Below, one piece after another: positions 1-64,000 of a stretch of DNA of 64,000 nt (positions within the stretch are counted from its first letter, which is position 1; each line of letters opens with the position of its first letter). The notes beneath the pieces were generated by a model, which saw only the letters and a list, made by a program, of their open reading frames with translations, was not told where the DNA came from and searched no databases. Location of the stretch: NCBI RefSeq assembly GCF_021245725.1, contig NZ_JAJGSX010000023.1:1-64000 (forward strand), given 5' to 3'. This stretch comes from Pseudonocardia sp. TRM90224. Lineage in GTDB: Bacteria > Actinomycetota > Actinomycetes > Mycobacteriales > Pseudonocardiaceae. Position numbers and translations under genes: made by a program.

Positions 1-137
1 CCGCCGACATCGTGTTCGGGATGCGCGCGAGCACGCTGCTCGCCGAGCGGTTCGACACCGACGTGCGCGGGCACTGGTCGCGGGGCGAGTCGTCGCTGCG
101 CCGCCCCCTCCCGACGTCGCCGGCGCGGGCTGCCTGA
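1..137 (+). CDS. C-terminal end of an unidentified protein (partial)
   Basis: The frame that starts at base 3 is open from the window edge to a TGA at 135-137 and gives about 44 residues, beginning ADIVFGMRASTLLAERF and ending in a basic, proline- and alanine-rich tail. I do not recognise the family from so short a piece. It is followed directly by an intergenic repeat, which fits the true end of a gene. The codon third positions are strongly G/C in this frame, supporting coding. Confidence 0.45.
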   Translation, partial: ADIVFGMRASTLLAERFDTDVRGHWSRGESSLRRPLPTSPARAA

Positions 138-164
138 GGTTCACGAGGCGGTCGGGTGGGGGCC

Positions 165-238
165 GCCTGGAAAGCTACTTTCCCGGCCTGTGGCGCCAGG
201 AAAGTGGCTTTCCAGGCAACGTGTGCGTCCCGCACGCA
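165..238. repeat. Family A palindromic intergenic repeat, locus 1
   Basis: Two palindromic units lie here: a degenerate one around 166-188 (GGAAAGCTACTTTCC) and a good one at 195-217 (GGAAAGTGGCTTTCC flanked by GCCA/AGGC arms). A small hairpin, GTGTGCGTCCCGCACGC, follows at 221-237. The same three-part arrangement recurs at 28.8 kb and 61.3 kb. Confidence 0.85.
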
Positions 239-316
239 TCCTGCCCACGGGCACACGGCCGAGCGGAAGGCGGGCCGAGCCGGTTCGCTCCCCTCGTTTT
301 CGGGCACTCGCTGCAC

Positions 317-583
317 ATGACCGACCAGCACGGAATCGCACCGGACGTCCTGGGCGACGACGACCTGCGCCGCGAGCTCGCCCACCTCCACGAGACGAGG
401 CACGACACGGTGCTGGACGGGAGCGAGTCGGCGTTGGAGAGCCACACCCGCCGGATGCTGGCCCTCGAGCAGGAGTTCATCCGGCGGTTCCCGCAGGACG
501 CTGCCCCCGATGCCGCACGCACCAGGGCCGGCAGCCGCGAGCGCGCCGGCCAGTCCTCGACCGGCCACGACCGCAGCGGCTGA
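317..583 (+). CDS. DUF6158-type small protein
   Basis: An 88-residue acidic, helical protein. Its middle part (DLRRELAHLHETRHDTVL, then ALESHTRRMLALEQEFIRRFP) matches what I remember of the actinobacterial DUF6158 family, which has no established function. I start it at the ATG at 317. The frame is open back to 221, but that upstream part lies across the repeat hairpin and a proline/arginine-rich stretch that looks non-coding. It stands alone ahead of the PAS-ANTAR gene. The family name is from memory. Confidence 0.7.
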   Translation: MTDQHGIAPDVLGDDDLRRELAHLHETRHDTVLDGSESALESHTRRMLALEQEFIRRFPQDAAPDAARTRAGSRERAGQSSTGHDRSG

Positions 584-765
584 ATCCCGACTGAATCCCC
601 GGCTGAATCCGAGTCCGACCCGCCGGGCCCCGGCCACCGGGATCCGCACCGCGGATGCGATCATCATTGCCGGTTGAGCAGCCAGCCGGAGGCGCACGGG
701 TCAGGTCCAGGCCCGGGCGTCTCCGACCTGCGAATGGACCGTCGTGTGCAGGAGGACGACGGGGA

Positions 766-1524
766 ATGGCGCCTGCCGAGATGGCACGCTGGCCGCACGG
801 CCATTGGCTCTGGAACGTCTCGACCCGCTTGTGGGTCTGGAACGACCCGATGTACCGGATCTACGGGTATCGGCCGCACGACGTCGTCCCCGACGCCGAG
901 CTGCTCCTCGCGCACACCGCGGAGCACGATCGCGCCGGTGTGCGGCGCGACCTCGCGCAGCTGCGCGACAACGGGACCGAGTTCGCCGCGGTCACCCACA
1001 TCCGCCGGGCGGACGGCTCGGTGGCGCCGGTCGCGACGATCGGGCACGCGTCCCCGACGCTCGCCGAGGTCCGGGTCGGATGGGTGGTCCCACTCGACAC
1101 CGGCCGGGCGGCAGTCGCCGACAACGACGCCGCCACCGGCAACGGCGACGCGACAGCCCGGCAGATCCAGAACCTCGAGGCCGCGCTCGAGAGCCGGGAC
1201 GTCATCGGGCAGGCCAAGGGGGCGCTGCGGGCCAGGATGGGCATCGGCGACGCCGCCGCGTTCGACACGCTGCGCTGGATCTCGCAGAACACGAACCTGC
1301 GGCTGGCCACCGTCGCGGAACGGCTCGTCGTGCACCTCACCGATCGAACCACCGACCGAACCGATGCCACCGACGACCGGGTCCGGTTCACCCAGCTGTT
1401 CCTCGACTTCGTCGAGGACCTCCGCCAGCTGCGACCCACATCGGCCGGCGACGGCGACCCCGTCGAGCTCGGCCACCCGGGCGCGGCGGCGGACAAGGCG
1501 GACAAGGCGGACGACCGGCCGTGA
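766..1524 (+). CDS. PAS and ANTAR domain antiterminator protein
   Basis: Cytoplasmic regulator of 252 residues. Residues about 10-110 form a PAS-like sensory domain (HWLWNVSTRLWVWNDPMY, later IRRADGSV). Residues about 133-190 carry an ANTAR domain, with the coiled-coil entry QIQNLEAALESRDVIGQAKG and the three-helix ending LRLATVAERLVVHL. ANTAR proteins bind paired RNA hairpins and prevent transcription termination, so this is probably a signal-dependent RNA-binding antiterminator; the signal is unknown. The ATG at 766 is chosen because AGGAGG lies at 750-755, ten bases upstream. An open frame back to 655 has no such site. The tail has a repeated ADK motif. Confidence 0.85.
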   Translation: MAPAEMARWPHGHWLWNVSTRLWVWNDPMYRIYGYRPHDVVPDAELLLAHTAEHDRAGVRRDLAQLRDNGTEFAAVTHIRRADGSVAPVATIGHASPTLAEVRVGWVVPLDTGRAAVADNDAATGNGDATARQIQNLEAALESRDVIGQAKGALRARMGIGDAAAFDTLRWISQNTNLRLATVAERLVVHLTDRTTDRTDATDDRVRFTQLFLDFVEDLRQLRPTSAGDGDPVELGHPGAAADKADKADDRP

Positions 1525-1527
1525 CGT

Positions 1528-1561
1528 CCGTACCCGCCGGTCAGCCGGCCGGCGGGTACGG
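1528..1561. terminator. Bidirectional hairpin between convergent genes
   Basis: Perfect 13-base arms CCGTACCCGCCGG (1528-1540) and CCGGCGGGTACGG (1549-1561) are separated by 8 bases. The hairpin starts just after the stop of the ANTAR gene and contains the stop of the opposite-strand reductase gene (1541-1543), so it can serve both. There is no clear T-run. Confidence 0.6.
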
Positions 1562-2161
1562 CGCCCCGCGCAGCAGGCCGGCGAGGTGCACCGCGTTGGT
1601 CGTCATCGTCGCGATCGTCGACGCGACGGCCTCCGGGGTCTCGTCGAGATCCTTGAAGTCCGTCTTCGTCATCGCCTCGCCGTTCCAGTAGACGCCGCCG
1701 TTCGCCGGCACGGTGAAGCCGACGTCGTTGAGCCCTTGGAACAGGTCGGCGGTGATCTTGTGGGCGCCGTCCTCGTTGCCGACCACCAGCGCCAGCGCGA
1801 CCTTGCCGAACGTCAGCATCCGGCCCTCGTCGTCGGTCTCGGACAGCTCGGCGTCGAGCCGTTCCAGCACCCTCTGAGCGACGCTGCTCATGTTGCCCAT
1901 CCAGGTCGGCGTGGCCAGCACCAGGATGTCGGCGGCGAGCATCCGTTCCCGCACGGCCGGCCACTCGTCGCCATCGCCCATGTCCTTCTCGACGCCGGGC
2001 CGGATGTCGAGGTCGACCACCCGCTCGACGGCGACCGGCACGCCGGCCTTCTCCAGCGCCTCCCGGACCAGGTCGATCATCGCCTCGGTGCTCGACCCGC
2101 CCGGGGACGGTGTCAGCGTGCAGTTGAGGGCCAGCGCCGAGAGCTGCGTCGATGTGCTCAT
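1541..2161 (-). CDS. Flavodoxin-fold NADPH-dependent FMN reductase-like protein
   Basis: 206-residue cytoplasmic protein with a flavodoxin-like fold. The N-terminal strand and phosphate loop read ALNCTLTPSPGGSSTEAM (about residues 10-27), followed by the flavin-contacting segment LATPTWMGNMSSVAQRVLER (about 80-100) and a third loop around VVGNEDGAHKI. This is the pattern of the NAD(P)H-dependent FMN reductase / flavodoxin-like family, which transfers electrons from NAD(P)H through FMN. The natural substrate cannot be read from sequence. The start is the ATG at 2161. The palindrome at 2214-2274 lies upstream, between this gene and mmcQ. Confidence 0.8.
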   Translation of the reverse strand: MSTSTQLSALALNCTLTPSPGGSSTEAMIDLVREALEKAGVPVAVERVVDLDIRPGVEKDMGDGDEWPAVRERMLAADILVLATPTWMGNMSSVAQRVLERLDAELSETDDEGRMLTFGKVALALVVGNEDGAHKITADLFQGLNDVGFTVPANGGVYWNGEAMTKTDFKDLDETPEAVASTIATMTTNAVHLAGLLRGAPYPPAG

Positions 2162-2213
2162 GCGCACGGATACCCGTCGCCGATCGATCCACACCGCGAG
2201 CCCTGGGGGAACC

Positions 2214-2274
2214 GTCGACAACGACGTCCTGGCTGTTCTGAAACGTTTCATGTGACCAGAACGTCGTTGTCGAC
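2214..2274. repeat. Family B palindrome, copy 1
   Basis: The outer arms GTCGACAACGACGT (2214-2227) and ACGTCGTTGTCGAC (2261-2274) are perfect. Inside lie TGGCTGTT on one side and a 12-base perfect palindrome, TGAAACGTTTCA (2239-2250). The arms match those of the palindrome at 40033-40093. It lies just downstream of the mmcQ-like stop and upstream of the reductase start, so it may act as a terminator. Confidence 0.8.
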
Positions 2275-2280
2275 GCGGAC

Positions 2281-2628
2281 CTAGCGCTGGCGGTGGGCGT
2301 CGGTGAGGATCTCGCGGACCTCGTCCCAGTCGGGGCCGTCCGGACGCACGTCGAGGCGCATCCCGATCCAGTCGCTGCCGCCGAACCGCGGTTCGAAGAA
2401 CACCTCGGGATCGGCGGCGGGCAGCTCCAGGCGCGCACCAGGTGGGGCTGCCGCCCAGAACGCGACGCTGCGCTCCTCCAGCCGGTGCTCGGCGGGATCG
2501 ACGAACTTGGCGAACGAGCGCCGCCGCACGTACCAGGTCGGCGCGCCGTGCGTCACGCCCTCGGTGACCCCCGGGAGCGCCATGCAGCGCTCCCGCACCC
2601 CGGCCAGCAGCTCCGCGACCGTCGGCAT
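2281..2628 (-). CDS. MmcQ/YjbR family protein
   Basis: 115-residue protein with the features of the MmcQ/YjbR family: an N-terminal helix with LPGVTEGVTHGAPTWYVRRR, a central strand KFVDPAEHRLEERSVAFW, and a C-terminal DWIGMRLD...DWDEVREILTDA. Members are small CyaY-like-fold proteins often annotated as DNA-binding, but without a settled role. GGAAGG lies nine bases upstream of the ATG at 2628, which supports this start over the TTG at 2637. It is divergent from the alpha/beta hydrolase that starts 43 bases away. Confidence 0.85.
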   Translation of the reverse strand: MPTVAELLAGVRERCMALPGVTEGVTHGAPTWYVRRRSFAKFVDPAEHRLEERSVAFWAAAPPGARLELPAADPEVFFEPRFGGSDWIGMRLDVRPDGPDWDEVREILTDAHRQR

Positions 2629-2671
2629 CCGTCCCAACCTTCCTGTCGGTGTCCCCCGCTACGTTCCTCCG

Positions 2672-3361
2672 ATGGCCGAGTTCGTGCTGGTTCCAGGGGT
2701 TTGGTTGGGTTCGTGGGCGTGGGGGGCGGTCGAGCCGCACCTGCGCGCCGCAGGCCATGGCGTGCACCCGTTGACGCTCTCGGGCGTCGCGGAGAAGCGC
2801 GACATCCCGGCCGGTCAGCAGACCCACGTGCAGGACATCCTCGACGCCGTCGAGAAGCCGGATCTGCACGAGGTCGTGCTGGTCGGGCACAGCTACTCGG
2901 GCATCCCGGTCGGGCAGGCCGCCGAGCGCATCGGCACCCGGCTGGCGCAGGTCGTGTTCGTCGATTCCAACGTCCCCACCGACGGGGAGTCGTTCGTCTC
3001 CGCCCCGTACGGCGGCCTCGTCGTCGAGGCGCTCACCGCGAACGGCGGCTACTGGCCCGTCCTCGACGCCGCCGAGTTCGCCGGCCACGGCCTCACCGAC
3101 GCCCAGATCGCCCGGATGATCAGCCACGGCACCCCGCATCCGGGCACGTCGCTGACCGAGCCCGCCGTCGTGTCGCGTCCGCTCGGCGAGCTGCCGGCCA
3201 CCTACATCAAGTGCCTGCTCGACGGGCCGGAGCCGAGCCCCGAGGTCGCTGCGCTGCTGCGCAGCGAGAGCTGGCGACTGGTCGAGATGAACACCGGCCA
3301 CTGGCCCATGTTCTCCCAGCCGCGGGAGCTGGCGGAGATCCTCCTCGAGGCCGCCGGGTAG
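2672..3361 (+). CDS. Alpha/beta hydrolase
   Basis: 229-residue alpha/beta hydrolase without a signal peptide. The oxyanion-side motif is near the N-terminus (VLVPGVWLGSWAWG, residues 4-17). The nucleophile elbow is GHSYSG (Ser about residue 75), and the catalytic His is probably in NTGHWPMFSQP close to the C-terminus. The acid is likely in the strand after VVFVDSNVP or later. It resembles short esterases of the EstC/salicylate-esterase-like group; the substrate is unknown. It is convergent with the SnoaL-like gene, with four bases between their stops. Confidence 0.85.
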   Translation: MAEFVLVPGVWLGSWAWGAVEPHLRAAGHGVHPLTLSGVAEKRDIPAGQQTHVQDILDAVEKPDLHEVVLVGHSYSGIPVGQAAERIGTRLAQVVFVDSNVPTDGESFVSAPYGGLVVEALTANGGYWPVLDAAEFAGHGLTDAQIARMISHGTPHPGTSLTEPAVVSRPLGELPATYIKCLLDGPEPSPEVAALLRSESWRLVEMNTGHWPMFSQPRELAEILLEAAG

Positions 3362-3365
3362 GGCG

Positions 3366-3728
3366 TCAGGGCAGATCCATCGGTGTCAGCACCGCGATCT
3401 GCCAGCCGTCGCGCTCGACGAGCTGGTAGCAGAACCGCTCCCGCGCCGCGCCGCCGTAGGACCACGTGACGTCGACCCAGAGGCTGCCCGGCGCCTCCGC
3501 GATCACCAGGATCCGCGGCTCGGCCGACTCGACACCCTCGTACTGCGACCACGACGCGGCGAAGAACTGCTCGGTCTGCGCCACGTCGCCGACCGCGACC
3601 GACGTCCCGGGGAAGAGGATCAGCGACGGCACCGCGTACATGCCGCCGATCGCCTTCTCGTCCCTGGCCAGCAAGGCGTCCGCGTAGGTCTTGAAGAACC
3701 TGGCCGCCGTCTCCCGTGCGTTGCTCAT
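3366..3728 (-). CDS. SnoaL/NTF2-like domain protein
   Basis: 120-residue single-domain protein. The opening ARETAARFFKTYADALLARD, the central VDVTWSYGGAARERFCYQLV and the final WQIAVLTPMDLP fit the cone-shaped NTF2/SnoaL/DUF4440 fold. Such proteins can be small isomerases, hydrolases or ligand-binding domains, and there is no residue pattern here that settles the role. The start is the ATG at 3728. It lies 57 bases from the start of the divergent HTH gene. Confidence 0.75.
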   Translation of the reverse strand: MSNARETAARFFKTYADALLARDEKAIGGMYAVPSLILFPGTSVAVGDVAQTEQFFAASWSQYEGVESAEPRILVIAEAPGSLWVDVTWSYGGAARERFCYQLVERDGWQIAVLTPMDLP

Positions 3729-3784
3729 GCCGATGACGCTACGAGCGAAACCGGACACGCCGGTGTCGCCTTTACGATCGGGTT

Positions 3785-4177
3785 GTGGACCGAAGCATCC
3801 AGCTTGCCGCAGCGTCGCGCGACGGCCATCTGGCGCTGCGGCGGGTCGAGCGCCAGCAGGCACTGATCGAACGCCTGCACGCAGCGCACGGCGAGCCGAT
3901 CCCGCTCGTGCTGCTGGCCGACGGGCTCGGGGTGTCGGAGCGGACGGTGGCACGCGACGTCGAGCGGTTGCGCTCGAGCGGGGTCCCGGTGCGGACACGG
4001 CAGGGGCGCGGCGGCGGGGTGCTGCTCAGCGCAACCGCGACCGACGTGACGATCGTGCTCGACCTGCCGGAGGCGGCAGCGCTGATCTCGAGCCTCGCCG
4101 TGCTCGGCCCGAGCGTCAGCCCCAGTGCGGCGTCGGCGATGCGGAAGCTCACCCGGGCATTGGGATCCGGCCAGTAG
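3785..4177 (+). CDS. Short HTH (HTH_11/DeoR-type) regulator
   Basis: 130-residue protein with a winged helix-turn-helix at about residues 20-75 (LIERLHAAHGEPIPLVLLAD, then GVSERTVARDVERLRSSGVPV and a glycine wing RQGRGGGV). This is the N-terminal half of WYL/YafY-type regulators, but the WYL and WCX domains are missing, so it is either a naturally short form or a truncated relative. The start is a GTG. A TACGAT hexamer at 3773-3778 sits where a -10 box would be for transcription starting at the GTG itself, and there is no ribosome site, which suggests a leaderless mRNA (inference). Confidence 0.75.
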   Translation: MDRSIQLAAASRDGHLALRRVERQQALIERLHAAHGEPIPLVLLADGLGVSERTVARDVERLRSSGVPVRTRQGRGGGVLLSATATDVTIVLDLPEAAALISSLAVLGPSVSPSAASAMRKLTRALGSGQ

Positions 4178-4188
4178 GAACATGACGA

Positions 4189-4235
4189 TGCCGCGGCCGC
4201 CCGGAGGGGACGGGCGACCGCGGCACCGCGTTTTT
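4189..4235 (+). terminator. Rho-independent terminator
   Basis: Fifteen-base arms, TGCCGCGGCCGCCCG (4189-4203) and CGGGCGACCGCGGCA (4211-4225), differ at one position and have a 7-base loop. They are followed by CCGCG and five T residues (4231-4235). It stands 12 bases after the stop of the HTH gene, in the right orientation for it. Confidence 0.75.
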
Positions 4236-4265
4236 CGGGCGCCGGCCGGCGTCAGGTCACCGGCG

Positions 4266-5126
4266 TCAGGCCCCCAGCGCCGCGCGGATCGCGTCGGCGG
4301 TGGCCCGCATGCCGTTGGCGTTGGGGTGCCCGATCGCGCCGTCCGAGCCCGCGACGACGCCGTTCACCCAGGGGTCGGCCGAGCAGGCGTGGTGGTCGGT
4401 CGAGGGCTCGTGCATGTCGACGAACGTCGCGTTCCCGTCCTGCTCGGCCGCCTTCTCCATGGCGCCGCTGAGGCCGTCCTCCACCTGCGCCATCCACGGG
4501 ACGTCACCCGGCGCGACCGGCAGCGCCGCGCAGGTTCCCTCCGTGCCACCGATCCGCGGGTAGCCGACCAGCACCACCTTGGCGACGGGCGCTTTGGCGT
4601 GGATCGCGGCGATGTTGCGCAGCACCTTCGCCTGCGTCCTCTCGAGCATGCCGGGGATCTGCCAGCCCAGCGCCGCCTGGCAGGGGTTGGACAGGAAGTG
4701 CGGTCGTGCCGCGACCATGCGGCACCTCATCATCAGCCGCGCGTAGAGCATCTCGTCGTTCCCGCCGATGCTCAGCGTCACGAGCTTCGTCTCCGGCCCG
4801 ATGCCCGCGACCTGGACGGGGTTCGCCCCCTGCGGGCCCTGGTCGATGTTCGCGGTTGTGGCCCCGCCGCAGCTCATGTCGGTCAGCTCCGCGCCGAGGT
4901 CGTCGGCGAGCAGGTGCGGGTAGTTCGCCCCCGACCGACCGCACAGGCCGTTGACGACGGGCGGCAAGGCCGGGCCGGACGTGAACGAGTCGCCGAGCGA
5001 GACGTACGAGTCGTATCCCGCCGCCCCCTCGGGCACCGGGGCGGCCGCCGCGCTCGTCGTCGACGCAAGTGCGACGGCAGCTCCGATCGCGAGCACCGCC
5101 GTTGTGCGTCGCATACCTGACTTCAC
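4266..5126 (-). CDS. Secreted SGNH/GDSL-family lipase/esterase
   Basis: 286-residue exported hydrolase. A signal peptide (RRTTAVLAIGAAVALASTTS, then AAAAPVP) is followed by block I YVSLGDSFTSGP with the nucleophile Ser. Further on come the block II Gly region (CGGATTANID), block III SIGGNDEM with Asn, and block V HPNANGMRATADAI with the His preceded by a histidine-rich acid region. The arrangement matches the Streptomyces SGNH lipase group. The GTG at 5126 is chosen because TGGAGG ends six bases before it. An ATG twelve bases further in and one at 5147 are alternatives. It lies 26 bases downstream of a paralogue and is probably in the same transcript. Confidence 0.88.
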   Translation of the reverse strand: MKSGMRRTTAVLAIGAAVALASTTSAAAAPVPEGAAGYDSYVSLGDSFTSGPALPPVVNGLCGRSGANYPHLLADDLGAELTDMSCGGATTANIDQGPQGANPVQVAGIGPETKLVTLSIGGNDEMLYARLMMRCRMVAARPHFLSNPCQAALGWQIPGMLERTQAKVLRNIAAIHAKAPVAKVVLVGYPRIGGTEGTCAALPVAPGDVPWMAQVEDGLSGAMEKAAEQDGNATFVDMHEPSTDHHACSADPWVNGVVAGSDGAIGHPNANGMRATADAIRAALGA

Positions 5127-5152
5127 GTGTGTCCTCCAGTTGGACATTCGAT

Positions 5153-5938
5153 CTATCCTGCGGCCCGCAGCCGCTCGACGAGCAGTGCGGAGATACCGGA
5201 CATCCCGGCATGGGTGGGGTGCCACTTCGCGGCGTCGGACGCGGAGGTCTCCGGTTCGAACCAGCGCTCTCCGGGCGGTACGCACGCCGTGTGCTCCGCG
5301 CTCGGCCCGTGGGTGTCGACGAAGGTGATGCCCCGCGCGTCGGCCTGCGCCGCCATCGCCGCGTTGAAGAGGTCGACCGGTCCTTGGACAACGGCGCCGA
5401 CCCACGGCGCCACGCTCGGCGGGCACGCGCCTGCCGGCACGTACATGCCGTACCCGACGACCAGGATCTGCGCCTTTGGCGCCCGCCGGCGGATGTCGTC
5501 GAGCAGCGGACCCCACTTCGTCGCCGCGGCGTTGTCCACCGCCGCCTGCAGGCCACCGGGCTGCCACTGGCACAGGCCGGAGCACTGGACGTCGTTGGCC
5601 CCGATGGTGAGCGTCACGAGGCTCGTCTCGGCGGTCAGCTCACCCAGCTGGCGGGCAACGACATCGCCGGACTTCGCCCCCGAGCACGTGACGTCGGCGA
5701 GCGGGAGCTCGAGCGCCTGCGCCGTGAGCGCCGGATAGTTCACCTGCGACCGGCTGCACCAGTACGGCTGGCCGAGCACCTGCGGCTGCAGCACCGGCCC
5801 GGCCGCGTAGGAGTCTCCGAGAGCGACGTACCGATCGCCGGGCGCTGCGTCCGCGGCTCCCGTGAGGCAGCCAACACCGAGAGTGACGGCGATGGCTATC
5901 GCTACCGCCAACAGGGGGATCCTCGCGCGACCGGCCAT
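5153..5938 (-). CDS. Secreted SGNH/GDSL-family lipase/esterase (paralogue)
   Basis: 261 residues. A signal peptide has a long hydrophobic core (IPLLAVAIAIAVTLGVG) and a Cys soon after, so a lipoprotein cannot be excluded. Block I is YVALGDSYAAGP, block III is TIGANDVQ, and block V is HPTHAGMSGISALL. Several Cys pairs (CSRSQ, CSGAK, CSGLCQ, CPPS) suggest disulfides, as in the Streptomyces lipase type. The start is uncertain: an ATG at 5938 or a GTG at 5962, neither with a strong ribosome site. With the downstream paralogue it forms a tandem duplicate pair facing the PucR-type regulator. Confidence 0.85.
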   Translation of the reverse strand: MAGRARIPLLAVAIAIAVTLGVGCLTGAADAAPGDRYVALGDSYAAGPVLQPQVLGQPYWCSRSQVNYPALTAQALELPLADVTCSGAKSGDVVARQLGELTAETSLVTLTIGANDVQCSGLCQWQPGGLQAAVDNAAATKWGPLLDDIRRRAPKAQILVVGYGMYVPAGACPPSVAPWVGAVVQGPVDLFNAAMAAQADARGITFVDTHGPSAEHTACVPPGERWFEPETSASDAAKWHPTHAGMSGISALLVERLRAAG

Positions 5939-6174
5939 GGGTGAAAGGAATATCAGTCGCACTGCGTGACGACCACCGTATGGCGCCTGGGAAGAACCTC
6001 AAAAATCGCCCGCTCTACTATGGATACGTCACAACGGGGTGACTCTCGACGCATTCCCGGCTCCCGGAATTTCAACCGCTCGGCCATCGGGTACAGCTCA
6101 TCCGGCACAGCCCATCGAATGCAGCACGGATCGGCCGGCCCGTGGCACCCGAGTGGACAGAAGGAGGCGCGGAC

Positions 6175-7407
6175 GTGCACGACCCCGACGTCGCCCCGAT
6201 CGTGATCGCGGGCACGCCCGTCCACGAGGTGCTCGAGAACGAGGTCAGCGACATCGTCTCGCGGATGGTCACGCGGCACCGCGAGCTGCTCACGGACTAC
6301 CGGCGACTGCCGTACGAACAGCTGCACACCGACGTCACGTCGATCAGCCAGGCGGCCGTCTCCTACTACGCGTCGTGGCTGCGTGAGGGTCGCCAGCCGA
6401 CACCGGCGGAGCTGGAGCACCTCGGCAGCTCCGCCATGCGCAGGGCGGAGGAGGGCTTCCCGCTCGAGTCCGTGCTCGCCGCGTACGTCAACGGTTTCGA
6501 GCAGATCTTCCGCAAGCTCGTCGAGCCTGCGGGCCCGGACGACCTCGCGGCGGTCACGACGCTCTCGATCCGCGTGTTCGAGTTCGTCAGGCACGCGATG
6601 CAGGCCGTCACCAGCGGCTACCTCGACGGGCTCCGCCCCAAGCTGGCGCAGCAGAACAACGCCCAGCGGGACCAGTTGAGCGCGCTCCTGCGCGCCGACC
6701 GATCAGCGCACCTCATGGACCCGGCCAACGCCGGCTTCGCCTCCTACTACCTGGTGCTGTCGCTGCTGCTCGGGGCGCATCCCGACGAGAAGGAGGTCGG
6801 GGTCAACAAGGCGATCGTCGCCCGGCGGATGCTCGGACGGATCATGTCGGCGCTCTCCCAGTCGACCGACGACCAGGCGTTGATGTCGATCGGTCAGACC
6901 GGCGGGATCGTGCTGGTGCCGCTGCGGGATCCCGATGTCGACTGGGACCACTGGCGTCGGACCCTCGATGCGATGAGCGCAGCGGCCGGCGCACCGGTCA
7001 CCGCGGCGGTCGCGGTGGCTGCGGCGACGGTCGTCCCCTCCGTCGCCGCCGAGGCCGCCGATGTGCTCGACGTCGTGCGCTGGTTCGGCAAGCCGCCCGG
7101 CCTCTACCGCCTCGACGACGTCCTGGTCGAGTACCAGCTCACGCGCCCAGGCGCGGCCCGCCGGCAGCTGGCGTCGGTCCTGGAGCCGCTCGACAGCTAC
7201 CCGGAGCTGGTGACGACGCTCATGTCGTACGTCGATGCCGCGTTCAACCGGCGGCGGACCGCAACCGCCCTGCACGTCCACCCGAACACAGTGGACTACC
7301 GGCTGCGCCGCATCAGTGAATTGCTCGATCTCGATATCACGCAGGCGCCGGGCAGCCACCGGATCACTGCGGCACTCGCTGCGCGGCGGGCCGAGCGTCC
7401 ACGATGA
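6175..7407 (+). CDS. PucR/CdaR-family transcriptional regulator
   Basis: 410-residue cytoplasmic regulator. The N-terminal 150 residues are helical and resemble the RsbRD-N-like sensor region common in actinobacterial PucR proteins. A central GGDEF-like region follows (about 190-310). The C-terminus has the PucR HTH_30 motif, NRRRTATALHVHPNTVDYRL followed by RRISELLDLDI. The start is a GTG with AAGGAGG at 6161-6167, seven bases upstream; this beats the GTG at 6142. It is divergent from the SGNH hydrolase pair across about 240 bases, so regulation of that pair is plausible but unproven. Confidence 0.85.
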   Translation: MHDPDVAPIVIAGTPVHEVLENEVSDIVSRMVTRHRELLTDYRRLPYEQLHTDVTSISQAAVSYYASWLREGRQPTPAELEHLGSSAMRRAEEGFPLESVLAAYVNGFEQIFRKLVEPAGPDDLAAVTTLSIRVFEFVRHAMQAVTSGYLDGLRPKLAQQNNAQRDQLSALLRADRSAHLMDPANAGFASYYLVLSLLLGAHPDEKEVGVNKAIVARRMLGRIMSALSQSTDDQALMSIGQTGGIVLVPLRDPDVDWDHWRRTLDAMSAAAGAPVTAAVAVAAATVVPSVAAEAADVLDVVRWFGKPPGLYRLDDVLVEYQLTRPGAARRQLASVLEPLDSYPELVTTLMSYVDAAFNRRRTATALHVHPNTVDYRLRRISELLDLDITQAPGSHRITAALAARRAERPR

Positions 7408-7460
7408 ACACACGTATCACCATGTGAAATGAACGACTGGGATTGCCTTCTTGGCCCGGC

Positions 7461-7924
7461 TCAGAACCGATATCGCAGAACGGTCGTCGCTAGCATCCTG
7501 GAAAGATACGGGCGCGCAAACAGGCGGGAGGCCAGCCGACCCCCGACCGTCATGTCGGCGAGCTCGGGCGCCCGGGTCAGGAAGATCTCCTCGACGAGCT
7601 CCAGCCCGGGCATCCACCGTTCCGGCTCGCGCGGGTCGTTGAAACCGGGGTTGACCACCCCGCCCGCGATGGTCGCGAAGCCGGGCACGTGCTTGACGGT
7701 CCAGACACGGTGGTGCGGGCCCGCGCGGTCAGGGCCTGCAGCACGTGCAGGTCGCACGCGTCATGAAGGCCGTCCTTGCTGCCGAAGTGGTGGGCGATCA
7801 GGCCGACGCTCACCCCCGCGGCAGCGGCGATGGCGCGCAGCTTGGCCTCGCGGAAGCTGGCGGCGTTGCGGATCTTCGCCTTCGCGGTCAGGTCGGACTC
7901 GGCCGGGCTCGGTACTGAACGCAC
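7461..7924 (-). pseudogene. Decayed TetR-family regulator gene
   Basis: Reading the minus strand, one frame encodes a TetR helix-turn-helix (LRAIAAAAGVSVGLIAHHFG, then SKDGL) and another downstream frame encodes a TetR ligand-domain end (PGFATIAGGVVNPGFNDPRE, ending LATTVLRYRF). The frame changes at roughly 7700-7760. The first helix is also shortened: KIRNAAS runs straight into FREAKLRA, where a normal TetR protein has about 12 more residues. Two independent lesions make this a remnant rather than a sequencing slip. It is convergent with the PucR gene. Confidence 0.75.
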
Positions 7925-8020
7925 GTTCAGCAGGCTTTACCGCTGTTCAGCGCCTGTCACGTTCCCGTCGAGCGGTCCGTCAGGTCGGTGACGGCATCGT
8001 TCAGAGCGATCGGAGAGATC

Positions 8021-8785
8021 ATGGGCACGTCAGTACTGGTCACCGGCGGCACCGGCACACTCGGGCGGCTCGTCGTTCCGGCGCTGCGGGCCTCGGGTTG
8101 CGAAGTGCGGGTCCTGAGCCGCAGCGGCGCGGCCGGCACGGTCGCAGGCGACCTGCTCACCGGCGACGGCGTCGAGCGCGCCGTGGCCGGCGCCGAGATC
8201 GTGGTGCACCTGGCCGGCGGCCCCAAGGGCGACGACGTCGCCACCCGCAACCTCGTCGTCGCCGCAGCGAAGGCGCAGGTCCAGCACCTCGTCTACATCT
8301 CGGTGATCGGCGCCGACGGGGTGCCGCTCGCCTGGCTGCGGTCCAAGCTGGCCGCCGAGCAGGCGATCGCGACCTCCGGCATTCCCTCGACGACGCTGCG
8401 CGCGGCGCAGTTCCACACCCTCGTGCACACCATGCTGGAGAAGCTCACGGCCCTGCCGGTCGTCCCGGTGCCCGGCGGGCTGCGGATGCAGCCGGTCGAC
8501 CCGGCCGACGTCGCCGCCCGCGTCGTCGAGCTCGCCCTGGGCCGGCCGACGGGACGCGTCCCCGACATCGCGGGCCCCGTCGTCCACTCCATGGACGAGC
8601 TGGTCCGCGGGTTCCTGGCGGCACGCGGGCGGCGACGGCTCCTGCTGCCGATCCGGATGCCCGGCAAGGTCGGCCGCGCCTACCGCGCGGGCGCGAACCT
8701 CACGCTCGAGGGCGCCACCCTCGGCGAGCGGACGTGGGAGAGCTTCCTCGCGCAGCGGCAGCACGAGACCGCCCAACCGGGCTGA
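8021..8785 (+). CDS. NmrA-like NAD(P)-binding SDR protein
   Basis: 254-residue atypical short-chain dehydrogenase. The N-terminal dinucleotide site is VLVTGGTGTLGRLVVPALR (residues 5-23), followed by VVHLAGG and by VYISVIGADGVPLAWLRSK in place of the classical YxxxK active site. The family includes sugar epimerase-like and redox-sensing proteins that may bind NADP without catalysis. GGAGAG stands just upstream of the ATG. The decayed TetR gene lies divergently upstream and could once have controlled it. Confidence 0.85.
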   Translation: MGTSVLVTGGTGTLGRLVVPALRASGCEVRVLSRSGAAGTVAGDLLTGDGVERAVAGAEIVVHLAGGPKGDDVATRNLVVAAAKAQVQHLVYISVIGADGVPLAWLRSKLAAEQAIATSGIPSTTLRAAQFHTLVHTMLEKLTALPVVPVPGGLRMQPVDPADVAARVVELALGRPTGRVPDIAGPVVHSMDELVRGFLAARGRRRLLLPIRMPGKVGRAYRAGANLTLEGATLGERTWESFLAQRQHETAQPG

Positions 8786-8817
8786 GCCCCTGGACGGGTC
8801 GGCAGGTTCCGCACGCA

Positions 8818-8875
8818 AGGGCAGGAAAGCCACTTTCCTGCCCTGTGAGGGCCGGAAAGTGGCTTTCCTGCCCTC
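8818..8875. repeat. Family A palindromic repeat, locus 2
   Basis: Two near-perfect palindromic units in opposite orientation, GGAAAGCCACTTTCC and GGAAAGTGGCTTTCC, each flanked by AGGGC(A/C) and CTGCCCT, are joined by TGTG. It lies between two convergent genes, just after their stops. Confidence 0.9.
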
Positions 8876-8907
8876 CTCCGGTACCCCGAAGGGTTCGGCC
8901 GGTCGCC

Positions 8908-9777
8908 CTAGCGGGCAATGCGTGTTGCGGCGGCGGACATCGCCGAACGGATCGCGGCGTCCACTGCGCCATCCATGGGGCTCGGGTCGCCCGCCGCGAT
9001 CAGCGCGACCAGCGTCCCGGCGAGGGTGTCGCCCGCCCCGGTCGTGTCGCGGGCCCGCACCTCGTCGGCCGCGACCACGACCGGCACGGCACCGGCCGGC
9101 CGGTAGTCGAGGCCACGCGCGCCGCGGGTGCGGACGAGCAGCGCGTCGGGTCGGCACAGCGACTCGTACCTGCCACCCGGCACGGAGCTGCGCAGCAGCT
9201 CCTCCTCCCCCTCGCTGAACGTGATCACCGACGACGCCGCGAGCAGCTCGCGCACGAGCTCGGGCGGCAGCGCCTCGGCGTCGTGCTTGACCGCCCAGGC
9301 CAGCCGCCCGGTCCGCGGCGCGGCGACGACCGCACGGGACACCCCCGACGGGCTCGCCGCGAGCAGCACCCAGCTCGCGTCGACGACCATGCCGAGCTGG
9401 TGCTCGTCGAGACCGTCCGCGGCGGCGTCGCCCTTCGCGTAGAGGCAGTAGGAGCGCCCGGACGGCTCGTAGAGCAGGTAGGCGTGCGGCGAGACGCTGC
9501 CACCGAGCCGCACCCCGGAAGTGTCGACGCCCTCCGCGACGAGCAGGTCGAGCCACCGCCGCCCCAGCTCGTCCGCGGCCAACCACGAGATCACACCGAC
9601 CCGCGCCGACCCGGTGGCCGCGGCGGCCCGAGCCAGGTGCGCCACCCCGCCCGGCGCCGGCCACGGCTCGCTGAGGCGCTCCCTGATGTGCGTCGTCGCC
9701 TCGGCGCCGCGGAACTCGTCGATCCGCATCGCGTGGTCGAGGCTCGCGTACCCGACGGTCACGACGCTGGGGATCAT
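8908..9777 (-). CDS. PfkB-family carbohydrate kinase
   Basis: 289-residue ribokinase-type sugar kinase. The PfkB signature 2 with the catalytic base is DTTGAGDTLAGTLVALI (about residues 240-256). The N-terminal half has the substrate-side GGVAHLARAAAATGSARVGV in place of the usual GG-N-A segment. It phosphorylates a sugar or nucleoside-like hydroxyl with ATP; the substrate is not predictable. The ATG at 9777 is 38 bases from the start of the divergent VOC gene. Confidence 0.85.
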   Translation of the reverse strand: MIPSVVTVGYASLDHAMRIDEFRGAEATTHIRERLSEPWPAPGGVAHLARAAAATGSARVGVISWLAADELGRRWLDLLVAEGVDTSGVRLGGSVSPHAYLLYEPSGRSYCLYAKGDAAADGLDEHQLGMVVDASWVLLAASPSGVSRAVVAAPRTGRLAWAVKHDAEALPPELVRELLAASSVITFSEGEEELLRSSVPGGRYESLCRPDALLVRTRGARGLDYRPAGAVPVVVAADEVRARDTTGAGDTLAGTLVALIAAGDPSPMDGAVDAAIRSAMSAAATRIAR

Positions 9778-9815
9778 GCCGCCACGGTAGGAGCTGCGGT
9801 GAGTAGGTTGGCGTG

Positions 9816-10166
9816 ATGCGCGTCACTCGCATCTCGGCCAACCTGCCCGTCGACGACATCGCGTCGGCACGCTCCTTCTACACCGACTACCTGGGCCTCG
9901 ACGTCGGCTTCGACCTCGGCTGGGTCGCGAACTTCCACCCGCCGGGCAACTCCGCCACCGCCGTCCAGCTGGTGACGGGCGACGCCTCGGCGCCCGTCGA
10001 CTCCAACATCTCCGTGGGCGTCAGCGACGTCGAGGAGGCGTACCGCCTCGCCGTCGAGCGCGGCTACGAGGTCGTCCACCCGCTGACCACGGAACCGTGG
10101 GGCCCCACCCGCTTCTTCGTCCGCGCGCCGGGCGGGGAGGTCGTCAACGTGGTGGGCCACGACTGA
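9816..10166 (+). CDS. VOC (glyoxalase/bleomycin-resistance) family protein
   Basis: 116-residue single VOC module pair. Strand one is VTRISANLPVDDIASARSFY followed by TDYLGLDVGFDLGW, and the second half ends GPTRFFVRAPGGEVVNVVGHD. Members are metal-dependent dioxygenases, isomerases or ligand-binding resistance proteins. The usual first metal His near the start is absent, so a binding role is possible. It starts at the ATG at 9816; a GTG three bases earlier is an alternative. Confidence 0.8.
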   Translation: MRVTRISANLPVDDIASARSFYTDYLGLDVGFDLGWVANFHPPGNSATAVQLVTGDASAPVDSNISVGVSDVEEAYRLAVERGYEVVHPLTTEPWGPTRFFVRAPGGEVVNVVGHD

Positions 10167-10202
10167 CCGGCGACCGGCCGGGCCGCAGGGAGCGAGGGGG
10201 TT

Positions 10203-10304
10203 GCCAGGAAAGTGGCTTTCCTGGCCTGTCGCGCCAGGAAAGTGGCTTTCCTGGCCTGTCGCGCCAGGAAAGTGGCTTTCCTGGCAACGCGTGCGGGACG
10301 CACG
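10203..10304. repeat. Family A repeat, locus 3: three tandem units
   Basis: Three copies of a GCCAGGAAAGTGGCTTTCCT-type unit follow one another with a 30-base period, joined by CTGTCGC. The hairpin GCGTGCGGGACGCACGC follows at 10289-10304. Unlike the other loci, all three units have the same orientation. It lies just beyond the gvpK stop, between convergent genes. Confidence 0.9.
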
Positions 10305-10310
10305 CATCGG

Positions 10311-10598
10311 CTAGTCCGGCGTTCCCAGCAGCTTCCCTAGCGGTCCGAGGTCGATGTCGAGGTCCTCGGGGCGCAGGCCGAAGTGCTCGCGCAGCTCGGC
10401 CATCGCCTCCTCCAGCCGCATGAGGCCCAGCCCCAGCCGTTCCACGGTCTCGTCGTCGAGCGTGCCTGCGTCGACGCGGCGCAGCGCCTGCCGTTCCATC
10501 AGCTGCCGGATCAGCTCGACGATCGTGAGGACGAGCCGGCCGAGGTCGCGCGCCACCGAGTCGGGGTCGGCGTCGATCCGCTCAGGAAGGGTCGGCAT
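10311..10598 (-). CDS. gvpK: Gas vesicle protein GvpK
   Basis: 95-residue GvpK-family protein, with the characteristic RDLGRLVLTIVELIRQLMER (residues about 18-37), QALRRVDAGTLDDETVERLG, and the end MAELREHFGLRPEDLDIDLG. GvpK is needed for gas-vesicle assembly, probably in early shell formation. It is the last gene of the gvp operon. Its ATG lies inside the end of the preceding small structural gene (17-base overlap), so the two are likely translationally coupled. Confidence 0.92.
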   Translation of the reverse strand: MPTLPERIDADPDSVARDLGRLVLTIVELIRQLMERQALRRVDAGTLDDETVERLGLGLMRLEEAMAELREHFGLRPEDLDIDLGPLGKLLGTPD

Positions 10599-10770
10599 GC
10601 GGCTCCTCCAGCGTCGCGACGGCGCTGATCAGCGCGCGCAGCGAGACGGTCACCAGTTCGACGTCGGCCAGCGAGATCGTGATGTCGCCGGTGATGACGA
10701 CGCCGCCCGCGAGCAGCCGGTCGAGCAGGTCGACGAGCGCGATGTCGTCCTGCCGTGCCGGGGCGTTCAC
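10582..10770 (-). CDS. gvpS: Short GvpA/J-family gas vesicle protein (GvpS-like)
   Basis: 62 residues. The whole protein is the conserved GvpA fold (helix-strand-strand-helix): LVDLLDRLLAGGVVITGDIT, then ISLADVELVTVSLRALISAV. Its position just before gvpK corresponds to gvpS in Streptomyces coelicolor as I recall that cluster. It is probably a minor shell or assembly-nucleation protein. The GTG at 10770 has GGAGG just upstream and overlaps the TGA of gvpL (GTGA). Confidence 0.85.
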   Translation of the reverse strand: MNAPARQDDIALVDLLDRLLAGGVVITGDITISLADVELVTVSLRALISAVATLEEPHADPS

Positions 10771-11519
10771 GCGTCCCCCTCCAGCGTCGCGAACGAGTAG
10801 GCGGCCCACGGACCGGTCAGTTCGAACCGCACGAGGTCCTGTGCAGCTTCAGCGACGGTTCGGCGGACCGCGTCGTCACCCGCCTCCACCAGGTAGGCGG
10901 CGTTGAGCACCATCTCCTCACGCCGCCCGCTGAGCCGCGGGTCCTGCGGCGGGTACACCCGGCTCGCCACAGCGAGCCCGGCCAGCCGCTCGTGCATCCG
11001 CTGGGCAGCCGCCACCGCGTCGGCCCGCCCGTTCTCGGCGTGCACCCGTTGCGCCCGGCGGCGCAGCAGGTAGGACGTGCCGGGGCGGGCGGCGTCGGGC
11101 GCCGGCTCGGCCACGGGTGCGGGCGACGCCACCGCGTAGGCCTTCACACCCCATTCGACCTTGCCGCGGATCCGGTCCAGCGCTGCCTCGAAGGCCGCCG
11201 CCCGCTCGCGCAGGAGCGCACGCACGCCGTCCTCGTCGCGGTAGATCGTGGCCATCCGCAGCGGCGCCACGGGGTTCTCCGCCGCGAGCGCGGCGACGAC
11301 GGAGTCGTGCGCGCGGGCCGTCCCTTCCAGCCAGCGCAGGTCCTCCACGCTCTGCTGGAGCGCGTCCTCGCCGAAGCGGTCGGCGTCGACGGCCCCGACG
11401 GCCGCGGCGAGCGGGCCTTCCACCACGATCCGGACCGCGGCACCGTCCACCCCGGTCAGCTCGGGAACCATGAGCGCGGCGTCGCCGACCGCGTAGACGT
11501 ACACGAGCGGCTCACCCAT
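10767..11519 (-). CDS. gvpL: Gas vesicle protein GvpL (GvpL/GvpF family)
   Basis: 250 residues. The GvpL/F pattern is clear: the start LVYVYAVGDAAL, central NPVAPLRMATIYRDEDGVRA, KVEWGVKAYA, then LNAAYLVEAGDDAVRRTV and the closing FELTGPWAAYSF. These proteins bind GvpA-type subunits and are assembly factors or minor shell components. The ATG at 11519 overlaps the end of gvpJ by 8 bases, and the stop overlaps the next start. A sister gene of the same family (gvpF) lies upstream in the operon. Confidence 0.92.
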   Translation of the reverse strand: MGEPLVYVYAVGDAALMVPELTGVDGAAVRIVVEGPLAAAVGAVDADRFGEDALQQSVEDLRWLEGTARAHDSVVAALAAENPVAPLRMATIYRDEDGVRALLRERAAAFEAALDRIRGKVEWGVKAYAVASPAPVAEPAPDAARPGTSYLLRRRAQRVHAENGRADAVAAAQRMHERLAGLAVASRVYPPQDPRLSGRREEMVLNAAYLVEAGDDAVRRTVAEAAQDLVRFELTGPWAAYSFATLEGDA

Positions 11520-11838
11520 CCTTCGCCGCTCCCGCTTCCAGCTCGCCGATGCGGGCGCGCAGCCGCCGGTTCTCCTCGGTGACGTCACGCTGGCCGGAGC
11601 TGAGCGTCGGGTCGTGCTCCCACCAGTCGATGCCCATCTCCCGCGCCTTGTCGACGGACGCGACGAGCAGCCTGATCTTGATCGTCAGCAGTTCGATGTC
11701 GAGCAGGTTGACCCGGATGTCGCCGGCGATCACGATCCCCTTGTCGAGCACCCGTTCCAGGATGTCGGCCAGGTTCGTCGACTCCTGGCGGTGCCCGGGC
11801 GGCTGCGGTCGTCCCGGCACGGGCAGGCCCGCGGTCAT
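11512..11838 (-). CDS. gvpJ: Gas vesicle protein GvpJ (GvpA/J family)
   Basis: 108 residues. After a proline-rich leader comes the GvpA-type core LADILERVLDKGIVIAGDIR, then VNLLDIELLTIKIRLLVASV. A charged, coiled-coil-like tail follows (DVTEENRRLRARIGELEAGA). The tail resembles that of GvpJ-type minor structural proteins, which shape the conical tips. Its start overlaps the gvpO stop as ATGA, showing tight translational coupling. Confidence 0.88.
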   Translation of the reverse strand: MTAGLPVPGRPQPPGHRQESTNLADILERVLDKGIVIAGDIRVNLLDIELLTIKIRLLVASVDKAREMGIDWWEHDPTLSSGQRDVTEENRRLRARIGELEAGAAKDG

Positions 11839-12164
11839 CGGCGGTCCCCCGATCCGTTCGGTCCGGACATCCGGCCGCGCGGGTAGCGCGCGTTGCGGCG
11901 GTAGGACATCAGCTCTCCGTCGGGTTCGAGGCGCACCTCGTAGGTTGCGAGGATGTCGGCGGAGTCGGGGATCCGGTGGGTCTCGACGACCTCGACGCCC
12001 ACCAGCCAGCCCTCGTCGCACGGCTCGACCGAGATCACGCTCTCCGGGTCGCGCCCGGTGAGCGCCGCGACCTCAGCCGCCGCTGTGCGTGCCGCCTCGG
12101 CCGCCGACCTCATGCGGCGACGCCGGGGGCGACGGGCAGGCGCCCGCTGCTGTTCATCGGGCAC
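11835..12164 (-). CDS. gvpO: Gas vesicle protein GvpO
   Basis: 109 residues. The GvpO family pattern is present: AAAEVAALTGRDPESVISVE, GWLVGVEVVETHRIPDSADI and LATYEVRLEPDGELMSYRRN, ending in an arginine-rich tail. GvpO is required for vesicle formation in actinomycetes and haloarchaea, but its biochemical role is unsettled. The GTG start at 12164 overlaps gvpG by 11 bases. An internal ATG 17 codons in is a possible alternative and would remove the very basic leader. Confidence 0.85.
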   Translation of the reverse strand: MPDEQQRAPARRPRRRRMRSAAEAARTAAAEVAALTGRDPESVISVEPCDEGWLVGVEVVETHRIPDSADILATYEVRLEPDGELMSYRRNARYPRGRMSGPNGSGDRR

Positions 12165-12384
12165 GGCGGGTCCGGCCGTCCATCAGCCGTTGCAGCAGCT
12201 CGTTCTCCATGGTGGTGGCCTCCTCCTCGGAGAGCTCCCCCGCGCGGCGTGCCGCGTCGACCCGCTCCAGCTGGTCGCGGATCCGGGCGGGGTCGTAGAA
12301 CTGCTCCTCCGCCTGGTCGCGGATCTGCTCCGCGAGCCAGACGACCCCGCGCACCGGCGCGAGCAGGCCCGACAGGAGCCCCAT
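12154..12384 (-). CDS. gvpG: Gas vesicle protein GvpG
   Basis: 76 residues. GvpG hallmarks are the hydrophobic start MGLLSGLLAPVRGVVWLAEQ, IRDQAEEQFYDPARIRDQLE, and the charged helical end SEEEATTMENELLQRLM. GvpG interacts with GvpF/L proteins during assembly. It lies six bases after the gvpF stop. Confidence 0.92.
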   Translation of the reverse strand: MGLLSGLLAPVRGVVWLAEQIRDQAEEQFYDPARIRDQLERVDAARRAGELSEEEATTMENELLQRLMDGRTRRAR

Positions 12385-12390
12385 CGCCGA

Positions 12391-13122
12391 TCACTCCGCC
12401 GGTGCGAAGTCGTAGGGCGCGAGCGGGCCGAGCAGGCGCAACCGCAGCCGTCCGGCGTGCTCGCGGCCGACGTCCTCGGTCGCGGCGTCGAACGCCGCCA
12501 TCCGGTCGCGCTCGACGAGGAACGCCGCGTTCACCACCTCGTCGGGGCTCGTCGGCTGGTGCGCCGCCACCCGCACGGCAAGCGGCTCGAGCTTCGCGAA
12601 CACCTGCGCGGCTTCGCCCTCGCGGCGCCGCTCCATCGCCGCGACGATGAGCTCGCCGAGCCGGACGCGGTCGTAGTAGGAGGCGTCCTCCGGCATCTCG
12701 CGCACGCGTTCCTGCAGGTCGCGGATCTCCGAGTCGTTCTCGACGATCTCGCGGAGCACGACGTCCTGCTCGTAGCGGGCCCGCAGCGTGAACTGCACCC
12801 GGCCTTCCAGGTCGGCGAGCGCCGATGCGAAGAACTCCTCGTTCGGGCCGAGCAGCTCGTCCACGACGCCTTGCTCCTCGACGACTGCGGGGAACCGCAT
12901 GGGCAGCACCGCCGTCTTCGCCGCGAGCGTGTCGAGCACGGTCTCGTGCGCGATCAGGTCGTCGCGGGTGCCCAGCGGCCGGTCGGCGGGGACGTCGCCG
13001 ACCACCGCGGCGACCCGGCCGTGCTCGATCGTCGTGACCTGCCCCGACGGGCCGAGACCTGCCAGCCCTTCCGGGATCGCGGCGCCGGCGGCGACAAGAC
13101 CGTAGACGTACCTCGGGCTCAT
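12391..13122 (-). CDS. gvpF: Gas vesicle protein GvpF (GvpL/GvpF family)
   Basis: 243 residues. It opens with [20 protein letters not shown]. The central [20 protein letters not shown] and [19 protein letters not shown] are typical of GvpF, and the end [18 protein letters not shown] closes the C-terminal domain. GvpF is thought to hold or deliver GvpA at the growing rim. The start overlaps the gvpA stop as ATGA. Confidence 0.92.
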
Positions 13123-13577
13123 TCGTCACTCTCCGAACGCTCCGCGCGGGCGCGCTGCCGCGGGCGCCTGCGCGGCGCCTCCTCACCGTCGTCCCGCGAG
13201 CTGCGGGAACTGCGGCGCGAGGTGAGCACGTCCTCGACCTTGTCCACCGCGGCGTCGAGAACGCCCGCGGACTTGCCTTTCGCCCCGCCCTCGGTGACGC
13301 CTTCGACCAGCTCGGGCAGGTCCTTGCCGCCCTTGCCCTTGCCGTAGAGGTCGAGCCGGTTGGTCGCTTCCGCGAAGCGGAGGAACGTGTCGACGCTCGC
13401 CACGACGATCCGCGCGTCGATGGTCAGGATCTCGATCCCGACCAGCGACACCCGCACGAACACGTCGATGACGAGGCCCTTGTCCAGGATCAGCTCGACG
13501 ACGTCGGCGAGGCTGCCCGAGCCACCGCCGCGTTCCACGTACCCGCCGCCGCCTTGACGTTGAGTTGCCACGGTCAT
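13119..13577 (-). CDS. gvpA: Gas vesicle structural protein GvpA
   Basis: 152 residues. The GvpA core lies at about residues 22-75 ([50 protein letters not shown]). The rest is a long glycine-, lysine-, then arginine- and serine-rich extension, giving about twice the usual GvpA length of roughly 70 residues. Extended GvpA proteins are common in actinomycete clusters. It should be the main shell protein here, since it is the first GvpA-type gene and the other two (gvpJ, gvpS) resemble minor forms. It lies three bases from the gvpZ-like stop. Confidence 0.88.
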
Positions 13578-13580
13578 CGG

Positions 13581-14702
13581 TCAGCGCCTCCCGTCCGAGT
13601 CGGCTGCGACCAGGTCGTCCTCGTCGTCGTACTCGTCCTGCTCGTCGGGCTCGTCCGCATACTCCTCATCGGCCTCGTCATCGATCTCGTCGTCGGCTGC
13701 GTCATCGGCTGCGTACTCGTCGTCGTCGACGTTCTCGTCGTCCACGTTCTCGTCGTCCACGTTTTCGTCGTCTGCGTACTCGTCGTCTGCGTACTCGTCG
13801 GCCTCGTCGGCAGCCGTGTCGTCGCCGTCCTCGGCTCCGGCACGTTCTTCCTCGTCGAGGGCTTCCTCGTGCGTCACGACGACCTCGCCGTCGCGGATCT
13901 CACCGCGCCAGCCCTCGATCTCGTCCTGCTGCAGGATCGCGCTGGTCATCGCGTGCCGGCGGAAGTGCTGGAACTCCAGCCGGGCCCGCCTGCCCTGCGC
14001 GCGCCAGAGGTTGCCGGTGCGCTCGAACAGGCCCTTCGGCCAGTACTCGAGCACGAGGATCACCCTGGTCAGGTTCGTGCCGAGCTCGGTGAAGCTGACA
14101 ACGCCGTCGACGTGGCCCTTCGCACCCTTCGACTTCCACACGATGTGCGAATCGGGCACCTGCTCGACGATGGTCGCCTCCCACGTGCGGTGCGACCAGA
14201 GCACCTGCGCCTTCCAGTTCGTCTTCTCGTCCGACTCCTGGTCGACGGTCTCGACCTTCTTCATGAACGACGGGAAGTCGCCGAACTGGGTCCACAGGTC
14301 GTACGTGGTGCGCAGGGGGAGCCCGATGTCGAGGTCCTCCGAGATCACCGTGACCTTCAGCTTCTTGCCCGAACCTCCGCTGCCGCCGAGCGCACCCTTG
14401 ACGGTCTCGGCGAGCCCGCCGACAGCCGACCCGATCGCCGAGCCGATCCCGCCGCCCCCGACGCCGTTGTTCGAGTCGCCGTTCTTCGAGTCGCCGTTCT
14501 TGGAGCTGATGCCGAGTGCGTCGCCGAGGCCGCTGCCTCCGTTGTCGGCGACGTCGGTGAGCCGATCGGCGAGATCGGCCACCTTGTCCGTCGCGACCTG
14601 CGCCGCGTGCTTCGCCAGCAGGCCCACGAGCCGCGTCCCGGCGTCCTTGAACGCCTCGCTGGGGCTGCCCACCTTCTCCACGACCTCCTTCGCGTCAGCC
14701 AT
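13581..14702 (-). CDS. GvpZ-like SRPBCC-domain protein with acidic repeat tail
   Basis: 373 residues in three parts. Residues 1-110 are a helical region ending in a glycine-rich linker (GGGGIGSAIGSAVGGLAE) with a KNGDSKNGDSNNG repeat. Residues about 113-255 form an SRPBCC/Bet v1-like domain of the polyketide cyclase/coenzyme Q-binding type (GLPLRTTYDLWTQFGDFPSF, later GVVSFTELGTNLTRVILVLE). From about 290 the tail is extremely acidic, with ADDEN and VDDEN repeats. It corresponds by position and type to the actinomycete-specific gvpZ; that symbol is from memory. Its partner upstream overlaps by 8 bases. Confidence 0.8.
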   Translation of the reverse strand: MADAKEVVEKVGSPSEAFKDAGTRLVGLLAKHAAQVATDKVADLADRLTDVADNGGSGLGDALGISSKNGDSKNGDSNNGVGGGGIGSAIGSAVGGLAETVKGALGGSGGSGKKLKVTVISEDLDIGLPLRTTYDLWTQFGDFPSFMKKVETVDQESDEKTNWKAQVLWSHRTWEATIVEQVPDSHIVWKSKGAKGHVDGVVSFTELGTNLTRVILVLEYWPKGLFERTGNLWRAQGRRARLEFQHFRRHAMTSAILQQDEIEGWRGEIRDGEVVVTHEEALDEEERAGAEDGDDTAADEADEYADDEYADDENVDDENVDDENVDDDEYAADDAADDEIDDEADEEYADEPDEQDEYDDEDDLVAADSDGRR

Positions 14703-15357
14703 CGCTCGTGCTCCGTCGCGTCCGGGTGCGGCGGCCGTTGGTGGCGGCCGACTTCGTCGCGCCGGCCGTCTTCGAGGCCGTCTTGGATGCCGCCTTCTGG
14801 GCCGTCTTCGGGGCCGCGCTGCGCGTCCGGCTGGCAGGTGTGCTCCGCTTGGTGGCCGTCGAGCCGCTGGTCTTGCGCTGGCTGGTGCCGCGGGTCGAGG
14901 TGCGGGACCGGGGTGCGTCCCCGTCGTCGCCGCTGTCGTCGGCAGCGTCGTCGGCAGCGTCGTCCTCCTCCGCCGGTTCGTCACCGCGCTCGTCGGTCTC
15001 GTCCTCCGGCGGCGCCTCGTCGTCCGACGTCTTCGTGTCCTTCTGGCGGCCGAGGTCACCGATCGACTCGACGCGCTTGCTCACGCGGTCGGTCAGCGAC
15101 TCCACCTGGCGCGCGGCCACGGCCAGCGCCGCCGCCTTGCCGGCCTCGACCAACCTGCCGCGGACCTCGCCGGTGAGCTTGCTCAGCTCGGGCGACGAGC
15201 TCAGCAGCGAGGTTCCTTTCGCGATCAGCTCACCGGGCCCGCCGGCCCGTCGCCCGGCGACCATTCCGCCGAGCATCAGGGCGAGCTTCATCTTCTTCGT
15301 CCGCCCGAGGAAATAGCCGCCGGCAACGCCGAGGGCCACCCTGGCTCCACATTTCAC
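14695..15357 (-). CDS. GvpY-like protein with histone-like tail, first gene of the gvp operon
   Basis: 220 residues. The N-terminus has a short glycine-rich hydrophobic segment (VALGVAGGYFLGRTKKMKLA, then LMLGGMVAGRR). A helical domain follows (about 45-100), then an acidic stretch (AEEDDAADDAADDSGDDGD). The C-terminal 65 residues are rich in Lys, Ala, Ser and Thr (KTAQKAASKTASKTAGATKS), like histone H1 or Ku/HupB tails. It occupies the place of the actinomycete-specific gvpY. The GTG at 15357 has GAGGAG six bases upstream. Function is unknown; membrane or surface binding plus charge-based contact with the acidic tail of the next protein is my inference. Confidence 0.75.
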   Translation of the reverse strand: MKCGARVALGVAGGYFLGRTKKMKLALMLGGMVAGRRAGGPGELIAKGTSLLSSSPELSKLTGEVRGRLVEAGKAAALAVAARQVESLTDRVSKRVESIGDLGRQKDTKTSDDEAPPEDETDERGDEPAEEDDAADDAADDSGDDGDAPRSRTSTRGTSQRKTSGSTATKRSTPASRTRSAAPKTAQKAASKTASKTAGATKSAATNGRRTRTRRSTSDG

Positions 15358-15487
15358 TGAAACTCCTCACATCGGGGATCCGTTGGGCTACCCGGTGCGG
15401 TAGATCAGCATCGCCCGGAAGGCGTATTTACGTCATTCATCGCAACGCGGGCCGGCGGATGCAGAGCAGATGGGGTCGAATGGAGTA
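15358..15487 (-). promoter_or_regulatory. Upstream region of the gas-vesicle operon
   Basis: 130 bases between the gvpY-like GTG and the stop of the next gene upstream on the same strand. It must hold the operon promoter unless transcription reads through. Apart from the GAGGAG ribosome site, I see no palindrome, and no convincing -35/-10 pair can be read by eye. Confidence 0.35.
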
Positions 15488-15883
15488 TCAGCTCCGTGCC
15501 ACGGCAACAACGGCGAGCACGATCAGCGCAAGCAGCACGAGCACGACGGTCACCGGCAGCAGCAACAGGGCCAGTACCAGCACGGCGATCAACGCGACGC
15601 GGCCGGCCGGGCTCAACGCCGAGACGGCGCCGCGCACCGCACCCCAGACCGTGCTGTGCCCGCCGATCGCGGCCCGCACACCGCCCAGAACGGCATTCAC
15701 CGATATCCCGCCTCGCGCCGAGACGCCGTCCAGGAATCGGGCGAAACGCTCGATCCCGTCGAGCGCGAGCCCGAAAGCTTTGTCCAGCAGGGCGGCGAGC
15801 AGATCGCGAAGATCGGCGACCAACCGGTCCTGCGCGGTTACTGCCCCTGATTCCCGGGCGGCGGTTTCACTGGCTGCAGGCAT
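15488..15883 (-). CDS. Small membrane-tail protein upstream of the gvp operon
   Basis: 131 residues. The first 90 are helical with a Gly-rich centre (DGVSARGGISVNAVLGGVRA). The last 40 form one or two transmembrane helices (VALIAVLVLALLLLPVTVVL, then VLLALIVLAVVAVARS). I do not recognise a named family. It is codirectional with the gvp operon and 130 bases upstream, so it may be linked to it. The helix-plus-hydrophobic-end architecture could anchor something to the membrane. The ATG at 15883 has GGA eight bases upstream. Confidence 0.6.
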   Translation of the reverse strand: MPAASETAARESGAVTAQDRLVADLRDLLAALLDKAFGLALDGIERFARFLDGVSARGGISVNAVLGGVRAAIGGHSTVWGAVRGAVSALSPAGRVALIAVLVLALLLLPVTVVLVLLALIVLAVVAVARS

Positions 15884-16017
15884 CGCATTCCGTCCTTCGT
15901 CGACTTCTCGGCCTGCACAGCGTTCCCGCTCCGGGCCCGGCCAACCCGTCGCCGCGGAGTTCCGGTGGTCGCACCCCGGCTGGCCTGCGACGACACCCAT
16001 CCCACATACTCGAACGC

Positions 16018-16272
16018 GTGTTCGACACCCTGGATGAAGCGGTTGAGGCGTTCCGCGCTGCCGGCGCGGAGAACCGGCGGGCGCACGCGCAGCGCGACTA
16101 CGTGGAGATGCGCGCGGCGTCGGATCGCATCAGAGCGGTCTCGGCGTTCCTGCGCAGCCGCGGGCGCGCCGACCTGATCCAGCCGCTGACCATGGAGTGG
16201 GTCACCCGCGGTCGCGACCACGAGGAGCACGAGCGCCACCGCAAGGAGGTCGAGCGACTGCTCCGCGGCTAG
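16018..16272 (+). CDS. Small hypothetical protein
   Basis: 84 residues from a GTG at 16018, almost wholly alpha-helical and charged: FDTLDEAVEAFRAAGAENRR, DYVEMRAASDRIRAVSAFLR, DHEEHERHRKEVERLL. No family is recognised. The frame is open further upstream, but that part overlaps the opposite-strand gene. It is divergent from the small membrane-tail protein. It lacks a strong ribosome site, so I am only moderately sure that it is expressed. Confidence 0.45.
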   Translation: MFDTLDEAVEAFRAAGAENRRAHAQRDYVEMRAASDRIRAVSAFLRSRGRADLIQPLTMEWVTRGRDHEEHERHRKEVERLLRG

Positions 16273-16280
16273 ACGGGATA

Positions 16281-16354
16281 CGTGCGTTGCGCACGCGAAG
16301 GCAGGAAAGCCACTTTCCGGCCCTCACAGGGCAGGAAAGTGGCTTTCCTGCCCT
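16281..16354. repeat. Family A palindromic repeat, locus 4
   Basis: The hairpin GTGCGTTGCGCACGC (16282-16296) is followed by two opposite-facing units, GGAAAGCCACTTTCC and GGAAAGTGGCTTTCC, joined across CCCTCACAGGG. It lies between two convergent genes. Confidence 0.9.
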
Positions 16355-16387
16355 GCCCAATCCCCGGACGACCTCTCATCTGGCGGT

Positions 16388-17269
16388 TCAGCCGACGGTC
16401 TCCAGGGCGCGGGTGGCGATGTCCACCCGCACCGGGGTGCCGGCCTCCAGGGTCACGAGCTCGCCGTCGAGCTGTGCCGGAGTGGGCTTGAGCGTGGTGA
16501 AGGCGTAGTGCTCCGCTGTGGGTTGCGGGCCGAGCCCGCGGGTCGCGGCCTTGATCGCGACGCCGAGGATGCGCCACTTAGCGGTGTGCGGGAGCGTGAT
16601 CACCTCGAAGCGGCCGTCGTCGGGGGCGCCGTCGTCGCTCAGCGTCGCGTACTTCGCCATCTCCGCGATGTTGGCGAAGAGGAGGCTGTCGAAGCTGCTG
16701 CGCGAGCCGTCCTCCAGCTCGATCGTGAACGGCCGGAACCGGGCGAACGTCCGAACCACCGAGATGATCTCCCGGAACGACCCCTTGCCGCCCTTCTCCA
16801 GGTCGGTCGCCACCACGGGGGTGAGCCCCATGCCGATGTAGGAGTGCGCGTACCGGGCCGGCTCGTCGCCGATCGTCAGGCGCAGCAGGTCGATCCGGCG
16901 GGTCTCGCCGGCCATGATCGCCTCGACGAGCGGGCGTTCGGCGGTCACCCTGCGGTGGTCGTTGGCGTTGCCGGCGGCCTTCACCGCGCAGACGGCCTTG
17001 TCGTTGCCCGAGCGCATCACGCCGTCGACGACCTCGTTGTAGCCGCCGTCGCCGCTGACGGAGATGATCAGGGGCCGGCCACCCTCCCCCGCCGCGTCCT
17101 GCGCGAGCTCGCGGGCGTGGCCGGCGTGCTCGGTCGGGCTCATCCGGACCGGGACGTCCGGCAGCCGCTCCGCGAGCTCCGCGCGCAGCTCCTCGGCCAG
17201 GCGCGGGGCATCGCCCGTGCTGTTCGGGTTGAAGATCAGCACGATCCGGTCGAATGCGGCATCGCTCAT
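16388..17269 (-). CDS. Diacylglycerol/sphingosine kinase-family lipid kinase
   Basis: 293 residues. The DAGK catalytic fold shows IVLIFNPNSTG at the N-terminus and the nucleotide loop SVSGDGGYNEVVDGVM (about 70-85), where the usual GDGT is GDGG. The conserved AAGNANDHRR and a C-terminal beta-domain follow (SFDSLLFANIAEMAKYATLS, DGRFEVITLP). It probably phosphorylates a lipid such as diacylglycerol at the inner membrane face. The ATG is at 17269. It is divergent from the molybdoenzyme gene 115 bases away. Confidence 0.85.
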   Translation of the reverse strand: MSDAAFDRIVLIFNPNSTGDAPRLAEELRAELAERLPDVPVRMSPTEHAGHARELAQDAAGEGGRPLIISVSGDGGYNEVVDGVMRSGNDKAVCAVKAAGNANDHRRVTAERPLVEAIMAGETRRIDLLRLTIGDEPARYAHSYIGMGLTPVVATDLEKGGKGSFREIISVVRTFARFRPFTIELEDGSRSSFDSLLFANIAEMAKYATLSDDGAPDDGRFEVITLPHTAKWRILGVAIKAATRGLGPQPTAEHYAFTTLKPTPAQLDGELVTLEAGTPVRVDIATRALETVG

Positions 17270-17384
17270 GGGCCCGTGATACCCGATCGCACCACCCCGC
17301 CTAACGGTGACGCGCGTCGCACGGCCGAGCTGTTACCCGAGAAGAGCGGCCGAACCGTTCGCGCCTCCCCGCCGAAGGCTGCGT

Positions 17385-18968
17385 GTGACCACCACCGCGG
17401 CACCCGCCCAGCAGCCCGTCGCCACGGCCCGCATCCCGCGGACCGTCCGCGCACTGATCGGCCTGCTCGCCGCCACGGCCGCGATCGGCAGCGGGCAGCT
17501 GGTTGCCGCGCTCGTCGCGCCGGCGTCGGCGCCGTTCTTCGCCGTGGCCGACACGGTGATCCGGCTGTCCCCGCCGTGGCTCACCGAGTTCGGCAAGTCG
17601 CTGGGCCCGGTGCTGGACAAGCTGTTGCTGCAGGTCGGAGTGGCCGTCGCGGTTGCGGCGGTGGCCGCGCTGGCCGGCATCGTGTCCCGCCGGGGTCCCG
17701 GGCCCGGCCTGGCGATCATCGGCGGGCTGGGGCTGGCCGGGCTCGCGGCCGTGGTCGCGGCGCCGGCGTTCGGCCTCGCCGACCTGGTCGCGCCGATCGT
17801 CGCGGCCGCCGTCGGGCTCGCGGTGTTCGCTCTGCTGCACGGGCTCGCGCGTACCGCTCGGGCGGGGAGGCCCACCGGTGCGGGCGTCCCGCGGCGGGCG
17901 CTGCTGATCGGCGCATCGGCCGCGGTCGGGGCCGTATCGCTCGGGGCGTGGACGGGTGGCCTGCTGCTCGCCGGCGGCACCGGGATCGAGGACTCGCGGC
18001 GCGCGCTCACCGCCCGGCTGGCCGCCGCACGGCTCACCGAGCGCGCCCCCGCGATCCCCGACGGCGCCGCGTTCCCCGAGCTGGGCACCCCGACGTTCCT
18101 CACCCCGAACCCGGCCTTCTACCGCATCGACACCGCATTGCGGATCCCGAGCACCACCGCGGCGGCGTGGCGGATGCGGGTGCACGGCATGGTCGAGCGC
18201 GAGCTGACGCTGACGGTGGACGACCTGCTCGCCCGCCCGCTCGTCGAGCGCACCGTGACGATGACCTGCGTGTCCAACCCGGTGGGCGGCGACCTGGTCT
18301 CCACCGCGAACTTCGTCGGTGTCGACCTGCGCGAGATCTTCCTCGACGCCGGCGTGCGCCCCGGCGCCGACCAGGTCTTCAGCACCAGCCTCGACGGCTG
18401 GTACACCGGCACCCCGACCGACGTCGTCATGGAACCGGACCGCGGCGCGATGCTCGCGCTCGGCATGAACGGCGAGGCGCTGCCACCCGAGCACGGATTT
18501 CCGGTGCGGATGCTGGTGCCCGGCCTTTACGGTTTCGTCTCCGCCACAAAATGGCTCGCCGACATCGAGCTGACGACCTTCGGCGCCAAGCAAGGCTACT
18601 GGCTGGAACGCCGATGGGCGCAGCGCGCGCCGATCAAGACGCAGTGCCGGATCGATTTTCCACGCGGCTTTGCCACGGTTGCCGCCGGCCGCGTCATGGT
18701 CGCCGGGATCGCGTGGGCGCAGCCGTCCGGGATCTCCCGCGTCGAGGTGCGGATGGACGGCTCGCCGTGGCGTGAAGCGACGCTGTCCACCGAGGTCAAC
18801 GGCCGGACGTGGCGCATGTGGAAGGCCGAGTTCGACCTTTCCCCCGGCAACCACACCGTACAGACGCGGGCCACCGACATGGCCGGCACCACCCAGCCCG
18901 AAACGCGCGCCGAACCCATTCCCGACGGCGCGAGCGGCTGGCCGGCGACCATCTTCACCGCCGCCTGA
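17385..18968 (+). CDS. Membrane-anchored sulfite-oxidase-like molybdopterin enzyme
   Basis: 527 residues. The first 200 form about four or five transmembrane helices. Then comes an outer part with an oxidoreductase molybdopterin domain (about 235-400): the Mo-ligand Cys is in VTMTCVSNPVGGDLV, followed by FVGVDLREIFLDAGV and HGFPVRMLVPGLYGFVSATKW. A Mo-Co dimerisation beta-domain closes it (about 420-520). The arrangement matches the actinobacterial membrane-bound YedY/sulfite-oxidase relatives; the substrate is unknown. The GTG at 17385 is chosen because the upstream codons are proline/arginine-rich and overlap the promoter. A fasciclin lipoprotein gene follows 112 bases later. Confidence 0.85.
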   Translation: MTTTAAPAQQPVATARIPRTVRALIGLLAATAAIGSGQLVAALVAPASAPFFAVADTVIRLSPPWLTEFGKSLGPVLDKLLLQVGVAVAVAAVAALAGIVSRRGPGPGLAIIGGLGLAGLAAVVAAPAFGLADLVAPIVAAAVGLAVFALLHGLARTARAGRPTGAGVPRRALLIGASAAVGAVSLGAWTGGLLLAGGTGIEDSRRALTARLAAARLTERAPAIPDGAAFPELGTPTFLTPNPAFYRIDTALRIPSTTAAAWRMRVHGMVERELTLTVDDLLARPLVERTVTMTCVSNPVGGDLVSTANFVGVDLREIFLDAGVRPGADQVFSTSLDGWYTGTPTDVVMEPDRGAMLALGMNGEALPPEHGFPVRMLVPGLYGFVSATKWLADIELTTFGAKQGYWLERRWAQRAPIKTQCRIDFPRGFATVAAGRVMVAGIAWAQPSGISRVEVRMDGSPWREATLSTEVNGRTWRMWKAEFDLSPGNHTVQTRATDMAGTTQPETRAEPIPDGASGWPATIFTAA

Positions 18969-19080
18969 CCCACCGTTTTCAAAACGTTACCCGGAATCGT
19001 CGAACCGAACTCCACGTCCCGACCGAATGCCGGGCAGACGTCCGGAAAGCCACCGGACGACAACCGAGGGAGAACATCTC

Positions 19081-19776
19081 ATGCGCTCGTCCATCCGTTT
19101 CGCGGCAATCGGCGCGATGGCCGCTCTGACCGTCTCGCTCGCCGCTTGTGGCGGCACCGCCGACACCGCAGCGCCGGCCCCGGCGCCGGCGCCGGCGCCG
19201 TCGATGTCGACGCCCGGCCCCTCGTCCGCTGCCGCTGCCCCGGCGAGCGACGGCGTTACGACCAACTCCGACGTGTTCGGCCCGGCGTGCGGCCAGCTCC
19301 CGCAGGGCGACGCGCCCGGCGGGCTGAACGCGATGGGCCCGATGCCCGTCGCCAGCGCGGCCTCGACGAACCCGCTGCTGACGACGCTGGTCACAGCCGT
19401 AGGCAAGGTCCCGGGCCTCGCCGACACGCTCAACCAGCAGAAGGCGATCACCGTCTTCGCCCCCTACAACGGCGCCTTCGACGAGGTCAAGAAGGCCGTC
19501 GGCGACAAGGCCTTCACGTCGCTGCTCGCCGACCAGAAGCAGCTCGGCGGGCTGCTGTCCTACCACGTGGTGCCGAAGCGCTACGACGCGGAAGGCCTCG
19601 TCGCAGCCAAGAAGACGACCGAGCTGGCCGGCGGCGACCTCACCATCGGCGGCACCGCCGACGCCCCCACCGTCACCGACGGCATGGGCAACACCGCGAA
19701 GATCCTCTGCGGCAACATCCCGACGTCGAACGCCACCGTCTTCGTGATCGACAAGGTCCTCATGCCGAAGGGCTGA
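19081..19776 (+). CDS. Fasciclin-domain lipoprotein (MPT70/MPT83-like)
   Basis: 231 residues. A lipoprotein signal peptide ends in the lipobox LAAC (Cys about residue 23). An Ala/Pro/Ser linker with an APAPAPAP run follows, then one fasciclin (FAS1) domain at about 95-230, with the H1-box-like QKAITVFAPYNGAFDEVK, LLSYHVVPKRYDAEGL and the final ATVFVIDKVLMPK. FAS1 domains mediate surface contacts. Two Cys flank the domain, as in MPT70. In actinobacteria such genes often adjoin membrane molybdoenzymes and sigma factors, as here. Confidence 0.9.
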   Translation: MRSSIRFAAIGAMAALTVSLAACGGTADTAAPAPAPAPAPSMSTPGPSSAAAAPASDGVTTNSDVFGPACGQLPQGDAPGGLNAMGPMPVASAASTNPLLTTLVTAVGKVPGLADTLNQQKAITVFAPYNGAFDEVKKAVGDKAFTSLLADQKQLGGLLSYHVVPKRYDAEGLVAAKKTTELAGGDLTIGGTADAPTVTDGMGNTAKILCGNIPTSNATVFVIDKVLMPKG

Positions 19777-19778
19777 CC

Positions 19779-19848
19779 AACTTCCCCACCGTTTTGCCAA
19801 CCTGCACGCCGATCCGGGTGTGCAAGTTGGCAAAACGGTGGGGAACTT
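19779..19848. terminator. Long perfect hairpin between convergent genes
   Basis: Perfect 23-base arms at 19779-19801 and 19826-19848 (AACTTCCCCACCGTTTTG... with its exact complement), with a 24-base spacer that itself pairs in part (CTGCAC with GTGTGCA). It lies between the stops of the fasciclin and sigma-factor genes. It is probably a bidirectional terminator, unusually long. Confidence 0.75.
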
Positions 19849-19857
19849 CGTTGCGGG

Positions 19858-20748
19858 TCAGGCGTGCACCGGGGGCAGGCCGAACGGGCCGAACAGCGTC
19901 GGGTCGATGAACGACACCACCCGGACGATCCGCGCCGCCTCTCCCGTCACCGTCGTGATCGCGTACGCGCGGTGCGGGCCGATGGCGTCGTCGCGCAGGT
20001 AGGTGGCGACCGCGGGGCGCCCGTTGGCGCGGGTCGCGACCGCGCGCCAGCTGTTGCGCTCGTGCAGCAGGTGAGCGGCGAGGAACCGCCGGATCGCGTC
20101 GGCGCCGGCGAACCAGCACGGCAGCGGCGGCGCCTCGAACGTCGCGTGCGGGTCCAGCAGGCCCGCTACGGCGTCGACGTCGCCGGTGCCGAAGCCCGTC
20201 ACGATCCGCTCGACCAGCGACTCCTCCCCGCCGTCCGACGTCTGCTCTGACGCAGCGACCTGCTTGCGGGCGCGGGTGAGCAGGCCGCTCACGGCATCGG
20301 TGGACGTGCCGAGCGTCGCGGCGATCTCCGGCGTGGACCACCCCACGACCTCGCGCAGCACCAGCGCCGCACGCTGGCGCGCCGGGAGCCGCTGCAGCGC
20401 GGCGACGAACGCGACGTCGAGGTGGCACTGCCCGGCCCGGTCCGGGGCGGGCTCCAGCCACAGCACGTCGGAGCGGGCGTCGGCGAGCGGGCCGTCGGGG
20501 TCGCCGTCGGCGGCGAACAGGTCGGACGGCAGGAGGCGCGGCACCCGCCGGTCGAGCGCGGTGAAGCACACGCTGGTGGCGATCCCGTAGAGCCACGGAC
20601 CCATCGGCGACGTGCCGTCGTAGCGCCGCGCCCGCAGGTAGGTGTCCTGGACGGCCGCCTCGGCGTCGTGGATCGAGCCGAGCATGCGGTAGCAGTGCGC
20701 AAGCAGCTCCGGCTCGAACTGCGCTGGCTGCTCCGGGCAGGCCGACAT
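19858..20748 (-). CDS. ECF sigma factor with C-terminal SnoaL domain
   Basis: 296 residues. Sigma region 2 (HCYRMLGSIHDAEAAVQDTY, then LRARRY) and region 4 (LQRLPARQRAALVLREVVGW, then STPEIAATLGTSTDAV) are followed by a SnoaL/NTF2-like domain from about residue 185 (ERIVTGFGTGDVDAVAGLLD to VRVVSFIDPTLF). Such tails replace a separate anti-sigma factor and tune activity in ECF41-like and related groups. It directs RNA polymerase to an unknown regulon. The stop lies ten bases from the convergent hairpin. Confidence 0.88.
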   Translation of the reverse strand: MSACPEQPAQFEPELLAHCYRMLGSIHDAEAAVQDTYLRARRYDGTSPMGPWLYGIATSVCFTALDRRVPRLLPSDLFAADGDPDGPLADARSDVLWLEPAPDRAGQCHLDVAFVAALQRLPARQRAALVLREVVGWSTPEIAATLGTSTDAVSGLLTRARKQVAASEQTSDGGEESLVERIVTGFGTGDVDAVAGLLDPHATFEAPPLPCWFAGADAIRRFLAAHLLHERNSWRAVATRANGRPAVATYLRDDAIGPHRAYAITTVTGEAARIVRVVSFIDPTLFGPFGLPPVHA

Positions 20749-20787
20749 GGCCGCGAGCGTACTGGGCCCCCGCGACTCAGCCGGGGA

Positions 20788-22300
<1,513 letters not shown>

Positions 22301-22315
22301 GCAGCACCGGGCCCC

Positions 22316-22345
22316 GGGTGACATGGCGATGGCGCCATGTCACCC
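22316..22345. terminator. Hairpin terminator after the hydrolase gene
   Basis: GGGTGACATGGCG pairs with CGCCATGTCACCC, with a tiny central spacer. It begins 16 bases after the stop of the hydrolase gene. There is no T-run. Confidence 0.6.
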
Positions 22346-22434
22346 GCGCCGTATTCGGCATGGCGACGCAAGAACTACCAGCCTTGCCGTCTACGCTCCG
22401 CGCTCACTGCATGATCAGAGCGCCTGGAGGCGGC

Positions 22435-24240
22435 ATGGGCGGCGGGTTGGACTGGTCGACCGAATGGTTCACCAGCATCGTGTGGATCCTCGGGGTGTTC
22501 GTCGCGGCAGCCATCGGCTCCGCCGTGCTCATCGCCATCGTCACCCGCACCACGACGTGGGGCAGGCAATTCGCGCGGCTGGCGTTCCCCTACTTCTCAC
22601 CGCGCGGCAGCGCCGGCTGGCGTCCGTTGCTCACGGCGCTGCTCCTGCTGCTGCTCACCATCGCGGCGGTGCGGCTCAACGTGCTGCTCTCGTACCAGGG
22701 CAACGGCCTGCTGACGGCGATGCAGCAAATGGACGAAGCGGCGTTCTGGCAGTTCACATGGATCTTCGTGATCCTCGCCTCGATCCACCTCGTCCGTGTC
22801 CTCCTCAACTTCTACGTGCAGCAGCTGCTGGTCATCGAGTGGCGGGTGTGGCTCAACGACCACATGATCGGCGACTGGATCGACGGCCGCGCCTACCACC
22901 GCGGCCGCTACACCGCGGCCCCCGTCGACAACCCGGACCAGCGCATCCAGGAGGACATCGCGTCCTTCCCGGTCACCTCCAGCAGTCTCGGCGTCGGGGC
23001 GATCGGATCGCTGGTGTCGCTGGTGTCGTTCTCGATCATCCTGTGGGAGCTCTCCGGGCCGCTGCCGCTGTTCGGCGTCGAGATCCCGCGCGCGATGATG
23101 TTCATCGCCTACTTCTACGTGATCCTCGCGTCGGTGATCGCGTTCCGGATCGGGCGGCCGCTGATCCTGCTGAACTTCCTCAACGAGCGCTTCAACGCGT
23201 CGTTCCGCTATGCGCTCGTGCGGATGCGGGACAACTCGGAGAACATCGCGTTCCACCGCGGCGAGGACGTCGAACGCAGCACGCTGCTGGCCCGCTTCAC
23301 CGCGATCATCGGCAACTACTGGTCGATCGTGTTCACGAGCCTGCGGTTCCAGGGCTTCAACGTGATCATCAGCCAGGCGGCGGAGATCGTCCCGTCCGTG
23401 ATCCAGGCGCCGCGCTACTTCACCGGACAGATCACGCTCGGCGACGTCACCCAGACCGGCAGCGCGTTCGGCCAGGTGCACGACTCCCTGTCGTTCTTCC
23501 GGCTTGCTTACGACGACTTCGCCGCGTACCGCGCGGTGCTCGACCGCCTCACCGGCCTGCTCGACGCCGACGCAGCAGCGCGGAAGCTGCCGAGCGTCGA
23601 CGTCGAGGAGGGCGAGGCGCTGGAGGTCCGCGACCTCACGGTCTCGCTCCCCGACAACCGCACGCTCGTCGACGGCCTCGACCTTTCGGTGGCCGCGGGC
23701 CAGTCGTTGCTGGTCACCGGCGCGTCCGGGAGCGGCAAGACGACCCTGCTGCGCAGCATCGCCGACCTGTGGCCCTACGCGACCGGTGTCGTACGCCGCC
23801 CGATCGACGGGGCGCTGTTCGTCTCGCAGGAGCCGTACGTGCCGCTCGGCACCCTCCGGACTGCGCTGACCTACCCGCAGCCGGCCGGGGGCGTCGACGA
23901 CGATGCGGCGACCACTGTGCTGCGCAAGGTTCAGCTCGCGCACCTCGCCGACCGGATCGACGACGAGATCGACTGGTCGCGCATCCTCTCCCCCGGCGAG
24001 CAGCAGCGTCTCGGGTTCGCCAGGGTGCTGGTCGCCCGCCCGCGCGTGATCTTCCTCGACGAGGCCACCTCGGCGCTCGACGAAGGCCTGGAGCACTCGC
24101 TCTACACGCTGGTGCGCGAGGAGCTGCCCGAGGCGATCATCGTCAGCGTCGGGCACCGCAGCTCCCTCAAGCGCCTGCACGCCGAGCAGCTCGAGCTGCT
24201 GGGCGAGGGCCGCTGGCAGACCGCCGACCTCCAGGAGTAG
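22435..24240 (+). CDS. SbmA/BacA-like ABC transporter (membrane-ATPase fusion)
   Basis: 601 residues. The N-terminal ~360 carry six transmembrane helices with the SbmA/BacA-like signature region (WRVWLNDHMIGDWIDGRAYH, then NPDQRIQEDIASF). The ATPase domain (about 405-600) has Walker A TGASGSGKTTLLRS, signature LSPGEQQRLGFARVL, Walker B VIFLDEATSALD and H-loop VGHRSSL. Relatives (YddA, mycobacterial Rv1819c) import hydrophilic compounds such as cobalamin and peptides. The ATG at 22435 is chosen because GGAGG is at 22426-22430. ATGs at 22411 and 22360 are in frame. Confidence 0.88.
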   Translation: MGGGLDWSTEWFTSIVWILGVFVAAAIGSAVLIAIVTRTTTWGRQFARLAFPYFSPRGSAGWRPLLTALLLLLLTIAAVRLNVLLSYQGNGLLTAMQQMDEAAFWQFTWIFVILASIHLVRVLLNFYVQQLLVIEWRVWLNDHMIGDWIDGRAYHRGRYTAAPVDNPDQRIQEDIASFPVTSSSLGVGAIGSLVSLVSFSIILWELSGPLPLFGVEIPRAMMFIAYFYVILASVIAFRIGRPLILLNFLNERFNASFRYALVRMRDNSENIAFHRGEDVERSTLLARFTAIIGNYWSIVFTSLRFQGFNVIISQAAEIVPSVIQAPRYFTGQITLGDVTQTGSAFGQVHDSLSFFRLAYDDFAAYRAVLDRLTGLLDADAAARKLPSVDVEEGEALEVRDLTVSLPDNRTLVDGLDLSVAAGQSLLVTGASGSGKTTLLRSIADLWPYATGVVRRPIDGALFVSQEPYVPLGTLRTALTYPQPAGGVDDDAATTVLRKVQLAHLADRIDDEIDWSRILSPGEQQRLGFARVLVARPRVIFLDEATSALDEGLEHSLYTLVREELPEAIIVSVGHRSSLKRLHAEQLELLGEGRWQTADLQE

Positions 24241-24277
24241 CAGCCCCGGTCCCGCCCTCGGCGCAGGCTTCGCCGGG

Positions 24278-24334
24278 AGGGCAGGAAAGCCACTTTCAGG
24301 CCCTGTGAAGGCAGGAAAGTGGCTTTCCTGCCCT
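24278..24334. repeat. Family A palindromic repeat, locus 5
   Basis: A unit with one mismatch (GGAAAGCCACTTTCAGG) and a perfect GGAAAGTGGCTTTCC unit, joined by CCCTGTGAA. It lies between convergent genes. Confidence 0.88.
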
Positions 24335-24376
24335 CACCCGGCGCCGTGGGGGCGGAGCCGGCGGAAGGTATCGCCC

Positions 24377-24700
24377 TCAGTCGACGGCCTTCTGCAGCTC
24401 GGCCTTCGTCATCGTGGAGCGGCCCTTCACGTGCTGGCGCTTCGCGTCCTCGTAGAGCTGGGCCTTCGTCCGGCCCTGCGCACCGGAGTGCGAGCGCAGG
24501 CCGCCGCGCCGCTGCGGCGACATGTCGTCGGTGGAGGTCTTGCTGGCCTCCTCCGCCTCTCCCGACTGGGCACGGTCCTTGTTCACCGTCCGGGCGGCGA
24601 TCTCCTTGGCGCGCTTGTCGCTGCCGCCGCGGTCCTCCACGGACTCCTTGATGTGCTCGTACTGGCGTTCCCGCTTCTTGCTCCACGCCTGCTGCGGCAT
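24377..24700 (-). CDS. Small basic protein with Rho_N-like C-terminus
   Basis: 107 residues, highly charged. It begins PQQAWSKKRERQYEHIKESV and continues KRAKEIAARTVNKDRAQSGE. The C-terminal 30 residues (TKAQLYEDAKRQHVKGRSTM, then TKAELQKAVD) look like a SAP/Rho N-terminal helix-extended-helix motif that binds nucleic acid. Databases often label this actinobacterial family 'plasmid stabilization protein' without evidence. It may be a stress-related nucleic-acid-binding protein; that is inference. It is divergent from the GntR operon. Confidence 0.75.
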   Translation of the reverse strand: MPQQAWSKKRERQYEHIKESVEDRGGSDKRAKEIAARTVNKDRAQSGEAEEASKTSTDDMSPQRRGGLRSHSGAQGRTKAQLYEDAKRQHVKGRSTMTKAELQKAVD

Positions 24701-24758
24701 GACGGCTCCTTCCGTTCGCGCCCGAGTACCCGGAACCTCGCGTTACCCACCGCAACGG

Positions 24759-24774
24759 TGTACAAGTATGTACA
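24759..24774. promoter_or_regulatory. Palindromic operator overlapping the GntR start
   Basis: TGTACAAGTATGTACA has arms TGTAC and GTACA around six bases. It contains the upstream in-frame ATG (24768) and its last base is the A of the ATG at 24774. GntR-family proteins commonly bind such short palindromes, so autoregulation of the operon is likely. Confidence 0.5.
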
Positions 24775-25472
24775 TGTCCGAACACGTGCGGCACGGGAAG
24801 CGTGCCCGGCTCGTCGCCGACCTGAGCGCCAACATCCGCTCGGGCCGGCTCGCCCGCGGGGCGCGGCTGCCCGGCGAGCACGAGCTCGCGCAGCGCTACC
24901 AGGTGAGCCGCGGCACCGTCCGCGGGGCGCTCTCCGAGCTGCAGCGCGACAACCTGATCACGACGGAGGGCGGCGTCGGGTCGTTCGTGACGTTCGACGG
25001 GGTCGAGCTCGACCAGTCCGTCGGCTGGGCCAGGGCCATGGCCGGCACCGACGTGACCGTCGAGCTGCTGGGCATCGAACGTGGCGGCCCGGCCGAGCTC
25101 ACCAGCCGCTTCGGCCCGCTGGTCGTGGTCCGCAGGTTGCGCCGCACGGCGCAGGGCCGGCCGGTCTCGCTGGAGACAGCCGCCGTCCCCGGCACCGGCG
25201 CCCTCGCCGACCTGCCCGAACGCGGCCTCGTCGACGGCTCGCTCACCGCCACCCTCGCCGCCGCGGGCCTGCGCGGCAGCGGCGGCGAGCAGTGGATCGG
25301 CGCCGCACCGCTCGACGACGCCGCGGGCGCGCTGCTGGAGCGCCCGCCCGGCGAGCTACTACTGAGGGCCACCCGCACCACGCTCACGTCCGACGGCGGG
25401 CTCGTCGAGCACGTCGAGAGCCTCCTCGACCCCGCCCGCTTCCGCTTCCACCTGCGGTTCGGCGCCTCATGA
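24774..25472 (+). CDS. GntR-family regulator (HutC/UTRA type)
   Basis: 232 residues. The winged HTH is at about 10-70 (RARLVADLSANIRSGRLARG, LPGEHELAQRYQVSRGTVRG, ALSELQRDNLITTEGGVGSF). A UTRA ligand domain follows (about 85-230), with VVVRRLRRTAQGRPVSLETA and GELLLRATRTTLTSDGGLVE. UTRA domains sense small sugars, amino acids or nucleoside-like ligands. It is the first gene of a four-gene operon. The start is at 24774 or at the ATG two codons earlier; no ribosome site is visible, so the transcript may be leaderless. Confidence 0.88.
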   Translation: MSEHVRHGKRARLVADLSANIRSGRLARGARLPGEHELAQRYQVSRGTVRGALSELQRDNLITTEGGVGSFVTFDGVELDQSVGWARAMAGTDVTVELLGIERGGPAELTSRFGPLVVVRRLRRTAQGRPVSLETAAVPGTGALADLPERGLVDGSLTATLAAAGLRGSGGEQWIGAAPLDDAAGALLERPPGELLLRATRTTLTSDGGLVEHVESLLDPARFRFHLRFGAS

Positions 25473-26464
25473 GCGAGCAGGCACGGGCGCTGGGCGCGCT
25501 CTACGGGCTCGCATTGGGCGACGCGCTGGGCATGCCGACCCAGTCGATGTCGCGGGCCGCCATCGCCGCCCGCTACGGCACCGTCACGACGCTGCTCGAC
25601 GGCGCGCCCGACCAGCCGATCGCGCCGAACCTCCCTGCGGGCTCCATCACCGACGACACCGAGCAGGCGCTGCTGCTCGCCCGGCTGCTCATCGACGGGT
25701 GCGGCGCGGTCGACCCGATCGGGTTCGCCGACGCCCTGGAGCGGTGGGAGGACGGCATGATCGCGCGGGGCTCGGCCGACCTGCTCGGGCCCTCGACGAA
25801 ACGCGCGCTGCAGCGCCTGCGCGCCGGTGAGCCCGCCGACCAGGCCGGCCGCGACGGCACGACCAACGGCGCCGCGATGCGCATCACCCCGGTCGGCATC
25901 GCGGTGGCCGGGCCGGGCCTGCTCGACGCCGTCGAGGCCGCGAGCCGGGTCACGCACAACACCGGGCTGGGCATCGCGGGGGCCGCCGCGGTCGCCGCCG
26001 CCGTCTCGTCCGGGGTCGGCGGTGCCTCGCTCGCCGACTCGCTGGACGCCGCGCAGTCCGCCGCAGCGCAGGGCGCGCAGCGCGGGCACTGGGTCGCCGG
26101 CGGGGACATCGCCGCCCGCATCACCTGGGCCCGGCGGTACGTGCACGGCATGGGCCGCGCGGCGCTCGCCGACGCGCTCGCGGACGTGATCGGCACGTCC
26201 GTCGCGGCGCAGGAGTCGGTGGTCGCGGCGTTCGCGCTGGTCGAAGCCATGGGCGCCGATCCGGCCGACGCGCTCGCGCTCGCGGCGGGCGTCGGCGGCG
26301 ACACCGACACCGTCGCCGCGATGGCCGGCGCCGTGCTCGGCGCGCACCACGGCGTCGACGGCCTGCCTGCCGACCTGCTCGCGACCGTCCGTCGCGCGAA
26401 CGACCTCGACCTCGCACCCGTCGCCGACGGGCTGCTGACGCTGCGACACGGGAGTCGACGATGA
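25469..26464 (+). CDS. ADP-ribosylglycohydrolase-family protein
   Basis: 331 residues. The family fold is evident from GALYGLALGDALGMPTQSMS, the first metal motif GSITDDTEQALLLARLLID, THNTGLGIAGAAAV, and the second metal motif GVGGDTDTVAAMAGAVLGAH. These Asp/Thr residues bind two Mg ions. The family removes ADP-ribose from proteins or cleaves other N-glycosides. Within this operon a nucleoside-type N-glycoside is a reasonable substrate guess. The start overlaps the GntR stop as ATGA, and the end overlaps the permease start likewise. Confidence 0.9.
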   Translation: MSEQARALGALYGLALGDALGMPTQSMSRAAIAARYGTVTTLLDGAPDQPIAPNLPAGSITDDTEQALLLARLLIDGCGAVDPIGFADALERWEDGMIARGSADLLGPSTKRALQRLRAGEPADQAGRDGTTNGAAMRITPVGIAVAGPGLLDAVEAASRVTHNTGLGIAGAAAVAAAVSSGVGGASLADSLDAAQSAAAQGAQRGHWVAGGDIAARITWARRYVHGMGRAALADALADVIGTSVAAQESVVAAFALVEAMGADPADALALAAGVGGDTDTVAAMAGAVLGAHHGVDGLPADLLATVRRANDLDLAPVADGLLTLRHGSRR

Positions 26465-27879
26465 CACCTGACACGACCACGACACCTGACACGACGACGG
26501 AGACCCCGCAGGGCACGCTCGAGACCCGCGGGATCGAGCCCGTCCCGGAGGCCGAGCGCACCGGGCATCCCCGGCAGCTGTTCTGGGTGTGGTTCGCGGC
26601 GAACATCAGCATCCTCGGACTGCCGCTCGGCGCCACGCTCGTCGCCGGCACCGGCCTGACGGTGTGGCAGGCGGTGATCGTCGCCGCGGTCGGCTCGGTG
26701 GGCTCGTTCGCGATCGTCGGCGCCGTCTCCATCGCGGGTCGCCGCGGCGGCGCACCGGGGCTGACCCTCTCCCGGGCGGTGTTCGGCGCGCGCGGCAACA
26801 TCGGCCCGACCGCCGTCTCGCTGATCTCGCGGCTCGGTTGGGAGACGGTCAACACGACGACGGCGGCGTTCGCGCTGCTCTCGCTCTTCACGATCGTCTT
26901 CGCGACCAGCCCGCTCGCCACCGACCACCCGGTGCTCACGATCGCCTGCATCGCGGTGTTCGAGCTGCTCACCGTGCTCGTGTCGGGGCTGGGGCACGCC
27001 GTGCTGGTGGCCGTGCAGCGCTGGGCGACGTGGGTGTTCGGCGCGCTCAACCTCGTCGTCGGCGGGTTCCTCGTCGCGACCATCGACTGGTCGGCCGTCG
27101 CCGCCGCCACCCCGGCGCCGCTCGGTGCGATGCTCGCCGGCATCAGCGTCATCGCCGCAGGCACTGGGATCGGCTGGGCGAACGCCTCCGCCGACATCTC
27201 GCGCTACCAGGCGCCCGCGGTGCGCGCCGGCGCGCTCGTGACGTCCGCCGCGGCCGGGGCCGGCATCCCGCTGGTGCTGCTGATCTCGCTGGGCAGCATG
27301 CTCGCCGCGGGCGACCCGTCTCTCGCGGAGGCCGGCGATCCGGTCGCGGCGATCCGCGGGATGCTCCCGCCGTGGATGGCGGTGCCCTACCTGGTCGCGG
27401 CGTTCGGCGGGCTGCTGCTCTCCAACCACCTCTCCGTCTACTCCGCCGGGCTCACCACGCTGACGCTGGGCATCCGGATCCCGCGTGTGTACGCGGTGGT
27501 CGTCGACGTCGTGATCACGTTCGTCGGCGCGATCTACTTCATGCTCGTCGCGGACAGCTTCTACGGCCCGTTCATCGCGTTCATCAGCCTGCTCGCGGTG
27601 CCGATCACGGCGTGGGTCGGCGTGTTCGTCGTCGACATGCTGCACCGGCACTCGTACGACCCGGTCGCGCTCATGGACACCGGCCGGACCAGCGCGTACT
27701 GGTACCGCGGTGGCATCGAGCCGCGGGCGGTCTCGGCGTGGGCGCTCGCGATCGTCGTCGGGTACCTGTTCATGGGGCCGCTCGCCGGGACGTGGGTCGG
27801 CGAGAACGGGCTCGGCTGGATCGTGACGTTCGTCGTCGCGGCCGGCGGGTACGCGCTGATGGGCGGAGCCAAGCGGTGA
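26461..27879 (+). CDS. NCS1-family (cytosine/purine/allantoin) permease
   Basis: 472 residues with about twelve transmembrane helices. The N-terminus is Thr-rich (TPDTTTTPDTTTETP). NCS1 features include FWVWFAANISILGLPLGATL in the first helix, SRAVFGARGNIGPTAVSLIS and ANASADISRYQ. Members import nucleobases, hydantoins, allantoin or related compounds with H+ or Na+. It is coupled to both neighbours by 4-base overlaps (ATGA before, GTGA after), so it should carry the substrate of the operon's kinase and glycohydrolase. Confidence 0.9.
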   Translation: MTPDTTTTPDTTTETPQGTLETRGIEPVPEAERTGHPRQLFWVWFAANISILGLPLGATLVAGTGLTVWQAVIVAAVGSVGSFAIVGAVSIAGRRGGAPGLTLSRAVFGARGNIGPTAVSLISRLGWETVNTTTAAFALLSLFTIVFATSPLATDHPVLTIACIAVFELLTVLVSGLGHAVLVAVQRWATWVFGALNLVVGGFLVATIDWSAVAAATPAPLGAMLAGISVIAAGTGIGWANASADISRYQAPAVRAGALVTSAAAGAGIPLVLLISLGSMLAAGDPSLAEAGDPVAAIRGMLPPWMAVPYLVAAFGGLLLSNHLSVYSAGLTTLTLGIRIPRVYAVVVDVVITFVGAIYFMLVADSFYGPFIAFISLLAVPITAWVGVFVVDMLHRHSYDPVALMDTGRTSAYWYRGGIEPRAVSAWALAIVVGYLFMGPLAGTWVGENGLGWIVTFVVAAGGYALMGGAKR

Positions 27880-28775
27880 CCGGCCGCCTGATCCACACCG
27901 GCCAGGTGGTGCTCGACCTGGTCATGCGGGTGCCGGCGATGCCGCCCGTCGGGGGTGACGTCTTCGCCACCGCAACCGTGCTCACCCCCGGCGGCGGGTT
28001 CAACGTGATGGCGGCCGCGGCGCGGGCCGGCGCGCGCGTCACCTATGCGGGTGGGCACGGCGAGGGCCACTTCGGCGACACGGCTCGGGCCGGGCTCGCC
28101 GCGGAGGGCATCGAGGTGGCGCTGCCGCCGACCCCCGGCCAGGACACGGGCATCTGCGTGGTGCTCGTAGACGCGACGGGCGAGCGCACGTTCGTCACCG
28201 GGAGCGGCGCCGAGCAGGGGGTGCCGGCGTCGGCGCTGGTGGGCCTGACCGCGACGACCGCCGACATCGTCTACGTCACCGGCTACAGCCTGCTCGACAC
28301 GCGCCGCGCGCACCGGCTGCTCGGCTGGGTCGACGCGCAGCGCGGCCCGATCGTGCTGGTCGACCCCGGACCGCTGGCCGCCGAGATCGACACCAGGGTG
28401 TGGCAGCGGGTGCTCGACCGCGCAGACGTGCTCAGCGCAAACGCACGCGAGACGGCGGCCCTCGGCGGCCCGGCCGCGCTCGCCGCGGCGCTGCACAAGG
28501 GCGGATCGGTTGTCGTCCGGGACGGCGCCGACGGCTGCACGATCCTCACGGCCCGCGGGGCGGACCGGGTCCCCGGATTCCCCGTCGACCCCGTCGACAC
28601 CAACGGCGCGGGCGACGCGCACTGCGGCGTGCTCGCCGCCGAGCTGCTGCGCGGCGCCGACCTGCGCACCGCCGCCCGGCGCGCCAACGCGGCGGCCTCG
28701 ATCGCCGTCACCCGCTACGGCCCGGCCACCGCGCCGAGCCGCGACGAGGTGGACGCACTGCTCACCAGCACGTAG
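27876..28775 (+). CDS. PfkB-family kinase (YegV/pseudouridine-kinase-like)
   Basis: 299 residues. The PfkB fold has the substrate motif GGGFNVMAAAARAGARVTYA (about 40-59) and the catalytic base motif DTNGAGDAHCGVLAAELLRG. It should phosphorylate a sugar or nucleoside brought in by the upstream permease. The family includes ribokinase, pseudouridine kinase and E. coli YegV, whose operon has the same set of neighbours. The GTG start overlaps the permease stop. It is the last gene, followed by a family A repeat. Confidence 0.88.
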   Translation: MTGRLIHTGQVVLDLVMRVPAMPPVGGDVFATATVLTPGGGFNVMAAAARAGARVTYAGGHGEGHFGDTARAGLAAEGIEVALPPTPGQDTGICVVLVDATGERTFVTGSGAEQGVPASALVGLTATTADIVYVTGYSLLDTRRAHRLLGWVDAQRGPIVLVDPGPLAAEIDTRVWQRVLDRADVLSANARETAALGGPAALAAALHKGGSVVVRDGADGCTILTARGADRVPGFPVDPVDTNGAGDAHCGVLAAELLRGADLRTAARRANAAASIAVTRYGPATAPSRDEVDALLTST

Positions 28776-28792
28776 CCGCACGCGGGCAAGCA

Positions 28793-28869
28793 AACGCGTG
28801 CGTCCCGCACGTGTTGCCTGGAAAGCCACGTTCCCGGCCCCACGCGCCTGGAAAGTGGCTTTCCAGGCG
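28793..28869. repeat. Family A palindromic repeat, locus 6
   Basis: The small hairpin ACGCGTGCGTCCCGCACGTG leads. It is followed by a unit GCCTGGAAAGCCACGTTCCC and a perfect unit CCTGGAAAGTGGCTTTCCAG. It lies between convergent genes. Confidence 0.88.
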
Positions 28870-28902
28870 CACCCCGGCCTGGGGTCCCCCGGTGCGGGGG
28901 GC

Positions 28903-30192
28903 TTACGTCAGGGCGCCGCGGACCATGCGGGCCAGGGTCTCGGTGAGGACGTCCACGCCGGTGCAGAGGTCCTCGTCGGCCGTGAACTCCGCCTCGGCAT
29001 GGGAGATGCCCTCCACGCTCGGGATGAAGAGCATCACGGTCGGCACCATGTCCTTCATGTTGGTCGAGTCGTGCCCCGCCCTCGTCTGCACGAGCATCCG
29101 GGAGACTCCGAGGTCGTCCGCGACAGCGCCGGACAGCTCGACGCCGCCGGGCTGGTAGAGCTGCCCCTTCCAGGTGTGGGCGAAGCGGCGCTCGATCTCG
29201 ACGCCGGCCTTCACCTCGATCTCGGCGAACTGCTTGCGCAGCAGCGCGTCGGCCTCGGCGAGCAGCTCGTCCGACGGCGAGCGCAGGTCGAGGTGCATGT
29301 GCACCTCCCTGGCGACGACGACGGGTGAGTTCGGCACGACGGTCAGCTGCCCGCACGAGGTGTGCAGCTCCTCGCCGAACCGGTCGGCCAGCTCGCGCAC
29401 CGCGACGACGGCCAGCGCGGCGCCGTAGAGCGCGTCGTGGCGGTCCTCCATCGCCGTGGCCCCGGTGTGCGCCTGCGCGCCGATCACCGCGATCTCGTAC
29501 TTGTTCGCCGCCCACGTGGAGTCGACCAGGCCGAGCGTCGTCCCGGTCTTGTCCAGTTCCCGCCCCTGTTCGATGTGGATCTCCGCGTAGGACGCGACCT
29601 CGCGCCCGCCACCGAACACGTCCTCCGCGCCGAGCTCACCCAGCCCTTCGAGCGCCTCCTGGACGGTGACGCCGTCGACGTCGGTGGTGTCGAGCGCCTT
29701 CTGCAGCGCGAGCTTGCCGGTGAAGACACCGCTGCCCATCATCGACGGCTTAAATCGGCAGCCCTCCTCGTTGAACCAGTTCACGACGGCGATGTTGAAC
29801 TGCGGCTGGGCGTCGGCGGGTTGGTCGGCGAGATGGGTACGCAGCCGGTCGGCGGCGTGCGCTGCCGCGAGCACGCCGTAGGCACCGTCGAACCGGCCGC
29901 CGCGCGGTTGGCTGTCCATGTGCGAGCCGGCGAGCACGTACGGCGCACCCGGCCGGAACTCGAAGAGCCCGAACTGGTTGCCGACCTTGTCGTTGACCAC
30001 CGTGAAGCCGCGCTCCGCCAGCCACGCCGCGAGCCACGCCCGCGTCTGGCCGTCCTCCGCCGTCGCAGCCTGCCGCTCGACCCCGCCCGCCGGGGTCGCG
30101 CCGAACGCGGAGAGCGCGGCGAAGTCGTCGAGGAAGCGCACGTCGGCTGCCTGGTCGCGGGCAACGGTGATGTCGGTGGTCACGTCAGGCAC
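28903..30192 (-). CDS. M20-family Zn-dependent amidohydrolase (carbamoyl-amino-acid/allantoate type)
   Basis: 429 residues. The metal-binding motifs are typical of the HyuC/AllC group: GSHMDSQPRGGRFDGAYGVL (about 93-112), NWFNEEGCRFKPSMMGSGVF, HIEQGRELDKTG, the lid-domain GAQAHTGATAMEDRHDALYG and the closing GISHAEAEFTADEDL. The enzymes cleave N-carbamoyl amino acids, ureidopropionate or allantoate. It is convergent with the permease/kinase operon, and a shared role in nucleobase or hydantoin use is plausible. The GTG at 30192 is chosen; the stop of the next gene upstream is eight bases away. Confidence 0.88.
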   Translation of the reverse strand: MPDVTTDITVARDQAADVRFLDDFAALSAFGATPAGGVERQAATAEDGQTRAWLAAWLAERGFTVVNDKVGNQFGLFEFRPGAPYVLAGSHMDSQPRGGRFDGAYGVLAAAHAADRLRTHLADQPADAQPQFNIAVVNWFNEEGCRFKPSMMGSGVFTGKLALQKALDTTDVDGVTVQEALEGLGELGAEDVFGGGREVASYAEIHIEQGRELDKTGTTLGLVDSTWAANKYEIAVIGAQAHTGATAMEDRHDALYGAALAVVAVRELADRFGEELHTSCGQLTVVPNSPVVVAREVHMHLDLRSPSDELLAEADALLRKQFAEIEVKAGVEIERRFAHTWKGQLYQPGGVELSGAVADDLGVSRMLVQTRAGHDSTNMKDMVPTVMLFIPSVEGISHAEAEFTADEDLCTGVDVLTETLARMVRGALT

Positions 30193-30199
30193 GGTACTG

Positions 30200-30628
30200 C
30201 TAGACCTGCGGCCACTCCCCCACCATCTCCGTGATCGCCGCGAGCTCCGCGGGCGAGATCACGAAGGGGTTGCTCCCGTGCGGCGCGCGCAGCACCTCCA
30301 TCCGCGCGGTACGCGGGTCGGCGCGCAGCCGCTCGCGCGGGAGGATCGGGTTGAGCTCCACGACCGCCAGCCCGATCCGGGGCCGCACGGGGTCGCCCGC
30401 CACCTCCCCGGTGGTGCGCCCGGCGAGCCACGCTCCGGGCTCCGGGGTCGCGCCGGCGGAGCCGGTCACCCAGAGCAGCACGGGCTGCCCGGTGCGGACG
30501 AGCCCGAGCCGGTAGGACGGGCGGGCGCAGCGCGCGTCGACGGGTGCGCGCGGGTCGAACTCATCGGGGTTGCAGGTGAACAGCCACCCGCCGACGTCGG
30601 CGAGGGCCAGCCGGGCGCGTCGGATCAT
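30200..30628 (-). CDS. EVE/PUA-like hypothetical protein
   Basis: 142 residues. GGWLFTCNPDEFDPR near the start, the central strand YRLGLVRTGQPVLLWVTGSA, and LAVVELNPILPRERLRAD fit an EVE (PUA-like) domain, a fold that reads modified bases in nucleic acids. I see this by pattern only and am moderately sure. It lies eight bases upstream of the amidohydrolase on the same strand and may share its transcript. Confidence 0.6.
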   Translation of the reverse strand: MIRRARLALADVGGWLFTCNPDEFDPRAPVDARCARPSYRLGLVRTGQPVLLWVTGSAGATPEPGAWLAGRTTGEVAGDPVRPRIGLAVVELNPILPRERLRADPRTARMEVLRAPHGSNPFVISPAELAAITEMVGEWPQV

Positions 30629-30692
30629 TCGACCGGGTACCCGTCGCCGGTTCGTAAGATCCGCACGCTTCCCCCGCCGCTAGCGTCGAGCC

Positions 30693-31985
30693 GTGAGTGC
30701 GCCGCGGGTGTGGCCGCCCATCCTCGCTGCCGCCGTGCTCGTCGTCGCGTCCGCGCTGGTCGGGCACTGGCTGCTCGGCGCGGGGGTGAACATATTCCTC
30801 CCGTTCCCGCCGCTGCTGGCCGAGTGGCTCCCGCACGTCGGGTGGGGCAGCCCGCTCGCCGGCGCGGTCGCGCTGGCCGTCATCACGGGCACGAACCTCG
30901 CCGAGCGCATCCGCTGGCGGCTGCTCCTGGTTTGCGCGTGGGCCGCGGCCTCGGCGTGGACGCTCGCGCTCGCACTGGTCGACGGTTGGCAGCGCGGGGT
31001 GGTGGAGCGCCTGTCGAGCGGCGAGGAGTACCTGCACGACGTCCCGCGCGCGGGCGACATCGGATCGCTGCTGCGGACGTTCACCGACCACATCCTCACC
31101 GACCAGCCCGGACACTGGACGACGCACGTGGGCGCGCACCCGCCCGGCGCGTTCCTCATCTTCATCGGGCTCGACCGGATGGGGCTGGGCGGCGGCGGGC
31201 CCGCCGGCCTGCTGGTGATCCTCGTCGGAAGCTCGGCGTGCGTGGCCGTTGCCGTCGCGGTGCGGGCGCTGGCCGGCGAGGGGATCGCCCGCCGCGTGCT
31301 GCCGTTCGGGGTGCTGCTGCCCGGCGCCGTGTGGGTCGGGGTCTCCGCCGACGGCCTGTTCGCCGGGGTGCTGGCGTGGGGTGTCGCGCTGCTCGCCATC
31401 GGGACCGGTCGGGGCGGGGGCGCGCGGGCAGTCACCGCGTTCGCCGGCGGGCTCCTGCTCGGCTTCGTCGCGTACCTCTCGTACGGGCTCGTGCTCGGCT
31501 GGTTCCCGGCGCTCGCGGTGATCGTCGCGACGCGCGCGTGGCGGGTCGCGGTGCCGGCCGTGCTCGGCGGTGCGGCCGTCGTCGCCGCGTTCACGGCGGC
31601 CGGGTTCTGGTGGTTCACCGGCTTCGAACTGGTGCGGGTGATCTACGCGGCGAGCATCGCGCAGAGCCGCCCGTACGCCTACTTCGTCTGGGCCAACCTC
31701 GCCGCCGTCGTCATCGCCGCCGGACCGGCCGTCATCGGCGGGTTGCGCCGGGTGCGTGAGCTACCCGCCGGCGCCGCCCTGCTCGCGCTGTCCGCGGCCG
31801 CTGCCGTCCTGGTCGCCGACCTCTCCGGGCTGTCGAAGGGCGAGGTCGAGCGGATCTGGCTGCCGTTCGTCGTCTGGGCGGTCGTGGCCTGCGCCGCGCT
31901 GCCCGGCGGCCGCGCCCGCTGGTGGCTCGCCGCCCAGGCGCTCTGCGCGCTCGGGGTGAACCACCTGCTGCTGACGGTGTGGTGA
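30693..31985 (+). CDS. GT-C-like polytopic membrane protein
   Basis: 430 residues with about ten to twelve transmembrane helices. An extracytoplasmic loop carries EEYLHDVPRAGDIGSLLRTF, then HILTDQPGHWTTHVGAHPPG. The HPPG segment and acidic residues in the first loop recall GT-C fold lipid-linked glycosyltransferases, including mycobacterial proteins annotated as methylthioxylose transferase. That name is from memory and not proven here. The start is a GTG. Its 3' end overlaps by 225 bases the frame of the convergent membrane gene. Confidence 0.7.
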   Translation: MSAPRVWPPILAAAVLVVASALVGHWLLGAGVNIFLPFPPLLAEWLPHVGWGSPLAGAVALAVITGTNLAERIRWRLLLVCAWAAASAWTLALALVDGWQRGVVERLSSGEEYLHDVPRAGDIGSLLRTFTDHILTDQPGHWTTHVGAHPPGAFLIFIGLDRMGLGGGGPAGLLVILVGSSACVAVAVAVRALAGEGIARRVLPFGVLLPGAVWVGVSADGLFAGVLAWGVALLAIGTGRGGGARAVTAFAGGLLLGFVAYLSYGLVLGWFPALAVIVATRAWRVAVPAVLGGAAVVAAFTAAGFWWFTGFELVRVIYAASIAQSRPYAYFVWANLAAVVIAAGPAVIGGLRRVRELPAGAALLALSAAAAVLVADLSGLSKGEVERIWLPFVVWAVVACAALPGGRARWWLAAQALCALGVNHLLLTVW

Positions 31986-32420
31986 GCGGGCCACGCGCCA
32001 GCCGTACACCAGCGCCGAGACCGCCGCCATCACCGCGACCAGCAGCAACCACCTGCCGAGGAACGGCGACTGGTCGAGGCCGGACGCCCCGCGCACGATC
32101 GGCTCGCCCTGCCGCACGATGCCGGGGAAGAACACGAGGAACGTCAGCCCCGCACCCAGCAGCGGCACGCGGACGTGGTTGATGATCGGCACGGCAGAGC
32201 GGGAGAGCACAGACCCGGACAGCGCGGCGAGACCTCGGTCGGCCGCGCTGTAGAGCGGGAACAGCACACCGTCGTGCAGCACGACGGCCGCGAGGAACCA
32301 CACCAGCATCGTGCCGGCCGTCGGATCGGTCACGACGATCCCGGCCGCCGCCGCGGCGACGGCCAGGCCGGCGACCATCAGTACGAGTTGCAACGGACCG
32401 GCCCCGTACAGGGTGCGCAT
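31761..32420 (-). CDS. Small membrane partner of the molybdoenzyme, with overlapping 3' tail
   Basis: 219 residues if read to the first stop. Residues 1-150 have four transmembrane segments (LQLVLMVAGLAVAAAAAGIV, TMLVWFLAAVVLHDGVLFPL, LLGAGLTFLVFFPGIVRQGE, WLLLVAVMAAVSALVYGWRV). The rest is a hydrophilic tail rich in Gly, Arg and Gln. It lies antisense to the 3' end of the GT-C-like gene and looks like accidental extension. The ATG overlaps the TGA of the molybdoenzyme gene (TGATG), so the two are coupled. No family is recognised. Confidence 0.65.
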   Translation of the reverse strand: MRTLYGAGPLQLVLMVAGLAVAAAAAGIVVTDPTAGTMLVWFLAAVVLHDGVLFPLYSAADRGLAALSGSVLSRSAVPIINHVRVPLLGAGLTFLVFFPGIVRQGEPIVRGASGLDQSPFLGRWLLLVAVMAAVSALVYGWRVARSPHRQQQVVHPERAERLGGEPPAGAAAGQRGAGHDRPDDERQPDPLDLALRQPGEVGDQDGSGRGQREQGGAGG

Positions 32421-33721
32421 CAGGCCCTCCCGAACTCGATGGACCGCACCCACTTGGTGCAGTGCACGCCCGGCAGCGCCGGCACGATGATCCGGGCGGG
32501 GAACCCGTGGTCGGGTGCGAGGTCGGCGCCGCCCACCTGCAGCGCGAGCAGCGAGTCGGGGTCGAGCACCTGCCCGCCCGTCAACGTGGCCTGCGCGAAC
32601 GGGCCCGACTCCAGCGAGCGCACCAGCGCCGACCCGGGCTCCGGCACGCCGCAGAGCGCGGCGAGGTCGCGCAGCGGCACGCCGCTCCAGACCTGCACCG
32701 TCGACCAGCCCTCGACGCACGCGATCGGCAGCTCCGCGGTGTGCTGCGCGAGCGCGGCCAGCTCCGGTCGGCTCAGCCGGGCCGCTCTCGTACCGGTCAG
32801 GTCCAGTGCCCAGCCGGCGCCGGTTGCGGCGGGGTCGATCCCGGACGACACGAACGTCCGGTTCACCGGGAAGTCGTTCGGCCCACCGTCCGGGAGTGCG
32901 GTCGTCCGGCCACGGGGCAGCAGGAACGCGGTCGCGCGGCCGACGCCGTCGAGCGTCTGGCCCACCGTCAATGCCCCGACCAGCGCCGCTCCCCCGCCGA
33001 CCAGGGCGAGTGCGCCACGACGGCTCATCGTCGGTGGCCCCGGGTCGGCGGCGACGAGCCCCGAGCCGTCGTCGGGCTCCTGCTCGGTCGTCGGCGCTCG
33101 CAGCTCGGCGCGCAGCGATCGTGACCGCAGCCCGCGCACCATCCGCGGCAGCTTCAGCACGACGTGCGCGGCGAAGGCCCCGATGAAGATCCACGCCCCG
33201 GTGTAGTGGGCGGCGTAGAAGCTGAAGCCGAACACGTAGTCGTACTGGATGTTGAGGATGCCGGTGACGATCTCGAACAGGATGCTGCCGACCAGCAGCA
33301 ACAGCGAGAGCCGCTCCAGCGCGTGCGCGAGCGACCGCACCGGCGGCCACTCGAACAGCTTCGGGATCACCGACCAGAGCTTCGCCAGCACCACCGGCAC
33401 CAGCACCAGCCCCAGGCCGACGTGCAGCCCCTGGTTGAGCTGGTAGAGCCACGAAGGGCTGGTCGACCAGTCGAAGCCGGGAAGTCGCAGCACCCCGACG
33501 TCGCCCGGGATCGCCTGCCCGAACTGCGGACCGTACGCGATGTAGCTGAGCAGCCCGGTGATGATCACCACCGGCAGCAGGACGAGCAGCACGACCGCGA
33601 AGACCGACGTCAGCCACGGGCCACGCAGCGGGCTTCGCCAGCGCGGCAGCGGTGGCCGCACCCGCGCGATAGCCTTCCACAGTGGAGCGGGGAACCCGAA
33701 CTGCTGCCCAGCACTTGCCAT
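32420..33721 (-). CDS. Cytochrome b561-like / molybdopterin oxidoreductase fusion
   Basis: 433 residues. The N-terminal ~200 contain four or five transmembrane helices with candidate heme-ligand His residues (LNQGLHVGLGLVLVPVVLAK; FYAAHYTGAWIFIGAFAAHV). A twin-Arg-like SRRGALALVGGGAAL marks the start of the outer part. The YedY/sulfite-oxidase-type molybdopterin domain follows (about 260-430), with the Mo-ligand Cys in ELPIACVEGWSTVQVWSGVP and HGFPARIIVPALPGVHCTKW at the end. Electrons probably pass between the Mo centre and the quinone pool through heme b. The substrate is unknown. A methyltransferase/glycosyltransferase set lies upstream on the same strand. Confidence 0.85.
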   Translation of the reverse strand: MASAGQQFGFPAPLWKAIARVRPPLPRWRSPLRGPWLTSVFAVVLLVLLPVVIITGLLSYIAYGPQFGQAIPGDVGVLRLPGFDWSTSPSWLYQLNQGLHVGLGLVLVPVVLAKLWSVIPKLFEWPPVRSLAHALERLSLLLLVGSILFEIVTGILNIQYDYVFGFSFYAAHYTGAWIFIGAFAAHVVLKLPRMVRGLRSRSLRAELRAPTTEQEPDDGSGLVAADPGPPTMSRRGALALVGGGAALVGALTVGQTLDGVGRATAFLLPRGRTTALPDGGPNDFPVNRTFVSSGIDPAATGAGWALDLTGTRAARLSRPELAALAQHTAELPIACVEGWSTVQVWSGVPLRDLAALCGVPEPGSALVRSLESGPFAQATLTGGQVLDPDSLLALQVGGADLAPDHGFPARIIVPALPGVHCTKWVRSIEFGRA

Positions 33722-33908
33722 GACGTGACCATATGGCTGTTGACCTGCACGAACGGGGCTTCTGGCCGAGCGGTCACCAACCGGTAAGGACCGGGCGCAC
33801 CTGGGCAGCGGACGGGCTGGTGGTCCGTCGGCGACTGCTGCACGCTCGTCGGCAGCGGCCCGCGCCAAGGTCCCCCCAGGAGTGCGGCGCGGGCCGCGCC
33901 GACCGGCT

Positions 33909-34056
33909 GGGTTGCCAGGAGAGTCAGCCATGGCCCTCCGGGCCACCACGAGGGATGAGAATCCGTGTTGGGGCTGGGATGTGTGCGTTCCGCACACAAG
34001 GGCAGGAAAGCCACGTTCAAGCCCTGTGAGGGCCGGAAAGTGGCTTTCCTGCCCTC
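33909..34056. repeat. Family A repeat, locus 7, with the longer composite leader
   Basis: A leader containing GTTGCCAGGA, CCATGGCCCTCCGGGCC, CGAGGGATGAGAATCCGTG and GGGGCTGGGATG runs into the hairpin GTGTGCGTTCCGCACAC (33981-33997) and two family A units. The leader recurs at 57.7 kb and in part at 61.16 kb. The gap 33722-34089 holds nothing else that I can support, apart from the upstream side of the molybdoenzyme gene. Confidence 0.85.
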
Positions 34057-34089
34057 CCCAGGCTCAGCGCGAGCTGCGCAAACGGCCCT

Positions 34090-34707
34090 TCAGGTCGCCA
34101 CCAGTTCCACGAAGGCGCGGGCGCCCGTGTGGCGCGCGACCGCGCGCAGCCCGGCGGCTCCGGCGAGCCGGGTGAGCGCGGCCGAGCCGACCTCGGCCCA
34201 CGGCACCGCCGTCTCGCCGCCGGCGCCGGAGAGCACCCGGGCCGTGCCCCGCCAGAACCGCTCCGGCAGCTCGGCGGTCTCGACGAGCACGGTCCCGCCC
34301 GCCCGCAGCAACCCGGCGGCCCTGCGCAGCAGCCGTCCGGGGTCGCCACCGATCCCGATGTTGCCGTCGGCGAGGAGCACATGCTGCCAGCGGCCCTCCC
34401 CGGGCAGCACCGAGAACAGGTCTCGACGCAGCATCGGCACCCCGCGCCGACGGCACGCCTGCTGCGCCACCACCGACACGTCGACGCCCATCGCGGGCAG
34501 CCCACGCTCCCGCAGCGCCGCCACGAGCCGCCCGGGGCCGCAACCGAGGTCGATCACCGAGCCCGCGCAGCGGTCGAGCAGCCACCCGTCCTCGCCGCCC
34601 GCATCGCCGCCCCACCGGTGCACGGCCAGCGCCGTCTCGCTGCCGTCACTGCGCCGCAGCCTGGCCCCACAGCCGGCCAGCGCCGCATCGAAGGCCGTCG
34701 TCAACAC
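34090..34707 (-). CDS. Class I SAM-dependent methyltransferase
   Basis: 205 residues. The SAM-binding motif I is SVIDLGCGPGRLVAALRERG (about 50-69), followed by MGVDVSVVAQQAC (acidic motif II). The later AAGLLRAGGTVLVETAELPE is motif IV/post-IV. The substrate is unknown. The GTG start at 34707 overlaps the end of the DUF2064 gene by seven bases. It is the last gene of a run of four coupled minus-strand genes. Confidence 0.85.
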   Translation of the reverse strand: MLTTAFDAALAGCGARLRRSDGSETALAVHRWGGDAGGEDGWLLDRCAGSVIDLGCGPGRLVAALRERGLPAMGVDVSVVAQQACRRRGVPMLRRDLFSVLPGEGRWQHVLLADGNIGIGGDPGRLLRRAAGLLRAGGTVLVETAELPERFWRGTARVLSGAGGETAVPWAEVGSAALTRLAGAAGLRAVARHTGARAFVELVAT

Positions 34708-35384
34708 CCGGCGGCCACGAGCTGCGCCACCCGATCCACCGCAGCGGCGAACCTCGTGCGCGGTGCAGCCGCCCGCACCCGCAGCGCGTCGGCCGCGGTG
34801 TCCACATCGGTCAGCTCGGGCAGGGACCCCACCCGCAGCCCGGCCGATCGCAGCGCCTGTACCGTGCGTTCACCGGTGTCGGCACGGGACGTCGGAACCG
34901 ACGCCACGAGCGCTGCCGCTCGCGGGTCGCGCAGCCCGAGGGCCCACCACCCGCCGTCCGTCGCGGGGCCGAGCACCGCATCGACGCCTCCGGGCCGCAG
35001 CAGGTGGGCGGCCGATTCCGCGAGCAGCGCCGGCTCCACCTGCGGCGTGTCCATCCCGATCTGGAACGTCGGAAGGCCGCACGCGGCGTCGATGTGGGCG
35101 GCCGCGATCCGTTCGCCGAGGTCGGCGCCGCGCTGTGCGGGTGTCGGGACGCCGCGCAGCGCCGCCTCCAGCTCGCATCCCCGCGCGGCGCGGTCGAGCC
35201 GACCGGCCATCGGGACGACGAGCCGCCCGCCGGGCACCCCGCGCACGGCGTCGAGGGTGTCCAGCAGCGCGGCGGCCGCGATGTCCGCGGCTTCCGCGGG
35301 TGTCGCCGGCGGGCACAGCCGGGTCTTGACCTGCCCAGGTACCGGCGCCTTCGCGAGCACGATCATCACTACGGGGCCTGTCAT
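34701..35384 (-). CDS. DUF2064/TIGR04282-type nucleotidyl- or glycosyltransferase
   Basis: 227 residues. The start VVMIVLAKAPVPGQVKTRLC followed by PPATPAEAADIAAAALLDTL is diagnostic of DUF2064. Next come IGMDTPQVEPALLAESAAHL and LGPATDGGWWALGLRD, which form the sugar-nucleotide site of this GT-A-like family. Relatives are annotated as arsenosugar-type or selenodomain-associated transferases; no arsenic or selenium gene is nearby. The start overlaps the GT2 gene stop as ATGA. Confidence 0.85.
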   Translation of the reverse strand: MTGPVVMIVLAKAPVPGQVKTRLCPPATPAEAADIAAAALLDTLDAVRGVPGGRLVVPMAGRLDRAARGCELEAALRGVPTPAQRGADLGERIAAAHIDAACGLPTFQIGMDTPQVEPALLAESAAHLLRPGGVDAVLGPATDGGWWALGLRDPRAAALVASVPTSRADTGERTVQALRSAGLRVGSLPELTDVDTAADALRVRAAAPRTRFAAAVDRVAQLVAAGC

Positions 35385-36055
35385 CGCAGCAGCCCTGCCA
35401 TGTCACGGGCGGCACGGAGTGAACCCGCCACCGAACCAGACACCTTCGACCGGCCACCGGCCCGCGCCCGGTACGCGACCGGGTGCTCGGTGATCCGCCA
35501 GCCCGCCGCACCCGCCCGCAGCAGCAGCTCGAGCGGATAGCCGAACGCCCGATCGGCGATGCCCAGGTCGATCAGCGCCGCCCGACGGGCCACCCGCACC
35601 GGCGCGATGTCGTGCACGGCGACCCCGCGGCGGCGCAGCATCGCGGCGATCACGGCGTTGCCGGCTCGGGCGTGCCACGGCCACACTCCGGCGGCCGACG
35701 GGACGCGGCGGGCGACCGCCAGGTCGGCACGGCCGTCCCGCACGTCGTCGGTCATGGCCGGCAGCACCGCGGGGTCGAGCGAGCCGTCGCCGTCGAGCAC
35801 GACGACGATCTCGGCGGTCGCGGTCACCAGGCCGGTGTGCACGGCGGCGCCGTAGCCGCGCCGCGGCTCGACCACAACACGCGCGCCCGCCGCGGCCGCG
35901 ACCTCGCCGGTGCCGTCGGTCGAGCCGTTGTCGACCACCAGCACGGGCCATCCGGCGGGCAACGCCGCCAGCACCGTCGGGAGCGCCTCGGCCTCGTCGA
36001 GGCAGGGCAGGATGATCTCTGGGGGCACCGTTAGATCATCGTGCCGCGCGGACAT
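35381..36055 (-). CDS. Family 2 glycosyltransferase
   Basis: 224 residues. GT-A features are EIILPCLDEAEALPTVLAAL at the start, VLVVDNGSTDGTGEVAAAAG, the GYGAAVHTGL segment and the DGDG metal motif in IVVVLDGDGSLDPAVLP. There is no transmembrane tail, unlike dolichol-phosphate-type GT2 enzymes with C-terminal helices, so it is cytoplasmic. It probably transfers a sugar from a nucleotide donor, with the epimerase upstream possibly supplying that donor. Confidence 0.88.
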   Translation of the reverse strand: MSARHDDLTVPPEIILPCLDEAEALPTVLAALPAGWPVLVVDNGSTDGTGEVAAAAGARVVVEPRRGYGAAVHTGLVTATAEIVVVLDGDGSLDPAVLPAMTDDVRDGRADLAVARRVPSAAGVWPWHARAGNAVIAAMLRRRGVAVHDIAPVRVARRAALIDLGIADRAFGYPLELLLRAGAAGWRITEHPVAYRARAGGRSKVSGSVAGSLRAARDMAGLLR

Positions 36056-36063
36056 GGACGGTC

Positions 36064-37155
36064 TTACCGATCAATGACGTTCGCGCCGGTCAGGGGCGTG
36101 CCGGCGGGTGCGCGCATCGGGTCGTGCGCGAACCGGGCGATGCCGTCGGCGAACGATGTGGTCGCGCGGTAGCCCAGCAGGGCCGTCGCCTTCGCCGGGT
36201 CGGCGACGACGTGCCGCACGTCGCCGGAGCGCGCCCCGCCGACGATCACGGGCGGCGGCCCACCCATCGCAGCGGCCAGGGTCTCCGCGAGCTCGCCGAT
36301 CGTGTGCGGCTCGCCCGAGCACACGTTCACCGCGCACAGCCCCGGCACCGGCGGTTCGGTGGTCACCGCGCGGACGTTCGCCGCGGCGACGTCGGCGACG
36401 TGGACGAAGTCGCGCCGCTGCCGGCCGTCCTCCAGCACCCGCGGCGCCTCACCGCGGGCCAGCGCCGAGCGGAACAGCGACGCCACCCCCGCATACGGGG
36501 TGTCGCGCGGCATCCGGGGGCCGTACACGTTGTGGTAGCGCAACGACCACACCGAGCCGCCGGTCTGGCGTGCCCACGCGGCCGCGAGGTGCTCCTGCGC
36601 CACCTTCGTCGCGGCGTACGTGCTGCGGGGATCGAGCGGGGCGTCCTCCGCGACGAGCTCCGGTGCGAGGTCGCCCCCGCACTCGGGACACGGCGGCTCG
36701 AACCGGCCGGCAGCGAGGTCGGCGGGCGTGCGCGGACCCGGCCGGACTGCGCCGTGCACGGGGCACCGGTAGCGGCCCTCGCCGTAGACGACCATCGAAC
36801 CGGCCAGCACGAGCCGTCTGACGCCCGCCGCGTGCATTGCCGCGAGCAGCACGGCGGTGCCGATGTCGTTCATCGTGACGAACGCGGGCGCGTCGCTCGG
36901 GTCGAGACCGTGCCCGACCATCGCCGCCTGGTGCGCGACGACGTCGACCCCGCGCAGCAGCCGAGCCAGCAGCTCGGCGTCGCGGACGTCGCCGCGCACC
37001 AGGTCGTGCGCGCCGCACCACGGCGGGGGCTGCCCGCCGTCGTGCGCCTGCGGGATCAGCGCGTCGAGCACCACCACCTCGTGGCCCGCCTCCACGAGCC
37101 GGTCGGCAACGTGCGAACCCACGAATCCGGCGCCGCCGGTGACCAGTACACGCAC
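36064..37155 (-). CDS. NAD-dependent epimerase/dehydratase with CxxH/CxxC insert
   Basis: 363 residues. Extended SDR: RVLVTGGAGFVGSHVADRLV at the N-terminus, the Ser in LVLAGSMVVYGEG, and the YAATK catalytic Tyr-Lys (STYAATKVAQEHLAAAWARQ). Between Ser and Tyr an insert carries YRCPVHGAV and PPCPECGGDL, a CPxH...CPxC arrangement that looks like a zinc knuckle. It probably makes or reshapes a nucleotide sugar. The GTG at 37155 gives the standard RVLVTGG start; an in-frame start at 37188 is weaker. The GT2 gene follows eight bases later. Confidence 0.88.
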   Translation of the reverse strand: MRVLVTGGAGFVGSHVADRLVEAGHEVVVLDALIPQAHDGGQPPPWCGAHDLVRGDVRDAELLARLLRGVDVVAHQAAMVGHGLDPSDAPAFVTMNDIGTAVLLAAMHAAGVRRLVLAGSMVVYGEGRYRCPVHGAVRPGPRTPADLAAGRFEPPCPECGGDLAPELVAEDAPLDPRSTYAATKVAQEHLAAAWARQTGGSVWSLRYHNVYGPRMPRDTPYAGVASLFRSALARGEAPRVLEDGRQRRDFVHVADVAAANVRAVTTEPPVPGLCAVNVCSGEPHTIGELAETLAAAMGGPPPVIVGGARSGDVRHVVADPAKATALLGYRATTSFADGIARFAHDPMRAPAGTPLTGANVIDR

Positions 37156-37208
37156 ACCGTGATCGTCCTGCTGGTCCGCCGCCGGCAACCCTTACCGCCT
37201 GCTTACCG

Positions 37209-38005
37209 TCAGTCGACGGCGGCGCCGCGGGTCACGTTGACCACGGTGCCGGTGAGGCCCTCCGAGCGGTCGGACGCGAGGAAGGCCGCGACGTCGGCGA
37301 CGTGCTCCACCGTGAGCGGGGCGCCGGCCGGGGTAGCCCCGATCGCCTCCAGCATGTCCTCCAGCGGGACGCCCAGCCGCTCGGCGGCCTTCCCCCACAT
37401 TTCACCGAGGTGCGAGCCGAGCGAGCGGGCCGTCTCCGGAATTCCGGTCAGCCGCAGGCACACCACCCTGACCCGCCGCTCCCCCAGCTCGAGCGCCAGC
37501 TGCCGGCACATGTTCTCGACCGCGGCACCCGGCGCCCCGAACGGCCCGGCGAGCGGCGCCGGCTGCCGCGCCATCGGCATGGACAGCGCCATGATCACGC
37601 CACCGCCCGCATCGCGCATGTGCCGCGCGGCCACGCGGCCGTCGTGAAGTTGCCGCGGATGTACGCCGCGACCGGCGCCATGTACTCGTCGGCCGTGTGC
37701 TCGACGAGCGCCACACCCTGCCGCCCGACGGCGAGCCCGACGGCGTTGACGCAGACGTCGATCCGCCCGGCGCGTTCGACGACCGCGGCGGCGTGCCGCT
37801 CGACCGCCGCCTCGTCGAGCACGTCGACGACGTCCGCGCCCGCGGCGCCGACGTGCGTGGCCGCGCTGTCCAACCGCTCCCGACGCAGGCCCGTCAGGAA
37901 CACCTGCGCACCCTCGCGGGCCAGCGCACGTCCGACCGCCCGCCCGATCGCGCCGCTCCCACCGTGCACGACGGCGGTCCGCCCGGCCGGCTCGCCGGCG
38001 CTCAC
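37209..38005 (-). pseudogene. SDR oxidoreductase gene with a single-base frameshift
   Basis: From the GTG at 38005 the first frame reads a normal SDR N-terminus (AVVHGGSGAIGRAVGRALAR, then VCVNAVGLAVGR) up to YIRGNFTTAA. The match then continues in another frame (VAARHMRDAGGGVIMALSMP to the end LTGTVVNVTRGAAVD). Restoring one G after GCCGCG near 37632 rejoins the two. The span of 797 bases is not a multiple of three. This is either a real lesion or a sequence error. The GTG overlaps the stop of the upstream sigma-factor gene (GTGA). Confidence 0.8.
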
Positions 38006-39009
38006 GCCGCCACCGTCCCGGGGAGGCCGAACGCCGCAACCATCTCGACGCCGAACGTCGTGAGCTCGACGACGAGCCCGTTCTCGACCCGCAGCACGGA
38101 GAAGGCGAACGGCTCGAACGGCTTGTCGCTGCCCGGGTCCCGGGCGTAGACGGCGTAGGCGGGGGCGTTGTTGGCGCTGGTCAGCACCATCCGCAGCTCC
38201 TGGGCGTGCGGACCGTGCAGGATCGGTGCCCACCCGTCGACGACCGTCGCGCGACCGGAGTACCAGACCGGGTCGACGCTCAGGTTGCCGCCGGCTCGGC
38301 CCTGGTGCGCGACCAGTACGTCCTCGTGCAGCAGCGCCGCGATCGCGTCGTCGTCGGCGCGCTCCAGCGCCGCCATGAAGCGCCGCAGCACCTCCCGCTC
38401 CGACTGCTGCCCAGCAGTGGTGGCGCTCCAGTCGGCGCGCCGCTCGGGCAGGTGCACCCGCATGGTGATCCGGGCGCGCTGCAGCCGGCTCGTGACGGCT
38501 CCGACGCCCGCGCCGAGCGCCTCGCTCACCTCCCGCGCCGACCAGCCGAGCACGTCGCGCAGGATCAGCACGGCCCGTTCCTTCGGCGTCAGGTGCTGCA
38601 GGGCCGCGAGGAACGCGAGCTCGACCGTCTCCTTCGCGACGGTGGCAGCGTCCGGCTCCGGCTCGGGCGCGATGTCGTCGGGATAGGGCTGCAGCCACGG
38701 CACCCGCACCGCCGGCCCGTGCTGATCCGGGGCGATCTCCATCGGCCGGCGGGGGTGCTTCGCCAGGAAGTCGAGGCACGCGTTGGTGGCGATCCGGTAG
38801 AGCCAGGCGCGCAGCGGTGCGTCGCCGCGGAACGTCGCGCGGCCGGTCCACGCCCGCAGGAACGCCTCCTGCGTGAGGTCGCGCGCCTCCTCGAACGAAC
38901 CGAGCATCCGATAGCAGTGCACTTGCAGCTCACGCTGGTGGCGGCCCACCGCATGGGAGAACGCCGCCTCGTCACCCGCGCGGATCGCTTCGACCCCGTC
39001 CATGGTCAT
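38002..39009 (-). CDS. ECF sigma factor with C-terminal SnoaL domain
   Basis: 335 residues. Region 2 is at about 15-80 (HCYRMLGSFEEARDLTQEAF, then LRAWTGRATFRGDAPLRAWL), region 4 at about 130-185 (LQHLTPKERAVLILRDVLGW, SAREVSEALGAGVGAVTSRL), and a SnoaL/NTF2 domain covers the last 130 residues (RRFMAALERADDDAIAALLH). This is the SigJ-like or ECF-SnoaL type, with self-contained control. GAGG lies upstream of the ATG at 39009. Coupled to the SDR gene, it may have driven it and the divergent hydrolase. Confidence 0.88.
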   Translation of the reverse strand: MTMDGVEAIRAGDEAAFSHAVGRHQRELQVHCYRMLGSFEEARDLTQEAFLRAWTGRATFRGDAPLRAWLYRIATNACLDFLAKHPRRPMEIAPDQHGPAVRVPWLQPYPDDIAPEPEPDAATVAKETVELAFLAALQHLTPKERAVLILRDVLGWSAREVSEALGAGVGAVTSRLQRARITMRVHLPERRADWSATTAGQQSEREVLRRFMAALERADDDAIAALLHEDVLVAHQGRAGGNLSVDPVWYSGRATVVDGWAPILHGPHAQELRMVLTSANNAPAYAVYARDPGSDKPFEPFAFSVLRVENGLVVELTTFGVEMVAAFGLPGTVAA

Positions 39010-39144
39010 GTCGCTTCCTCTCGTCGATGTCCTTCCCTCATGTGACGGCGGTCAGGGCGGACACCAACTGCGCGGAGAGTAGGCACCGTTCGACGTTGGG
39101 TGCATGTCCGATTGGTCCGCTCTCGAACCGGGCATCCCCGGGCC

Positions 39145-40026
39145 ATGGCAAGCACTCCCGTCGCCCACCGCCGGATCGACGTCGACGGCATCAGCACGTT
39201 CTACCGCGAAGCCGGGCCGCCCGACGCGCCCGTCATGCTGCTGCCGCACGGCTATCCGTCGTCGTCGTTCCAGTTCCGGAACTACCTGCCGGCGCTCGCC
39301 GACCGCTGGCGGCTGATCGCGCCCGACCACCCCGGTTTCGGCTACAGCGACACCCCGCCGCCCGACCGCTTCGCCTACACGTTCGACGCCTACGCGGCGT
39401 TCCTGCAGCGGTTCACCGAGGTGCTCGGGCTGCACCGGTACGCGATCTACCTGCAGGACTACGGGTCGCAGTTCGGGTTGCGACTGGCGATCGCCGAGCC
39501 GTCAAAGGTGGCAGCGCTGATCATCCAGAACGGCGACATCTACGAGGACGAGCACGGGCCGAAGTACGCCCCGCTCAAGGAGTTCTGGCACGACCCGTCA
39601 CCGGAGGGCCGGGCGAAGATCACCGCGCTCGTGAACGAGGACGGGTTCCGCGGGGAGTTCCTCGGCGAGGTCCCCGAGCACCTCGCCGAGCGCATCAGCC
39701 CCGACCTCTGGACGCACACGGCCGCGCTGCTCGCGCAGCATCCCGCGCGGCGCGACCACATGGTCACGCTGCTCGCCGACCAGGGCTCCACCGTGCCGTG
39801 GTTCGCTCGGCAGCAGGCCTACCTGCGTGAACACCAGCCGCCGACGTTGATCGTCTGGGGCCCGCACGACGGATACATGCCCGAAGGCGCCGCCCGCGCC
39901 TACCTGCGCGACCTGCCGAAGGCCGAGCTGCACCTGCTCGACGCGGGCCATTGGGCGCTGGAGACGAGCCTCGCCGAGATCGTCACGCTCTCGCGTGACT
40001 TCCTCGACCGCGAGCACCCGGCTTGA
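39145..40026 (+). CDS. Alpha/beta hydrolase, haloalkane dehalogenase/epoxide hydrolase type
   Basis: 293 residues. VMLLPHGYPSSSFQFRNYLP carries the oxyanion region. The nucleophile elbow is LQDYGSQFG with Asp instead of Ser, as in dehalogenases and epoxide hydrolases. Another acid lies in LIVWGPHDGYMPEGAARAYL, and the His in LDAGHWALETSL. The reaction is hydrolytic through an aspartyl ester intermediate; the substrate is unknown. The ATG at 39145 lies 135 bases from the divergent sigma-factor gene. Confidence 0.88.
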   Translation: MASTPVAHRRIDVDGISTFYREAGPPDAPVMLLPHGYPSSSFQFRNYLPALADRWRLIAPDHPGFGYSDTPPPDRFAYTFDAYAAFLQRFTEVLGLHRYAIYLQDYGSQFGLRLAIAEPSKVAALIIQNGDIYEDEHGPKYAPLKEFWHDPSPEGRAKITALVNEDGFRGEFLGEVPEHLAERISPDLWTHTAALLAQHPARRDHMVTLLADQGSTVPWFARQQAYLREHQPPTLIVWGPHDGYMPEGAARAYLRDLPKAELHLLDAGHWALETSLAEIVTLSRDFLDREHPA

Positions 40027-40032
40027 GCCGGC

Positions 40033-40093
40033 GTCGACAACGACGTTCTGGCTGTTTGTGAGCGCTCACAACAGCCATTTCGTCGTTGTCGAC
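40033..40093. repeat. Family B palindrome, copy 2 (61 bases)
   Basis: GTCGACAACGACG and CGTCGTTGTCGAC form the outer arms. TGGCTGTT/AACAGCCA and a central perfect GTGAGCGCTCAC complete an almost perfect 61-base palindrome. It lies four bases before the stop of the methyltransferase and six after that of the hydrolase, so it is well placed as a bidirectional terminator. Confidence 0.85.
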
Positions 40094-40097
40094 GGTG

Positions 40098-40925
40098 TCA
40101 GCTGGGCTTGCGCCCGATCGCCCCGGCGTAGAGCGTGTGTGTCGGGCTCTCGGTCGGGGTCTTCTTGTCCGGACGCCAGTCGTTGGCGTACACCAGCCCC
40201 GGCTCGACGAGCTCCAGGCCGTCGTACAGCCGACGCATCTCCTCCCACGTGCGGAACCGGCCGGTGCCGAGCCCGCCCTCGAGGAACGCCCGCTCCAGCT
40301 CCTTCGCCCGCGGCTCGTCGTCGTCGAGGAAGTTGCTGATCAGCATGTAGCTGCCGGCCGGCAGCCGGTCCTTGATCGCCTCCGTGGTGGAGTAGGCGAT
40401 GTCGTCGTCGAGGTGGTGGATGATGCTCGCGCAGATCACCGCGAGCGGCTCGTCGAAGTTGATGAACTCCTTGACCGTGGGGTGGTCGAAGATCGACGAG
40501 GCGTCGCGGATGTCGGCGACGATGACCGTCGTGGTCGTCTCGTTGGCGAGCAGCGAACGGCCGTGCGCGAGGACGATCGGGTCGATGTCGACGTAGACGA
40601 CACGGACCGACGGATCGACCGCGTGCGCGAGCTCGTGGACGTTGCCGACCGTCGGCAGGCCCGATCCGATGTCGATGATCTGCCGGACGCCCGCCTCCTC
40701 CACGAGGTACCGGATGCCGCGGCGCAGGTGGTTGCGGTTGTCCTTGGCCAGCTGGCTCGTCTCGGGAACGGTGCGGAACATCGCGTCGGTGGCGCGCCGG
40801 TCGGCCTCGAAGTTCTCCTTGCCGCCGAGCACGTAGTCGTAGACGCGCGCGATCGACGGGATGCTCAGGTCGATCTCCGGCGGAAGGTCCGCTGCTACGG
40901 CCTCGTCTCGTTCCTGCGCGCTCAC
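40098..40925 (-). CDS. DUF574-type SAM-dependent methyltransferase
   Basis: 275 residues. The actinobacterial family is clear: DLSIPSIARVYDYVLGGKEN, then FEADRRATDAMFRTVPETSQ and LAKDNRNHLRRGIRYLVEEA. The SAM motif is IIDIGSGLPTVGNVHELAHA, followed by VVYVDIDPIVLAHGRSLLA. Streptomycetes carry many such paralogues, of unknown substrate. It has a GTG start. Three 14-base direct repeats lie in the leader (40941-40981). Confidence 0.9.
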   Translation of the reverse strand: MSAQERDEAVAADLPPEIDLSIPSIARVYDYVLGGKENFEADRRATDAMFRTVPETSQLAKDNRNHLRRGIRYLVEEAGVRQIIDIGSGLPTVGNVHELAHAVDPSVRVVYVDIDPIVLAHGRSLLANETTTTVIVADIRDASSIFDHPTVKEFINFDEPLAVICASIIHHLDDDIAYSTTEAIKDRLPAGSYMLISNFLDDDEPRAKELERAFLEGGLGTGRFRTWEEMRRLYDGLELVEPGLVYANDWRPDKKTPTESPTHTLYAGAIGRKPS

Positions 40926-40940
40926 GAACGCTCCCCTCCG

Positions 40941-40981
40941 CGATCAACCCTCGGCGATCAACCACCAGCGATCAACCACCG
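40941..40981. repeat. Three 14-base direct repeats upstream of the methyltransferase
   Basis: CGATCAACC recurs three times with a 14-base period (from 40941, 40955 and 40969), 16 bases and more upstream of the minus-strand GTG at 40925. The position fits the 5' leader or a regulatory site. Function is unknown. Confidence 0.6.
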
Positions 40982-41068
40982 CCTTCCGCCGCAGCGTAGC
41001 CGGATGACCGCATGCGGTGGCAACAGACCGGGCGGTTGAAGCCCAGGGCATCCCCACCCTGCCGTTGA

Positions 41069-41263
41069 TCAGCGCCGTTGTTCCGCAGCCCGCTGCGCGA
41101 GCAGGTAGCGGAGGTCCCGTTCGGTCGCCACGTCGTACTCGGCGGGCGTGAGGTAGACGCTCGCGACACCGTCGCTGACGCGGACGATGTCGCCCCGCTC
41201 GCCATCGGGCGCCGGCTGACCGAGCGGACTCTGCAGCAACCGCTCGACGACGAGCCCGCTCAA
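41069..41263 (-). CDS. Small hypothetical protein
   Basis: 64 residues from a TTG. GDIVRVSDGVASVYLTPAEY, then DVATERDLRYLLAQRAAEQR, looks like a folded small protein with a beta-rich middle and helical end. The family is not recognised. The start codon is weak and no strong ribosome site is seen. The divergent CBS gene starts 90 bases away. Confidence 0.4.
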   Translation of the reverse strand: MSGLVVERLLQSPLGQPAPDGERGDIVRVSDGVASVYLTPAEYDVATERDLRYLLAQRAAEQRR

Positions 41264-41352
41264 GACGACTCCACAGTGAACAGCACACCACCATCATGCA
41301 TCGGGAAGGTGACGGCACAATAAACGGCACCTGGCGGGCTACGGTGGTGGGG

Positions 41353-42210
41353 ATGGCCCGACTCGTCAGAGACCTCATGACATCGCGCGTCGTCACGACG
41401 CGCCCCGAAGAACCCGTCTCCGCCGCAGTCGAGCGGATGACCCGATACGGATTCAGCGCACTGCCCGTCGTCACGAGCTCGTCGCGGCTCGTGGGCATGG
41501 TGAGCCTGCTCGACGTGCTGCGCTTCCGCGAGGAGCACAGCACCGAGGGCGCGGAAGGTGACGAGCACGTGCGGGTCAGGGAGATCATGACCACCGAGGT
41601 GCTGTGGATGCCGCCCACCGCGAACGCCCGCGTGGTCGCGCAGCGCCTGCGCAGCCACGGCGAGCTGCGGGTGCTCCCGGTCGCGCAGGGCGGCCGGCTG
41701 GTCGGCGTCGTCACCCGCGGCGACCTGCTGCGCCACCGCAACCGCGACTCGTCCCGAAAACCCGCCGTCATCCGATGGCTGACCGGTGAGAAGGCGGAGG
41801 ACGACGCCGTGGTTGCGCTCGCGCGCACCCGCCGGACCACCACCCCGCCCTCCGGCACGCCGGTGCGGGACGTCATGACACCGCAGCCGATCACGGTGCG
41901 CTCCGCCGACCTGATCTCGGTGGCCGCCGAGCTGATGCTGCACCACCGGCACACCGCGCTGCCCGTTGTCGGCGACGGCAACCGGCTCGTCGGCATCCTC
42001 AGCGAGGCCGACATCCTCGCCGACCCGCTGGCCGGGCGGTCCGCGCACGCCACGGTCGGCTCGGTCATGACGCGGTCGCCGATCTCCATCGACGCCGGCG
42101 CCACCGTCCGCGACGCGCGTGCGGTGGTCGCCGACCGCGGCCTGAGGGTGCTACCGGTCGTCTCAGAAGGGGTGTTGGAGGGCGTCCTGAGCCGCAGCGA
42201 CCTGGTCTGA
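41353..42210 (+). CDS. CBS-domain protein with four CBS motifs
   Basis: 285 residues built of two tandem CBS pairs (Bateman modules). Each motif begins with a short xVxDxMT (VRDLMTSRVVTTRPEEPVSA, VREIMTTEVLWMPPTANARV, VRDVMTPQPITVRSADLISV, VGSVMTRSPISIDAGATVRD) and ends LPVV...LVGxxS. CBS modules bind adenosine nucleotides or SAM and usually regulate another domain. There is none here, so it is a stand-alone sensor of Hrp1-like type but doubled. It starts at the ATG at 41353. Confidence 0.9.
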   Translation: MARLVRDLMTSRVVTTRPEEPVSAAVERMTRYGFSALPVVTSSSRLVGMVSLLDVLRFREEHSTEGAEGDEHVRVREIMTTEVLWMPPTANARVVAQRLRSHGELRVLPVAQGGRLVGVVTRGDLLRHRNRDSSRKPAVIRWLTGEKAEDDAVVALARTRRTTTPPSGTPVRDVMTPQPITVRSADLISVAAELMLHHRHTALPVVGDGNRLVGILSEADILADPLAGRSAHATVGSVMTRSPISIDAGATVRDARAVVADRGLRVLPVVSEGVLEGVLSRSDLV

Positions 42211-42267
42211 TGGCCGGCCGAGCGGGCCGGCGCGATTGATCCGGCGGCTCGGGGGGAATGTGCTGGC

Positions 42268-42702
42268 GTGAGCACACCATCCGTCGACGCCACCCATTCC
42301 CGCCCCGACGGCGTCAGCGATGAGCTGATCGCCGCCACCGGCAAACTCGCGGAGGCGCTGACCGCCGTCGAGCGGGCCCGCGGCGCCCTGTACGACTTGC
42401 ACCGCCTCGTCGGCGACGCCGACGAAATGCTCGACGACGTCGTAGCCGGCCTGCGCGAATCCGGCCGGGACGACCTCGCCGACCGGGTGCGCGACGAGCT
42501 CATCGGCCGCAACGTCCTCGACGGCCGCTGGACGTTCCAGATCGTCGAGGAGTTCGACGACGGCTACTACACCGCGTTCCGGGAGCTGGAGAAGGACGTG
42601 CGGAGCGAGATCGTCGGCGGGCGGCGACACGTCTTCGAGGCCGAGCTGAAGGAACGCCGACGCACGGCCGGGAAACGCGGCCACGAGCCGACCCCCAGCT
42701 GA
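42268..42702 (+). CDS. Conserved actinobacterial hypothetical protein
   Basis: 144 residues, helical and charged: LAEALTAVERARGALYDLHR, DADEMLDDVVAGLRESGRDD, then the aromatic RWTFQIVEEFDDGYYTAFRE and a basic end. I recall similar proteins in many actinomycetes but know of no assigned function. The GTG at 42268 has GGGGGGAA about ten bases upstream. A family A repeat follows its stop. Confidence 0.65.
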   Translation: MSTPSVDATHSRPDGVSDELIAATGKLAEALTAVERARGALYDLHRLVGDADEMLDDVVAGLRESGRDDLADRVRDELIGRNVLDGRWTFQIVEEFDDGYYTAFRELEKDVRSEIVGGRRHVFEAELKERRRTAGKRGHEPTPS

Positions 42703-42720
42703 AGCGGGCGGGCGCTGGAG

Positions 42721-42777
42721 AGGGCAGGAAAGCCACTTTCCTGCCCTGTGAGGGCCTGAAAGTGGCTTTCCTGCCCT
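42721..42777. repeat. Family A palindromic repeat, locus 8
   Basis: Units GGAAAGCCACTTTCC and TGAAAGTGGCTTTCC in opposite orientation are joined by CTGCCCTGTGAGGGCC. It lies between convergent genes. There is no small leader hairpin at this locus. Confidence 0.9.
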
Positions 42778-42800
42778 CCCCAGGACACCCCGGGTGTCGG

Positions 42801-43019
42801 CTACCGGGGCGGGAGGGTCGCGCCGCCGACGTCGACCGGCACGCGCACGACGACGGGAACGTCCTCCGGCTCGTCCCCATGGATCGCAGCCAGCGCGCGC
42901 AGCTGCTCCTCAGGGTCGGGAAGCGCTGAGGGGATGGTCGCCGCCTTGCCTGTTGTCCCCTTGCCTGTTGTCCCCTTGCCTGTTGTCCCCTTGCCTGTTG
43001 TCACCGTGTCGGTGGTCAT
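42801..43019 (-). CDS. Small protein with TTGKG tandem repeats
   Basis: 72 residues. TTGKG repeats (residues 7-24) come first, then IPSALPDPEEQLRALAAIHG and VPVVVRVPVDVGGATLPP. Its ATG at 43019 has AAGGAG seven bases upstream, a good ribosome site. It overlaps the last 110 bases of the sigma-factor gene in a different frame. The repeats come from four copies of a 15-base unit. Function is unknown. Confidence 0.6.
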   Translation of the reverse strand: MTTDTVTTGKGTTGKGTTGKGTTGKAATIPSALPDPEEQLRALAAIHGDEPEDVPVVVRVPVDVGGATLPPR

Positions 43020-43866
43020 GGTCTCTCCTTCGCCGGGCTGGCTCAGAGGACCCGTTCGGGCTCGTGCCCAAACCTTGGGCGTCGAAACCTTCGGTGAGGT
43101 TGCGGCGCAGCATGTCGAGCGTCTGGGCGAGCAACCGGGAAACGTGCATCTGGGACAGGCCCACCCGGTGTGCGATCTGGGTCTGGGTCATCTCGCCGAA
43201 GAACCGCAGCACGATGATCGTCCGTTCGCGTTCCGGCAGCCTGTCGAGCAGCGGCGCGAGGCTGTGCCGGAACTCGACGGTCTCCATCTCGCGGTCGGCC
43301 ACCCCGACGATCTCGCCGAGCGCCGCGTCGACGCCCACGACGGACATGTCGAGCGAGCCCGCGCGGTAGGCGTTGGCCGCGTCGAGGGCTTCGAGCACCT
43401 CGTCGACGGTCAGGTCGAGGCGTGCGGCCAGCTCGCTCGGCCGCGGTGCCCTGCCCAGCTCGTGCGACAGCGTGTCGGTCGCCGCGTGCACCGACGACTG
43501 CAGGTCGCGCAGCCTGCGGGGCACCCGCATCATCCACGTGTGGTCGCGGAAGTAGCGGCGGGTCTCACCCGTGATCGTCGGGATCGCGAAGGCCAGGAAG
43601 TCGCTGCCGCGGCCGGGCTCGAACCGGTCGACGGCGCCGATGAGCCCGATCGTCCCGGCCTGTTCGAGGTCGTCGGTGGGCTGGCCGCGCCCGGCGAAGC
43701 GGCGGGCGATGTGCTGAACCACGGGCAGGTAGCCGGTCACCAGCTTGTCCCGGACCGCTCTGCGGTCGGGGTCGTCCGGCGACATCTCCGCCAGCTGCTC
43801 CAGCAGCGGCGCGAGGTGCGCGTAGTCGTCCCGGACCGACGGCTTGTCGGCGGCACGCGAACTCAT
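42910..43866 (-). CDS. SigB/SigF/SigG-type RNA polymerase sigma factor
   Basis: 318 residues. Region 2 (GQPTDDLEQAGTIGLIGAVD, RFEPGRGSDFLAFAIPTITG, ETRRYFRDHTWMMRVPRRLR) is followed by region 3 (ELGRAPRPSELAARLDLTVD) and region 4 (LPERERTIIVLRFFGEMTQT, QIAHRVGLSQMHVSRLLAQT). This is the general-stress/SigF class. After residue about 270, where relatives end, a repetitive tail DHDHRHGDNRQGDNRQ... continues, encoded by the same 15-base repeats that make TTGKG in the overlapping frame. No anti-sigma factor adjoins it. Confidence 0.88.
   Translation of the reverse strand: MSSRAADKPSVRDDYAHLAPLLEQLAEMSPDDPDRRAVRDKLVTGYLPVVQHIARRFAGRGQPTDDLEQAGTIGLIGAVDRFEPGRGSDFLAFAIPTITGETRRYFRDHTWMMRVPRRLRDLQSSVHAATDTLSHELGRAPRPSELAARLDLTVDEVLEALDAANAYRAGSLDMSVVGVDAALGEIVGVADREMETVEFRHSLAPLLDRLPERERTIIVLRFFGEMTQTQIAHRVGLSQMHVSRLLAQTLDMLRRNLTEGFDAQGLGTSPNGSSEPARRRRDHDHRHGDNRQGDNRQGDNRQGDNRQGGDHPLSASRP
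42946..43005. repeat. Four tandem copies of a 15-base repeat
   Basis: TTGCCTGTTGTCCCC occurs at 42946, 42961 and 42976, and with one change (CACC for CCCC) at 42991. Being a multiple of three, the array keeps both overlapping frames open. It encodes GDNRQ in the sigma frame and TTGKG in the small frame. Confidence 0.9.
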
Positions 43867-43980
43867 CGGCGGTCCCCGCGATCGTTGAGCAGCTCGCAGA
43901 GCCGCGTCGTGGCGGCTGTCGGCTCAACCGGGAACGTTTTCCAGCTTGCCCCGGCCGCCGTGGGAAGGCAACTCAGGGCA

Positions 43981-44014
43981 CTCCCGCGTGTCGATGTCCT
44001 TCGACACGCGGGAG
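43981..44014. terminator. Hairpin after the NDH-2-like gene
   Basis: Perfect 14-base arms CTCCCGCGTGTCGA (43981-43994) and TCGACACGCGGGAG (44001-44014) with a 6-base loop. It starts 8 bases past the stop of the minus-strand flavoprotein gene. The rest of the gap, to 43866, holds the sigma-factor promoter region. Confidence 0.65.
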
Positions 44015-44021
44015 GTGCCGG

Positions 44022-45320
44022 TCAGCGGCGGGGCAGCTCCGGCGCCGCGGTGTCGAGCGGCACCGCGCTCGAACGCACCAGCCCCAGCTGCACGGACTGC
44101 CGGCGCAGCACGGCGTCGGCGGCCCAGTCCAGCGCCACCCGCGCTCGGTTGCCGGGCATCGCGATCAGGTGGTATCCGCGGGTCACGGCCTTCGCGACCA
44201 CCCCGGAGAGCGGCACGTGCAGCGGGTTGGCCGCGGCCTGCACACCGCCCAGATCGACGACGAACCCGAGGTCGTGGTGCTTGTACGCGCGCTTCTCGCC
44301 CTTCCCGAGCGACGCCGCGATGTTGTGGCCGGCGAGCCTGCCCTGCCGCTCGGCGTGCTGCGCGGTCATGCCCGTCACCTCGCCCGGGCGGGTCAGATCG
44401 GGAACGGCGGCGGCGTCACCGCAGGCGACGACCTCGGGGTGCTCGGGCACGAACAGGTACTCGTCGACGACGAGCCTGCCCTTCTCCGTCTTCAGCCCCA
44501 GCCCGTTGACGAACGGGTCGGGCCGCACCCCGACGCACCAGACGAGCGATCGGGTCGGGACGGTCTCGCCGCTGGTCAACCGCACCGCGCCGGGCACAGC
44601 CTCCTCGACGGACGTCTTCATCCGCACCTCGACTCCCCGCCTGCGCAACACACGGTCGGCCGTCCGCGAGAGCGGCGCGGCCAGCTCGGGCAGCACCCGG
44701 TCGGCGAGGTCGAGCAGCATCCAGCGCACGTCGCTCTGCTCCAGGGTGCGCTGCTTCGCGACGAGCGCCGAGGTCAGCAGCTGGCCTTGCGCGGCGACCT
44801 CCGTGCCGGTGTAGCCGGCCCCGACGACCACGAACGTGCAGCGCGCCGCCCGTTCCTCCGCGTCGTCGGTGGCGGCGGCGAGCTCGATCTGCCGGGTGAT
44901 GTGGTCGCGCAGGTAGAGCGCCTCCGGGATGCCCCGGTAGCCGTGCGCGTTCTCGGCGACGCCAGGCACCGGCAACAGCTTGTTGACGCTGCCCACCGCA
45001 AGCACGAGCCGGTCGTAGTGCAGCACGCCTTCGTCGCCCTCGGGGCCTTCGTACGCGACCGTCCGGGCGTCGAGGTCGACGGCGCCGGCCTCGCCGAGCA
45101 CCAGCCGGACCGACGGCAACGCCGCCGTCAGCGAGACCGTCACCCGGCGCGGGTCCAGCACCCCGCCCGTCACCTCTGGCAGCAGGGGCAGGTAGAGGAA
45201 GTAGTCGGTCGGGTTGAGCAGCGTGATGTCGACGCTCTCCCCCAACTCGTGGGCCATCGTCCGCGCGGCGTGGAAGCCGGCGAACCCCGCGCCGACCACG
45301 ACGACCTTGGACCGGTCCAT
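44022..45320 (-). CDS. NDH-2-like NAD(P)/FAD-dependent oxidoreductase
   Basis: 432 residues. FAD site KVVVVGAGFAGFHAARTMAH (residues 4-23), NAD site CTFVVVGAGYTGTEVAAQGQ (about 155-174), and the second FAD motif VVACGDAAAVPDLTRPGE (about 290). The closing part, HDLGFVVDLGGVQAAANPLH, resembles type II NADH dehydrogenases, which pass electrons from NADH to quinone at the membrane surface. The ATG at 45320 has GGAGG just upstream. It is divergent from the F420-dependent oxidoreductase. Confidence 0.88.
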   Translation of the reverse strand: MDRSKVVVVGAGFAGFHAARTMAHELGESVDITLLNPTDYFLYLPLLPEVTGGVLDPRRVTVSLTAALPSVRLVLGEAGAVDLDARTVAYEGPEGDEGVLHYDRLVLAVGSVNKLLPVPGVAENAHGYRGIPEALYLRDHITRQIELAAATDDAEERAARCTFVVVGAGYTGTEVAAQGQLLTSALVAKQRTLEQSDVRWMLLDLADRVLPELAAPLSRTADRVLRRRGVEVRMKTSVEEAVPGAVRLTSGETVPTRSLVWCVGVRPDPFVNGLGLKTEKGRLVVDEYLFVPEHPEVVACGDAAAVPDLTRPGEVTGMTAQHAERQGRLAGHNIAASLGKGEKRAYKHHDLGFVVDLGGVQAAANPLHVPLSGVVAKAVTRGYHLIAMPGNRARVALDWAADAVLRRQSVQLGLVRSSAVPLDTAAPELPRR

Positions 45321-45427
45321 GCGTTCCTCCCGTTTCGAGCATCGGCGGCAACCCCGCCACGGGTACCCACGAGGATCACGGCCAACCTGCCACGTTCCGC
45401 CGTCCTGCCGCGCGGGTAGTCGCCCGT

Positions 45428-46381
45428 ATGGCAAGCATCGGCTACTTCCTCTCCTGCGAGCAGTACGGCCCGAAAGAGCTCGTCGAGCAGGCGAAAGCGG
45501 CGGAACGCGCCGGTTTCGAGCGGCTCTGGATCTCCGACCACTTCCACCCGTGGAACGACGAGCAGGGGCAGAGCCCGTTCGTGTGGTCGGTGATCGGCGC
45601 GCTGTCCGAGGCGGTCGCGCTGCCCGTCACGACGGCCGTCACGTGCCCGACGATGCGGATCCACCCGGCGATCGTCGCGCAAGCGGCGGCCACCGCCGCG
45701 GTCCAGCTCGACGGGCGGTTCGTGCTGGGTGTCGGCAGCGGCGAGGCCCTCAACGAGCACGTGCTCGGGGATGCGTGGCCGTCCGTCGGCGAGCGCCTGG
45801 CCATGCTCGAAGAGGCCGTCGAGGTGATCCGGCTGCTGCACGGCGGCGAGAACGTCAGCCACCACGGCGACTTCTACGAGGTGCAGGACGCCCGGATCTA
45901 CACGCTGCCCGAGCAGCCCGTACCGATCTACGTCTCCGGGTTCGGCCCGCAGGCCACCCGGCTTGCCGGGCGGATCGGCGACGGCTACTGCACGGTGACG
46001 CCCGACGCCGAGCTGGTCGGAACGTTCCGCGGGTCGGGGGGCGGCGACAAACCCGTCCAGGCCGGGATGAAGGTCAGCTGGGATCGCGACGCCGAGGCCG
46101 CGCTGGATCGCGCGCACCGCCTGTGGGGCAACGACATGCTGCCCGGCCAGCTCGCGCAGACCCTGCCCCGCCCGCAGGACTTCACCGACGCGATGACTCT
46201 CGTGCAACGCGACCGGATCGCCGAGGCCATCGTGTGCGGTGACGACCCGAAGGCGCACCTCGACCGGGTGCGGCAGTACCTCGACGCCGGCGTCGACGAG
46301 CTCTACGTCCAGCAGGTCGGCGCCGACCACGAGGGCTTCTTCCGTGGTTGGGCCGAGCAGGTCCTGCCCGAACTGCGATGA
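45428..46381 (+). CDS. F420-dependent LLM-class oxidoreductase, TIGR03557 family
   Basis: 317 residues, TIM-barrel luciferase-like. The start IGYFLSCEQYGPKELVEQAK and LWISDHFHPWNDEQGQSPFV are characteristic of TIGR03557, close to F420-dependent glucose-6-phosphate dehydrogenase. FVLGVGSGEALNEHVLGDAW contacts the cofactor phosphate. It oxidises or reduces an unknown substrate with coenzyme F420. It is the first of four overlapping genes. Confidence 0.9.
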   Translation: MASIGYFLSCEQYGPKELVEQAKAAERAGFERLWISDHFHPWNDEQGQSPFVWSVIGALSEAVALPVTTAVTCPTMRIHPAIVAQAAATAAVQLDGRFVLGVGSGEALNEHVLGDAWPSVGERLAMLEEAVEVIRLLHGGENVSHHGDFYEVQDARIYTLPEQPVPIYVSGFGPQATRLAGRIGDGYCTVTPDAELVGTFRGSGGGDKPVQAGMKVSWDRDAEAALDRAHRLWGNDMLPGQLAQTLPRPQDFTDAMTLVQRDRIAEAIVCGDDPKAHLDRVRQYLDAGVDELYVQQVGADHEGFFRGWAEQVLPELR

Positions 46382-47052
46382 CCCGAACTGCCACGAGGGT
46401 GATCGTCGTGCCGGGGGCGGCGGTCAGCCGCTACGCGCTCCCGGCGGTGGCGGCGTTGCGCGCCCGCGGGCTCGACGCCGAGCTGGCCGACGCGCCCGGC
46501 TCCCCCGGCGTGCCGACCGATCTCGCGCGGTACGGCGGCCAGCTGGCCGCCCGCCTCGCCGACCGCCCGGACGGGCCGGACGTCGACGTGCTCGTCGGCC
46601 TCTCGGTGGGCGCGCAGGTCGCGGCCGTCGCCGCGGCGCACTGCGAGCGGGTGCGCCGCGTGCTGCTGGTGAGCCCGACCGTCGACCCGGAAGCGCGCAC
46701 CGGCCCGCGCCTGCTGGGGCGGTGGCTTCGCGGCGGCCGGCTCGAGCCGCCGAGGCTGGGTGCCAGGCAGCTGCCCGACTGGGCCCGCGCCGGGCCGCGG
46801 CGGGTGGCCGCGGTGGTGCGTTCGGCGATCGAGGTGCACATCGAGGACCACCTCGACCGGCTCGCCGGGCGGCTCACCGTCGTCCACGCCGAGCGCGACG
46901 TAATCACCTCGCACGCCTACGCGGCGAGGCTCGTCCAGTCCGACCCGGCCCGGCTGGTCGTCGTCCCGGGCGCCACCCATTCCTGGCCCTACCAGGACGA
47001 GGCGCGGTTCGCCGACCTCGTGGAGAGCATCGTGGAGAGGACCACCGCGTGA
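46378..47052 (+). CDS. Alpha/beta hydrolase
   Basis: 224 residues. RVIVVPGAAVSRYALPAVAA starts the fold. The nucleophile elbow is VGLSVGAQVAAV (Ser about residue 80), the acid is in LTVVHAERDVITSHAYA and the His in VVVPGATHSWPYQDEARF. The substrate is unknown. The ATG overlaps the stop of the F420 enzyme (ATGA), and its own stop overlaps the next start (GTGA), so the three are translationally coupled. Confidence 0.82.
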   Translation: MTRTATRVIVVPGAAVSRYALPAVAALRARGLDAELADAPGSPGVPTDLARYGGQLAARLADRPDGPDVDVLVGLSVGAQVAAVAAAHCERVRRVLLVSPTVDPEARTGPRLLGRWLRGGRLEPPRLGARQLPDWARAGPRRVAAVVRSAIEVHIEDHLDRLAGRLTVVHAERDVITSHAYAARLVQSDPARLVVVPGATHSWPYQDEARFADLVESIVERTTA

Positions 47053-48377
47053 GCGACATGGCCCCGGGCGACGTCGTCGCCTCCTTCGACTCGGCGAGCG
47101 TGCTGCACGCCGGCCTCGCCGCGGCGCTCTCCGGCCGCTCGTTCCCGCACCTGGGCAACAGCGCCGCCGCCGCGGCCGCCGTGCGTGCCGCCGGGCGGCT
47201 GCCCTGGTCGGTGCTGCGCCACCTCTACACCCGGATCGGAGCATCGGAGGGGATCGCGCCGCACCGGCTCGGCGATGTCGACCTGGGCGCCGTGGCCGGC
47301 ATGCTCGCCGATGCCTACCCGCGACGGCGGTATCCGGCGGTGCTCGTCGGCTCGACCAACGGCGCGCTCGCCCACCTCGCGGCCGCCATGCAGGTGCCGT
47401 GGCTGCCGGGCACCGTGCTCGTCCCCGTCGCGCGCAGGGGCGATCCGCACCGACCGGTGGACGCGCTGGCGTTCGGCCGGGCGTGGGCGCCACTGCTGCT
47501 CGACCGCAACACCGGCGTCGTGCTGCACCACATGCACGACCAGGTGCAGGACGAGCTGATGGTCGCGCGGATGACGTACTTCAGGATGAAGTGGCGGGAG
47601 CTGCCGGCCGCATACACACGGTTCCTGTCGGCGTCGCTCGCACCGGGCGCACCCGTGGTGCTGATCGAGGACACGTCCACGTGGCCGGTGGTGCGGGTGG
47701 GCGAGCGGCACGTGTTCCAACCGGGCGCGCAGGGCGGACTCGAACCCGAGCGGTACCTGGCGCGTCCGCACACCCCCACCGCCGACGACGAGGCCGCCGA
47801 GGCCGAGTGGGGCGCCGAGCCGGGCTTCGGAGCGGCGCTGGCGACGTGGTGCGCGGCGAACGGGCACCCGCTGCTGACAGTCCGGTTCCACGGGCCGCAG
47901 GCCCCCGCGCACGACGTCGCCTCGACCGTTCGGCGCTGGTACCGCGAGCGCGGCGAGGCGGCCGACCGGCTCGTTGTGCCGTCGTTCGTGCTGGGCGACC
48001 CGTGGCGGACGATCAGCACGGCGGGCGTCCCGTTCTGGACGTTCTTCTCGGTGCAGGCCGCTCTGCGGGCGCTCGACGATCACCTCGCGCGGAGCGAGCC
48101 GTACCGGCAGGTCGACATCCTGCAGTTCCAGCACGGCGTGCGCTCCGCCGGCATCGCGACGCCGGAGCAGTGGGCCGGCGTCGCCCGCCGCCACGGCGCG
48201 CAGCCGCGGCTCGTCGGGCTCGACCCGCGGCGGTTCCCGCACGACATCGCCACCATCGCGCGCTACGGCCCGGCGCTAGCCGAGCGGGAGCCTGCACGAA
48301 GGCCGTGGACCCCGATGGCGGTGACCTTCGCGATGGACGGGGTAGGTACGCCGCCGACGGGTATCCGATCCGCATGA
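47049..48377 (+). CDS. Conserved protein of unknown function
   Basis: 442 residues, cytoplasmic. VLVGSTNGALAHLAAAMQVP (about 97-116) looks like a nucleophile-elbow or nucleotide-type loop. Further segments are VVLHHMHDQVQDELMVARMT, YFRMKWRELPAAYTRFLSAS and VVLIEDTSTWPVVRVGERHV. I recall no named family. Coupling to an F420 oxidoreductase and a hydrolase suggests a shared pathway. The GTG at 47049 overlaps the previous stop; an ATG nine bases on is an alternative start. Confidence 0.7.
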   Translation: MSDMAPGDVVASFDSASVLHAGLAAALSGRSFPHLGNSAAAAAAVRAAGRLPWSVLRHLYTRIGASEGIAPHRLGDVDLGAVAGMLADAYPRRRYPAVLVGSTNGALAHLAAAMQVPWLPGTVLVPVARRGDPHRPVDALAFGRAWAPLLLDRNTGVVLHHMHDQVQDELMVARMTYFRMKWRELPAAYTRFLSASLAPGAPVVLIEDTSTWPVVRVGERHVFQPGAQGGLEPERYLARPHTPTADDEAAEAEWGAEPGFGAALATWCAANGHPLLTVRFHGPQAPAHDVASTVRRWYRERGEAADRLVVPSFVLGDPWRTISTAGVPFWTFFSVQAALRALDDHLARSEPYRQVDILQFQHGVRSAGIATPEQWAGVARRHGAQPRLVGLDPRRFPHDIATIARYGPALAEREPARRPWTPMAVTFAMDGVGTPPTGIRSA

Positions 48378-48574
48378 ACAGTTCGAAGATCGCTCGCACG
48401 GTGCTCGTGCTCACCGCTGCCGCCGGGTTGGTGCTCACCAGCGGCGCCGGCTGCGACACCGACCGCGACCCCGTCGACGGGCGCAGCAACATCGAGCAGC
48501 CCGGGCCGGACCGCGAACCGGACTTCGACGACGGCGAGGGCGGCGCCGGTGACGAGGTGGGCGGCGGCAGCTGA
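48374..48574 (+). CDS. Small putative lipoprotein
   Basis: 66 residues. A signal peptide (SSKIARTVLVLTAAAGLVLT) ends with SGAGC, a plausible lipobox with the Cys at about residue 28. The mature part is acidic and glycine-rich (DREPDFDDGEGGAGDEVGGG) and likely unstructured. The ATG overlaps the preceding stop (ATGA). The family is unrecognised. A family B palindrome begins seven bases after its stop. Confidence 0.65.
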   Translation: MNSSKIARTVLVLTAAAGLVLTSGAGCDTDRDPVDGRSNIEQPGPDREPDFDDGEGGAGDEVGGGS

Positions 48575-48580
48575 CACGAC

Positions 48581-48630
48581 AACGACGTCATGGCTGCTGG
48601 GAGGGGGCTCCCGGCAGCCATGACGTCGTT
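48581..48630. terminator. Family B palindrome, copy 3, as terminator
   Basis: Twenty-three-base arms (AACGACGTCATGGCTG... at 48581-48603 and its complement at 48608-48630) carry one mismatch and a 4-base loop. The AACGACGT and TGGCTG elements are those of the other family B copies. It lies between the convergent lipoprotein and epoxide hydrolase genes. Confidence 0.8.
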
Positions 48631-48644
48631 CTCGGCGGAATGCG

Positions 48645-49781
48645 TCAGCCGCGGCGTGCCCCGTAGAAGGCGCGGATCTCCTCCACCAGCTCCTGCGGGA
48701 CCTCCATCGACGCGAAGTGGCCACCGCGGGGCCGCTCGGTCCAGTAGACGATGTTCGTGTTGTCGCGCTCGGCGAACGGCCGCATCGACAGGAAGTCGTG
48801 CGCGAAGACGGTGACCCCGATCGGTCCCTCGTTGACGACGATCGGCGAGTTCCGCTCGGCGTGGTGGTAGCGGACCGCCGTGGCCGAGGTGTTGGTCAGC
48901 CAGTAGAGCGAGACCTGTATGAGCACCTGGTCCTTGTCGACGAGGCTGGTGCCGTTGCCGAAGTTCTCGAACAGCTCGTTGTAGGCGAGCTGCCCGACCG
49001 GCGAGTCGGAGAGCGCCGCGGCGATCGTCTGCGGGCGGGAGGCGTTCATCTGCGCGTAGCCGTTGACGGTCTGGAACCAGCCGGCGAACTCCAGCGCCGC
49101 GTAGTCCGCCGGGGTCATCCGCTCGAACTCGGCCGGGTCGCCCGAGGGGAACGAGAACAGCTGCAGCACGTGCGCCCCGAGGAACCCGGGCGGGTTCAGG
49201 ATCGCCAGCTCGCGCGAGACCATCGCGCCGCCGTCGCTGCCGTGCGCGCCGTACGACTCGTAGCCGAGCCCGCGCATCAGCGCGTCCCACGTGCGCGCGA
49301 TCCGGGCCATGGTCCACTCGCCCTCGGCGAGCGGGGTGCTGAAGCCGAAGCCAGGCATCGACGGGACCACGACGTGGAACGCGTCGGCCGCGGTGCCGCC
49401 GTGCGCCTCGGGGTCGGTCAGCGGGCCGATCACGTCGAGGAAGTCGGCGAACGACCCGGGGTAGGTGTGGGTGAGCACGATCGGGGTCGCGTCCTCGACG
49501 GCGGAGCGGATGTGCAGGAAGTGCACGGTCTGGCCGTCGATCTCGGTGAGGAACTGCGGGAACTGGTTCATCTGCTTCTCGTGCGCGCGCCAGTCGAACC
49601 CGCTGCGCCAGTGGTCGACCATCTCGCGGAGGTATCCGACCGGGGTGCCGTGGCTCCAGTCGTCGCCGGGGGCTGCGACGGGGAAGCGGGTGTTGTCGAG
49701 CCTGCGCTGCAGGTCGTCGAGCTCGGCCTGCGGGATCGCGATCTCGAAGGGCTGGACGGAGAGCTTCTGGCTGCTGGTCAT
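48645..49781 (-). CDS. Epoxide hydrolase (EHN-domain family)
   Basis: 378 residues. The N-terminal EHN domain (FEIAIPQAELDDLQRRLDNT, then WRAHEKQMNQFPQFLTEIDG) precedes the alpha/beta hydrolase core. The nucleophile Asp is in GAHGSDGGAMVSRELA, with HTYPGSFADFLDVIGPL as the oxyanion region and the His in PRGGHFASMEVPQ. It opens epoxides through an aspartyl ester. The ATG is at 49781. It is divergent from a WYL regulator across a 60-base gap that contains an inverted repeat. Confidence 0.9.
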   Translation of the reverse strand: MTSSQKLSVQPFEIAIPQAELDDLQRRLDNTRFPVAAPGDDWSHGTPVGYLREMVDHWRSGFDWRAHEKQMNQFPQFLTEIDGQTVHFLHIRSAVEDATPIVLTHTYPGSFADFLDVIGPLTDPEAHGGTAADAFHVVVPSMPGFGFSTPLAEGEWTMARIARTWDALMRGLGYESYGAHGSDGGAMVSRELAILNPPGFLGAHVLQLFSFPSGDPAEFERMTPADYAALEFAGWFQTVNGYAQMNASRPQTIAAALSDSPVGQLAYNELFENFGNGTSLVDKDQVLIQVSLYWLTNTSATAVRYHHAERNSPIVVNEGPIGVTVFAHDFLSMRPFAERDNTNIVYWTERPRGGHFASMEVPQELVEEIRAFYGARRG

Positions 49782-49798
49782 GGAAGTACTGTAGAAAG

Positions 49799-49825
49799 AG
49801 TACCGGCACGGTTCGTTCCGGTACT
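49799..49825. promoter_or_regulatory. Inverted repeat in the divergent promoter of epoxide hydrolase and WYL regulator
   Basis: AGTACCGG (49799-49806) and CCGGTACT (49818-49825) are perfect arms spaced by 11 bases. They sit in the 60-base gap between the two start codons. It is a likely binding site of the WYL-domain regulator. Confidence 0.6.
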
Positions 49826-49841
49826 TTCGCACGCTGGAGAC

Positions 49842-50819
49842 ATGTTGCTGGAAACTTCTGCGCGACTCCTCGCGCTGCTCGCGCTGCTGCAGACACCGGG
49901 GATCCGCTCCGGCGCCGACCTCGCCGGCCGGCTCGACGTCGGCGAACGGACCGTGCGCAAGGACGTCGAGCGGCTGCGCGAGCTCGGCTACCCGATCGAC
50001 ACCGTCCGCGGCCCCGCAGGCGGCTACCGACTCGGCGACCACGGCAAGCTCCCGCCGCTGCTGCTCGACGACGACGAGGCCGTCGCCATCGCCGTCGGCC
50101 TGCAGGCCGCGGCGACGACCGCGGTACGCGGCGTCGAGGACGCCAGGGTGCACGCGCTCGCCAAGCTGGAGCACGTGCTGCCTGCGCGGCTTCGGCGGCG
50201 GGTGCGTGCGCTGCACGAGAGCACGTCGACCGGCCCGGCCAACACCGGCACGAACGTCGAGGACCCACCCGTCGACGCCGACCTGCTCGCCGACCTCGCC
50301 CTCGCCGTCCGCGACCACATCGGCATCCGCTTCTCCTACCGCGACGCGGACCCGATCGAGGTCGAGCCCTACCGGCTGGTGAGCTGGCAGCAACGCTGGT
50401 ACCTCGTCGGGCGCGAGCGCCGGACGCGCGAGTGGCGCACCTTCCGGGCCGACTGGATGCGGCTGCGCATCCCCGGCGGCGCGCCGTTCCGGCCCGAGCC
50501 GTTGGAGGGCGGCGACTACACGGCGTTCGTCCTGCGGGACGTGGCGTTCACCGGTTGGGCAGTGCACGCCCGGATCGCGGTCGACGCGCCGGCCGCCGAC
50601 GTGCTCGCCCGGATCAACCCGACCGTCGGGGTCGTCGAGACCGTCGACGAGAACCGCTGCGTGCTCGTCACCGGCGGCGACAGCCTGGAGATCGTCGCCG
50701 TCTGGATCGGGATGCTCGGGCTCGACTTCCACGTCGCCGAGCCACCGGAGCTGGTCGAGCACGTCCGCGCGCTCGCCGAGCGATATGCGCGTGCGCTGCC
50801 GGATACGGTCACTGTGTGA
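49842..50819 (+). CDS. YafY-type WYL-domain transcriptional regulator
   Basis: 325 residues. The DeoR-like HTH is at residues 4-58 (LLALLALLQTPGIRSGADLA, GRLDVGERTVRKDVERLREL, GYPIDTVRGPAGGYRL). The WYL domain (about 145-210, ...RFSYRDADPIEVEPYRLVSW, QQRWYLVGRER) and a WCX end follow. WYL domains bind small ligands or nucleic acid. It probably controls the divergent epoxide hydrolase gene and its own operon. The RidA gene overlaps its stop. Confidence 0.9.
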   Translation: MLLETSARLLALLALLQTPGIRSGADLAGRLDVGERTVRKDVERLRELGYPIDTVRGPAGGYRLGDHGKLPPLLLDDDEAVAIAVGLQAAATTAVRGVEDARVHALAKLEHVLPARLRRRVRALHESTSTGPANTGTNVEDPPVDADLLADLALAVRDHIGIRFSYRDADPIEVEPYRLVSWQQRWYLVGRERRTREWRTFRADWMRLRIPGGAPFRPEPLEGGDYTAFVLRDVAFTGWAVHARIAVDAPAADVLARINPTVGVVETVDENRCVLVTGGDSLEIVAVWIGMLGLDFHVAEPPELVEHVRALAERYARALPDTVTV

Positions 50820-51199
50820 CGGACAGGCGCGCCATCCTCAGCGGCTCGACGTTCGAGGAGCAGATCGGGTACGCGAGGGCGGTGGTCGACGGCGACCACG
50901 TGCACGTCTCGGGTACGACGGGGTTCGACTACACGACGATGACGATCTCCGACGACGTCGTCGAGCAGGCGGAGCAGTGCTTGCGCAACATCGGCGAGGC
51001 GCTGGCGGAGGCGGGCTGCACGTTCGCCGACGTCGTGCGCGTGCGCTACCTGCTCCCCGAGCGCACCGACTTCGAGCCATGCTGGCCGGTGCTGCGCGCC
51101 TGCTTCGGCGACGTCCGCCCGGCCGCCACCATGCTCGTCTGCGGGCTGGCCGACCCGCGCATGAAGATCGAGATCGAGGTCGACGCGCGGCGGCGCTGA
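50816..51199 (+). CDS. RidA-family protein (enamine/imine deaminase)
   Basis: 127 residues, a single YjgF/RidA domain: YARAVVDGDHVHVSGTTGFD, AEQCLRNIGEALAEAGCTFA, VVRVRYLLPERTDFEPCWPV and VRPAATMLVCGLADPRMKIE with the catalytic Arg region. RidA proteins hydrolyse reactive enamines. The GTG overlaps the stop of the WYL gene (GTGA), so the two are coupled. Confidence 0.88.
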   Translation: MTDRRAILSGSTFEEQIGYARAVVDGDHVHVSGTTGFDYTTMTISDDVVEQAEQCLRNIGEALAEAGCTFADVVRVRYLLPERTDFEPCWPVLRACFGDVRPAATMLVCGLADPRMKIEIEVDARRR

Positions 51200-51205
51200 C
51201 CGCGG

Positions 51206-51607
51206 CTACCCCGGGTTCAGCGCGATGAGGCCGGCGGCGGTGGGGCGGAACCCGCACCGGTCGAGGTAGAAGTGCCGCAGGTGCTCCTCGAAGTCGACGT
51301 GGAGCCAGTCGCACCCGGCCTCGCGGGCCTGCTCGGCCGCAACCTCGACGAGCCGCGACCCGACGCCCATGCTGCGGACGCCCGCCGCCGTCACGGTGTC
51401 GAGGACGAACGCGTGCCCCGCCCCGTCCCACGCGACGTTCACGAACCCGACGAGCTCGGCGCCCTCCCGGGCGCACACCCACCCGAGGCTGTGCCGGTGC
51501 ACCCGACCCCACCAGTCGTCGTCGGCCGGCTCGTGCGCGAAGCCTTCGGCGTGCAACCCGTTCAACTCCGGGTTCGTGAACGACCCACGCCAGGCAAACG
51601 TGATCAT
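51206..51607 (-). CDS. GNAT-family acetyltransferase
   Basis: 133 residues. LGWVCAREGAELVGFVNVAW and the acetyl-CoA loop VTAAGVRSMGVGSRLVEVAA (R-x-x-G-V-G-S pattern) are diagnostic, with FYLDRCGFRPTAAGLIALNP at the end. The substrate is unknown. The ATG at 51607 is used; the upstream open frame runs through a family A repeat. It is convergent with the RidA gene. Confidence 0.85.
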   Translation of the reverse strand: MITFAWRGSFTNPELNGLHAEGFAHEPADDDWWGRVHRHSLGWVCAREGAELVGFVNVAWDGAGHAFVLDTVTAAGVRSMGVGSRLVEVAAEQAREAGCDWLHVDFEEHLRHFYLDRCGFRPTAAGLIALNPG

Positions 51608-51631
51608 CGGCCCACGGTACGAAGGCTCCCG

Positions 51632-51688
51632 AGGGCAGGAAAGCCACTTTCCTGCCCGCACAGGGCCTGAAAGTGGCTTTCCTGCCCT
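51632..51688. repeat. Family A palindromic repeat, locus 9
   Basis: Units GGAAAGCCACTTTCC and TGAAAGTGGCTTTCC are joined by CTGCCCGCACAGGGCC. It lies between two divergent genes, upstream of both, unlike most loci, which lie beyond gene ends. Confidence 0.88.
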
Positions 51689-51768
51689 CACCGCGACCGG
51701 ATCCAGCCGGCGATCCTCGCGCACGGGTCGCGCCGGTAGGGTCCGCGCGGGACCGGCGAGGGGGGACG

Positions 51769-52356
51769 ATGGCCGAGCAGACAGACGTGACGAATCGTGG
51801 CGGCGGGATCGTGGTCGCGCTGCCGGTCGCGCTGCCGCCCCTGGTGCTCGCGCTCGTCGGAACGACCCACCCGATGGTGCTCGACACGACCACCGCGCAC
51901 CACTGGTGGACGATGCACGTCTGGCTGCTGCCCGTCTTCCCGCTGCTCGCGGTCGGGCTGCTCGTGATGCTGCGCGGCGAGCGCGAGCCACTCGCCTGGG
52001 CGGCCCGCGTCGCGGCATTCCTCTACGCGGTCTACTACACGGGCCTCGACACGCTCAGCGGCATCGCGGCGGGCATCGCCTTCGACGCGGCGGGCTCCCG
52101 CGACGCCACGGTCGACCGGCTGTTCGCCATCGGCAACAACCTCGGCGGGATCGGCCGCTGGACGTGGGTCGCCGCCGTCGTGCTCACCTTCGCCGTGCTG
52201 GTCCGCCGGCACGGTCTGCGGATGCTGGCCGGTGCCGTTGTCACCGTCGTGGGGGCGCTCGCGTTCGCGTTCGACCACATCTACTGGCCGTGGGGCGTGG
52301 CCGGCGTGGCGCTCACCGCCGTCGGGTTCGCGGCCACGGAGCTCGCGCGACGGTAG
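51769..52356 (+). CDS. Hypothetical five- or six-helix membrane protein
   Basis: 195 residues. Hydrophobic segments are VVALPVALPPLVLALVGTTH, WWTMHVWLLPVFPLLAVGLL, VAAFLYAVYYTGLDTLSGIA, WTWVAAVVLTFAVLVRRHG and LAGAVVTVVGALAFAFDHIY. Histidines cluster in the first loop (TAHHWWTMH). The family is not recognised. GAGGGGGGAC precedes the ATG at 51769. Confidence 0.7.
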   Translation: MAEQTDVTNRGGGIVVALPVALPPLVLALVGTTHPMVLDTTTAHHWWTMHVWLLPVFPLLAVGLLVMLRGEREPLAWAARVAAFLYAVYYTGLDTLSGIAAGIAFDAAGSRDATVDRLFAIGNNLGGIGRWTWVAAVVLTFAVLVRRHGLRMLAGAVVTVVGALAFAFDHIYWPWGVAGVALTAVGFAATELARR

Positions 52357-52381
52357 GAGGCGGCACGGATTCGCGGCGGGG

Positions 52382-52437
52382 GTGCCAGGAAAGTGGCTTT
52401 CCTGGCACCACAGGACAGGAAAGCCACTTTCCTGGCA
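52382..52437. repeat. Family A palindromic repeat, locus 10
   Basis: The order of units is reversed relative to other loci: GCCAGGAAAGTGGCTTTCCT first, GGAAAGCCACTTTCC second, joined by GGCACCACAGGACA. It lies between two convergent genes. Confidence 0.88.
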
Positions 52438-52454
52438 ACGTCCGCGCCCGGCCG

Positions 52455-55400
52455 TCAGCCGGCGAGGTGCCCCCACCGCTCCGCGAGGTGCGACCACGGG
52501 CCCGTCTCGGCTACCCGGCCGCCCTCGAGGACGACGACGGTGTCGGCGCGCGCCAGCGCCGACTGCTTGGAGCTGCACCCGACGACGGTGACACCGCGGT
52601 CGCGCAGCGCCTCCCACAGCTCGATCTCGGTGCGGGCGTCGAGGGCCGAGGAGACGTCGTCGGCGATCAGCAGCTCCGCCTCCGTCGCCAGCGCCCTGGC
52701 CAGCGCGAGGCGCTGCACCTGCCCACCGGAGAGCCGGACGCCGCGGTGACCGACCAGCGCGCCGTGCCCGCCGGCGTCGCGGACGTCGGTCGCCATCCGG
52801 GCGTCCTGCAGCGCCTCGTCGAGGCTGCGCTCGTGGTCGAGCGCGACGTTGTCGCTGAAGGTGCCGGAGAGCACCCGCGGCACCTGCGCCACGTACGCCA
52901 CCTGGCCCGGGCGCAGGAACAGCTGCGGGTCGTCGATCTCCTCCTCGTTCCAGAGGATGCTGCCCTCGTGGTCGACGAGCCCGGCGAGGCTCGCGAGCAG
53001 GCTCGACTTGCCGGCCCCGACCCGCCCGGTCAGCAGCACCAGCGAGCCGGCGTCGACGTCGAGGTCGACGCCTTCCGCGCCGACGGTGCCGTCGTCGTGC
53101 ACCGCCGACACGCCTTCCAGCCGCAGCCGCTTCAGCGGGATCCGGCCGACGGCCGGCGGCGCGGGTGCGGCGCCGGTGCGCAGGTCGACGCCCTCCGGGA
53201 GGGTCAGCAGGTCGGTGCCGCCGGCGAGATCCGACATCGCCTGCAGCCACCGCCGCGCGACCGGGGCCTCCGTCACGGCGGCGCCGAAGACCATGCCGAA
53301 CCAGCCGGCGCCGTTCAGCGTCGTCGTCACCAGCAGCGCCGTGGCGAGGTCCCACGTCCCGACGAGGTGCAGTGCCCAGGTGAGGACCACACCCAGCTGG
53401 ATGAGCAGCCCCGGCACTCCGTCGAGCAGCACGCGCACCCGCTGCTCGCGGATCGAGGCGGCAACCCGGACGGCGTCGACCTTCCCGAGGTGCGCCTGCG
53501 CGGCGTCCGTGGCCGCGGCGAGCTTGACGGTGCGCGCCGACTCCAGCACCGACACCAGCGACCCGCCGTAGGCGGCCCGCGCGTCGCCGGCCTCGCGCGC
53601 GGACGACCCGGCGATCGGGGCACCCATCGCGCATACCGCGGCGCAGAGCAGGAGCATCCCGCCGATCACGGCGCCGGCCAGCAGGCTCTGCCCTGCGAGG
53701 GCGGCGACCAGCACCACGACCACACCGTTGACGACGTCGACCCAGCGGTCGGCATACATCATCAACCGGTCGGAGTCGAGCGACCGCCCCACGACCTCGC
53801 CCGGCGGTGTGCGCGCCAGCCTGCGCTGCATCGTCTGCCCGCGCAGCACGGACAGGCGCATCCGCAGCGTCACCTCCGACCACCACTGCGGGTAGATGCG
53901 GATGGCAAAGGCCAGCACGATCGGCGCGAGCAGCAGGCTCGCGCCCAGCGCCGCGGTCGCGGCCCACGGCACGCCCCCGGCCTGCAGGCCGGCCACGACA
54001 GCACCCCACAGCCAGCCGGTGACGGCGCCGTACGCGCCCAGCAGCGACGCGGCGAGGAAACCGAGTGCGCCGGCCAGGCCCCACCGCGGGCGGATGAAGC
54101 ACACCCTCGCCACCGTCCGGGCGAGCGCGACCGTCTGCGGCACCAGCCGCTGCCGCCGCTCGCGCCGCACCCCCCGGCTGACCAGCGAGCCTGTCTCCCG
54201 CCGCGGCGGGGCCTCGCCGGCCGCGGCGAGCAGCTCGCGGAACGGGCCCTCCTCGACCGCGAGCCGGGCCCGGTCGCCTTGCTGAAGGACGCGGCCGTGG
54301 TCGAGCACGACGACGGTGTCGCACCGGCGCGTGGTGGAGAGCCGGTGGGCGATGACGATCCCGGTGCGGCCCGCGAGCAGCCGCTCGGCGGCGAGCGTCA
54401 CCCGGCGTTCGGTCTGCGGGTCCATCCGCGCCGTCGCCTCGTCGAGCACGACGACCGCTACGTCGCGCACCAGCAGCCGCGCGAACGCGACGAGCTGCTC
54501 CTCGCCGGCCGAGAGGGTCGTGCCTTCCACGCCGAGCCGGGTGTCGAGACCGTCGGGGAGCGACGCCACCCAGTCGCTCAGCCCGAGCGCCTCGACGGCC
54601 CGTTCCACCGCGCCCGCGGGGACGTCGGCGAACAGCGTGATGTTCTCGGCGAGCGTCGCCGCCAGCATCTCCGTGCGCTGGGTGACGACGCCGACCGCGC
54701 GGCGCAGGTCGTCCATGTCGGTGCTGGTGACGTCCTGACCGCCGACGAACACCGTGCCCGGCGGCGGCTCGACCGCCCGCGACACGAGCTTCGCGAGCGT
54801 CGACTTCCCGCCTCCGGTGCGCCCCACCAGCGCGCACGTCGTGCCGGCCGGGACGGTCACCGCGATCGACTGCAGGGTGAACCCGCCGGGGTAACCGAAC
54901 GTCACGTCGCGGAACTCCACCGCGGCCGGACCGGCGGGCACGGCGGCCCCGCCCTCCGGCTCCTGCTCGGCGTCGAGCATCGAACGGATGCGGGTCATCG
55001 CCCCGATACCGGCCTGCACCTCAGGCAGGCGGTTGGTCACGTTGCTGAGCTGCCCGGCGAACGTGGTCACCAGCAGCCAGAGCGTCACCAGCTCCGCCAC
55101 CCCCAACGCGCCGGCCCCCACGATCGCGACGCCGCCGACGGCGAGCGCGGCGAGCATCCCGTTCATCACCAGCCCGGTGCGCCTGCCGACCTTGGTGGAC
55201 GCGGTGCAGGTGGCCCGCACCCTGCGCAGCACCTCGGCGGCGCGCACCGCGAACTGGCGCACGACGTGCGGCTGGCCCAGCGAGGAGCGCACGTCGTCGC
55301 GCCCGGCGATGACCTCCTCGAGCTGCGCCGAGTGGTCCGACCACGCCGCTTCCTCGTCGTGCTTCAACGAGGCGACGACCGGGGTGAGCCGCCGCACGAC

Positions 55401-55898
55401 CGCCCACGCGACGAACGCGACCAGCGGGAACGCGAACCACGCCGGCCACCAGGTCAGGCCGCCGGCCACCCAGGCCAGCACGGAGCGCACGACGCCCCGG
55501 CCCAGCTCCCAACCGGTGCGCCGCAGCAGGTGACCGACCTGCCGGGTGTCGTCGTCGACGCGGTCGAGCACCTCACCGACGGCCTGGTCGTCGAGCACCC
55601 GCAGCGGCTGGTGCAGCGCGGCGTCGAGCAGGTCGGAGCGCAGCCGCCCCTCCGCCTTGCCCACGATCGCGGAGAACCAGACGCGGCCCGCCGACTCCAG
55701 AACGCTCGAACCCAGCAGCAGCACCGCGAGCACGCCGATCAGCGCGGCGGTCGGCACCGCGGCCACCTGCCCTGCGACGACGGCTCCCACGGTCTCCGCG
55801 GCGGCGGAGACGACGAGGGCGACGAGCGCCAACGTCGAACCCGGCCCGGCCAACCGCCGGGCCGTCAACGACTGCTTGTGCACACGTCCCCCATTCAT
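52455..55898 (-). CDS. Double-length ABC exporter (TMD-NBD-TMD-NBD)
   Basis: 1147 residues. Two half-transporters are fused. The first has six helices (about 1-320) and NBD1 with Walker A GRTGGGKSTLAK, signature LSAGEEQLVAFARLL, Walker B VVVLDEATARMD and H-loop IAHRLST. The second has six helices (about 640-920) and NBD2 with Walker A GRVGAGKSSLLA and signature LSGGQVQRLALARALA, but Walker B LLIADDVSSALD (Asp for the catalytic Glu) and no His at the switch (VVGCSSKQSAL). It probably exports an unknown compound. The start may instead be the GTG at 55883, which has GGGGGA before it. Confidence 0.88.
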   Translation of the reverse strand: MNGGRVHKQSLTARRLAGPGSTLALVALVVSAAAETVGAVVAGQVAAVPTAALIGVLAVLLLGSSVLESAGRVWFSAIVGKAEGRLRSDLLDAALHQPLRVLDDQAVGEVLDRVDDDTRQVGHLLRRTGWELGRGVVRSVLAWVAGGLTWWPAWFAFPLVAFVAWAVVRRLTPVVASLKHDEEAAWSDHSAQLEEVIAGRDDVRSSLGQPHVVRQFAVRAAEVLRRVRATCTASTKVGRRTGLVMNGMLAALAVGGVAIVGAGALGVAELVTLWLLVTTFAGQLSNVTNRLPEVQAGIGAMTRIRSMLDAEQEPEGGAAVPAGPAAVEFRDVTFGYPGGFTLQSIAVTVPAGTTCALVGRTGGGKSTLAKLVSRAVEPPPGTVFVGGQDVTSTDMDDLRRAVGVVTQRTEMLAATLAENITLFADVPAGAVERAVEALGLSDWVASLPDGLDTRLGVEGTTLSAGEEQLVAFARLLVRDVAVVVLDEATARMDPQTERRVTLAAERLLAGRTGIVIAHRLSTTRRCDTVVVLDHGRVLQQGDRARLAVEEGPFRELLAAAGEAPPRRETGSLVSRGVRRERRQRLVPQTVALARTVARVCFIRPRWGLAGALGFLAASLLGAYGAVTGWLWGAVVAGLQAGGVPWAATAALGASLLLAPIVLAFAIRIYPQWWSEVTLRMRLSVLRGQTMQRRLARTPPGEVVGRSLDSDRLMMYADRWVDVVNGVVVVLVAALAGQSLLAGAVIGGMLLLCAAVCAMGAPIAGSSAREAGDARAAYGGSLVSVLESARTVKLAAATDAAQAHLGKVDAVRVAASIREQRVRVLLDGVPGLLIQLGVVLTWALHLVGTWDLATALLVTTTLNGAGWFGMVFGAAVTEAPVARRWLQAMSDLAGGTDLLTLPEGVDLRTGAAPAPPAVGRIPLKRLRLEGVSAVHDDGTVGAEGVDLDVDAGSLVLLTGRVGAGKSSLLASLAGLVDHEGSILWNEEEIDDPQLFLRPGQVAYVAQVPRVLSGTFSDNVALDHERSLDEALQDARMATDVRDAGGHGALVGHRGVRLSGGQVQRLALARALATEAELLIADDVSSALDARTEIELWEALRDRGVTVVGCSSKQSALARADTVVVLEGGRVAETGPWSHLAERWGHLAG

Positions 55899-55983
55899 GC
55901 GGAGGACGACGCTACCCGGGCGGCCGGGCGCGGCGCTGCCGGTTTTCCCGCACCCTGGGTCCGATGTCGACGATGCGCGCAGG

Positions 55984-57681
55984 TCAGCGCTGCGGGATGC
56001 AGAAGTCCAGGTCGCAGCCTTGGTCGGCACCGGTGACGTGCTGGTGGAACAGCCGCCGGTAGCCCGTGGCGGGACCGGCCGCGGGCGGCGGCAGCGCGGC
56101 GCGGCGGCGCTCCAGCTCGGCGTCGTCGACGAGCAGGTCGAGCCGGGAATCGCGCACCGAGAGCCGGATCCGGTCGCCGTTGCGCACGAGCGCGAGCGGG
56201 CCGCCGTCGGCGGCCTCCGGCGTGACGTGCAGGACGATCGTGCCGTACGCCGTGCCGCTCATCCGCGCGTCGGAGATCCGGACCATGTCCCGCACCCCCG
56301 CCCGCGCCAGCTTCGCCGGGATCGGCAGGTAGCCGGCCTCCGGCATGCCCGCGCCGCGCGGTCCGGCGTGCTGCAGCACGAGCACGTCCGACGGCTCGAC
56401 GTCGAGGTCGGGGTCGTCGACGCGGGCCGCGAGGTCGGCCAGCGACGTGAACACGACAGCCCGGCCGGTCGTCTCGAACAGCGCCGGGTCGGCCGCGGAC
56501 CGCTTGATCAGCGCGCCGCCCGGGGCCAGCGACCCGCGCAGCCACACCAGCCCGCCGGTGGCCCTGGCCGGCTCGGCCCGCGTGCGGACGACGGACCGGT
56601 CGACCCAGCCGGGACCCGCACCCAGCGTTTCGCCGAGCGTCTCGCCCGTGACGGTCGGCGCCGAGAGATCCAGCAGGTCGCGCAGCTCGTGCAGCACCGC
56701 GGGCAGCCCGCCGGACGCGTGCAGGTCCTCCATGTAGTGCTCGCCGGTCGGCTTCAGCTCGACGAGCACCGGCGTGGTCGCGCTGAGCGCGTTCAGCTCG
56801 TCGGGGTCGATCGTGATCCCGAGCCGGCCGGCCGCCGCGGTGAGGTGGATCAGCGCGTTCGTCGAGCCGCCGATCGCGAGCAGCACCCGCAACGCGTTGC
56901 GCACCGACGCCGGCGTCACGACCTGCGCCGGGGTCCGACCGGCCGCGGCGATCTCCACCGCGGCCGCGCCGGTCGCCTCGGCGATCCGCAGGCGGTCGGC
57001 GTGCACGGCGGGTGCCGTCGCGCTGCCCGGCAGCGCCATCCCCAGCACCTCGACGAGGCACGCCATGGTGCTGGCCGTGCCCATCACCGCGCAGGTGCCG
57101 GCCGTCGTGGCGAGGTTGCGCTCCACCTCGGCGATCTGCGCAGCGTCGACGTCGCCGCCGCGGTAGCGCGCCCAGAACCGGCGGCAGTCGGTGCAGGCGC
57201 CGAGCCGTTCGCCGTGGTGGCGGCCCGTCGACATCGGCCCGGCAACGAGCTGGATCGCCGGGCGGCTCGCCGAGAACGCGCCCATCAGCTGCGCCGGGAC
57301 GGTCTTGTCGCAGCCGCCGACGAGCACCACCGCGTCCATCGGCTGGGCCCGCACCATCTCCTCGACGTCCAGTGCCATGAGGTTGCGGAACATCATCGCC
57401 GTCGGGTCGAGGAAGCCCTCGCCGAGCGAGATGGTCGGGAACCGCATCGGGAGCCCGCCCGCCGCCGTGACCCCGCGGACAACCGACTCCACCAGCTCCG
57501 GCTGAGCGCGGTGGCACGGGTTGAAGTCGCTCGCCGACGTCGCGATCCCGATCACCGGCCGCTCCAACGACTCCGGCGAGCGCCCCGTGGCGTGCAGGAA
57601 CGTGCGGCGCAGGTAGCGGGAGAACTCCCGGTCGCCGTAGTCGGTGAGGCCCCGGTAGACCCCCGCCTCTTCCTCGTCCAT
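55984..57681 (-). CDS. IlvD/Edd-family dehydratase (sugar-acid type)
   Basis: 565 residues. Fe-S/Mg ligands and signatures are VVLVGGCDKTVPAQLMGAFS (Cys about 130), GACTDCRRFWARY (about 200) and TAGTCAVMGTASTMACLVEV (about 240). The phosphate/Ser motif DARMSGTAYGTIVLHVTPEA lies near the end. The GTC-MGTASTM variant is closer to arabonate/xylonate dehydratases than to the branched-chain enzyme, so it probably dehydrates an aldonic acid. The ATG at 57681 is used. The neighbouring alpha-glucosidase and ROK gene fit a sugar-use region. Confidence 0.85.
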   Translation of the reverse strand: MDEEEAGVYRGLTDYGDREFSRYLRRTFLHATGRSPESLERPVIGIATSASDFNPCHRAQPELVESVVRGVTAAGGLPMRFPTISLGEGFLDPTAMMFRNLMALDVEEMVRAQPMDAVVLVGGCDKTVPAQLMGAFSASRPAIQLVAGPMSTGRHHGERLGACTDCRRFWARYRGGDVDAAQIAEVERNLATTAGTCAVMGTASTMACLVEVLGMALPGSATAPAVHADRLRIAEATGAAAVEIAAAGRTPAQVVTPASVRNALRVLLAIGGSTNALIHLTAAAGRLGITIDPDELNALSATTPVLVELKPTGEHYMEDLHASGGLPAVLHELRDLLDLSAPTVTGETLGETLGAGPGWVDRSVVRTRAEPARATGGLVWLRGSLAPGGALIKRSAADPALFETTGRAVVFTSLADLAARVDDPDLDVEPSDVLVLQHAGPRGAGMPEAGYLPIPAKLARAGVRDMVRISDARMSGTAYGTIVLHVTPEAADGGPLALVRNGDRIRLSVRDSRLDLLVDDAELERRRAALPPPAAGPATGYRRLFHQHVTGADQGCDLDFCIPQR

Positions 57682-57724
57682 CCGCGCGAACCTACGCCGC
57701 GAGGCCGCCCGGCAGTCCGAGGTG

Positions 57725-57932
57725 GGCGTCAGGAAAGTCCGCCATGACCCTCCGGGCCGCCGCGAGGGATGTGAGTCCGTGCTGGGCGCGGCCGGGCCCG
57801 CCGGGCGGTCGGGAGTGCCTTGCGCACGCATCCGCGGGGCCGTGCTGGGGCTGGGATGTGTGCGTTGCGCACGCGAGGGCAGGAAAGCCACTTTCAGGCC
57901 CTGTGAGGGCAGGAAAGTGGCTTTCCTGCCCT
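57725..57932. repeat. Family A repeat, locus 11, with the longer composite leader
   Basis: GTCAGGAAAGTCCGCCATGA, CCCTCCGGGCCGCCGCGAGG and GATGTGAGTCCGTGCTGGG repeat the leader seen at 33.9 kb. After an unrelated 50 bases comes CTGGGGCTGGGATGTGTGCG, the hairpin GTGTGCGTTGCGCACGC, and two family A units. The gap 57682-57986 contains nothing else. Confidence 0.85.
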
Positions 57933-57986
57933 CACCTGCACCCCCGGGGCAGGTGGCCGACCGCTTCGTGGGCCACCAGCCGCGCC

Positions 57987-59615
57987 CTACCCCTCGGCCG
58001 CCACCAGCCACACCGTCGTCTCGCCCGGCAGCTTGCCGTCCTCGACGGGCCCGGAGCTGATCACGACCCGGCCGGCCGGCAGCTCGACGGCCTCGGTGCC
58101 GAAGTTGGTGATCGACGTCCAGCCGTTGGGGCGGGCGAACTGCAGGACGGTGTCGCCGTCGTCCCCGGCGCTGTCGGTGATCTCCACGGACTCGGCGGTC
58201 TGCAGGCGCCGGCGCGCCCGGATCGCCTCCCGGTAGAACGACAGCGTCGACTCTTCGTCGTCGGACTGCGTCGCCACCGCGAGCCCGGCGAACCAGCCCG
58301 GCTGCGGCAGGTGGGCCGGGCCGGCACCGAACCCGAACGACGGGCCGGTCGCCTCCCATGGCAGCGGGACGCGGCAGCCGTCGCGCCCCTTGACGTCGCC
58401 GCCCGAGATGGCCCAGACCGGGTCCTGGCGCGCCCCGACCGGTATGTCGGCCACCTCCGGCAGGCCGAGCTCCTCGCCCTGGTAGAGGTAGGTGGAACCG
58501 GGCAGCGCGAGCAGCAGCAGCGTCGCCGCGCGGGCCCGACGCAGCCCTCGCTCGAGGTCGGGAGCCGGGTCCTGCCCGCCCGAGCGCAGCCAGGCGGTCT
58601 CGTCGGTGCCGGGCGGCAGCCCGTAGCGGGAGCGGTGGCGGATGACGTCGTGGTTGGACAGCACCCAGGTCGATGAGCTGCCCGACGCCAGGTCGAGCCG
58701 GCGGTGTTCCTCGATGATCGCGCGGAACGCCGCGGCGTCCCACTGCGCCTGCAGCAGGTCGAAGTTGAACGCCTGGCCGAGGCTGTCCGGGGAGGTGTAG
58801 CGCTTGATGCGGTCCGCCGGCACCCACGCCTCGGCGACCGCCATGCGTGGCGGGTCGTACGAGTCGAACACCGCGCGCCACTCGGCGTAGACCTCCGAGA
58901 GCTCGTCGCGGTCGTGCAGCCGGTGCGTCCCCGGCACGACGTCCTCGGCGTCCAGCTCCGCCTGCGTCGGCAGCGGCAGCGACATGTCCTTGACCAGCGC
59001 CGTTGCGACGTCCACTCGGAAGCCGTCGACACCCCGGTCCGACCAGAACCGCAGGGTGCGCAGGAAGTCGGCGCGCACCTCGTCGTTGGCCCAGTTGAAG
59101 TCGGGCTGCTCGGGCGCGAAGAGGTGCAGGTACCAGTCGCCGTCGCCGACCGGCTCCCACGTCGGCCCGCCGAAGTACCCCACCCAGTCGCTCGGCGGCT
59201 CCTCGCCGTTCGGACCGCCGCCGCGGCGGAACACGTACCGCTCGCGCTCCGGCGAGCCGGGCCCTGCCGCGAGCGCCGCTCGGAACCACTCGTGCCGGTT
59301 CGACGAGTGGTTGGGCACGATGTCGACGATCAGCTTGATGCCGGCAGCGTGCAGCGCGGCCTGCATCTCGTCGAAGTCGGCGAGCGTGCCGAGCTTGGGG
59401 TCGACGTCGCGGTAGTCGTCGACGTCGTACCCGCCGTCGGCCAGTGCCGACGGGTAGAACGGGCTCAACCAGACCGCGTCGACGCCCAGGTCACGCAGGT
59501 GCTCGACCCTGCTGGTGATCCCGCGGAGATCACCGATCCCGTCGCCGTTCGCGTCGGCGAAGCTGCGTGGATAGATCTGGTAGACGACCGCCTGCCGCCA
59601 CCACGAGTCCGACAT
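57987..59615 (-). CDS. GH13 alpha-glucosidase
   Basis: 542 residues, (beta/alpha)8 glycoside hydrolase. VVYQIYPRSFADANGDGIGD leads to region I DIVPNHSS, region II DGFRVDVATAL with the nucleophile Asp (about residue 205), region III AVAEAWVPADR with the acid Glu, and region IV VLSNHDVIRH with the third acid. DGCRVPLPWE is typical of oligo-1,6-/alpha-1,4-glucosidases. There is no signal peptide, so it acts on imported oligosaccharides. The ATG at 59615 follows GGGGG. It is divergent from the ROK regulator. Confidence 0.92.
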   Translation of the reverse strand: MSDSWWRQAVVYQIYPRSFADANGDGIGDLRGITSRVEHLRDLGVDAVWLSPFYPSALADGGYDVDDYRDVDPKLGTLADFDEMQAALHAAGIKLIVDIVPNHSSNRHEWFRAALAAGPGSPERERYVFRRGGGPNGEEPPSDWVGYFGGPTWEPVGDGDWYLHLFAPEQPDFNWANDEVRADFLRTLRFWSDRGVDGFRVDVATALVKDMSLPLPTQAELDAEDVVPGTHRLHDRDELSEVYAEWRAVFDSYDPPRMAVAEAWVPADRIKRYTSPDSLGQAFNFDLLQAQWDAAAFRAIIEEHRRLDLASGSSSTWVLSNHDVIRHRSRYGLPPGTDETAWLRSGGQDPAPDLERGLRRARAATLLLLALPGSTYLYQGEELGLPEVADIPVGARQDPVWAISGGDVKGRDGCRVPLPWEATGPSFGFGAGPAHLPQPGWFAGLAVATQSDDEESTLSFYREAIRARRRLQTAESVEITDSAGDDGDTVLQFARPNGWTSITNFGTEAVELPAGRVVISSGPVEDGKLPGETTVWLVAAEG

Positions 59616-59639
59616 GAACACCCCCGACTAGTTTTGTTG

Positions 59640-59658
59640 AGGCCCTAAATATAGGCCT
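59640..59658. promoter_or_regulatory. Inverted repeat in the glucosidase/ROK divergent promoter
   Basis: AGGCCCTAAATATAGGCCT has AGGCC and GGCCT arms around an A/T-rich centre that includes CCTA/TAGG. It lies 25 bases before the glucosidase start and 42 before the ROK start. It is a likely ROK repressor operator; ROK sites are often A/T-centred palindromes. Confidence 0.55.
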
Positions 59659-59699
59659 TGCGCTAAAGTAGGCCGGGGCTGGCGGAGAGGTCAAGGGAC

Positions 59700-60890
59700 A
59701 TGACAGGAGCGGTTTCGTCGTCGCGGACGGCACGCGACGCCAACGCGCGGGTCGTGCTCGACCACCTGTGGGACAGCCCCGAGCCGCTGACCGGCACGGA
59801 CCTCATGGTCGCGACCGGACTGTCGCGCGCGACCGTCCACGACGTCTGCGAGGAGCTCATCGATCTCGGCTGGGCGCGTGAGGCCGAGAACCAGCGTGTG
59901 CACGGCGAGTACCGGAAGGGACGCCCGGCGCGCCGCTACGGCTTCGACCCCCACGCCGGCACCGTGCTCGGGATCGACGCCGGCGAGCACCGCGTCCGGG
60001 TCCGGCTCACCGACCTGCGAGGCACGCTGCTCGCCGCCGAATCGCGGTCCACGGCCTGCACGCTGCCGACACCGGAGCTGCGGCTCGACATCATCCGGGA
60101 GGCCGTCCGCCACGTCGTCGACGAGGCCGGTGCGCCGCGGGTGCTGGCCGCCGTCGTCGGTGTGCCCGCGCCGGTCGACAGCGACGGGCGGGTCAGCTAC
60201 CACGGCCACTGGTACTGGGAGCTGGTCAACCCCGACGTGGCCGGGCACCTGAGCAGCGCGTTCGGCTGGCCGGCGATCGTCGACAACGACGCGAACCTCG
60301 CCGCGCTCGGCGAAGGGTGGCAGGGACACGGCCGAGGGCTGCGCAACCACATCACCCTGCTGGCCGGCGAACGGCTCGGCGCCGGCATCGTCCACGACGG
60401 GCAGCTGCTGCGCGGTGCGCGCGGCGGCGCCGGCGAGATGCACTACCTCACGCTCGTCGAGGGCGTCGGCGGGCCGGCCGGGATCGGCGAGCTGGCCCGG
60501 GAGTGGGCCCGCGAGGCGCTTGCCGCACCTGGGGCGGAGTCGTCGCTGCAGGCGGTCGACGCGGTCGAGTCCGAGGCCGTCTTCGCCGCAGCGGCGGCGG
60601 GCGACGAGCTCGCCGCTGCGGTGATCGATCGCATCGGGGTCCGGATGGCGAAGGTCGTGGCGACGCTCGCCAGCATCGTCGACACCGAACAGGTGGTACT
60701 CGCCGGGCGGGTCGCGGAGTCGGCACAACCCATCGCCGACCGGATCGCGCACGACCTCCCCCACTACCTCGCGGCGCCCTACCCCCAGGTGCGCACGTCC
60801 GAGCTGGGTGGCGACGTAGTCGCGATCGGGGCGGTGAAGCGCGCGCTCGACCACGTCAGAGCCGGCGCGCTCGGGATCGCACTGCGCTGA
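59700..60890 (+). CDS. ROK-family transcriptional regulator
   Basis: 396 residues. The N-terminal winged HTH (LDHLWDSPEPLTGTDLMVAT, GLSRATVHDVCEELIDLGWA) precedes a ROK domain with VLGIDAGEHRVRVRLTDLRG, PAIVDNDANLAALGEGWQGH and ERLGAGIVHDGQLLRGARGG (the ROK signature, with the usual zinc-Cys motif missing). It probably senses a sugar and represses the divergent alpha-glucosidase gene. The ATG at 59700 lies after AAGGG. Confidence 0.88.
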   Translation: MTGAVSSSRTARDANARVVLDHLWDSPEPLTGTDLMVATGLSRATVHDVCEELIDLGWAREAENQRVHGEYRKGRPARRYGFDPHAGTVLGIDAGEHRVRVRLTDLRGTLLAAESRSTACTLPTPELRLDIIREAVRHVVDEAGAPRVLAAVVGVPAPVDSDGRVSYHGHWYWELVNPDVAGHLSSAFGWPAIVDNDANLAALGEGWQGHGRGLRNHITLLAGERLGAGIVHDGQLLRGARGGAGEMHYLTLVEGVGGPAGIGELAREWAREALAAPGAESSLQAVDAVESEAVFAAAAAGDELAAAVIDRIGVRMAKVVATLASIVDTEQVVLAGRVAESAQPIADRIAHDLPHYLAAPYPQVRTSELGGDVVAIGAVKRALDHVRAGALGIALR

Positions 60891-60949
60891 GCTGCTGCCA
60901 GTGCGCCGGGGCCGCGCGTGCGCCGGCGCCGGACGGGGAACCCCGGCGC

Positions 60950-61147
60950 ATGGACGAACGCGAAGGCCAGGCGAGCGAGCCGGACGACGCCCGGCAGAAC
61001 GGCGACGATGAGGTGAAGGAAGGTTTCACCGCCGACCTCCTCCGCCAAGCGACGATCACGGGCGAGCCCGGCAACACCGCCGACACCGGCCTGGAGGAAC
61101 CACCCGCCGCCGGCGCGATGCCAGCGGCCTCCGACGACGACACGTGA
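60950..61147 (+). CDS. Small acidic hypothetical protein
   Basis: 65 residues: DEREGQASEPDDARQNGDDE, VKEGFTADLLRQATITGEPG, then a Pro/Ala/Asp-rich end. It is probably disordered, with one short helix. The family is not recognised. It lies 60 bases after the ROK gene on the same strand. No strong ribosome site is present, so support is moderate. Confidence 0.45.
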   Translation: MDEREGQASEPDDARQNGDDEVKEGFTADLLRQATITGEPGNTADTGLEEPPAAGAMPAASDDDT

Positions 61148-61214
61148 TGCGTGGCAGCTCCGGAGGGTTGCCAGGAGTCCGCCATGGCCCCCGGGCCGGC
61201 CGCGGGCGGTGAAT

Positions 61215-61257
61215 GAACGGCACTTTCGTCCATACCTATTGGACGAAAGTGCCGTTC
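61215..61257. repeat. Unrelated perfect hairpin in the 61 kb repeat cluster
   Basis: Perfect arms GAACGGCACTTTCGTCCA (61215-61232) and TGGACGAAAGTGCCGTTC (61240-61257) with a 7-base loop. A piece of the long composite leader (CCAGGAGTCCGCCATGGCCC) stands just before it at 61163-61182. Confidence 0.8.
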
Positions 61258-61283
61258 GTTCGCTTCCCGGCCCGGCGGGCGGG

Positions 61284-61360
61284 CCACACGCCGGGAAAGC
61301 CACTTTCCCGGCGTGTGGGGCCGGGAACGTGGCTTTCCCGGCAACGTGTGCGTCCCGCAC
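61284..61360. repeat. Family A palindromic repeat, locus 12
   Basis: CCACACGCCGGGAAAG pairs with CTTTCCCGGCGTGTGG in an extended first unit. A second unit, CCGGGAACGTGGCTTTCCCG, and the hairpin GTGTGCGTCCCGCAC follow. The tips are GCCGGG/CCCGGC rather than GGGCAGG, showing drift of the arms while the core is kept. Confidence 0.85.
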
Positions 61361-61408
61361 CGATCCCGTGTGCACCTGGGATGCACGGACAGCGGCCGTA
61401 GGGCGCAC

Positions 61409-61472
61409 GTGCACAGGTTGATGCCTTCGTGCACAAGTTCGAACCTGTGCACGGGGTGGCGAACCTGTGCAC
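61409..61472. repeat. GTGCACAGGTT inverted/direct repeats
   Basis: GTGCACAGGTT (61409) is complemented by AACCTGTGCAC at 61442 and again at 61462. A related GTGCACAAGTTC is at 61429. Several alternative hairpins are possible. It resembles no other site in the window. Confidence 0.7.
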
Positions 61473-61519
61473 GACCAACCCCGCGGCCCGACCCGGGCCG
61501 TGACGGCCGGTCGGGATGT

Positions 61520-61596
61520 GTGTGCGTTGCGCACGCGAGGGCAGGAAAGCCACTTTCCGGCCCTCACAGGGCAGGAAAGTGGCTTTCCTGCCCTCC
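61520..61596. repeat. Family A palindromic repeat, locus 13
   Basis: The hairpin GTGTGCGTTGCGCACGC is followed by GGAAAGCCACTTTCC and GGAAAGTGGCTTTCC, joined by GGCCCTCACAGGGCA, almost identical to locus 4. It ends within a few bases of the point where the PEP-mutase-family homology stops. Confidence 0.9.
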
Positions 61597-61600
61597 CCAA

Positions 61601-62332
61601 TCCCGGGGTGACCAGCGCGAACCCCAGCTCGGTGATCCGGGCGAGCGACAGCGGCGGCGTGCGCCCGCCCTCTGCCCAGTTGAACACCAGCGGCGCCACC
61701 CCGCGCAGTTCCCTCGCGATGCGCGCGATCTCGTCCTCGCTCACCGGCGCCTCGACGAAGAGCAGGTCGGCGCCGGCGTCCGCGTAGGCGCGGGCCCGGT
61801 CCAGCGCGGCGTCCAGCCCTTCCACGGCGACGGCGTCGGTGCGGGCGATGATCACCAGCTCGGGGTCGCGGCGGGCGGCGACGGCGGCCTCGACCTTGCC
61901 GACCATCTCGGCGCGAGTGATCAACTCTTTGCCGCTCATGTGCCCGCACTTCTTGGGCGTGACCTGGTCCTCCAGCTGCAGCGCAGCCACGCCCGCCTGC
62001 TCGTAGAGCGCAACCGTGCGCAGCACGTTGATCGCGTTCCCGTAGCCGGTGTCGGCGTCGGCGATCACCGGGACGTCGACGGCGGCGACGATGCGCCGGG
62101 CGTTGTCGGCCATCTCCGAGCCCGCGAGCAGGCCGACGTCGGGCCGGCCCAGCAGGCTCGCGCTCGCCCCGAACCCCGTCATGTAGACGGCATCGAACCC
62201 GGCCTGCTCGACCAGCCGTGCCGAGAGCCCGTCGTAGGCACCGGGCGCGACCAACGGCGCCTCACCTGCCAGCAACGCGCGCAGCCGCGCGGGTGCGCTC
62301 ACCGGTTCAGCCACTTCCACCTCCGCGTTCAT
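61601..62332 (-). pseudogene. Isocitrate lyase/PEP mutase-family gene, 3' end lost
   Basis: The first 244 residues are a good member of the family: GAYDGLSARLVEQAGFDAVY, VPVIADADTGYGNAINVLRT, the catalytic-type LQLEDQVTPKKCGHMSGKEL and IIARTDAVAVEGLDAALDRA. Carboligation-type C-C lyases such as methylisocitrate or oxaloacetate lyase belong here. After ITELGFALVTPG the frame enters the family A repeat and stays open, without any family resemblance, to 60779. About 45 C-terminal residues of a typical ~290-residue member are missing. The gene may be non-functional or make a protein with a foreign tail. Confidence 0.75.
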
Positions 62333-62338
62333 GTGCGA

Positions 62339-63043
62339 TCAGGCGGTGAGGCCACGGACGACGGCGATCATCCCGCCCAACGCCGCCAGCGCAAGCACGA
62401 TCTGCCGCATGCGCGCCGGCGGCAACCGCCGTGCGACGAGCATCCCGATCGCCCATCCCGCAGCCAGCGCGGCCATCGCGCCGCCGTCGAGCAGCGGGCC
62501 GCCGACGGATGCCAGCGCGACCAGGTTGAGCGCGATCCCGAAGACCTGCAGGGTCGGCCGGACGGTTTCTGCGGGCCAGCGCGCGTTGACCGCATAGAGC
62601 GCCGCGACCGGGCCGGACATGCCGCCGAGCACGTTCATCGCCCCGCTCGTGGCGCCGGCCACCAGCACCCCCTTCGTGCCGCGCAGCCACTGCAGGCTCA
62701 GCCCGACAGCCAGCGCGCCGGCGGCGAGCAGCGTCGTGGCGCCGGCCGCGACCGTCAGCACGCTCCGGTCGAGACCCTGCATGAGCCACGCGAGGCCGGG
62801 GGTGAGCACGATCCCCGGAGCCGCGAGCAGCAACCCGTTGCGCAGGCTCGCCTGCCGCCACGTCGGCACCAGCATCGCCACGCTCACCAGGGTCGCCAGC
62901 GTGATCACGAGGCGCAGGCCGTCCGACTGGCCCAGCACGGTGATCAGCAACGGCCCGCAGATCAGCGCGAACCCGAACCCCGCGACGGTCTGCGCGACGC
63001 TGCCGAGCGCCACGGCCACCAGTGCGACCACGAAGATCACCAC
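62339..63043 (-). CDS. TauE/SafE-family membrane transporter
   Basis: 234 residues with seven or eight hydrophobic helices. The first half has VALGSVAQTVAGFGFALICG, then PLLITVLGQSDGLRLVITLA. The second has the repeated family motif GATSGAMNVLGGMSGPVAAL. The family exports or takes up sulfite, sulfonates and related anions. The GTG at 63043 is used. It stands six bases upstream of the truncated lyase-type gene on the same strand, so the two were probably cotranscribed. Confidence 0.85.
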   Translation of the reverse strand: MVIFVVALVAVALGSVAQTVAGFGFALICGPLLITVLGQSDGLRLVITLATLVSVAMLVPTWRQASLRNGLLLAAPGIVLTPGLAWLMQGLDRSVLTVAAGATTLLAAGALAVGLSLQWLRGTKGVLVAGATSGAMNVLGGMSGPVAALYAVNARWPAETVRPTLQVFGIALNLVALASVGGPLLDGGAMAALAAGWAIGMLVARRLPPARMRQIVLALAALGGMIAVVRGLTA

Positions 63044-63156
63044 CGCGCCCCCACCCCGACTTCTGCGGTCCCGTAGGCCGGGTGGGGCGGTTGGCGGTGT
63101 GCGATTGCCACCGTTCGGATGATCACCGGGACGGCCCGGACCACTACGGTGGCGCT

Positions 63157-63516
63157 GTGCCTGATCATTCCGACGACGCGTTCGCCGCGCAGATGATGCG
63201 GCTCGCCGTGACCCGTTCCGGTGCCGCCGCCGTGATCACCGTGACCGGCGAGGTCGACGCGCTCACCGCTCCCGAGCTCAGCAGCGCCGTGGCCGCCGCA
63301 CCCGTGGCCACCGACCGACTCCTCGTGCTCGACCTGACCGGCGTGACGTTCCTCGGCTCGGCCGGGCTCGCTGTCATCTCCACCGCCGCGGCGTCGGTGT
63401 CGGTCCCGGTCAGAGTCGTCGCCGCCACCCACACCGTCACCAGACCGCTCGAAGTCACCGGGCTCGACCAGGTCGTCGAGCTGCACCCCACGCTAGCGTC
63501 CGCGCTCACCGCCTGA
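63157..63516 (+). CDS. STAS-domain anti-sigma factor antagonist
   Basis: 119 residues. The STAS fold has AAVITVTGEVDALTAPELSS, then LLVLDLTGVTFLGSAGLAVI, where the Ser in GSAGL is the position phosphorylated in SpoIIAA/RsbV proteins. It probably binds an anti-sigma kinase in a partner-switch circuit. No kinase is adjacent, and the SigB/F-type sigma factor lies 19 kb away. It has a GTG start. Confidence 0.88.
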   Translation: MPDHSDDAFAAQMMRLAVTRSGAAAVITVTGEVDALTAPELSSAVAAAPVATDRLLVLDLTGVTFLGSAGLAVISTAAASVSVPVRVVAATHTVTRPLEVTGLDQVVELHPTLASALTA

Positions 63517-63533
63517 TCGTTCCGCCCCGGCCC

Positions 63534-64000
63534 TCAGACCGGGGCGGACGTGCGGGTCAGCGTCTGACCGGTGGTCTCCGGCGCGAGTGCCTGCGACACC
63601 ACCGCACCCACCACGCAGAGGGCGGCGCCGATCATCATCGAGCCGCCGATCCCGATGGTCGAGATGCCGACCGGCAGCAGGAACGTGCCGACGGCCGCCC
63701 CGATCCGGCTGAACGCCGACGCGACCCCGACACCGCTGGACCGCACCGATGTCGGGAACACCTCGATGGGGTAGACCGCCGTCAGGTTGCCGGAAAGTGC
63801 GTTGAAGAAGGAGAAGAACGCGAAGCAGAGCACGACGACGATCGCCGGAGCGCCGCTCCACAGCCCGACGACGACCAGCGCGGCCGCCATGATCCAGAAC
63901 GGGCCGATCAGCTGCTTGCGGCGCCCCACCCGCTCGATCGTGAGCATGCCGACCACCGCACCGATCGCAGCGATCGCGTTCGCCGCGATCGTGCTCGCCC
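63534..64000 (-). CDS. MFS sugar transporter, C-terminal part (cut by window edge)
   Basis: About 155 residues are visible, covering five or six helices. The loop motif ERVGRRKQL, the segment NLTAVYPIEVFPTSVRSSGV and the closing PETTGQTL are typical of the sugar porter family of the major facilitator superfamily. The remainder lies beyond base 64000. It is convergent with the STAS gene. Confidence 0.85.
   Translation of the reverse strand, partial: ASTIAANAIAAIGAVVGMLTIERVGRRKQLIGPFWIMAAALVVVGLWSGAPAIVVVLCFAFFSFFNALSGNLTAVYPIEVFPTSVRSSGVGVASAFSRIGAAVGTFLLPVGISTIGIGGSMMIGAALCVVGAVVSQALAPETTGQTLTRTSAPV

Follow-up and report, generated by a model that had tools for sequence, protein, structure and literature searches.

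Why does one short palindrome stand beside so many genes of Pseudonocardia sp. TRM90224, a soil bacterium, and what could have spread it there? The present study takes up this question from a 64-kb stretch of its genome (the window), in which a sequence-only reading had claimed thirteen loci of a paired palindrome, here called family A. All 13 are present, by core matches and in the displayed sequences (Table 1), the earlier coordinates marking the arm, a few bases ahead of the core. That reading missed two things: the genome has other palindrome families besides family A, and family A is also a module of a larger repeat.

Table 1. Family A elements and associated repeats, by position in the window
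Position	Strand	Feature
164..218		family A doublet, class 2 arms, units at 169 and 199
223..235		H0 hairpin (GTGCGNNNCGCAC) of the 164 doublet
8819..8873		family A doublet, class 1 arms, 122-bp convergent gap
10202..10286		family A triplet, three same-orientation units, 30-bp pitch, convergent gap
10291..10303		H0 hairpin of the 10202 triplet
16282..16294		H0 hairpin, ahead of the 16299 doublet
16299..16353		family A doublet, 115-bp convergent gap
24279..24333		family A doublet, 136-bp convergent gap
28798..28810		H0 hairpin, ahead of the 28815 doublet
28815..28869		family A doublet, class 2, convergent gap
33983..33995		H0 hairpin, ahead of the 34000 doublet
34000..34054		family A doublet, tandem gap
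42722..42776		family A doublet, convergent gap
51633..51687		family A doublet, divergent gap (one of 6/60 placed loci)
52383..52437		family A doublet, reversed order (GTGG then CCAC), convergent gap
57728..57972	+	245-bp piece of larger repeat, includes the 57877 doublet
57860..57872		H0 hairpin, ahead of the 57877 doublet
57877..57931		family A doublet, tandem gap
61289..61343		family A doublet, class 2, 1191-bp convergent gap
61348..61360		H0 hairpin of the 61289 doublet
61522..61534		H0 hairpin, ahead of the 61539 doublet
61539..61593		family A doublet, class 1, same 1191-bp convergent gap as 61289

Results

The family A core occurs 821 times exactly in the genome, and its reversed control not at all; it is thus far from confined to the window, where both strands together gave 47 matches with up to three mismatches against 0.41 expected, a count reached by 0 of 100 shuffles. 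Nor is it as frequent in genes as between them, since none of 59 loci (at most one mismatch) fell within called genes of the sequence examined. Each unit is an odd palindrome with arms of about 10 bp around a 3-base centre. Units had been described as opposite pairs about 32 bases apart, and opposite orientation is indeed usual, but the spacing is exactly 30 bp wherever successive units lie no more than 70 bp apart (14/14 in the window and 43/43 in 800 kb of contig C1, 57/57 in total). Among the 55 two-unit loci of the window and C1, 50 have the order CCAC then GTGG, which makes the whole doublet one inverted repeat; the exceptions are four with both units in the same orientation and locus 52388, which is reversed, while locus 10207 has three units, all alike in orientation. 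The near-perfect palindromes reported earlier were also seen here, every doublet being an inverted repeat, long and near-perfect, with arms that are themselves palindromic. The family A doublet has a REPIN-like design, is non-coding and is apparently non-autonomous. A third hairpin, H0, accompanies eight of the 13 loci at 23 bp from one unit, centre to centre.

Opposite orientation at 30 bp allows a doublet to fold either as one long, short-loop hairpin or as two short ones. RNAfold gave a single long hairpin for 101 of 102 doublets of this genome and 19 of 20 from relatives, so that the earlier account, correct as to local palindromes, was incomplete in missing the hairpin across the doublet. 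Outer arms from the relatives show more pairing across the doublet than inside single units (GTTCAGG..CCTGAAC). In the genome itself the two kinds of pairing, local and long-range, suit the doublets to much the same degree, long-range pairing being better in 20 doublets, worse in 26 and tied in 56, and both exceeded all 1000 shuffles; in relatives outer-arm pairing did not rise above shuffles (reached by 233 of 1000, or by 719 of 1000 when two-sided changes were counted), as there is little variation in the arms. Arm covariation had been taken as a sign of selection on hairpin structure; the structure itself is upheld, but as proof of selection the argument was overstated, since template-switch correction can keep palindromes perfect and the copies are related. 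Among eight copies (two partial) of the 245-bp repeat, variable columns numbered 2/72 in the hairpin part against 26/176 in the surroundings (p=0.003), or 2/72 against 19/166 when misaligned ends were left out (p=0.02).

Genes were called with a home-made codon-usage caller rather than taken from curated annotation, and on these calls the 12 placed loci of the window (169 was not placed) comprised nine convergent, two tandem and one divergent. Over the window and C1 the 60 placed loci divided into 25 convergent, 29 tandem and 6 divergent, with none inside a called gene, as had been claimed for intact genes. The statement that most loci lie between convergent genes was right about enrichment but does not hold as a rule, 35 of the 60 lying elsewhere. 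The bias toward 3′ ends is clear when gaps are counted, family A occupying 22 of 94 convergent, 28 of 270 tandem and 5 of 132 divergent gaps (convergent versus divergent, p=1.2e-5), and within tandem gaps its median distance was 56.5 bp to the upstream stop against 131.5 bp to the downstream start (p=3e-4). When family A was considered together with families B and C, convergent gaps holding two of them numbered 0 against 11.5 expected (0 of 20,000 permutations), an exclusion partly explained by B and C gaps being about as long as the element; two tandem gaps held two families against 3.5 expected, with no exclusion. A U-tract (at least five T in eight) followed the doublet in 0 of 110 directions, which rules out a classical intrinsic terminator. 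Rfam returned 12 matches in the window with E up to 1, none above its gathering score; those on the palindromes were to microRNA models, and all 12 were judged to be chance.

Amplification of family A is lineage-specific. The core was present in 16 of 62 genomes of the genus, the next highest count after 821 being 58, and 46 of the 62 had none. The cultured P. xinjiangensis JCM 11839 also carries the family (loci L003, L011, L034, L041 and L061). In a sample of the class that included, besides TRM90224, no Pseudonocardia and just two members of the same taxonomic family, the doublet was found in 1 of 394 genomes, that of TRM90224 itself. Another genus of the same taxonomic family (g11) had GGAAAGGTCCTTTCC/GGAAAGGACCTTTCC pairs at 30 bp.

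Six congeners, too, had an excess of inverted repeats in their convergent gaps. After orthologous stop codons in more distant congeners, for the family A loci 10202, 16299, 24279 and 28815, an inverted repeat scoring at least 14 was found within 170 nt at 5 of 23 ends, one of the five being family A, and most orthologous genes in congeners therefore manage without a strong 3′ palindrome, though their neighbours may differ. For the 28815 doublet, relative G017 has a family A element after the orthologous stop codon, G012 has none and G043 has only a weak imperfect palindrome.

Two observations are new here. First is that the geometry recurs in a sequence-unrelated family, CGAACG-GCG-CGTTCG, as against GGAAAG-CCA-CTTTCC and its variant GCAAAG-CCA-CCTTGC. 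Among inverted pairs of 3-base-centre palindromes at any pitch from 15 to 75, the pitch was 30 in 28 of 29 from the genome itself, 4 of 5 from G017 and 7 of 8 from G012, and in none from shuffles. Secondly, hairpins are kept, swapped and lost between close species, and in G012 and G017 (about 90% alike) this turnover at 3′ ends can be counted directly. Flank mapping was used, alignment-based listing of indels being too noisy, and families were assigned by eye; 36 strong palindromes gave 28 rows with both flanks mapped and 20 distinct sites. Ten of the sites belonged to dispersed families (nine at a gene 3′ end, one in a divergent gap), and of these three had the same family in both species (at one of them the centre was flipped), two had another family in the second species and five had none or a remnant there. 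Apparently single-copy hairpins had a hairpin in the other genome in 5 of 5 cases.

Discussion

We lean toward reading family A as RAYT-independent, REPIN-like hairpins, putatively mobile, which occupy and perhaps serve a niche at bidirectional 3′ ends. Copies would have spread as small mobile elements, through some enzyme or through template-switching of replication on the hairpins, and the survivors would sit where harm is small, in the stretch that separates a stop codon from the next end of a gene. There the hairpin may act as an mRNA 3′-end element in two directions, by pausing, by Rho-assisted termination or by halting 3′ exonucleases, and if so one palindrome family could stand in for another at gene ends. 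Points against this reading are the few orthologous ends with a strong palindrome, the missing U-tracts, the lack of a clear target duplication, the share of loci outside convergent gaps, the outer-arm pairing in relatives that shuffles often reach, and the matches listed for the larger repeat, which included no autonomous copy or enzyme. If the swaps are real replacements, a mobile element can set the sequence of a gene's 3′-end hairpin, exchanging it while its place is kept, and this would help to explain the poor alignment of 3′-end hairpins between related high-GC bacteria. A bolder proposal, one that we hold only tentatively, is a class of elements in Pseudonocardia defined by geometry, with inverted 3-base-centre palindromes exactly 30 bp apart and sequence left free, which machinery reading shape would spread without RAYT and whose families, equivalent to one another as bidirectional terminators, would take each other's place at a given gene end.

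An unlikely alternative is that family A is a MITE, or arose by modular decay of a DDE-type transposon whose ends are TCAGGAAAG...CTTTCCTGA. The doublet is a module of a larger repeat, though it often stands alone too: the 57728..57972 repeat has five other near-full copies in the genome at about 95–96%, plus partial ones, and a degenerate left-end module adjoins the 34000 doublet upstream (about 33915–33972). Palindrome modules lie inside a 463-bp repeat that ends in 9-bp inverted termini, and both this repeat and its 245-bp left part have dispersed matches, as a transposon origin would have it. The termini, however, occur only 11 times in 864 kb (window and C1) that hold 61 family A loci, and no coding, autonomous copy of the 245/463-bp repeat was among the matches listed. 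Target-site duplication outside the arms was nowhere consistent, with weak excesses of 2–3-base words (for example 5 against 2.1 or, at one asymmetric offset out of many, 9 against 3.4; a 4-base case gave 4 against 0.6). Candidate empty sites are ambiguous, the one nested in the 463-bp repeat (61289 compared with C1 near 229 kb and with L261) fitting insertion or deletion.

It is distinctly improbable that these are ordinary bidirectional terminators under selection, alike through gene conversion or shared descent and never mobile. Placement at gene ends would suit such terminators, as would the enrichment of inverted repeats in convergent gaps of the six congeners, but 821 exact cores in one genome against zero in 46 of 62 would not, nor would presence, absence and family replacement between G012 and G017. 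Binding sites for a nucleoid or chromosome-organising protein are very unlikely; 30 bp comes near three turns of the helix and the rigid pitch extends to unrelated families, but cores are few or absent in most congeners, and the protein would have to read shape because the families differ in sequence.

Classical REP/BIME repeats moved by RAYT, a Y1 HUH transposase, are already disfavored and highly improbable, for although inverted intergenic doublets, 3′-end bias and lineage-specific counts match REPINs as presented in PMC3116915 and PMC3733652, the absence of such a transposase noted for the window extends to the genome, with 0 matches to PF01797 in an assembly 96.7% complete (control positive in 5 of 14 known genomes), Y1 was found in 5 of 62 genomes of the genus and among the 16 core-bearing ones only in G018 and G043, with one core each, and tags within 14 nt outside the arms were rejected, GTAG or its complement occurring in 2 of 55 doublets and CGTC/GACG in 7. 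REP-like repeats are usually explained by RAYT, and here a very dense family of REPIN design occurs in a genome that yielded no such gene; hairpins of this kind may thus be spread by a different enzyme or by the process of replication. The literature searched, mostly outside subscription papers, did not contain the core string, and no title or opening of an abstract described family A.

The resemblance to REP/BIME proposed from the window is sound as to design, family A being a high-copy extragenic palindrome in inverted doublets of fixed spacing. In PMC3116915, 93% of 430 doublets of the REPINs of Pseudomonas fluorescens SBW25 are inverted, with 71 bp between the 16-mers of group GI. Family A shares with them short-palindrome inverted doublets, extragenic placement, hundreds of copies, strict spacing and one long hairpin, and differs in its 30-bp pitch, its high-GC actinomycete host, the self-palindromic 3-base-centre form of both halves, the lack of a GTAG tag and a genome in which RAYT was not found. 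CGTC-tagged REPs likewise have no dedicated transposase, and convergent copies in S. wittichii lie mostly less than 20 bp from both 3′ ends (PMC3733652, which mentions neither Actinobacteria, Pseudonocardia nor Streptomyces); 48 of 55 family A doublets, in contrast, have no CGTC/GACG within 14 nt. Like intrinsic bidirectional terminators, family A places a stable hairpin after stop codons and between convergent genes, but it has no U-tract and forms dispersed families rather than one-off hairpins. Two further likenesses are by description. BOX-like repeats of pneumococcus are mosaics of hairpin modules in variable combination, as is the modular mosaic here, except that the family A doublet often stands alone. 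Mitochondrial double-hairpin elements are short, apparently mobile, geneless hairpin pairs, a description that also suits family A, which differs in its inverted-repeat geometry, its 30-bp pitch and its place in a bacterial chromosome.

Results

All thirteen loci at which the sequence-only reading had placed palindrome family A carry the core (13/13). Allowing ≤3 mismatches gave 47 matches over the 64 kb, where 0.41 would be expected and 0/100 shuffles came close, and a search of the whole 9.38 Mb of the strain's own genome (113 contigs) found 402 exact cores forward and 419 reverse, with 0 for the reversed control. The window is dense even for its own genome: its 64 kb hold 13 loci, whereas 800 kb of contig C1 hold 48. 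Among named actinomycete records the full doublet occurred mostly in Pseudonocardia, which points to this genus for the host. Own-genome contigs C2 and C13 start inside A doublets (first 50 bases), so the assembly may have been broken by these hairpins and copy number undercounted.

Successive units (≤70 bp apart) had a pitch of 30 bp in 43/43 cases on C1 and 14/14 in the window, and 50 of the 55 two-unit loci were ordered CCAC...GTGG, making the whole doublet one inverted repeat. Arms were of two classes, GGGCAGG (class 1) and GCC(A/T/G)GG (class 2). A third hairpin, GTGCGNNNCGCAC, lay ≤150 bp from an A unit in 8/9 window matches and 21/31 C1 matches, the centre-to-centre distance being exactly 23 bp in 26/29; its 11 distant matches were in genes (9) or intergenic (2). 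Across six outer-arm positions, own-genome doublets scored 4.79 for long-range pairing and 4.53 and 4.43 for local pairing, each above all 1000 shuffles, a near-equal fit that arises because the two units have similar arms. In 20 doublets from relatives the outer arms, often GTTCAGG/CCTGAAC, paired across the doublet at 4.6/6 and within the unit at 3.2 and 3.1, long-range pairing being better in 13, worse in 5 and tied in 2; outer-arm pairing in this set was not above shuffles (233/1000 reached it). Inner-arm pairing exceeded all 1000 shuffles in both sets, and RNAfold returned a single long hairpin for 101/102 own and 19/20 relatives' doublets. The earlier proposal that arm covariation reflects selection on hairpin structure is thus supported as to structure, but without proof of selection, since shuffles ignore relatedness.

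With gene calls from a home-made caller, none of 60 placed A loci fell in genes, as had been proposed, but the companion claim, made for the window, that most lie between convergent genes becomes an enrichment rather than a majority over window plus C1 (25 convergent, 29 tandem, 6 divergent). Among gaps of at least 30 bp, A occupied 22/94 convergent, 28/270 tandem and 5/132 divergent ones, and in tandem gaps a median of 56.5 bp separated it from the upstream stop but 131.5 bp from the downstream start (p=3e-4).

An inverted-repeat scan of own-genome gaps yielded three further dispersed families, B (CCCACCGTTTTGCCAAC...), C (GTCGACAACGACGT...) and D (CGAACGGCACTTTCGTC...). Of the 94 convergent gaps, 20 held A alone, 24 held B, 16 held C, 2 held A together with D, and 32 held none of the four; two of A, B and C never shared a gap, against 11.5 expected (0/20,000 permutations). 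This exclusion is in part a gap-length effect, because B and C gaps are about element-sized (medians 80 and 66 bp), and it was absent from tandem gaps (2 observed versus 3.5). On C1, 800 kb contain 52 loci with the family B core, and in the own genome the edge of the family C core lies a median of 3 bp from a stop codon. Six congeners were scanned over 200 kb each: strong inverted repeats occupied 2/17 to 5/11 convergent and 2/56 to 8/73 tandem gaps and 0 divergent gaps, except in G017 (2/36); shuffled gaps gave 0 and 200-bp in-gene windows 0/300 per genome (G017 1/300). Another palindrome, GTGAGTGGATACGNGTGC..., stands at gene 3′ ends in congeners G043 (locus L116) and G012 (C3 near 103955).

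Positions of further palindromes and larger repeats in the window
Feature	Position	Remarks
Family C palindrome (GTCGACAACGACGT...)	~2213-2275	
Family B palindrome (CCCACCGTTTTGCC...)	19782-19845	64 bp; convergent stop codons 6 and 12 bp away
Family C palindrome (GTCGACAACGACGT...)	40032-40094	Centre GTGAGCGCTCAC
Family C palindrome (GTCGACAACGACGT...)	48577-48634	
245-bp piece of a larger repeat	57728-57972	Five other near-full copies at ~95-96%, plus partial ones
Mosaic related to the 463-bp repeat	61204-61525	Family D palindrome, A doublet and GTGCACAGG palindrome module adjoining in one 1.2-kb gap

The 463-bp version of the larger repeat has ends TCAGGAAAG...CTTTCCTGA and palindrome modules in series, without a gene. 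Over eight copies of the 245-bp piece (two partial), variable columns numbered 2/72 in the hairpin versus 26/176 elsewhere (p=0.003), or 2/72 versus 19/166 without misaligned ends (p=0.02). This favours either a constrained hairpin or palindrome correction by arm-to-arm copying.

When inverted pairs of palindromes, each having a 3-base centre, were sought at pitches from 15 to 75 bp, pitch 30 accounted for 28/29 in the own genome (pairs not sorted by family), 4/5 in G017 and 7/8 in G012, with 0 in shuffles; one pair in G043 had pitch 52, and no such pairs were found in G024, G027 or G008. A family without similarity to A (CGACGAACG-GCG-CGTTCGTCG; centre often ATAGGTA) made up 4/4 of the pitch-30 pairs in G017 and 5/7 in G012, the other two being one A and one A-like variant. 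Exact GACGAACG doublets occurred in 4/386 genomes of the bacterial family (G012 12, G017 8, G043 3, G035 1; own 0). Several places in genomes of genus g11 of that family (G152, G165, G179, G188, G198) show GGAAAGGTCCTTTCC and GGAAAGGACCTTTCC, or GGAAAGGCTCTTTCC and its complement, as a pair with 30-bp spacing, and this geometry may extend to a second genus.

At 23 congener stop codons orthologous to those of four own A loci there were 5 strong palindromes (family A in G017, other sequences in G012, G061, G043 and G035) and 18 sites with none. The close species G012 and G017 are syntenic, with aligned blocks mostly near 90% identical; 36 strong palindromes were tested, and both flanks mapped in 28 rows, representing 20 distinct sites. 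Ten were assigned by eye to dispersed families, 9 at a gene 3′ end and 1 in a divergent gap. The same family was present in both species at 3/10, with one flipped centre and one compensated arm change (GCC..GGC to GTC..GAC); families differed at 2/10 (A versus GTGAGTGGATACG; A versus the GACGAACG family); and at 5/10 one species had the element and the other nothing or a remnant. The sequence at one empty G012 site is as expected if two 8-bp repeats GGTTCAGG had recombined or if an element had inserted at that octamer; a second empty site in this comparison showed no duplication. All five seemingly single-copy hairpins (arm words 3-5 times in the examined sequence of both species) had a counterpart hairpin at the same place, one with other sequence and a weaker score. 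These counts exclude the remaining five sites, of which 3 lie within genes, 1 resembles an operator and lies in a divergent gap, and 1 is unassigned. Orthologous palindromes at G017:C1 ~4375.6 kb and G012:C3 ~273.3 kb have their 7-base centre inverted (GGATAGGTACC versus GGTACCTATCC), which suggests an inversion that may have been hairpin-mediated.

Discussion

Spread of A by RAYT, the Y1 tyrosine transposase (PF01797) that usually accounts for such repeats, is unlikely: no RAYT-type gene, already reported missing from the window, was found in the own genome, and in the genus Y1 is present in 5/62 genomes, among which the A core is confined to G018 and G043, at 1 copy each. The favoured explanation is that A consists of mobile hairpins that would spread without RAYT, settle behind stop codons and putatively act in both directions at gene 3′ ends. 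A U-tract followed A doublets in 0/110 directions, so any termination at these sites would depend on Rho or on the hairpin by itself, or A may instead protect the 3′ end.

The likeness to REP/BIME elements first seen in the window is borne out, as the inverted-doublet plan of A is common to REPINs in the portion of PMC3116915 consulted, and CGTC REPs, in the corresponding portion of PMC3733652, likewise lack a transposase and are located at convergent 3′ ends. What is new relative to those accounts is the 30-bp pitch, the self-palindromic halves, the missing tag and RAYT, and the unrelated family of equal geometry alongside A, and with these differences beside the shared plan A is a variation on a known kind of repeat.
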